Source of the DNA: Terramyces sp. JEL0728
Taxonomy: Eukaryota; Chytridiomycota; Chytridiomycetes; Rhizophydiales; Terramycetaceae
Reading direction: 5' to 3'
DNA: 25,345 bases
NCBI GenBank assembly: GCA_027603945.1
Contig: JADIIU010000167.1
Location: 1 to 25,345 of the forward strand
Position numbers and translations under genes: made by a program. Below, in pieces: positions 1-25,345 of this stretch (position 1 is its first letter; each line of letters opens with the position of its first letter). The notes under the pieces were generated by a model. The model was given only the letters and a program-made list of their open reading frames with translations. It was not told where the DNA came from and made no database searches.

Positions 1-345
1 CAGCCTCTTTGGTCTTTCCGCCAATTTCACTCAATTTATTTCCAGCACTATCGTAAGCGCTCTTTGCAGTGTCGCTGACTTTTTCACCAATTCCGCTCGC
101 TTTCTTTTCAGCACTATCGTAAGCGTTCTTTGCATTTTCGTGGGCCTTTCCACCCATTTCGTTTGCCTTGTCTGCTGCATTATCGTATGCGTTCTTTGCA
201 GAGTCTTTGGCTTTTCCACCCATTTCGCTGGCCTTTCCACCCACTTCATTCGCCTTATCTGCTGCACTATCGTAAGCGTTCTTTGCAGTGTCTTTGGCCT
301 TTCCACCCATTTCGTTTGCCTTGTCTGCTGTATTATCGTAAGCAT
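1..345 (-). repeat. 66-nt coding repeats of the LEA-like gene
   Basis: The anchor TCGTA(A/T)GC recurs at 51, 117, 183, 270 and 336. Spacing is 66 nt, except one 87-nt step caused by an extra 21-nt piece encoding a second copy of (S/A)xEMGGKA. Each unit encodes 22 residues, so the array can grow or shrink without breaking the reading frame. Confidence 0.85.
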
Positions 346-541
346 CCGACATCTTGTCTTTCATTTGATCGGTTCTGAATTGTTGATTGTCTTGAGTCTG
401 AGGAGTAATGGCATTAGCAATGGCATCTAGTATTAAGAAACAGATACCTTTAGCAGACCTTGCTTTGTCTTTGATAGCACCAATGCCTTGGTCGACATAG
501 TTTCCAATTGTTTTAGACTTTCCGTTATCTGAGCTGTCCAT
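1..541 (-). CDS. LEA/Hsp12-like repeat protein, 3' end beyond window
   Basis: Hydrophilic stress protein of the late-embryogenesis-abundant (group 3) type, probably a desiccation or heat protectant; the role is inferred from composition. The ATG lies at 541 (minus strand). The first exon (541-448) encodes MDSSDNGKSKTIGNYVDQG. Removing a 21-nt GT-AG intron at 427-447 joins it to a second exon running off the left edge. The N-terminal part (TPQTQDNQQFRTDQMKDKM) resembles the Hsp9/Hsp12 pattern of TP-x-SQK followed by a charged helix. The rest is about five 22-residue repeats of the type AKNAYDSAADKANEMGGKAK, each two 11-mers rich in Ala, Lys, Asp and Gly and free of Cys and Trp. A second, shorter paralogue lies just downstream in the window with its first intron in the same place. 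Family call is fairly sure; the C terminus is not visible. Confidence 0.75.
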   Translation of the reverse strand, partial: MDSSDNGKSKTIGNYVDQGIGAIKDKARSAKGICFLILDAIANAITPQTQDNQQFRTDQMKDKMSDAYDNTADKANEMGGKAKDTAKNAYDSAADKANEVGGKASEMGGKAKDSAKNAYDNAADKANEMGGKAHENAKNAYDSAEKKASGIGEKVSDTAKSAYDSAGNKLSEIGGKTKEA

Positions 542-1214
542 TGCGGAAGGTAAATTTCCGTATGCTTTTATGTCATTGTGTTTACTATCTTGTTGGTAGC
601 ATGTGAATTAATGCAAACAAAATTGCATAATTAATGCAGAACAGATGGCACGGAAATCATATATTTCACATGCTTTGGAACGGTAGGTACACACTATGGT
701 TTTCAGTACCGGTTGTGGTGGAGTTTCTGTGTATATTACCTCTTCATTACTATTTGCTGTGGATTTCCACTGTTTCAATGTAGCAACCGGATTTTGCTCA
801 TATCGGGAATTACTTTAACTTGATGCAATCTTCGGAAACTTTCGTTTGTTGAGAATCTGATATCAATTCAACTAATCAAGCAATAACTGAGTTTCTCTCT
901 TGTTTTTCCATGCTTAATCAATGGAAGCTGCAGCCAATCAGGCTTATCGACGCGATTTTCACCTGGTATTATTTATTAACAGTCAGTATTCCAGAATAAA
1001 TTGGCGAGTAGATTGCGTGGACTATTCATCTTCACAAACACTTGTTCAAACAGAATCAGATTTGTCTTGAAAAGATGCCGTTAAATTCTACATCAACTAA
1101 AAGCTACTTCAATTGGCTCAGTTTCGAATCAGATGGTAGAGATCTTTCACTCATAAGAGCTGGGGTTGATTAGGAAGAAACGTAATTTCAAGAGCAAGTT
1201 TATTCAAGGAAACG
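542..1214. other. Intergenic region between the two LEA-like genes
   Basis: This 673-nt stretch separates the start of one LEA-like gene from the stop of the next, both on the minus strand, so it should hold the first gene's regulatory region. No long open frame, tRNA or repeat is visible. A 32-codon plus-strand frame at about 1075-1173 is too short to support. A CCAAT motif near 934 is the only recognisable promoter-type word besides the TATA-like element. Confidence 0.5.
565..572 (-). promoter_or_regulatory. TATA-like element of the first LEA-like gene
   Basis: On the minus strand this reads CATAAAAG, 23 nt before the ATG at 541. The paralogue has TATAAAAG at nearly the same distance, which supports it as a core promoter element. 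Confidence 0.45.
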
Positions 1215-1585
1215 TTATTCGTTATCAACCTTGTCAGATACGGTTTCTAAATTAAGATAAGATTGCCTTTTGCAGAATGAGCACTGTCTTTGAGATTTTG
1301 CATGCCTTGATTAAATACCCGAAACCTTCATTCATCTTTTCACTGTATTCATTCGCTTTATTTTCTGCACTGTGGTGTGCATCCTCCATTTTATCTTTCA
1401 CTTGATCAGATCGGGATTGCTTATTGTCTTGTGTGTGTGGGGTAAATGCGTGAGCGATAGAGTCTCATTAGCCGGTAGTTACCTTTGGCGTGTTTTGCTT
1501 TGTCTTTCATAGAACCAACACCTTGGTGGACATAATCTTCAAGCGGGGTTTTTTCGCTGCTTGCTTGCTGGTCTGAACTGTTCAT
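1215..1585 (-). CDS. Short LEA/Hsp12-like protein with three microintrons
   Basis: Paralogue of the repeat-bearing LEA-like gene to its left. The ATG is at 1585 and exons are 1585-1483, 1463-1326, 1305-1267 and 1246-1215, totalling 312 nt for a 103-residue product ending KETVSDKVDNE. Introns are 19 nt (1464-1482), 20 nt (1306-1325, starting GTTTCG) and 20 nt (1247-1266, starting GC rather than GT). The product opens MNSSDQQASSEKTPLEDYVH and contains FTPHTQDNKQSRSDQVKDKM, aligned with the neighbour and similar to the Hsp9/Hsp12 core. It lacks the 22-residue repeats. The first intron sits exactly where the neighbour's does. The last two introns are inferred because they restore LEA-like coding (NLKDSAHSAKE); without them the frame drifts into a non-LEA tail. 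A likely dormancy or stress protectant. Confidence 0.7.
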
Positions 1586-1607
1586 TGCAAGACTGCTGAA
1601 TTGAGCG

Positions 1608-1615
1608 CTTTTATA
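1608..1615 (-). promoter_or_regulatory. TATA box of the short LEA-like gene
   Basis: Minus strand TATAAAAG, 22 nt before the ATG at 1585. Same arrangement as its paralogue. Confidence 0.6.
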
Positions 1616-1762
1616 CGCAAGAGTTTAATATCATGCAGGCATCCAGTGCATAACTCAATGTCAATTGCATGATTACAGCAGAATAAATAGCAGTGCAATT
1701 CATTTATACTTTTTAGAGACTCTGATTTTTAAACAATCTAAAATTCGCATTTGAAACTCCAC

Positions 1763-3349
1763 ATGTTCCACAAACTGGTAAACAGAGAGCTGGGAATAAA
1801 GCAAAAGAAACTATCATTCTACTCCAACATATATCCAAACAAGACGCTTTACAATCAAGTATTCAATGACAATATCCGCAAGTTCTCGCCATGCGGTAAT
1901 TTTCTGATATGCTTTTCCAAAGAAAATCATGGAATCGCAGTATATATGTATAAACCACCTAGTAGTCACTCTCCAAAAATGGCTCAATTCTTTACCCGCA
2001 TTTACAAGGTATACTTAGCTGCCGACCCGCAAGTATTGTGTACTGACTTTCTCTTATTTACCAGAAACAAAAAGTACATGATCCTGGCTGGAGCAGCGAC
2101 CTGCACCAATGTCGTAAAGAAATACCCAAACTCGCTTTCTTGTATAACGTAATCAAATGTTGACAGTAGACCCTTGGACGATATTACCTTTTATGTGGTG
2201 GAAATCGAAACTGGAAGGATATGCGACCAAAAGCTATTTACAAGTGATTATATATACCTTTCAAATCATTCTGGATGCCATTTATACAATGATTACTTTG
2301 CAATTACTTCTGTCCAAAACCAAGTAGGATCATATTAACAAAAGTGTGTATATATTTATTTAATTAAACCTGATGGCAAGTTTGTTCCTGTTCTGGATTT
2401 AGGCTGGCACTGTAACGCGGATGATCAACTTGTCCTTGATGACCAATTCAGAAAAGAGATGCTACACACGGAACTTGATTTTCAAACCAGAATTTTGATT
2501 AATGACTCTCATCAGGTACCGTCAGATGCAGCATATAGCTATTTGTTCAACAGCTCAGTTTCAATTGAAATACCAGTCACTGAAAATAGGAATATCCCGC
2601 TTCCTGGGCTAGTTCAAAAAACAATGACGTTTTTGTATCACAAAGCGTTGGAAACTAATACCTTGGACCACTTTTACCAATCATTTACGTATTTTTCTAA
2701 TCTTGTAATGTGGAGAATGCAGTTTATCAAAGAATCTCTCATCATGATTAAATTAGGGTCCATCAACAACATTTGCAGTCGGTCTAATGACATCGTAGCA
2801 TACACCGCATTCTTTGTATTTTATTGTTTGGATACAAAGCAAGTACAGGGAGTGTATGAAAATAGCTCACCTGAATTATTGCATCTGTTTGAAACAAATC
2901 CATGCTTCACTTCTTCTAGCTTTCCGGACGATCAGACTACCATTACAACAGTGTGTAACAACAAATATGCAAAAGAACTCATTAAAAAGCACATGTATGC
3001 TGTGTTGAAAGCAAAGAATGGAGGGAAGAGTCAATCAATCAAAAGAATATTGTCTGCGCTTCCAATCAACCCGCAATCATTTTCTGAATCGCCGTATTTC
3101 AACCTGGATTTCTTTTCATTTGATGAAAAAGTAATCAATAGCTGTGATAGATTGCGAAACTGTACTGACTACCCTGTAAAATTTTTCGACCGAAAAACTG
3201 GGAGGCTAGTGTTTAAATTAAGGAGAAGGCGGATTAGTAGTGGAAGAAACAAGAATTGCTTGTATGTATTCCATCCAACGGACCCACTCATTATTGCTAT
3301 TCAAAGCGTTGATTCTTACACCATAATTAATCTGCATTACCGAGAATAA
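1763..3349 (+). CDS. DET1: DET1 (de-etiolated 1) orthologue
   Basis: DET1 is a nuclear component of DDB1-CUL4 ubiquitin ligase complexes (with COP10/DDA1-type partners) that represses light responses in plants and targets transcription factors in animals. Exons 1763-2148, 2170-2323 and 2345-3349 are joined by removing two 21-nt GT-AG introns; the 514-residue product is close to the roughly 540-550 of animal and plant DET1. Family landmarks, recalled from the animal protein, are the N-terminal IRKFSPCGNFLICFS, LAGAA, YVVEIETGRICD, ITSVQNQCVYIYLI, the central LVMWRMQFI, the stretch YENSSPELLHLFE, LPINPQSFSESPYFNLDFFS and the C-terminal FHPTDPLIIAIQSVD. The start was set at the first ATG (1763). 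It converges on the small gene at 3352-3573 with only two bases between stop codons. Identification is firm; partners are not in this window. Confidence 0.92.
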
Positions 3350-3351
3350 AT

Positions 3352-3573
3352 TCATTTGTAGTATGAGAATATTTTCCATTGCGGGAAAGCAGCGGCTTGA
3401 ACCCCGCCATATTGTCTGCCATCAAATATAAATAGCAGCCATGAGGTGGCAATAATAAGAATGATAATCGCCGCATTGAGCGATCTGTCTATAATTTCAC
3501 GCAATTGCACTTTTCTTTCATCAAGACGGCCGAAAACCCGCCAAAAAGCGCCGACACAAACACAGGATATCAT
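3352..3573 (-). CDS. Small single-span membrane protein, unrecognised
   Basis: A 73-residue frame starting at the ATG at 3573. The first half is basic and amphipathic (RVFGRLDERKVQLREIIDRS), followed by one strongly hydrophobic segment at about residues 33-48 (NAAIIILIIATSWLLF) and a short tail ending WKIFSYYK. It lies in the 289-nt gap between the stop of the velvet gene (same strand, 65 nt upstream) and the stop of DET1 (opposite strand, 2 nt away). It may be a small organelle or ER membrane subunit, but I do not recognise a family. A 22-nt GT-AG stretch within it would shift the frame, so I left the frame unspliced. The clean transmembrane segment argues for a real gene. Confidence 0.5.
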   Translation of the reverse strand: MISCVCVGAFWRVFGRLDERKVQLREIIDRSLNAAIIILIIATSWLLFIFDGRQYGGVQAAAFPQWKIFSYYK

Positions 3574-3638
3574 ATTAAATGCTCCGACGAATAAATTACA
3601 TATAACACTATATATTATTGATTAATTCTGCACTTAAA

Positions 3639-4359
3639 TTAGTCTGAAGTTGAATCTTGCTCCTTGTTCTTTATGGTAGAGATATTTCGTATTGGAACTT
3701 TTATCCCTTGGAATGCCAGCGATTTTGTGAGTTCAGTCGATTCTTGTTAAAAAGCAATTACCCATCATTCCCATAAAGTTCGAAGGTGACAGGACAGCAA
3801 ATGTGGAAGAGAAAATGGAATCTTGAACACTGCCCATTGCTCCTGATAGCTGAAGAGAGCCAGCAATATCGCTGCTATTGTTAATTCCAAGTACCATGAC
3901 AAATCAAACAGAGAAAACTTTAGTTTGTATTTGCCTTCTGCTCTAACAGACAAATCAGAGAAAATAAAGTACGCGGTCTCGTTTCCGTTAGGACCAAATA
4001 AACTATAAGACGGAGAAATCAATGTTCCAATAAGATTCGATGATTCTGGCGAGCATTCAGAGTTCAAGAACCGGCATTCACGGTCTTTGTTTTCATCCCA
4101 TATCGAACAATAGCAAGTGAGAAACGGCAGTTTGTGATTGCTATCATTAATAAAAGATACATCATCTCCTTGTCGAAATCCGGACTCATTTCCAGCTCCA
4201 ATACTTTGTTAAATATTAAATACTTGGTGGTGGGTCCACAGCTCTGCGCTGCTTGTCGTCAAACCCGCACATCTACCATTAAATCGGTTGTCTACCCTTG
4301 CCCGAAGCGGCTGCTGTGATATTTTCAACTTGAACCTAAATTACATTTTGTTTTTACAT
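3639..4359 (-). CDS. Velvet-domain transcriptional regulator
   Basis: Velvet proteins (VeA, VelB, VosA, VelC) are fungal DNA-binding regulators linking light, spore development and secondary metabolism. The gene needs six microintrons: 4336-4357 (22 nt), 4273-4295 (23), 4204-4223 (20), 4141-4160 (20), 3875-3894 (20) and 3743-3761 (19). Spliced exons total 597 nt, 198 residues. The product shows the complete domain: QQPLRARMCGFDDKQRR then VDPPPILELEM, LIGTLISP, AYFIFSDLSVRAEGKYKLKF, and FMGMMESTELTKSLAFQGIK before a short charged tail. The protein is little more than the domain, so it cannot be assigned to one of the four ascomycete subfamilies. The first intron falls inside the start codon (AT|G): the unspliced message would read ATG followed at once by TAA, and an in-frame TAG lies upstream, so no other ATG fits. 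Divergent from the F-box-like gene. Confidence 0.9.
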
Positions 4360-4773
4360 TTTTGTTTTTGGGGTTGCGAACTATGGGAGCAAAATTTATC
4401 GGGGTGCGAACTTGTGATTGGCCATGAGCCGACAAAAAAAAATAGTTGTTAAGATCTAGCAAAAATAGTTTACTTTAATTCTAAACCTTGGGATGCGTTG
4501 TTTGAATAGTGGGCATTCCAGTCCGAGGAAAACCGCCTGGATTTTAAAAACAAAATTTAGAAGATATTATCCTTGATCTTTGGTCTCACCACGATCAAAA
4601 AATTTTCAAATCTTTCCTAGAATCACTTTTTGATCAGTTTGATCAAAATTTCAAACAGATAATGTGATTCAAGCTGACACATTAAACGGAAAGAGCTGAG
4701 GCAGTTGGTTTCACTAGCCACCTCTTGCGCCTCAGTTCTATAAAACCAAAAAGAGCGAGTTTGAGGATTTTTA
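4360..4773. other. Divergent promoter region, velvet and F-box-like genes
   Basis: This 414-nt AT-rich region has no supported gene. It contains a near-perfect direct repeat, GGGGTTGCGAACT at 4370-4382 and GGGGTGCGAACT at 4401-4412, close to the velvet start. Further on is a cluster of GATC words, including an inverted repeat (GATCAAAAA at 4593-4601 and TTTTTGATC at 4627-4635) followed by TTTGATCAAAA. These are candidate binding sites for regulators; no factor is assigned. Confidence 0.5.
4739..4745 (+). promoter_or_regulatory. TATA box of the F-box-like gene
   Basis: TATAAAA ending 28 nt before the ATG at 4774, the same spacing as in the genes at 14089-15605. Confidence 0.6.
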
Positions 4774-5505
4774 ATGTACAAAACACAACCTTTGCTTCCA
4801 AGTCAAGTTTCAAATGTAAATATTCCATCAGAAATTTGGCTTCATGTATTCCGCTTTGCTCCAAAACAAGCACTGTTGAAAATTCGGGTTGTAAATAGAA
4901 AACTGTCAAAGTTGGCAAATATTGAATTGGTGGCAAGGGCTCAGGCAAAGTTCTACCAAGACTGTATATATACTAGGGAAAAACAATTGGAGCACAACCA
5001 AATGAAAATTGTGAAACGGCCACTGCTGGTTCACTTTAGAGAATTTTTGACAGCCCCTTCAACCGCTGAAAATTTAACTGAAGTTACATGGTTCGCCAAC
5101 GCACCTCCAGAAGTTCAAGTTGTATGCGAATGTCTGTGTAGACTAAAAGGAGGAATAGACTTGCCAGATGATGTCAGAATGCCATGGGGTGATATTAGAA
5201 GGATAATGAAAAAACAAGACTTTAAAATGTGGTTAATGTGTCTCTCGACAAACGTGGACTTTGTTTCGATAATTGATATTAAAAAAGTGGAGCAGATTAT
5301 TCGAATGGACCCGATGATTACCTATGAACGATTAAGAGAAGTTTCAATGTCTGGATACCGCTTGTTGATTTTGATTGCTGCTTCGCTGCAGTATGCTACC
5401 AATGCTGACGAGCTGTCAAGGAAAAGGGTTGAGTGCGAAATAGCCGAGGCTAAATTGGATGTGTTTTCCAGATTCATGGATGCGATTACTTTAAATTTAT
5501 GTTAA
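4774..5505 (+). CDS. F-box-like protein with conserved C-terminal helical region
   Basis: A single-exon gene for 243 residues. Residues about 15-55 (NIPSEIWLHVFRFAPKQALL followed by KIRVVNRKLSKLA) fit an F-box: PxEI, a hydrophobic helix, then a basic V-x-R/K-x-L-x-x-LA. Such proteins normally hold substrates for SCF (Skp1-cullin) ubiquitin ligases. The rest is helical and contains a motif-rich stretch near the C terminus, VEQIIRMDPMITYERLREVS followed by MSGYRLLILIAASLQ, which looks conserved but which I cannot name. No WD40, LRR or Kelch repeats are visible. The ATG at 4774 follows a TATA box. It converges on the IVD gene with 54 nt between stops. The F-box call is moderate and rests on a short motif. 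Confidence 0.55.
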   Translation: MYKTQPLLPSQVSNVNIPSEIWLHVFRFAPKQALLKIRVVNRKLSKLANIELVARAQAKFYQDCIYTREKQLEHNQMKIVKRPLLVHFREFLTAPSTAENLTEVTWFANAPPEVQVVCECLCRLKGGIDLPDDVRMPWGDIRRIMKKQDFKMWLMCLSTNVDFVSIIDIKKVEQIIRMDPMITYERLREVSMSGYRLLILIAASLQYATNADELSRKRVECEIAEAKLDVFSRFMDAITLNLC

Positions 5506-5559
5506 TATATTAATACTTAGTATTTTGATTGCGGAAAAGGATACTGTAGTAGAGATAAT

Positions 5560-6804
5560 TTATTTAAAGTCCTTGTTAAATTCACGGCCAATAAGCATTC
5601 TACGAACTTCACTGGTGCCAGCGCCGATTTCATATAATTTGGCATCTCTCAATAATCTGCCGGCTGGGTAATCGTTGATATATCCGTTGCCGCCTAGACA
5701 TTGGATGGCGTCTAATGCGCATTCCGTTGCTCTTTCAGCAGAGTACAAAATAGCACCAGCACAGTCCTTGTTGCTGATGTTGCCAGCATCACAAGCCCTG
5801 CCAACTGCATAAACATATGAACGAGAAGCACTGAGCTTTGTGTACATGTCGGCAACCTTTCCTTGCAACAGTTGGAATTCGCCAATCTTGGTCCCAAACT
5901 GCTTGCGTTCGTGGACATATGGAATAGTAATATCCAAAGCGGCTTGCATCAAACCCAATGGACCACCAGATAATACCAATCTCTCCAAGTCCAATCCAGA
6001 CATTAACACGTAGACACCCCTTCCAACTTGTCCTAAAACATTTTCTGCAGGGACTTCGACGTTTTCAAATACTAATTCGCAAGTGTTGGATCCTCTCATC
6101 CCTAATTTATCCAACTTTGGAGATCTGGTAAAGCCTTTCATGCCCTGATATTATTTGGCAAATACCTTTTCAATCAGGAACGCAGTGATTCCTTTTGGTC
6201 CAGCACTGATATCAGTCTTTGCGTAGACAACCAAAACATCGGCGTCTGGGCCATTTGTAATCCAGAATTTAGTTCCATTCAAGATATATCTATCGCCTTT
6301 TTTATCTGCGCGCAACTTCATCGAGACGACATCAGAGCCGGAGCCAGCTTCAGACATTGCCAAAGCTCCAATATGGTCGCCAGAGATAAGTTTTGGCAAG
6401 TATTTTGCTTTTTGGGCAGCATTACCGTTGCGGACAATTTGGTTGACGCACAGGTTGGAATGAGCACCATAGGATAATGCTACAGATCCAGATGCTCTAG
6501 AGATTTCTTCCATTGCAATAGTGTGAGCCAAATAACCCATTTCTTGACCGCCGTATTCTTCTGGAGCCGTGATGCCCAGCAAACCCATATCTCCAAACTT
6601 TTTCCACATATCCATTGGGAATTGATTAGTTTTGTCAATTTCCTGAGCTCGTGGTGCCAATTCCCTTTGGCAAAAATCATGGACATTTTCACGCAATTGA
6701 TGCAAGTCATCGCTTAATCCTGCTACAGCAACGTTGTACGAGTCGTACGCAATACCTCTTGCGAGTCTAGCTGGTTTCAAAAGAGCCTTGGTGATTGCAA
6801 ACAT
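5560..6804 (-). CDS. IVD: Isovaleryl-CoA dehydrogenase, mitochondrial
   Basis: FAD-dependent acyl-CoA dehydrogenase that converts isovaleryl-CoA to 3-methylcrotonyl-CoA in leucine catabolism in the mitochondrial matrix, passing electrons to ETF. Exons 6804-6166 and 6144-5560 are joined by removing a 21-nt GT-AG intron, giving 407 residues (human about 425). The ATG at 6804 opens [17 protein letters not shown], a basic amphipathic presequence. Visible family motifs are [53 protein letters not shown] and [19 protein letters not shown]. The catalytic base typical of isovaleryl-CoA dehydrogenases is the Glu in [13 protein letters not shown], here about residue 267, and the position used by medium-chain enzymes is not Glu (YEIGAGTSE). 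This separates it from other acyl-CoA dehydrogenases. No methylcrotonyl-CoA carboxylase gene is next to it. Confidence 0.93.
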
Positions 6805-7219
6805 TGGCAAAGTTTTTTTTCAAAGCCAAAACTTCAAACTGCACATGATCAAACTGGTGATAGTCGCCTCTAATGCAGGTTTAATTAATGCACTGGTTTG
6901 CTTTACACACTGTTTGTCTTTTTCACTCGATCCAGAATTTGGATTACCGACACAGGTTAATAATGTATTTCATAAATTACAATGCGTCAGATCAGATAGA
7001 ATTGAACGGAAAGATGCTGTAACTGGAGTTACCACCAATTTAACGTTCCCCGACATCCAGCAGATTTCAATCATCTGTAAATACCATTAGTCGCACTTGA
7101 AATATTCTCCAAATTGCTGTCGGATATGCAGTGAACTACTTCCAAACTACTCAGCTTGATTAATATTATGCAGTGACGTAGGGCGATTTTGCTTTCGCGA
7201 TTCAGCTTTTCATTTCAAA
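6805..7219. other. Divergent region upstream of IVD and the DIF-motif gene
   Basis: The 415 nt between two divergent starts should carry both promoters. It contains one 81-codon plus-strand frame (listed separately) and a CRE-like word, GTGACGTAG, at 7172-7180, about 40 nt before the ATG at 7220. No TATA box is seen. Confidence 0.4.
6845..7090 (+). CDS. Possible small protein, unrecognised
   Basis: An open frame of 81 residues starting MIKLVIVASNAGLINALVCF and ending TFPDIQQISIICKYH. Composition is protein-like, with a hydrophobic N terminus and a polar remainder. Doubts: the ATG is only 40 nt from the oppositely oriented IVD start, and positions 6856-6877 form a perfect 22-nt microintron look-alike (GTGATA start, TCTAATGCAG end) whose removal would leave an immediate in-frame stop. 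It may be chance or a gene with exons I could not resolve. No function is proposed. Confidence 0.25.
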   Translation: MIKLVIVASNAGLINALVCFTHCLSFSLDPEFGLPTQVNNVFHKLQCVRSDRIERKDAVTGVTTNLTFPDIQQISIICKYH

Positions 7220-8095
7220 ATGCTTTCTACCAACGACCAAGAACAATCACTTTACCTTAGAAATTATAAACCAACAGATATATTTATGACTTCGGATGTG
7301 CCAGCTCCAAGAAGAAAAGTTGTCGATAGAAACCGTTCTTCTGTTTTTGATGCAGACCCAGTCGCTCAAACTGAACGTCCTCCCTTCAAAAAGGACCATA
7401 TGGCTTCTGACATTTTCTTTGGAGGATACCCAGTCAAGTTTGGTGGATACGAACCAACTGTTAGCGCAACTAGAAGAAGCAGAGGTGAAGAGCCATATTT
7501 GGAAAGACAAGAGCAATTCGCTGAAAGACCAGAACAACATGTCGAACGACAAGAAGCGCCGTCTCAGTATGTAAACCAGCCTGCTCAATTTGAGACTGCA
7601 GCCCAGTCCCACGCGGGTATATTATTTCTGACTCAAGAGTATATAGCTGATCAGATCAACCGTTCCTCCGAATATGAATCTGAAAATGCTAAATCCAACC
7701 ACCAAATCTCTGCTGTATTTGACTGTGATAAAGCAATTCCTGTGCGTGGTGCTCGTCGCCATTACCAAAGCAGACAACACTCTGACATTTTCCACCAAGA
7801 CAATGAATCGCCAAGAGAAAGAAGAATTCACCATCACGAACAAGAGGAAGATCGCCAATGGGTCCCAAGCGTAAAGCAGTCATCCAGAACAACATCTTTT
7901 TCAAACATCTTTGGTGATTGCCCAGAAATTGATAGACAAGTACGTGAAGCCCAGCCAAAGATTTTTAAAGACCAAAAAGTTGGGATGATGGAAAAGCTGA
8001 CCAGAATCTCTGGCTTGCCCTCCGATAATTTGAACCGTCCATTGAAAGGCAAACGTAGACAACCTGGCGAAGCTGGTAGCCAGATTTGGTTTTAG
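7220..8095 (+). CDS. Disordered protein with repeated (S/T)DIF-type motifs
   Basis: A polar, probably intrinsically disordered protein of 291 residues as read, or 284 if a likely in-frame 21-nt intron (7617-7637, GTATAT start, CTGAC branch-like element, CAAG end) is removed; splicing turns SHAGILFLTQEYIAD into SHAEYIAD. Short aromatic motifs recur: PTDIF (about 18-22), SSVFD (40-44), MASDIFFGG (61-69), ISAVFD (163-168), HSDIF (187-191) and SNIFGD near residue 235. A Gln/Glu/Arg-rich stretch lies between residues 88 and 125, and the chain ends SQIWF. MASDIFFGG recalls the MASNIFG motif of the animal JPT/HN1 (Jupiter) microtubule-associated family, but that similarity is short. It could bind microtubules or act as a docking scaffold. 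Convergent with CHO2. Confidence 0.6.
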   Translation: MLSTNDQEQSLYLRNYKPTDIFMTSDVPAPRRKVVDRNRSSVFDADPVAQTERPPFKKDHMASDIFFGGYPVKFGGYEPTVSATRRSRGEEPYLERQEQFAERPEQHVERQEAPSQYVNQPAQFETAAQSHAGILFLTQEYIADQINRSSEYESENAKSNHQISAVFDCDKAIPVRGARRHYQSRQHSDIFHQDNESPRERRIHHHEQEEDRQWVPSVKQSSRTTSFSNIFGDCPEIDRQVREAQPKIFKDQKVGMMEKLTRISGLPSDNLNRPLKGKRRQPGEAGSQIWF

Positions 8096-8258
8096 AATTT
8101 TGGAAAAAGATAATTTTGTTTTAGTAATATAATTATCATTGTATTTTTAGGAGAAATGAACTTGGTATTGCCATACAGCATAAATAACTTGGTATCGACA
8201 TTTTATTACTTACAACTCTTTCCCCAAGACTACCAACGCTTCGCAAATCTACATTAAA

Positions 8259-11008
8259 TCAAAATACTTTTTGGGACAATTCTGTCAAGGAGAATGTTGT
8301 CTCGATTGCATGGTGAGAAAAATGGACTTTGTACATTTCTTGGATGACATAGATGATTCTTTTGGAAACCAGCTTTCGATACTGTTCCAGAGAGACTAGG
8401 TTAATAGGCAAGTACCATTATCTGCAGTATCATCGGGTACTACCACTCTTGACAGGATACCTTCGTTTGGTTCTAGCAGTGCGGGGTATATTTCAACGCA
8501 TTTGGATATAATTGGAGTCAATTCTTGAAGAATGCCTTCTGTGGTTGGCTCTGGCAGTTTGCTTGATGGTAGCACAATCATGAACGGCTGTGAAGATGCC
8601 AAAACATTGTATTTACCATCGTAATGGTACCGTACTTCAAACTTGCCAGTTCTCCAAGGAATGCGCTGTCTGGAGTAAACCAAAGTCCCTTTTACCAGTC
8701 TTAATCCTAATTCTGAACTTGGAGATATCTCTACAGGCGTATCTCCAAAAGCATTTCCTTTGGGGGTCTTTGAAAATAAGACTGTGTCGTCCGAATTGAC
8801 TATAGAGCTGCTGTTTAATCTAAACCCAGATACGTGCATCCATTTGGTTGAACAAGTCGAAGTTGTGATGTGTGGATCGAAATTTTGAGATACATCGTAT
8901 ACACCAATCCAGTCTTTTTGTTTCATAGTCTCTCTACATCCAGTGAAATCAATCGAGATTGGGTCTCCAAACTGAAGAGTAAGGATGGTATCAGCTGTAC
9001 TCCCAAGCGACAGCGTATAGAGGTGCAATGGAAGACTGTTTCTAGCCAAAGAATCTTCAAATCGTGCTGCATTTGCAATACTGGCAACACCTCTTTGTGT
9101 TTTTTGGACCATTGCTTTAACGTGTGGTTTTGCATTATGCATCAATCCTTCCAATTCCTGCACAACCCCCTTTATAGTATCGATAACAATTCCGCCAGTG
9201 GAATTTGTTCTTTTTCTTCTCTTTAATCTCAAGGTATCGTCATCTTCTGACTCGGAAGCAATAGACTCAGAATCAGAGTCCAAAGTTCGGGTTGGTACTA
9301 TTGTGTCCATGTCTGTTATTGTGGTAACAGTGTCGGATCGATTGAGCAAGTTTTCAGAGCTGGTAGCGCTATTCAAGTTCTTTCCATAAGTAGAATCAAT
9401 ATGCGGCCGTTCGACTAGCTGAAGGAATATAAAGTGCAATATTTGTCCAAATAGTGTAATCCAGAATATTTCCCACGAAGCACAAATTAATACGACTCCC
9501 CAAGAGGAAAAGTTGTACAGCAAAGGGTGTTCCAGGTACTTGTATATTCCAGATTGCTTCTTATCTCTACTTTGTAGTGCATCAATAAAATAATCAGCAT
9601 GGAACCAGCCAATTGGTCCCAGCACAGTGTATACTGCGGTTGTAATCCAGGCATGAAGAACAATAAACAACTACATTAGCTTTGCTTACCAATCCAAGAG
9701 TATGCTTGATTACTTCTCCGTCATTGAAATAGCTATCTGGAAATTTGTAGAATCGATAGGCAGTAACAAAAAGAGACACGTAGATCATGGTAAGTGTCAG
9801 ATTAAACAGCACTTTCCAATGAGTAAATGCTTCTTTTAAACTTTCGCCCCTCTTTATATATAACCGGGTCCAAAATTTGTTTTTTCCTTGCAAATGTAGT
9901 ATCATCCCTAAACCAAAAGTATGCAAAAATCTCCAAAATACCGGCTGGGCAAGGTAAAACCACTTGTTGCTCCTGGTTACTGGGCCAATGAAAAACGCAG
10001 TGATGAGGGTGTAAGTTGCGATAAAGTAGGTCATCAAATCTCCGCTTCTGAAAATGTTGAAATTGGTAAAGAGTGTAAGATCATGTCCGAAATAAGAATG
10101 CTTAATCTTTTGAAATTCTTCGTCCTCCTCTTCTGGTGCTTCTTGGATTTTCTTGGATTGCGGTCTTTCAACATAGTACAAGAAGATTATTTGGCTAGCA
10201 TGACCGGCCAAACTAACAAACAATACAGTATATGATTGCGTTAATAAAGCCATCCCGTAGTAACCGATATACCCGATAGAATACATTGGATGCGGGATTT
10301 TGTCGAACGATCCCTTTTCAACAGGGTGATGGGACTTTATGAAAAAGAAATTTCCCCAGTCTACATTAAAGCACTATTACAGGTAGTATACGGGTCCATG
10401 GTTTGACTGAGATCGAACCTGATTCCAACGTTGAAACATATAATCAAGAATCCGCCCATCTTTTGCAGCACAATTTTGAGTCCTTCCAAGGTATCCAGAT
10501 CAACTGCATTCTGATCTGAAAATCCTCTAGCGAATAAACAGTAGGCTAATAGATCGTTTGAAATCAATAAAAAAGCAATCTGTCTGAACAAGACCCAGGT
10601 GTTGAATTCGATGGGCATTGAAACATAATCATATTCAAACCCAGTATTATTTTCCATGTATAATGTAATTTGCCTAGTCCAGTAAGTTGCCCATTCAGTT
10701 CTTGGTTTCTTTGGGTTCCTTCCTAGCCCACAGTATGCCATTAAGCGAATAACACTTGAATGTTTGGATTGCTGGGCAAGTACAATTCCCAGCCCGATGA
10801 TAAGCAATGCTCTCCAGAATACAAAGTAGCCTAACAGTAAATACTTGGAAGAGTTCATTTGAAGCAGCTGGAATAACAGCATTGCAATGTTGAGCAGCTC
10901 CAAATCTGTCGGCCTTGCAAATTTAAATTCCTTGCTGAATGCTGGAAAGTAGAATACTGATCCATCTACAAATCGTATTCCTTGGAAGAATGTTTGCTCT
11001 TCCTCCAT
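8259..11008 (-). CDS. CHO2: Phosphatidylethanolamine N-methyltransferase (Cho2 type)
   Basis: ER membrane enzyme that carries out the first S-adenosylmethionine-dependent methylation of phosphatidylethanolamine on the way to phosphatidylcholine. Exons 11008-10381, 10360-9690, 9670-8416 and 8395-8259 are joined by removing 20-, 19- and 20-nt introns, giving 896 residues (yeast Cho2 is about 870). Fungal Cho2 features in order: EFNTWVLFRQIAFLLI, then TYWGNFFF restored across the first intron, HPMYSIGYIGYYG (first methyltransferase unit) with YYVERP, LGPIGWF, a second unit ending LVERPHIDSTYGK, an acidic/Ser-rich linker, and a C-terminal region unique to fungal Cho2. Many hydrophobic helices are present. 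Without the last intron the protein would end early at CLLT; with it 44 more residues continue as VSLEQYRKLVSKRIIYVIQE. The start is the ATG at 11008. A second enzyme (Opi3-like) would be needed for later steps and is not here. Confidence 0.93.
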
Positions 11009-11284
11009 TGCGAAAAATTTCAAAATCTCCAAAAAGGGAAAAGCTCATTTAAGCTTTCAGATACCGAAAAGCCCTTGGTTTCCAACCAGCAATTCAAGTA
11101 CTGGTAAAGAGCCAACAAGCTATAGTGCGAGTGAAACTCAAATTATACAGTGTGAAAGCTATCTGTTGAACCCTCTGTTTCCAGATTATTGTTACAGCTA
11201 CTTGCTCAGTTCCATAGCATTTTAATATCACACTAGAATGACATCACTGAAAAACACGCTGCACGCTTGATTTTTACTCAAACA

Positions 11285-11569
11285 ATGGAGGATATAAAAA
11301 ACGATGAATTCTACAACCACATATTAGACCTCCGACACAAAGCAAAAAGGAATGGGAAATTACGGTCTGCTATTCCTGGAGAAACCGTAAAGAAAGCTGT
11401 ACAAAAGAAGAGATTTTTGCTTCCAAAAGATGATAAATACTTGGAACTGATGACTGAAAAATTCATTCAGAGTATGTTTCCTATAGAGGAGACCAGCAGA
11501 AAGTTGGAGGAGTTGGAAGCAAAGAGAAAGATGATGGCCAAGTACAAGTATATAATGCCAAAATTTTAA
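11285..11569 (+). CDS. Small basic protein, unrecognised
   Basis: Single-exon frame of 94 residues from the ATG at 11285: MEDIKNDEFYNHILDLRHKA to RKMMAKYKYIMPKF. It is highly charged, mostly helical, with a Lys/Arg-rich central part (VKKAVQKKRFLLPKDDKYLE) and a predicted coiled helix near the C terminus. An upstream ATG at 11239 runs into a stop after ten codons, so it may act as a short upstream frame. The size and charge would suit a mitochondrial ribosome or assembly factor, yet I see no diagnostic motif. It lies between divergent CHO2 and the RPS6 gene. Confidence 0.55.
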   Translation: MEDIKNDEFYNHILDLRHKAKRNGKLRSAIPGETVKKAVQKKRFLLPKDDKYLELMTEKFIQSMFPIEETSRKLEELEAKRKMMAKYKYIMPKF

Positions 11570-11857
11570 TGTGAATAAATCTGCTGTTGAATAACTGCCA
11601 CCGCGTTGATTTGAGATGCCATAATGATTCTTTGTTCATTTCTGAGCCGGCAATTGTGGAGGGCAGCTCAACAGTCGCGCATTTGCCAGCGTCCAAATGA
11701 TGTTATTTTCCAATGAAATTGATGTAAACTTGCAATTGTGTATTTTCTCATGGCTCGTTGGAGGCTCGTGAACGCATCTCATTGGCTAAAATTTATTCCT
11801 CCGAATTCTCTTTTTTTTGAAGAGAGCAAACTTTACCTTCACTTTTTTTAGCACAGC

Positions 11858-12706
11858 ATGAAGGTAAGAAATAAACAAGGATCAATGGAAAGAGCGAATG
11901 ATTCGGATATAACTGGACAGTACTAATATTAAGATTAATATTGCTTACCCGGCAACTGGGGCCCAAAAGATGGTTGAAATCGATGATGAACGTAAACTGT
12001 AATACTATTTTAACAACAGTCGTATCTTTTATGACAAGCGTATGTCTCAAGAAGTCAATGCTGATGCTCTCGGTGATGAATTCAAGGGTTACGTTTTGAA
12101 AATCACTGGTGGAAATGACAAGCAAGGTTTCCCAATGAAACAAGGTGTTTTGTTGAACCACCGTGTTCGTCTTTTGTTGTCAAAGGGACACTCTTGCTAC
12201 CGTCCACGCAAGACTGGTGAACGCAAGCGCAAGTCTGTCAGAGGCTGCATTGTTGGTGCTGATATTGCTGCTCTTTCTGTTGTTGTTACTAAACAAGGTA
12301 ATGATTAATTTAATGAATAGGCGAACAAGATATTCCAGGATTAACTGATGTTCAAATTCCAAAAAGACTTGGACCAAAGCGTGCAAACAAAATCCGCAAG
12401 ATGTTCAATTTGACCAAGGATGACGATGTTACCAAATATGTTATCCGTCGTGAAGTCCCTTCAAAGAAACATGAAGGAAAAGTCAACACCAAGGCACCAA
12501 AGATTCAACGCCTTGTTACCCCATTGACCATCCAACGTAAACGTCACCTCAAAGCTGTCAAGATTGCATCTGCTAAAAGATCTGCTGAAGCTGCTGCTGA
12601 ATATCAAGCTCTTTTGGCTCTTCGCATTAAAGAAAAGAAGGAAAAGAAAGCTGAATTACACCAAAAGCGTCGTTTGTCTTCTACCCGCAAATCCGGAACT
12701 GCTTAA
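11858..12706 (+). CDS. RPS6: 40S ribosomal protein S6 (eS6)
   Basis: Cytosolic small-subunit ribosomal protein and classic S6-kinase target. Exons are 11858-11863, 11934-11998, 12020-12297 and 12321-12706, coding for 244 residues (yeast 236, human 249). Introns are 70, 21 and 23 nt. The spliced N terminus reads [20 protein letters not shown], followed by [45 protein letters not shown] and [20 protein letters not shown]. The C terminus ends [12 protein letters not shown], matching the conserved phosphorylated serine cluster. The 70-nt intron follows codon 2, contains TACTAAT near its 3' end and is the only non-micro intron found; I recall that yeast RPS6 genes also carry an intron right after the first codons. 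No TATA box is evident; the leader is pyrimidine-rich. Confidence 0.97.
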
Positions 12707-12839
12707 ATATAGTTTTACAATAACAATTGTTTAAATCATAACTTTATTGTTTTTAACCTTGCCAGTCAATTGAAATGATTTTTGAGACTAGTATGCAATT
12801 ATCAGTTTCAGCGACAATTTTTTTCAGTTTAAAAAATCG

Positions 12840-13322
12840 ATGAATAGAATACTGATTTTCAAACGATTCATGGGAGCTGCACCAAAAGTAAAAAAACCAG
12901 CATATACAGGAAATAAGAAGGATAAAATCGGCGATCCTCGTTACATTGCAATCAAAAAAATGCTATATGATCCATCCATAAAAGAGTCAGACCCTGAAAA
13001 ACAAAAGGCGAATGCACTTAGACAGTCTACTGCAGAGTCACCAGTATACATTGGAGAAGATACAGAAAAAGCCCAAATCGACCTAGTGGAAAGAATGTGG
13101 GCAATCAAAAAACAAACTGAACAGCAAAACTTTATCGATTCTATAAAGAGGAAATATTCTGCAATGCGAAAAGCAAATGAAGCGTTGGAAAAGTTGGATA
13201 AGAGGCTATTTGAAGGGACTTTACAAAAGAATGAAGTGGAGGCTTTCCCAAGGAAATTAAGAATTGTTACCGAAACCCCACCGTTGCTGGGATGGGATTA
13301 TGATATGGATAGGCAAAAGTAA
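12840..13322 (+). CDS. MRPL40: Mitochondrial large-subunit ribosomal protein mL40
   Basis: A 160-residue single-exon gene. The N terminus MNRILIFKRFMGAAPKVKKP looks like a mitochondrial presequence. The central region is charged and helical (YIGEDTEKAQIDLVERMWAI, KRKYSAMRKANEALEKLDKR), and the end, FPRKLRIVTETPPLLGWDYD, fits the C-terminal signature of the fungal mL40 family (called MRPL28 in yeast), in which a TPP-x(3)-GW-x-Y motif closes the domain. The protein sits on the mitoribosome large subunit. It follows RPS6 on the same strand with 133 nt between them. The family call depends mainly on the C-terminal motif and overall layout. Confidence 0.72.
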   Translation: MNRILIFKRFMGAAPKVKKPAYTGNKKDKIGDPRYIAIKKMLYDPSIKESDPEKQKANALRQSTAESPVYIGEDTEKAQIDLVERMWAIKKQTEQQNFIDSIKRKYSAMRKANEALEKLDKRLFEGTLQKNEVEAFPRKLRIVTETPPLLGWDYDMDRQK

Positions 13323-14054
13323 TAAAAACACTTGCAACTATTTGTATTTGAACTTGATCGCACTATATGTCAAACAGATGTGCAAGCCCGAATATCGACA
13401 AGGATTTATACAAAGTCTGACGTGTCAATTTGAGCTTCAATTTACTATCAAACTTTCTCAACCGCAAGACCAAAGTCTACTGGATATTAGATGCTCCTTT
13501 CACAATTCGAATGATTATTTATCTTGCATTAGTAATGATTACGGATCAATGGCACGAGAACTGATTTGAAAAGCCTCTGTTGGATGCCTTAAGCTTGCCC
13601 TCCCTCAATATTTTTGGCATCGATTCCACAAATCACGCAAACTCTCACATGCTCGATTGAGTGGGGGGATCGCCTCAAATTCTGCGAAAGAAAAGTAGAG
13701 AGAGTATTGTTGCTTTATACCAAGAAACCTTTGCGATTGGTTCCAGTCTATACTCTCCACACATTCACTCTATTCTTTCAATTTTTCTTTTTTTTTCTTG
13801 ATACCAAAATCATGAAACATCACTTGAAAAAGGTGTCATCAGGTCAAGGAAAACTAAATTGTTATTCCGATTACAAGCGCTGGTTAGTGAGCAAGTTGGC
13901 TGGGAAAATTGAAAATTGAGTTTATTGCGAGATGCTTTTTCATCCCTGTTTACATTTGCTGAGGCTAAACGACTACCTTTTCTCTGATTTTTTGGCGTCG
14001 CTGTGTGGCCCATAGAGTCGGGTCTTGCTGTCATGTGAAAATGATTGTGTTCCT
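13323..14054. other. Long intergenic region without a supported gene
   Basis: About 730 nt lie between the mL40 stop and the TATA box of the next gene. Short frames exist, for example a 63-codon frame from 13378 and a 35-codon frame from 13812 (MKHHLKKVSSGQGKLNCYSD), but none has a recognisable domain or a convincing set of introns. A pyrimidine run of about 30 nt at 13772-13800 just before the 35-codon frame resembles a fungal promoter or leader. No tRNA or repeat was recognised. Confidence 0.45.
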
Positions 14055-14060
14055 TATAAA
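14055..14060 (+). promoter_or_regulatory. TATA box of the first small SMY protein gene
   Basis: TATAAA ending 28 nt before the ATG at 14089. Confidence 0.6.
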
Positions 14061-14088
14061 CTTCACTAGACTTTCTCTGCTATTCAAA

Positions 14089-14283
14089 ATGATGGCGCAA
14101 GTTTCTACTTCATACAAATTACACAGTGTCGATGCTCTGGCGCTGGAACAAAACATTCCTATTCCAGCTCCTCAAAAACCGTTAGCTGCTGCTGCTGAAC
14201 CAGGATCGCCAGTAAAGGAACATTCTTCTACCAGAGAAAGAACAATGTCAATGTATAAAACTCACAAACCTTCTCACAACTAA
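14089..14283 (+). CDS. Small SMY-motif protein 1, unrecognised family
   Basis: A 64-residue polar protein, likely disordered. It starts MMAQVSTSYKLHSVDALALE, has an Ala/Pro-rich middle (IPIPAPQKPLAAAAEPGSPV) and ends STRERTMSMYKTHKPSHN. Two features recur in the next gene: LEQNI (here 19-23) and TRxRT(M/L)SMYxxH (48-59). RERTMSM is a good basophilic-kinase site (Arg at -3 and -5 of Ser54), so phosphorylation-dependent binding is possible; this is inference. A TATA box stands 28 nt upstream of the first of two adjacent ATGs (14089 and 14092). I know no family for it. Confidence 0.6.
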   Translation: MMAQVSTSYKLHSVDALALEQNIPIPAPQKPLAAAAEPGSPVKEHSSTRERTMSMYKTHKPSHN

Positions 14284-14456
14284 TTTATTGTAAAATAAAA
14301 GGATTCTTGAATTATTGTTCTTTTGGATTCGATTGCTTGTTTTTCCGTGCCTCGTGATATTGACTAGCATTGTTTATATCAGTCAGTCGTGTTCTTGGTC
14401 TTATTTCATTCTTTATTGTGGCGCAGTCACGTTATAATCATGCAAAGCCTATCGCA

Positions 14457-14464
14457 TATATAAA
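14457..14464 (+). promoter_or_regulatory. TATA box of the second small SMY protein gene
   Basis: TATATAAA ending 30 nt before the ATG at 14495 but only 18 nt before the in-frame ATG at 14483. The neighbours' spacing of about 28-30 nt favours 14495 as the start. Confidence 0.6.
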
Positions 14465-14494
14465 GAAGCCTTCTCGAATCAAATGATTCCAAAA

Positions 14495-14695
14495 ATGGCA
14501 AAGTCAGAAGGCGAAACTCGCAAGTCAATCGAGCGTTCAGAAACACTTCCACAGTTGTTTGATTTTGAACATCTAGAACAAAATATTGAAATGGACAAGG
14601 CAAACTTGGGGTTTAAAGAAAACACTCGCGTAAGAACCTTGTCAATGTACAGCAGCCATGAAGAGCTGCTTGAATTGCGACGCTTTTTTGATTAA
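14495..14695 (+). CDS. Small SMY-motif protein 2, unrecognised family
   Basis: A 66-residue protein (70 if the upstream in-frame ATG at 14483 is used). It begins MAKSEGETRKSIERSETLPQ and ends EELLELRRFFD. It shares LEQNI (27-31) and TRVRTLSMYSSH (44-55) with the gene 200 nt upstream, in the same order, so the two are divergent tandem paralogues. Between the motifs it is acidic and helical rather than Ala/Pro-rich. Ser50 sits in a RVRTLSM basophilic-kinase context, as in its paralogue. Function unknown. Its neighbours are universal stress protein genes, which hints at a stress or spore role only by association. Confidence 0.6.
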   Translation: MAKSEGETRKSIERSETLPQLFDFEHLEQNIEMDKANLGFKENTRVRTLSMYSSHEELLELRRFFD

Positions 14696-14866
14696 CGAAA
14701 TAAATTGTATAGTTTTGTATATCACGTTTGAAGCATTGTATTGCGGCGTAAAATAGCTTCTCTTATACATCCATGAGAATGCAATTGGATGCTGGACAAG
14801 GCTTGATCTCCACCACAGAATAATGAGTGTCGATTACTCATCCTGATTCAGTTAAGCCACAACAAG

Positions 14867-14874
14867 TATAAATA
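14867..14874 (+). promoter_or_regulatory. TATA box of universal stress protein gene 1
   Basis: TATAAATA ending 29 nt before the ATG at 14904. Confidence 0.65.
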
Positions 14875-14903
14875 GTACACAGCAGAATTTCGACAAAACA
14901 AAA

Positions 14904-15458
14904 ATGTCAGCTCAAGGAAATTCTAAAGAAAGAGTAATGGAAGTCGTTGAAAATACCAACGCGCAGCAAGAGTTTATTGCAAAGCGAACAGTCTGTATCC
15001 CAGTAGATGAATCCGACGCTTCAAAACACACTGTGCAATGGGCACTTGGCAACATCCTCAACCCAGAAACAGATCAAGTAGTACTGTTACATGTCAGACC
15101 TCATGCTTTCAACGACTATGGAATCGAACTTGGATTCCCATACGTTATCCCTACCGAATCACTCGACGAAGCAGAAAAAGGCTTGCGCACCTTCTCCCAC
15201 GAACTACTAAAAGCTACTGCTAAACCATTCTTGGAAAGAAAGATTCATGTACGCGCTGTCTCCCTTCGAGGTGAACCTAGAGAAGAAATCGAATACAAGG
15301 TTAATTTGATTAAGCCTTCGTTTGTAGTTATGGGATCAAGAGGGTTGAATACTTTTAGTAGGGCTATTCTTGGTTCTGTTTCTGAACATATGCTTCACCA
15401 TCTTAATGTTCCAGTAATGATTGTCCCTTTTGTAAAGGAAGACAAGAAGAATCAATAA
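14904..15458 (+). CDS. Universal stress protein (UspA domain) 1
   Basis: A 184-residue, intronless protein with one UspA fold. After a polar 25-residue N terminus the domain starts KRTVCIPVDESDASKHTVQW, with the usual first strand and conserved Asp at about residue 35, then VVLLHVRP. The nucleotide-binding loop G-2x-G-9x-G(S/T) is complete: GSRG at 144-147 and GS at 157-158, followed by SEHMLHHLNVPVMIVP. It therefore belongs to the ATP-binding class. Such proteins are induced by starvation, oxidation or heat; the molecular action in fungi is poorly known. A second copy follows 146 nt downstream on the same strand; that one has a microintron and this one does not. Confidence 0.9.
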   Translation: MSAQGNSKERVMEVVENTNAQQEFIAKRTVCIPVDESDASKHTVQWALGNILNPETDQVVLLHVRPHAFNDYGIELGFPYVIPTESLDEAEKGLRTFSHELLKATAKPFLERKIHVRAVSLRGEPREEIEYKVNLIKPSFVVMGSRGLNTFSRAILGSVSEHMLHHLNVPVMIVPFVKEDKKNQ

Positions 15459-15568
15459 AGGAATAATTTATGTATTTAGTGCTTTAATTCTGGCTTAAAG
15501 ATTTAGAGTGGTGCAATTTACTCTTTTGCATAAATCACAATTAGTCACGAAAAGTCAGTGTGAACAAG

Positions 15569-15575
15569 TATAAAA
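15569..15575 (+). promoter_or_regulatory. TATA box of universal stress protein gene 2
   Basis: TATAAAA ending 29 nt before the ATG at 15605, the same spacing as in gene 1. Confidence 0.65.
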
Positions 15576-15604
15576 CCAGCACCAATGGCAATATCGCTGT
15601 TCAA

Positions 15605-16151
15605 ATGAGCTCTAACCCACCGGAAGAAGTAAATCACGGAAATCCAGTAACCCCAGATTTCGCACCAAAGCGAACTATTGTATTTCCAATCGACGCATCA
15701 GACCACTCAAAAAATACAATCTCTTGGGCAATTGACAACCTACTAAACGATCAAGACCAAGCGATTCTTCTGAACGTTAGATCTGGAGCGTTACATATCT
15801 TCAACGTCAATATGGGGTATCCATACGGACCAGTAGTATACCCACAAGGTAAATGTTTATGACAAAGAAACTGTAGTTAGAATTGAAGAAGCTGAAAAGT
15901 CAAACTCGCACGACTTATTATTGAAATTTGCCAAAGTTCTTGTCGCTAAAAAGATTCACACTAAAGCAATTGCATTGAAAGGTGAAGCAAGATCTGAACT
16001 CGTTGACACAATTAATAGTTTAAAACCGTCAATGGTTGTACTAGGTTCAAGAGGGCTGTCAAATATCGCTACGACTTTAATGGGCTCTGTTTCAAACTAT
16101 CTCTTACATCACTGTGAATGTCCAGTACTGATTTTACCTACAAAGCAATAA
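15605..16151 (+). CDS. Universal stress protein (UspA domain) 2
   Basis: Exons 15605-15848 and 15868-16151 are joined by removing a 19-nt GT-AG intron, giving 175 residues. The domain opens KRTIVFPIDASDHSKNTISW, has AILLNVR, and carries the nucleotide loop GSRG-9x-GS (LGSRGLSNIATTLMGSVS) before LLHHCECPVLILP. It is the tandem paralogue of the upstream gene and keeps all ATP-loop glycines. I chose the ATG at 15605 because a frame extension upstream has no ATG and overlaps the TATA box. The intron falls in the loop after the second strand, where the two paralogues differ in length. Probably also stress-regulated. Confidence 0.9.
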
Positions 16152-16188
16152 ACTCAATTTTAATTGAATTGGTTTTTACGCGTTTCTG

Positions 16189-19100
16189 ATGGACGAATCA
16201 AGAAAATCAGTTGGCGGTGTGCTCCATTCCGAACCAGATATAAGGTCGTCACAGCCGACAAGAGAATCACAGACTCAGTCAACTGCCGCGAAAGAACAGG
16301 GTTTTAGTAAAGTTAGAGCGTCAGAGTCGAGTTTGCAGGAGGAAAATCTGCAAGAGTTATCAGAACTAATCAAATCTGAACATATAGAAGAAACAGTTTC
16401 TGAAAGAGATAATCAAGACGTAGATTTGGAAGAGTTTACAGACGAAGCACTGTTTCCAGGATTCGAATTTGATTGTAATAGCATAGAAAAACAAGTAGTC
16501 GCCAATGAAAATGTATTCGACCCATATGCAAATAATTCGTTCCTGGCATATGAGCAAAAAGTGCTAGAGAAATATTCAAAAACTGGAACGCTGTCTTCTT
16601 TCAAAGGAGTAAAAGAAATCGAGAAATTCCGTGCTAAATTGGCTGCTAAAAATGAAATCCAGCACCTTCAAGATAAAATTGCAGGTATGGAACTGGAGAT
16701 AGAGCAAACAGAAATTGAATTGCATACTTGTAAAGTAAGTTGTTTTAAATATAGGAACAAAACAAGAGGTCAAAGTTTGATATGGAAAAAATTGTGATCG
16801 AGGTTGAAGATATGCTGGATGAACGTGGAATAAAAAGCCCATTTGCATCTGATCCAGTTGTCATTCCACTGGATCCATTTTTGATGCTTAAACCGCGATA
16901 TAGAATGCTTAAAGACCATTACTTTATCCACGACGAATTTATCAAACTTTCTCAACAACAACAGCCTATTTTGGAAGGCAAGCTGCAAGAATTACAAGAA
17001 GAGCTGCAAAATTTACAATCAGAGGAATCTCTACAGCACTCAACTCTGAAAACCATCCATTTGCAAGATAAAGAAGAATTGCTGGAGGCTAGCATCGTTG
17101 CTAAACATCGAAATATTCGATACCAAAAAGTTCAAAAAGGGATTGAGCGAGAACAAAAACTATCTGTGGCCAGAGAGCAAAAGGAAAGTCAGGGGGCAAA
17201 GAAAGAAGAGTTAAGATTACTTGATTCGCAAAAAACGAGTGCTGCCATTATGCACAAGTACATTCAGCAGTCCTACCAGAAACTAGTATTTCAAAACTAA
17301 TTTAGAAAAAAGAGGAAGAACGGCTTGAAGGGGAAAGGAACCTTTATCAAGAAAAGAAACAATTGGCAATCAATGCCCTTACCCAGCATTTGCAAGTCAT
17401 AAAAGCCAATCTTGAGAGACGCAGAAGGAAAAGCCTTTTGAAGCCAAGGAAATCTATCCATTCAAATGAAATCTTTTCAATGCAAGAAACTAGAAATATT
17501 ATTGCAAATCAAAAATTGGAAAATCAAAAGAGAAGGGAAGAGCGTTCTCAAAAAATTGAAACGGCAAAGTTTGAAATACTTGAAAATATCTTGGAGCAAG
17601 AAGCTAGAGTAGAAAGACAAAGTCTTGTAGCCAAAGGGATATATAAAATTGCTAAAAAGAAAGACATTAGTATTCCTCCACCCGCTGAAATTGTCCAGCC
17701 AGCTCAATATCCAGATCAAGAGACAAAAGAAAAATCCCCTAAAAGAAAAATCCCTCTCATCAAATTACGTCCTGCCCTCCCTCCAATTAAAAATACCGGT
17801 CGGTCTTCATTTTCATTGACCAAGCCTTATGAATTTGAACCAGAGTCATTAATACTGGAAAATCTACTGCCAGGGAGTGTGTCAAAGCAAAAAGTCAGGA
17901 TGATAAACACCACTGCCTGTCTCAACTCCTTCAAGTTAATTCAAATTCCTGAAGAGCTGGATAATCTTTTGTCAGTTAAATATAAAATTGTCGGTAAACA
18001 TACAGCAGGCTCTCAATCCTGGCTTGAAATGACGCTAAAAGCAAACAAAGATATTTTACAAACTTCAAGAAAATTTTCATTAAAATTTAGGGCTGCAGTT
18101 GGAGGAGAGTTTGAATATGATATCCATCTCCATCCAGCAAAGTGTTCCCCGATTATCCATAGCATTGGCGGCGAAAATACCAACACTATCAAATTTTCAC
18201 TTGGGGAACATACAAGAAAGAAAATCAAACCAACACCTTTAGAGCACATTCAAAAGGATAACGATGTTTCGGTTGATTTTGGAGATTGTTTTTTAGGAAG
18301 TGCCAAATCCATGTGGGTAAAAATTCAAAACACTGGATACTATTCTACCAACTACCATGTGCAGCTCCACTCTGAAAACGAGAGTCCGCCAGACACCACC
18401 GCTTCTATTTTGTCTCATCAAAATTTTAAAATATCGAGCACTGCAGGAACATTGGAATCAAGCGCATATTCTGTAGTTTTAATCAATTTCGAACCAGATT
18501 TTGACGAAGAGACTCAGATATGCGAGGATGAAGACGCTGCATTCCAAACTGGAACAAAGAAGGTTGCAAAATTTGACGTTGTTTTTAGCGAAAATGCACC
18601 AAAAATTACAATTTCATGCACTGGATATGCTAAATACCTACCGCTATCTGTTAACCGAAATCTGGTGGATCTGCAGTGGTGCTTGGGAAATGTGGACTAC
18701 CAAGATTTTATCATTTTGCGCAATGCTCATTCGACTTCGCTCAAATTTCAAATCAATGCCCACAATGAAAATGTAAAGTATGTCGATGGATGGTTGAGTA
18801 TTCCAGAGGTCGGTAAAGTTCAGATAGCACCGATATCAGGGTTTATTCAGCCTTTCGAGCCGTTCAAAGTCTGGCTAAAAATCAACTTTTTGCCAAAGGT
18901 TAATGAAACACACCAAAATGGAGATATTCCCGTGCAGATTCCTTTATGGGTTACCTACACTGATCATATCAGCCAAAAAGAAAACAATATTCTTTTTAAA
19001 ATCGTGGCTAAAATTACAAATCGCGACTTGGAAGTAAAATCAATTGGACTTTCAAACAGCTTGGATTTTGAAACTGTTTCAATATTAGAGCGAAAAGAAT

Positions 19101-21538
19101 TGGACATTTTAATCAAAAACTGCTCAAAGTTTCCACAACATGTGCGGTATTTATCTAAATCAAATGTTTTCAAGCTGCGTCCCTGCGACTCTGACCATCT
19201 TAATGATACATTCTTTTTGAAACCGCTGGAAGAAGTGTCAAGATCCATATGGTTTGACCCTACTGAATCCAAAGACTACCAAGAAAACGTTTCGTTCAAA
19301 AACAGCGTCGGGAATGTGTTTAAAATCAAATGTAACGGGAAAGGTTTTCAACCCGATGCCAAATTCCACAAATCTGAAATTGAGTTCCCAAAGATATCAC
19401 TTGGATGTGAAGTAACGAAGCGTATCCAATTGAATAGACGGAAACTAGAAGAAGGTGAAGAATTGTCCAATTTGCAGTATGAATTTCATCAGCCTGTATT
19501 GCTTTATATCGAAGGGGAAACGATATTAGATCCTGAAGCCCCTGGTGATTTAAACAGCCCAGCAGACTACGCTTTAACGGAAAATGACGAGCAAATTTTA
19601 CATATATTGCCAAGCAAAGGGGCATTTAAAGACCAGTCTCTGGTTGGGATTGATGTTGTCGCAAGTCTTCCTGCCTTCATCCCTGACCCGCCTAAAAAAG
19701 AAGTTCCTGTTAAGGTTGAGGAAGTTCCAATACCAGTTCCAGCAAAAGGAAAGGACACAAAAGGTAAAACAAAGGGTTCAACGAATAAAGCAGCTGTAGA
19801 AGAAGCTCCGATTGTACCTGTTGTCGAAGAACCAGAACTTCCAACCAAAACGCCATTTCAAATTAAATTGTTTACCACAAAATCTCCTGTTATCCACTGG
19901 CTGGTTCCGTGTACCTTACGAACTGTAAAAACGGACGAGCAACAAATCGATGCCCTATGCAATTCGCACCAAAAACTTGCAAACGAAATACGAGATTGCA
20001 AAATCTATATCCGAATGATTACTCCAGTTACAAACTCTCACTTTGAAATAGTAGAGCCGCTGAATTACAAATGCGATTTTGGATGCAATGCTGTTGGAAG
20101 AAGGTCGGCCCAAAGCATAGTAGTCAGAAATACCTCCAAGTCTGAAATACAGCTAAAAATGAGTGGATTGCATCCAAACGGACCCTTTTCACTCGTCAAG
20201 GCAATACGGCCAATAAACCCAGGGGAGACTGGAACTATTAAATTCACATTCACGCCAAAAGAGCCTTATCGCTATTTCCAAAACTTGGAATTTTCATTTC
20301 AAAATACAGCCTTTGCAGTAAAGTTATTGGGTGAAGGGGTAGTTCCACAGCTTCAAATTGACCCAGGAACGCAAATTGATTTAGGAGATGTGTGTGTGGG
20401 AGATAGCGCTAATCAAATTGTCAAGATAACCAACAACAGTGCGATCCCTTTGGCCATAAAATTTACATTTTTGTCTTACACACAACCGTCTACGGCAGGA
20501 TCTGCAAATTTTGATAAGAAGAGTGCGTTTTCCTACAGCCCTCCAAACCGAACTATATTGCCTTCTAAATCAACATACGATTTGCCAGTTAAATTTCAAC
20601 CGGATAGGGAGTATGATAACTATCTTGATGATCTGGTGATAATATGCCAAGAGCTGGCAACTCCGTTGAAAGTGAAAATGACTGGAAGGGGCTGGCATGT
20701 TGGCAGTATTGTTGCAGGGTACGAACCACATCCACTTGGATTCAAAGCGTACTCTTGGATTTGTAATCCAAAATTAGAGTACGAGTTGGCTTCTAATCGG
20801 CTGCTCGTGAATGATGAGAAAAAGGAAGAACCACAACCAGAATTGTTAATGGCAACATCAAGGAGGAAAGCACATTTCGCAACATTTTCAACTCGCTGGG
20901 AAAAATATCCCGGGTCAGCTCTAACCAACTATCCATCACTAGACCCGAATGAGCTCTATTGGAGAATAGCAACAAAGGAAATAACACTAGCGAACTTAAA
21001 ACCACAATTCAAAATCGACGCAGGTAAAAAAATTGGTGTTGTGGAATATACGATTGAAAAATTTGATGGGACATTCTATTACGATCCTCTGGTTGGTGAT
21101 TATGCGCTCTGTAATATAAAGAAGCCTCAAAGCGTTGGAGTCTCTTTCTTTGTGGAACCTGCAAAAGGGACAATAGAACTGGGATCTACCAAAACTATAA
21201 AAATTGATTCAACCCATCCTGTAAAAGAGTTTTGGCAGCAGTCATACAAGACATGGGAGAGAATACTTAAATATTCACAATCACTGCCTACCATACATAA
21301 ACCGGATTCCTCTAATAGCGAATGGGATATTTTGTCATATGCCAGAACGATTGAAGAAGATCCTGTAGCTGCTTACAAGCATATTGCAGGCAAATGTGAA
21401 GAGTTTGATCCAGAATTTATTGAAGAGGTTTTCAAGATTACATTTAAAGGTGGGTATAGAGTCGCAGAACCTAGAGGCCAGCAGCCGATACAAGATCATA
21501 GAGTATTCTACCTGAAAATCAAGGCTCCGGCTCCATAG
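16189..21538 (+). CDS. CFAP74: CFAP74-like flagellar central-pair protein (ASH domains)
   Basis: A 1769-residue protein from exons 16189-16734, 16755-17285 and 17306-21538 (two 20-nt introns). An acidic N-terminal region precedes a long coiled coil at about residues 145-470, rich in Glu, Gln, Lys and Arg. From about 530 to the end come repeated immunoglobulin-like ASH/MSP modules, each with strands such as VDFGDCFLGSAKSMWVKIQN, IQIDPGTQIDLGDVCVG-type phrases and SYDLPVKFQP-type edges. A Pro/Lys-rich linker (VPAKGKDTKGKTKGS) lies near 1170. N-terminal coiled coil followed by several ASH modules matches CFAP74, a projection protein of the C1 central-pair microtubule; HYDIN, CFAP65 and CFAP47 share the modules but differ in layout. 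The gene implies motile zoospores. Flagellar ASH protein is secure; the exact member is less so. Confidence 0.68.
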
Positions 21539-21592
21539 CAAACGAATGTGGTTATCAAGCTGTTGGTATTACCGAATATTGGTGTTGTTGAC

Positions 21593-21598
21593 AATAAA
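21593..21598 (+). terminator. Polyadenylation signal after the CFAP74-like gene
   Basis: AATAAA 55 nt after the stop codon, within the 137-nt gap before the first glycosyltransferase ATG. Positional evidence only. Confidence 0.4.
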
Positions 21599-21675
21599 TA
21601 AACTGTCTGTATTGGTTAGTGTTCGCCGTGCACGGATATTACCCTTCCAGCCATTTCCATTTGCACCTTTACTCA

Positions 21676-22731
21676 ATGAAGAAATTCACAAAACTGCGAT
21701 ATTTATTGATTCAAGCCGTCCTGATCTATGGCTTGTATATTTACATATTTTCAGTGCCTACTTATCCAAACAATCTCTTATATCCAACTGAAGATCAATC
21801 ACTAAATAATTCATGCGGAAAAGATCCAGCAGCAGATCAGTTCAGACTAGCAAGGATGGATTCCGCTACTTACTATTCCGATATGATTGCAGAGTGCGCG
21901 GCCATATCGAGACAAGATCAGTCCAATTGTAATGTACCAAAAATTGTACACTTGATACCGGGAAGTTCATTCAAGTATTATCACTATATCGCGGTAAAGG
22001 CAGTGGTAGATATAATCAAGCCGTACAAGATCTACATGCATGGCGAAATATTTCCTGTGAATAACAAATTATTCATGAAAACTATTAGAGTAAGCTGCAT
22101 TCATATTAGGATTATGATATTGAATTAGTGATGAGTAGAACGGTAAATAAAGTTTTTGGGAATGAAATGTTTCACGGGGAACACAAATCCGATATACTAA
22201 GACTAGAGGCGCTAATTAGACACGGCGGGATTTATCTGGACATGGATGCGTTTGTAGTGAAGCCATTTGACAGGTTCATGAAGGATGAGCTATCGATTGG
22301 GTATCAAAACAAAGACGAGGACTACGGAATAAATAATGGGATCATGGTAGCTAAAAAATGCTCAAGGTGACAACCGCTAATTTAGATTCCTACTTCGATG
22401 GTATGAGGAATACCGTTTTTTTAATAGTTCAGAATGGGACGAGCTATCAATTCGAACTCCTCTGCGACTCTACAATCTAGACTCCTCACACACAAAGGTT
22501 TACGAGCAAGAGCTACTTTCCTGGTACTCTTTTGACGGCAATCCATATGAAATGCCAATGTTTAGGCCGTACAACAACGAGGATTGGAAACAAACTTACG
22601 CTGTACATTCATTCTATAGATTATTTAAGGAGAATATACCGACGGAATATGACTTTGAAACCGTAAAGCAGCTTCAAAGCTCGTTTGGCCAGTATGCGAG
22701 ACATATTTTGTACGATGGACCTCCGTTGTGA
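21676..22731 (+). CDS. GT32-like glycosyltransferase A1 (intact)
   Basis: Type II membrane glycosyltransferase of the DxD sugar-binding superfamily (Gly_transf_sug, Och1-like GT32). Exons 21676-22089, 22110-22366 and 22386-22731 are joined by removing 20- and 19-nt introns, giving 338 residues. A short basic N terminus (MKKFTKLR) precedes one membrane span at about 8-28, then a luminal stem. PKIVHLIPGSS begins the catalytic fold; HGEHKSDILRLEAL and GGIYLDMDAFVVKPFDRF carry the nucleotide-sugar/metal site with DxD at 182-184, and IGYQNKDEDYGINNGIMVAK follows. The C-terminal third (FLLRWYEEYRF to YDGPPL) contains the usual final motif area with HSFYRLF. Likely Golgi, acting on wall or secreted glycans. 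It is the only complete copy here; its paralogue B1 starts 51 nt downstream with introns in matching positions. Confidence 0.85.
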
Positions 22732-23537
22732 AACTTGGCGCAGGTTTGAGATTTCAGGTTCTTGAGTTTCAATAAAATTAAAATGAAGGGAGATAGGAGG
22801 AAATTATTTCTCGCATTTGCATCTATAATTCTGTTATTACTTGTACTGTACAATTTGGAAGAGCTTCACACCACAACTCACAGTTTTTTCCAAACAAAAA
22901 AGAAATATTCAATACCAGATGATGTGAAAGCACTGCCAGAATCTAAATGCTACGCTAATCCTGTTACAGATCAGTTTGAATCTGTGAAGCTTGACTCTGT
23001 TCAAACACTAAAGAAAATACAAGAAATGTGCTCGAAATACACGCAGGAAGATTTTGATAGTTGTCAAGTGCCAAATGCTGTTCATTTGATCCCCGGAAAG
23101 GGTTTCAAATTCCACCATTACCTGAATATCAAAGCAATCAAAAATATCATCAATCCAGATCGCATATACGTTCACGGAGAGATATTTCCATTCCAAAGCC
23201 AATTTTTTATGAGAGCAGTACAAGTAATTCGAATTGATATTGTAGGAATTCAATTTGGAATTGGTAATTTCCAGATCTTTTTCAACAATTTACGGAAATA
23301 TCACAATTACACATGGAGAGCATAAAGCGGATATTCTAAGAATGGAGGCTTTATTAAAGTATGGCGGGATTTATCTTGACATGGATGCGTATCCGCTTAA
23401 ATCGTTCGATCGGTTCTTGAATGATGAATTTGCGATTGGGTATCAAAATCAGGAAGAAAATTACGGACTAAATAATGGAATAATGATTGGCAAAAAGTGC
23501 TCAAGGTAATCTGCTATTGAATTAGATTTCTCTTGAA
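21730..23537 (+). repeat. 1808-bp tandem duplication, copy 1
   Basis: The unit begins inside exon 1 of glycosyltransferase A1 (at GGCTTGTATATTTAC) and ends inside the start of exon 3 of B1 (at TTTCTCTTGAA). It matches 23538-25345 base for base in length, with roughly twenty substitutions seen by eye and no indel. Corresponding introns and stops are all offset by exactly 1808. Confidence 0.95.
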
Positions 23538-23613
23538 GGCTTGTATATTTACATATTTTCAGTGCCTACTTATCCAAACAATCTCTTATATCCAACTGAA
23601 GATCAATCACTAA
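22783..23613 (+). CDS. GT32-like glycosyltransferase B1, 3'-truncated by duplication
   Basis: Paralogue of A1. The ATG at 22783 gives MKGDRRKLFLAF, a membrane span to about residue 24, a stem, then AVHLIPGKGFKFHHYLNIKA. Exons are 22783-23223, 23246-23505 and 23526 onward (introns 22 and 20 nt at the positions seen in A1). DxD is at 192-194 in KYGGIYLDMDAYPLKSFDRF. After the second intron only FLLK remains before the duplication junction at 23537/23538. The frame then runs out of phase into copy A2 and stops at 23611-23613, a 262-residue product with a foreign tail of about 24 residues. The C-terminal third found in A1 is missing. A 20-nt GT-AG sequence at 23543-23562 could, if spliced, restore frame and fuse B1 to A2. 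As it stands it is probably impaired. Confidence 0.75.
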
Positions 23614-24539
23614 ATAATTCATGCGGAAAAGATCCAGCAGCAGATCAGTTCAGACTAGCAAGGATGGATTCCGCTACTTACTATTCCGATATGATTGCAG
23701 AGTGCGCGGCCATATCGAGACAAGATCAGTCCAATTGTAATGTACCAAAAATTGTACACTTGATACCGGGAAGTTCATTCAAGTATTATCACTATATCGC
23801 GGTAAAGGCAGTGGTAGATATAATCAAGCCGTACAAGATCTACATGCATGGCGAAATATTTCCTGTGAATAACAAATTATTCATGAAAACTATTAGAGTA
23901 AGCTGCATTCATATTAGGATTATGATATTGAACTAGTGATGAGTAGAACGGTAAATAAAGTTTTTGGGAATGAAATGTTTCACGGGGAACACAAATCCGA
24001 TATACTAAGACTAGAGGCGCTAATTAGACACGGCGGGATTTATCTGGACATGGATGCGTTTGTAATGAAGCCATTTGACAGATTCATGAAGGATGAGCTA
24101 TCGATTGGGTATCAAAACAAAGACGAGGACTACGGAATAAATAACGGGATCATAGTAGCTAAAAAATGCTCAAGGTGACAACCGCTAATTTAGATTCCTA
24201 CTTCGATGGTATGAGGAATACCGTTTTTTTAATAATTCAGAATGGGACGAGCTGTCAATTCGAACTCCTCTGCGACTCTACAATCTAGACTCCTCACACA
24301 CAAAGGTTTACGAGCAAGAGCTACTTTCCTGGTACTCTTTTGACGGCGATCCGTATGCAATGCCAATGTTTAGACCGTACAACAACGAGGATTGGAAACA
24401 AACTTACGCTGTACACTCATTCTATAGACTATTTAAGGAGAATATACCGACGGAATATGACTTTGAAACCGTAAAGCAGCTTGAAAGCTCGTTTGGCCAG
24501 TATGCGAGACATATTTTGTACGATGGACCTCCATTGTGA
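23538..24539 (+). pseudogene. GT32-like glycosyltransferase A2, 5'-truncated copy
   Basis: Second copy of A, starting within the membrane-span codons because the duplication junction removed the first 18 codons and the native ATG. Introns lie at 23898-23917 and 24175-24193; the stop is at 24537-24539. DxD and C-terminal motifs are intact. Compared with A1 I count about 15 substitutions, of which roughly six change residues (for example the M of GIMVAK becomes I). The first in-frame ATG is at 23664, giving a protein without membrane anchor or the start of the stem. It could be expressed only from that ATG or as a fusion with B1. Confidence 0.7.
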
Positions 24540-24590
24540 AACTTGGCGCAGGTTTGAGATTTCAGGTTCTTGAGTTTCAATAAAATTAAA

Positions 24591-25345
24591 ATGAAGGGAG
24601 ATAGGAGGAAATTATTTCTCGCATTTGCATCTATAATTCTGTTATTACTTGTACTGTACAATTTGGAAGAGCTTCACACCACAACTCACAGTTTTTTCCA
24701 AACAAAAAAGAAATATTCAATACCAGATGATGTGAAAGCACTGCCAGACTCTAAATGCTACGCTAATCCTGTTACAGATCAGTTTGAATCTGTGAAGCTT
24801 GACTCTGTTCAAACACTAAAGAAAATAGAAGAAATGTGCTCGAAATACACGCAGGAGGATTTTGATAGTTGTCAAGTGCCAAATGCTGTTCATTTGATCC
24901 CCGGAAAGAGTTTCAAATTCCACCATTACCTGAATATCAAAGCAATCAAAAATATCATCAATCCAGATCGCATATACGTTCACGGAGAGATATTTCCATT
25001 CCAAAGCCAATTTTTTATGAGAGCAGTACAAGTAATTCGAATTGATATTGTAGGAATTCAATTTGGAATTGGTAATTTCCAGATCTTTTTCAACAATTTA
25101 CGGAAATATCACAATTACGCATGGAGAGCATAAAGCGGATATTCTAAGAATGGAGGCTTTATTAAAGTATGGCGGGATTTACCTTGACATGGATGCGTAT
25201 CCGCTTAAATCGTTCGATCGGTTCTTGAATGATGAATTTGCGATTGGGTATCAAAATCAGGAAGAAAATTACGGACTAAATAATGGAATAATGATTGGCA
25301 AAAAGTGCTCAAGGTAATCTGCCATTGAATTAGATTTCTCTTGAA
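24591..25345 (+). CDS. GT32-like glycosyltransferase B2, cut by window end
   Basis: Second copy of B with its own ATG at 24591 and a complete 51-nt upstream spacer. Exons 24591-25031, 25054-25313 and 25334 onward (introns of 22 and 20 nt). Differences from B1 include Glu to Asp in the stem, Gln to Glu, and Gly to Ser in LIPGKSFKF. DxD is intact. The window stops after 12 bases of exon 3 (FLL plus part of the next codon), exactly at the repeat boundary, so whether it continues into a real C terminus or another A copy cannot be seen. Confidence 0.8.

Follow-up and report, generated by a model that had tools for sequence, protein, structure and literature searches.

Introns of about 20 nt in the window

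Genes of the window, i.e., the whole 25,345-nucleotide stretch analysed here, are interrupted by frame-breaking segments of about 20 nucleotides (nt), raising the question of whether such short segments are spliceosomal introns and what sets their size. As listed in Table 1, we placed 29 introns of 19-23 nt in 13 genes, 22 with a gene finder and seven by hand through reading frame together with family or paralogue, as well as a single 70-nt intron. Note that the 13-gene total takes tandem glycosyltransferase copies as separate genes. The mode was 20 nt (13 introns); seven introns were 19 nt long, five 21 nt, two 22 nt and two 23 nt. A previous sequence-only reading had counted 26 introns in 12 genes, and its mode, size range and tiny introns hold in the recount; missing from its list was the 70-nt intron after eS6 codon 2, which indicates that tiny size is no absolute limit. 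The donor was GTA in 25 of the 29 tiny introns, GTG in two, GTTTCG in one and GC in one. This agrees with the earlier list except that GTG, given there once, occurs twice, in one intron and its tandem copy. The GTTTCG and GC introns, both in the LEA-like gene B, are the weakest two of the 29, called from paralogue-like residues and their fit to the branch spacing described below.

Table 1. Introns placed in the window.
Intron	Position	Strand	Basis or remark
21 nt, LEA-like gene A (label by eye)	427..447	-	single open frame after removal; position same as in paralogue gene B
20 nt, GC-AG, LEA-like gene B	1247..1266	-	weaker; branch A at 14+5
20 nt, GTTTCG donor, LEA-like gene B	1306..1325	-	weaker; branch A at 14+5
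19 nt, LEA-like gene B	1464..1482	-	
21 nt, unknown gene C	2149..2169	+	gene finder
21 nt, unknown gene C	2324..2344	+	gene finder
19 nt, velvet gene	3743..3761	-	gene finder; Pfam Velvet match once spliced
20 nt, velvet gene	3875..3894	-	gene finder; Pfam Velvet match once spliced
20 nt, velvet gene	4141..4160	-	by hand; Pfam Velvet match once spliced
20 nt, velvet gene	4204..4223	-	by hand; VDPPPILEL restored
23 nt, velvet gene	4273..4295	-	by hand; Pfam Velvet match once spliced
21 nt, isovaleryl-CoA dehydrogenase (IVD)	6145..6165	-	gap-free alignment to 4o5m_A
19 nt, CHO2-like gene	8249..8267	-	gene finder
20 nt, CHO2-like gene	8396..8415	-	gene finder
19 nt, CHO2-like gene	9671..9689	-	gene finder; PEMT domain in protein once spliced
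20 nt, CHO2-like gene	10361..10380	-	gene finder; TYWGNFFF restored
70 nt, after eS6 codon 2 (long exception)	11864..11933	+	spliced eS6 aligned from residue 1
21 nt, eS6	11999..12019	+	junction gap-free
23 nt, eS6	12298..12320	+	junction gap-free
19 nt, universal stress protein gene 2	15849..15867	+	
20 nt, CFAP74-like gene	16735..16754	+	spliced model matches family
20 nt, CFAP74-like gene	17286..17305	+	spliced model matches family
20 nt, glycosyltransferase A	22090..22109	+	gene finder
19 nt, GTGACA donor, glycosyltransferase A	22367..22385	+	gene finder
22 nt, glycosyltransferase B	23224..23245	+	gene finder
20 nt, glycosyltransferase B	23506..23525	+	by hand
20 nt, second copy of glycosyltransferase A	23898..23917	+	gene finder
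19 nt, second copy of glycosyltransferase A	24175..24193	+	gene finder
22 nt, second copy of glycosyltransferase B	25032..25053	+	gene finder; coordinate via 1808-base period
20 nt, second copy of glycosyltransferase B	25314..25333	+	gene finder; coordinate read from sequence

Removal of the segments restored conserved residues, as had been claimed before: VDPPPILEL in velvet and TYWGNFFF in the CHO2-like protein were recovered, and the spliced IVD aligned gap-free with its solved homologue across residues 28-403. Spliced IVD, eS6 and PRP8 (part) showed zero gaps at any junction against solved homologues, and the spliced velvet (166.5 bits against Pfam Velvet), CFAP74-like, SF1 and U2AF65 models each matched their own family. 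GT..AG segments whose removal restores both frame and conserved protein are what U2-type spliceosomal introns look like. The CFAP74-like gene is a flagellum gene and is present in the window alongside the velvet gene; this pair points to a zoosporic fungus.

Tiny introns in a genome sample

The same reading had taken the tiny introns to be genome-wide. We sampled 225,345 of 15,016,339 bases on 21 contigs, and "genome-wide" is used here on the basis of that fraction. With a motif-free gene finder that knows GT..AG ends alone, 127 of 195 GT-AG introns were 19-22 nt long, compared with 2-17 segments of that length for each of ten non-intron end pairs given to the same finder. In a second run, which used a motif model and favoured no length across 13-160 nt, 229 of 308 introns fell at 19-23 nt. 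Among the 79 outside this range, 70 of which were longer than 24 nt, some, though not necessarily all, visibly fuse tiny introns or neighbouring genes. Two longer calls were rejected: a 63-nt intron in SF1 would remove conserved sequence and gives way to a GC-AG intron of 21 nt; for the VMP1-like gene at locus L026, a 19-nt intron is a better reading than the 79-nt call. Tiny introns were present on 21 of 21 contigs and interrupted most sampled genes, and intron density in the sample was ~1 per kb; at about 20 nt, they rank with the shortest introns known. The claim is thereby borne out for the 225-kb sample, where the narrow mode below ~30 nt is that of an ultra-short intron genome.

Two independent spacings within the intron

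The branch A has 13-14 nt of intron before it and 5-6 nt after it, which together give introns of 19-21 nt. This arrangement was found in 87 of 137 motif-free introns, whereas shuffled interiors gave a mean of 9.9 and a maximum of 20 (200 shuffles). The two spacings were uncorrelated (Spearman 0.003, n = 222; -0.012, n = 117, for motif-free introns); intron size reflects two independent near-fixed spacings, a finding new in this analysis. A box resembling YTRAY, at 4 of 5 points, was present in 130 of 137 motif-free introns versus 89 of 137 after shuffling. Because such a box is common by chance, our argument rests on its position rather than its presence, and the position, near the 3' end in a box pairable with U2, is sharp.

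The donor +5 G, at 49 of 235 introns, barely exceeds the intron interior and is nearly lost, and there is no space for a polypyrimidine tract after the branch. Intron AT content was 70.1%. Five GC-donor candidates were found (the SF1 one, three others in the sample and one in the window), three with a full GCAAGT and two without. An in-frame stop was present in 53 of 59 introns of 3n length versus a mean of 30 in other frames, although the finder favours such introns; non-3n introns showed no such enrichment (46/85 vs 52.5 and 59/93 vs 58). The 21-nt class (14+6) was not depleted, with 37 seen against 35.1 expected from margins, in length-class counts that are biased because 3n introns lacking an in-frame stop easily escape these methods.

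Spliceosome components and alternative explanations

We searched the genome for U2, U2AF, SF1 and PRP8, and each was found. The U2 snRNA (140.2 bits) has its branch-pairing GUAGUA intact, and a hand-corrected SF1 model keeps the helix-hairpin, KH and two zinc-knuckle stretches. U2AF65 scored 251.7 bits against a family cut-off of 310.3 when matched across introns and was clear once spliced, and the first 687 residues of PRP8 are conserved in the spliced model compared with a solved structure. The genome thus appears to encode a spliceosome core, and the four parts examined (PRP8 in part) look complete; the earlier suggestion that U2 and SF1 are modified was not supported.

It was also suggested that a modified or reduced spliceosome, with its U1 snRNP lost or changed, enables such short introns. 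We consider this unlikely, although several results lean towards it. Canonical U1 snRNA is marked by ACUUACCU. No U1 snRNA was matched by Rfam (41 of 233 candidates scored, no working control genome) or by two sequence-pattern searches of the genome. The U1-70K N-terminal domain gave 0 candidates in the genome (again with no working control genome), and by eye none was seen among 22 RRM loci (8 + 14), six of which gave no frame passing the filter. The near loss of +5 G points the same way. However, these U1 and U1-70K searches are weak, and U6 snRNA was likewise missed in the genome searches, yet any splicing organism needs U6; the U6-like matches, on contigs C199, C111 and C65, were rejected as all lay within coding sequence. 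In addition, three of the five GC donors carry GCAAGT, as if +5/+6 pairing pays for the +2 mismatch, although two lack it. No reduction is seen in SF1, U2AF65, U2 or the PRP8 part, and Stentor, with introns of 15-16 nt, retains all five snRNAs (excerpts of PMC9505925).

Elimination of the segments from DNA during development, as in ciliates, would account for their being short, widespread and frame-breaking. It is nonetheless highly improbable, since TA..TA ends gave 17 segments of 19-22 nt against 127 for GT..AG with the same finder, the branch box stands at fixed distances, and the genome has spliceosomal genes. Translational bypass, with ribosomes skipping the segments or shifting across them, would restore the proteins too, but needs no GT, AG or branch box at 13-14/5-6 nt and leaves the end-pair control unexplained; we give it very little credence. 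Assembly errors or systematic 20-base insertions, in favour of which nothing was found, are equally implausible given splice motifs at fixed spacing, tiny introns on every sampled contig and, in the recently duplicated stretches on C199 and C111, just two indels within predicted genes, each a single base and intronic (21 vs 20 nt).

Discussion

Judged from sequence, the segments are very probably U2-type spliceosomal introns of the ordinary kind that have contracted to ~20 nt throughout the nuclear genome of a fungus-like organism with a flagellum. SF1 and U2 would read the branch box, and the U2 and U6 helices may occupy adjacent stretches of the intron, separated by ~3-4 T-rich bases. Because the polypyrimidine tract has no room, U2AF65 would be held by SF1, and the AG would be chosen 5-6 nt past the branch. 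The introns were probably eroded by deletion down to a lower limit set by both distances. A more specific proposal is tentative: a near-complete fungal spliceosome may have been re-tuned to a pair of fixed spacings, 13-14 nt and 5-6 nt, with ~15,000 introns at the lower physical limit, +5 and the polypyrimidine tract unused, and the U1 snRNP possibly lost or altered.

The sequence-only reading had limited introns of this size to a handful of lineages, among them ciliates and chlorarachniophyte nucleomorphs; this is incomplete, as mikrocytid introns measure 16 or 17 nt (excerpts of PMC10245619). The heterotrich ciliate Stentor coeruleus, with introns of 15-16 nt and a largely conserved spliceosome, resembles the present case in narrow size, GT-AG ends, AT richness (75.6% there, 70.1% here), the tail past the branch A (5 nt there, 5-6 here) and its commonest intron start, GUAAUU, which is similar to the commonest donor here; it differs in having 9-10 rather than 13-14 nt before the branch A and no strong branch consensus in place of YTRAY, and the lineages are unrelated (excerpts of PMC9505925). 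Chlorarachniophyte nucleomorph introns share the size range, at 18-21 nt (excerpts of PMC10245619), most being 18-20 nt (excerpts of PMC5014332), but belong to the reduced genome of a relict algal nucleus, whereas the genome here spans 15 Mb and carries genes for metabolism and the flagellum. Mikrocytid introns are also tiny and extremely uniform, whereas M. mackini has 224 introns and the mikrocytid spliceosome 17-19 proteins (excerpts of PMC10245619), against ~1 intron per kb in the sample with SF1 and U2AF65 intact here. In Paramecium, tiny introns (~25 bp; excerpts of PMC5014332) are likewise very numerous within a single genome, at >90,000 (excerpts of PMC10245619), but 3n introns there experience strong selection, in contrast to the undepleted 21-nt class here. 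Microsporidia, fungal relatives, have generally short introns (excerpts of PMC10245619) and differ in their few introns and reduced spliceosome.

This looks like an apparently new lineage with tiny introns, the variant being new against a fungal literature surveyed in small part. It extends their range beyond ciliates, relict nuclei and extreme parasites to an organism of fungal type that has genes for metabolism and the flagellum. Because the two spacings are independent, the limits on intron size can be told apart: with the tail near Stentor's 5 nt and the pre-branch stretches different, the comparison suggests that the branch-to-3'-site distance may be near a shared lower limit and that the 5'-site-to-branch distance may be lineage-set. 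Furthermore, U2AF65 persists with its domains despite there being no space for its usual binding tract. Finally, many genes here would be annotated wrongly by prediction software whose shortest permitted intron is 30-50 nt.

Tiny introns in the window and in a sample of the genome

We placed 29 predicted introns of 19–23 nt (hereafter tiny introns) across 13 genes of the window by frame continuity and homologues, 22 of them with a gene finder and 7 by hand; positions 17401–21399 were examined via their reading frames and the remainder as sequence letters. Their lengths were 19 (7 introns), 20 (13), 21 (5), 22 (2) and 23 nt (2), and the single longer intron was 70 nt. After splicing, isovaleryl-CoA dehydrogenase aligned without gaps to 4o5m_A across residues 28–403, all three eS6 junctions were gap-free against eS6 of entry 9axt, and removal of five tiny introns from the velvet gene gave a Velvet domain of 166.5 bits. 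The hand-placed GTTTCG and GC introns of LEA-like gene B were based on residues resembling its paralogue. The CFAP74-like gene points to a flagellum in this organism, which also has a velvet gene. Other features of the window are listed in the table; another candidate long intron, of 63 nt, followed codon 3 in locus L011 of the same assembly.

Coordinates and properties of features in the window
Position	Feature	Observation
1–607 and 1190–1585	Pair of LEA-like paralogues (label by eye)	One intron position common, 21 and 19 nt; two further tiny introns in gene B (1190–1585)
11864–11933	70-nt intron of eS6	Donor GTAAGA, branch TACTAAT
14904–16151	Two adjoining universal-stress-protein-like genes	Tiny intron in one, none in the other; Pfam check covered the second gene only
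16189–21538	CFAP74-like gene	Spliced product of 1769 residues with several CFAP74 and ASH-type domains
21741–25335	DXD glycosyltransferase gene pair, tandemly duplicated	Period 1808 bases; copies 22 substitutions apart, no internal indels; duplication cuts the first copy of glycosyltransferase gene B

The genome-wide sample comprised the window, which is one contig of the assembly (15,016,339 bases, 231 contigs), and one 10-kb stretch from each of 20 other contigs, 225,345 bases or 1.5% of the genome in all, to which small loci from searches were added. With a motif-free finder that used codon usage only and allowed any GT..AG segment of 13–60 nt, 127 of the 195 introns in the 225,345-base sample were 19–22 nt long, as were 125 of 168 when GTA-AG alone was used. 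Nine non-intron end pairs (GT-AC, CT-AG, CT-AC, GT-TG, GA-AG, TG-GA, GTA-TG, CTA-AG and GAT-AG) yielded 74–176 segments with the same finder, 2–14 of them in this range, and TA-TA yielded 209, with 17 in range. A version with splice motifs, trained on 104 segments of 19–22 nt outside the window and treating all lengths between 13 and 160 nt alike, predicted 308 introns distributed over 97 genes; 229 were 19–23 nt. Introns of 18–24 nt summed to 237, and all 21 sampled contigs contributed. Extrapolated from the 1.5% sample, the genome total would be of the order of 15,000 such introns.

Two stretches on contigs C199 and C111 are copies with 98.5% identity, each carrying one VMP1-like and one MscS-like gene (both labels by eye; the Pfam VTT domain of the former scored 29.9 bits, below the 33.9 cut-off). 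Within their predicted genes only two indels were observed, both single bases and each inside a tiny intron (21 vs 20 nt). Retention of these introns would disrupt one of the two copies of each gene. The exons remain in frame, and the remaining indels are intergenic or at the alignment end.

Anatomy of the tiny introns

Anatomy was described on 235 distinct introns of 16–24 nt from the motif version. The consensus was A at +3 (93%) and +4 (57%), T at +6 (62%) and G at −1 (56%), with a YTRAY branch box. Composition at +5 (T 42%, A 23%, G 21%, C 14%) was near that of the interior (44, 27, 15 and 14%), indicating near-complete loss of the customary +5 G; a small residual excess of G persists (Fisher p = 0.04). 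In 179 of 233 introns the branch A was preceded by 13 or 14 nt and followed by a tail of 5 or 6 nt, and the four combinations (57, 48, 37 and 37) were consistent with independence (p = 0.68). Because the motif version presupposes a branch 4–8 nt from the intron end, the test was redone on motif-free introns. Of these, 87 of 137 belonged to one of the four classes; when the interiors were shuffled 200 times, an average of 9.9 and at most 20 did so. The two spacings were again uncorrelated. This independence indicates that two distances, not total intron length, are constant. About three to four free bases would separate the 5' site (+1 to +6) from the branch box.

Splicing machinery

U2 snRNA was found at 140.2 bits with its branch-pairing GUAGUA intact. 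In SF1 the helix-hairpin, KH and two zinc-knuckle stretches are present, along with a KTRW motif, which we take to be the U2AF ligand motif. U2AF65 matched the solved RRM1-RRM2 and C-terminal domain, and its N-terminus the U2AF59 piece in 4yh8; through these parts it presumably contacts SF1 and the small subunit. PRP8, over its first 687 residues, scored 1235.8 bits against hPrp8. The SF1, U2AF65 and PRP8 genes themselves contain tiny introns. A near-identical pair of PPIE-like genes (label by eye; L040 and L041) lies ~27 kb apart on contig C27.

In the genome, U1 snRNA was not found by Rfam (41 of 233 candidates scored) or by two patterns, the U1-70K N-terminal domain had no match, and U6 snRNA was not found in searches, one of which scored 48 of 1328 candidates. 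Since a splicing organism requires U6, these negative results may reflect limits of the search, the draft state of the assembly or interruption of the genes by introns more than loss. Three of five GC-donor candidates have GCAAGT, a weak hint that donors may still pair with a normal U1. The minus-strand SF1 gene (L004) has a 21-nt GC-AG intron with donor GCAAGT and 14 nt before and 6 nt after the branch A.

Comparison with known tiny introns

Passages from the literature describe Stentor introns of 15–16 nt in which the branch A is the 10th or 11th nucleotide and is followed by a 5-nt tail, the commonest of these introns starting GUAAUU (PMC9505925). The Terramyces tail agrees with this and GUAAUU is likewise its commonest donor (36 of 235), whereas its pre-branch stretch is about four bases longer. 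Introns of 16–17 nt are given for mikrocytids and of 18–21 nt for nucleomorphs (PMC10245619); unlike in the mikrocytids as described there, the splicing proteins seen in Terramyces are not reduced. Paramecium introns are given as about 25 nt (PMC5014332). Unlike in Paramecium, the 21-nt class in Terramyces shows no depletion; an in-frame stop occurs in 53 of 59 3n introns, but the finder favours 3n introns that have one. Judged by these passages, the Terramyces introns look like tiny introns in a new lineage.
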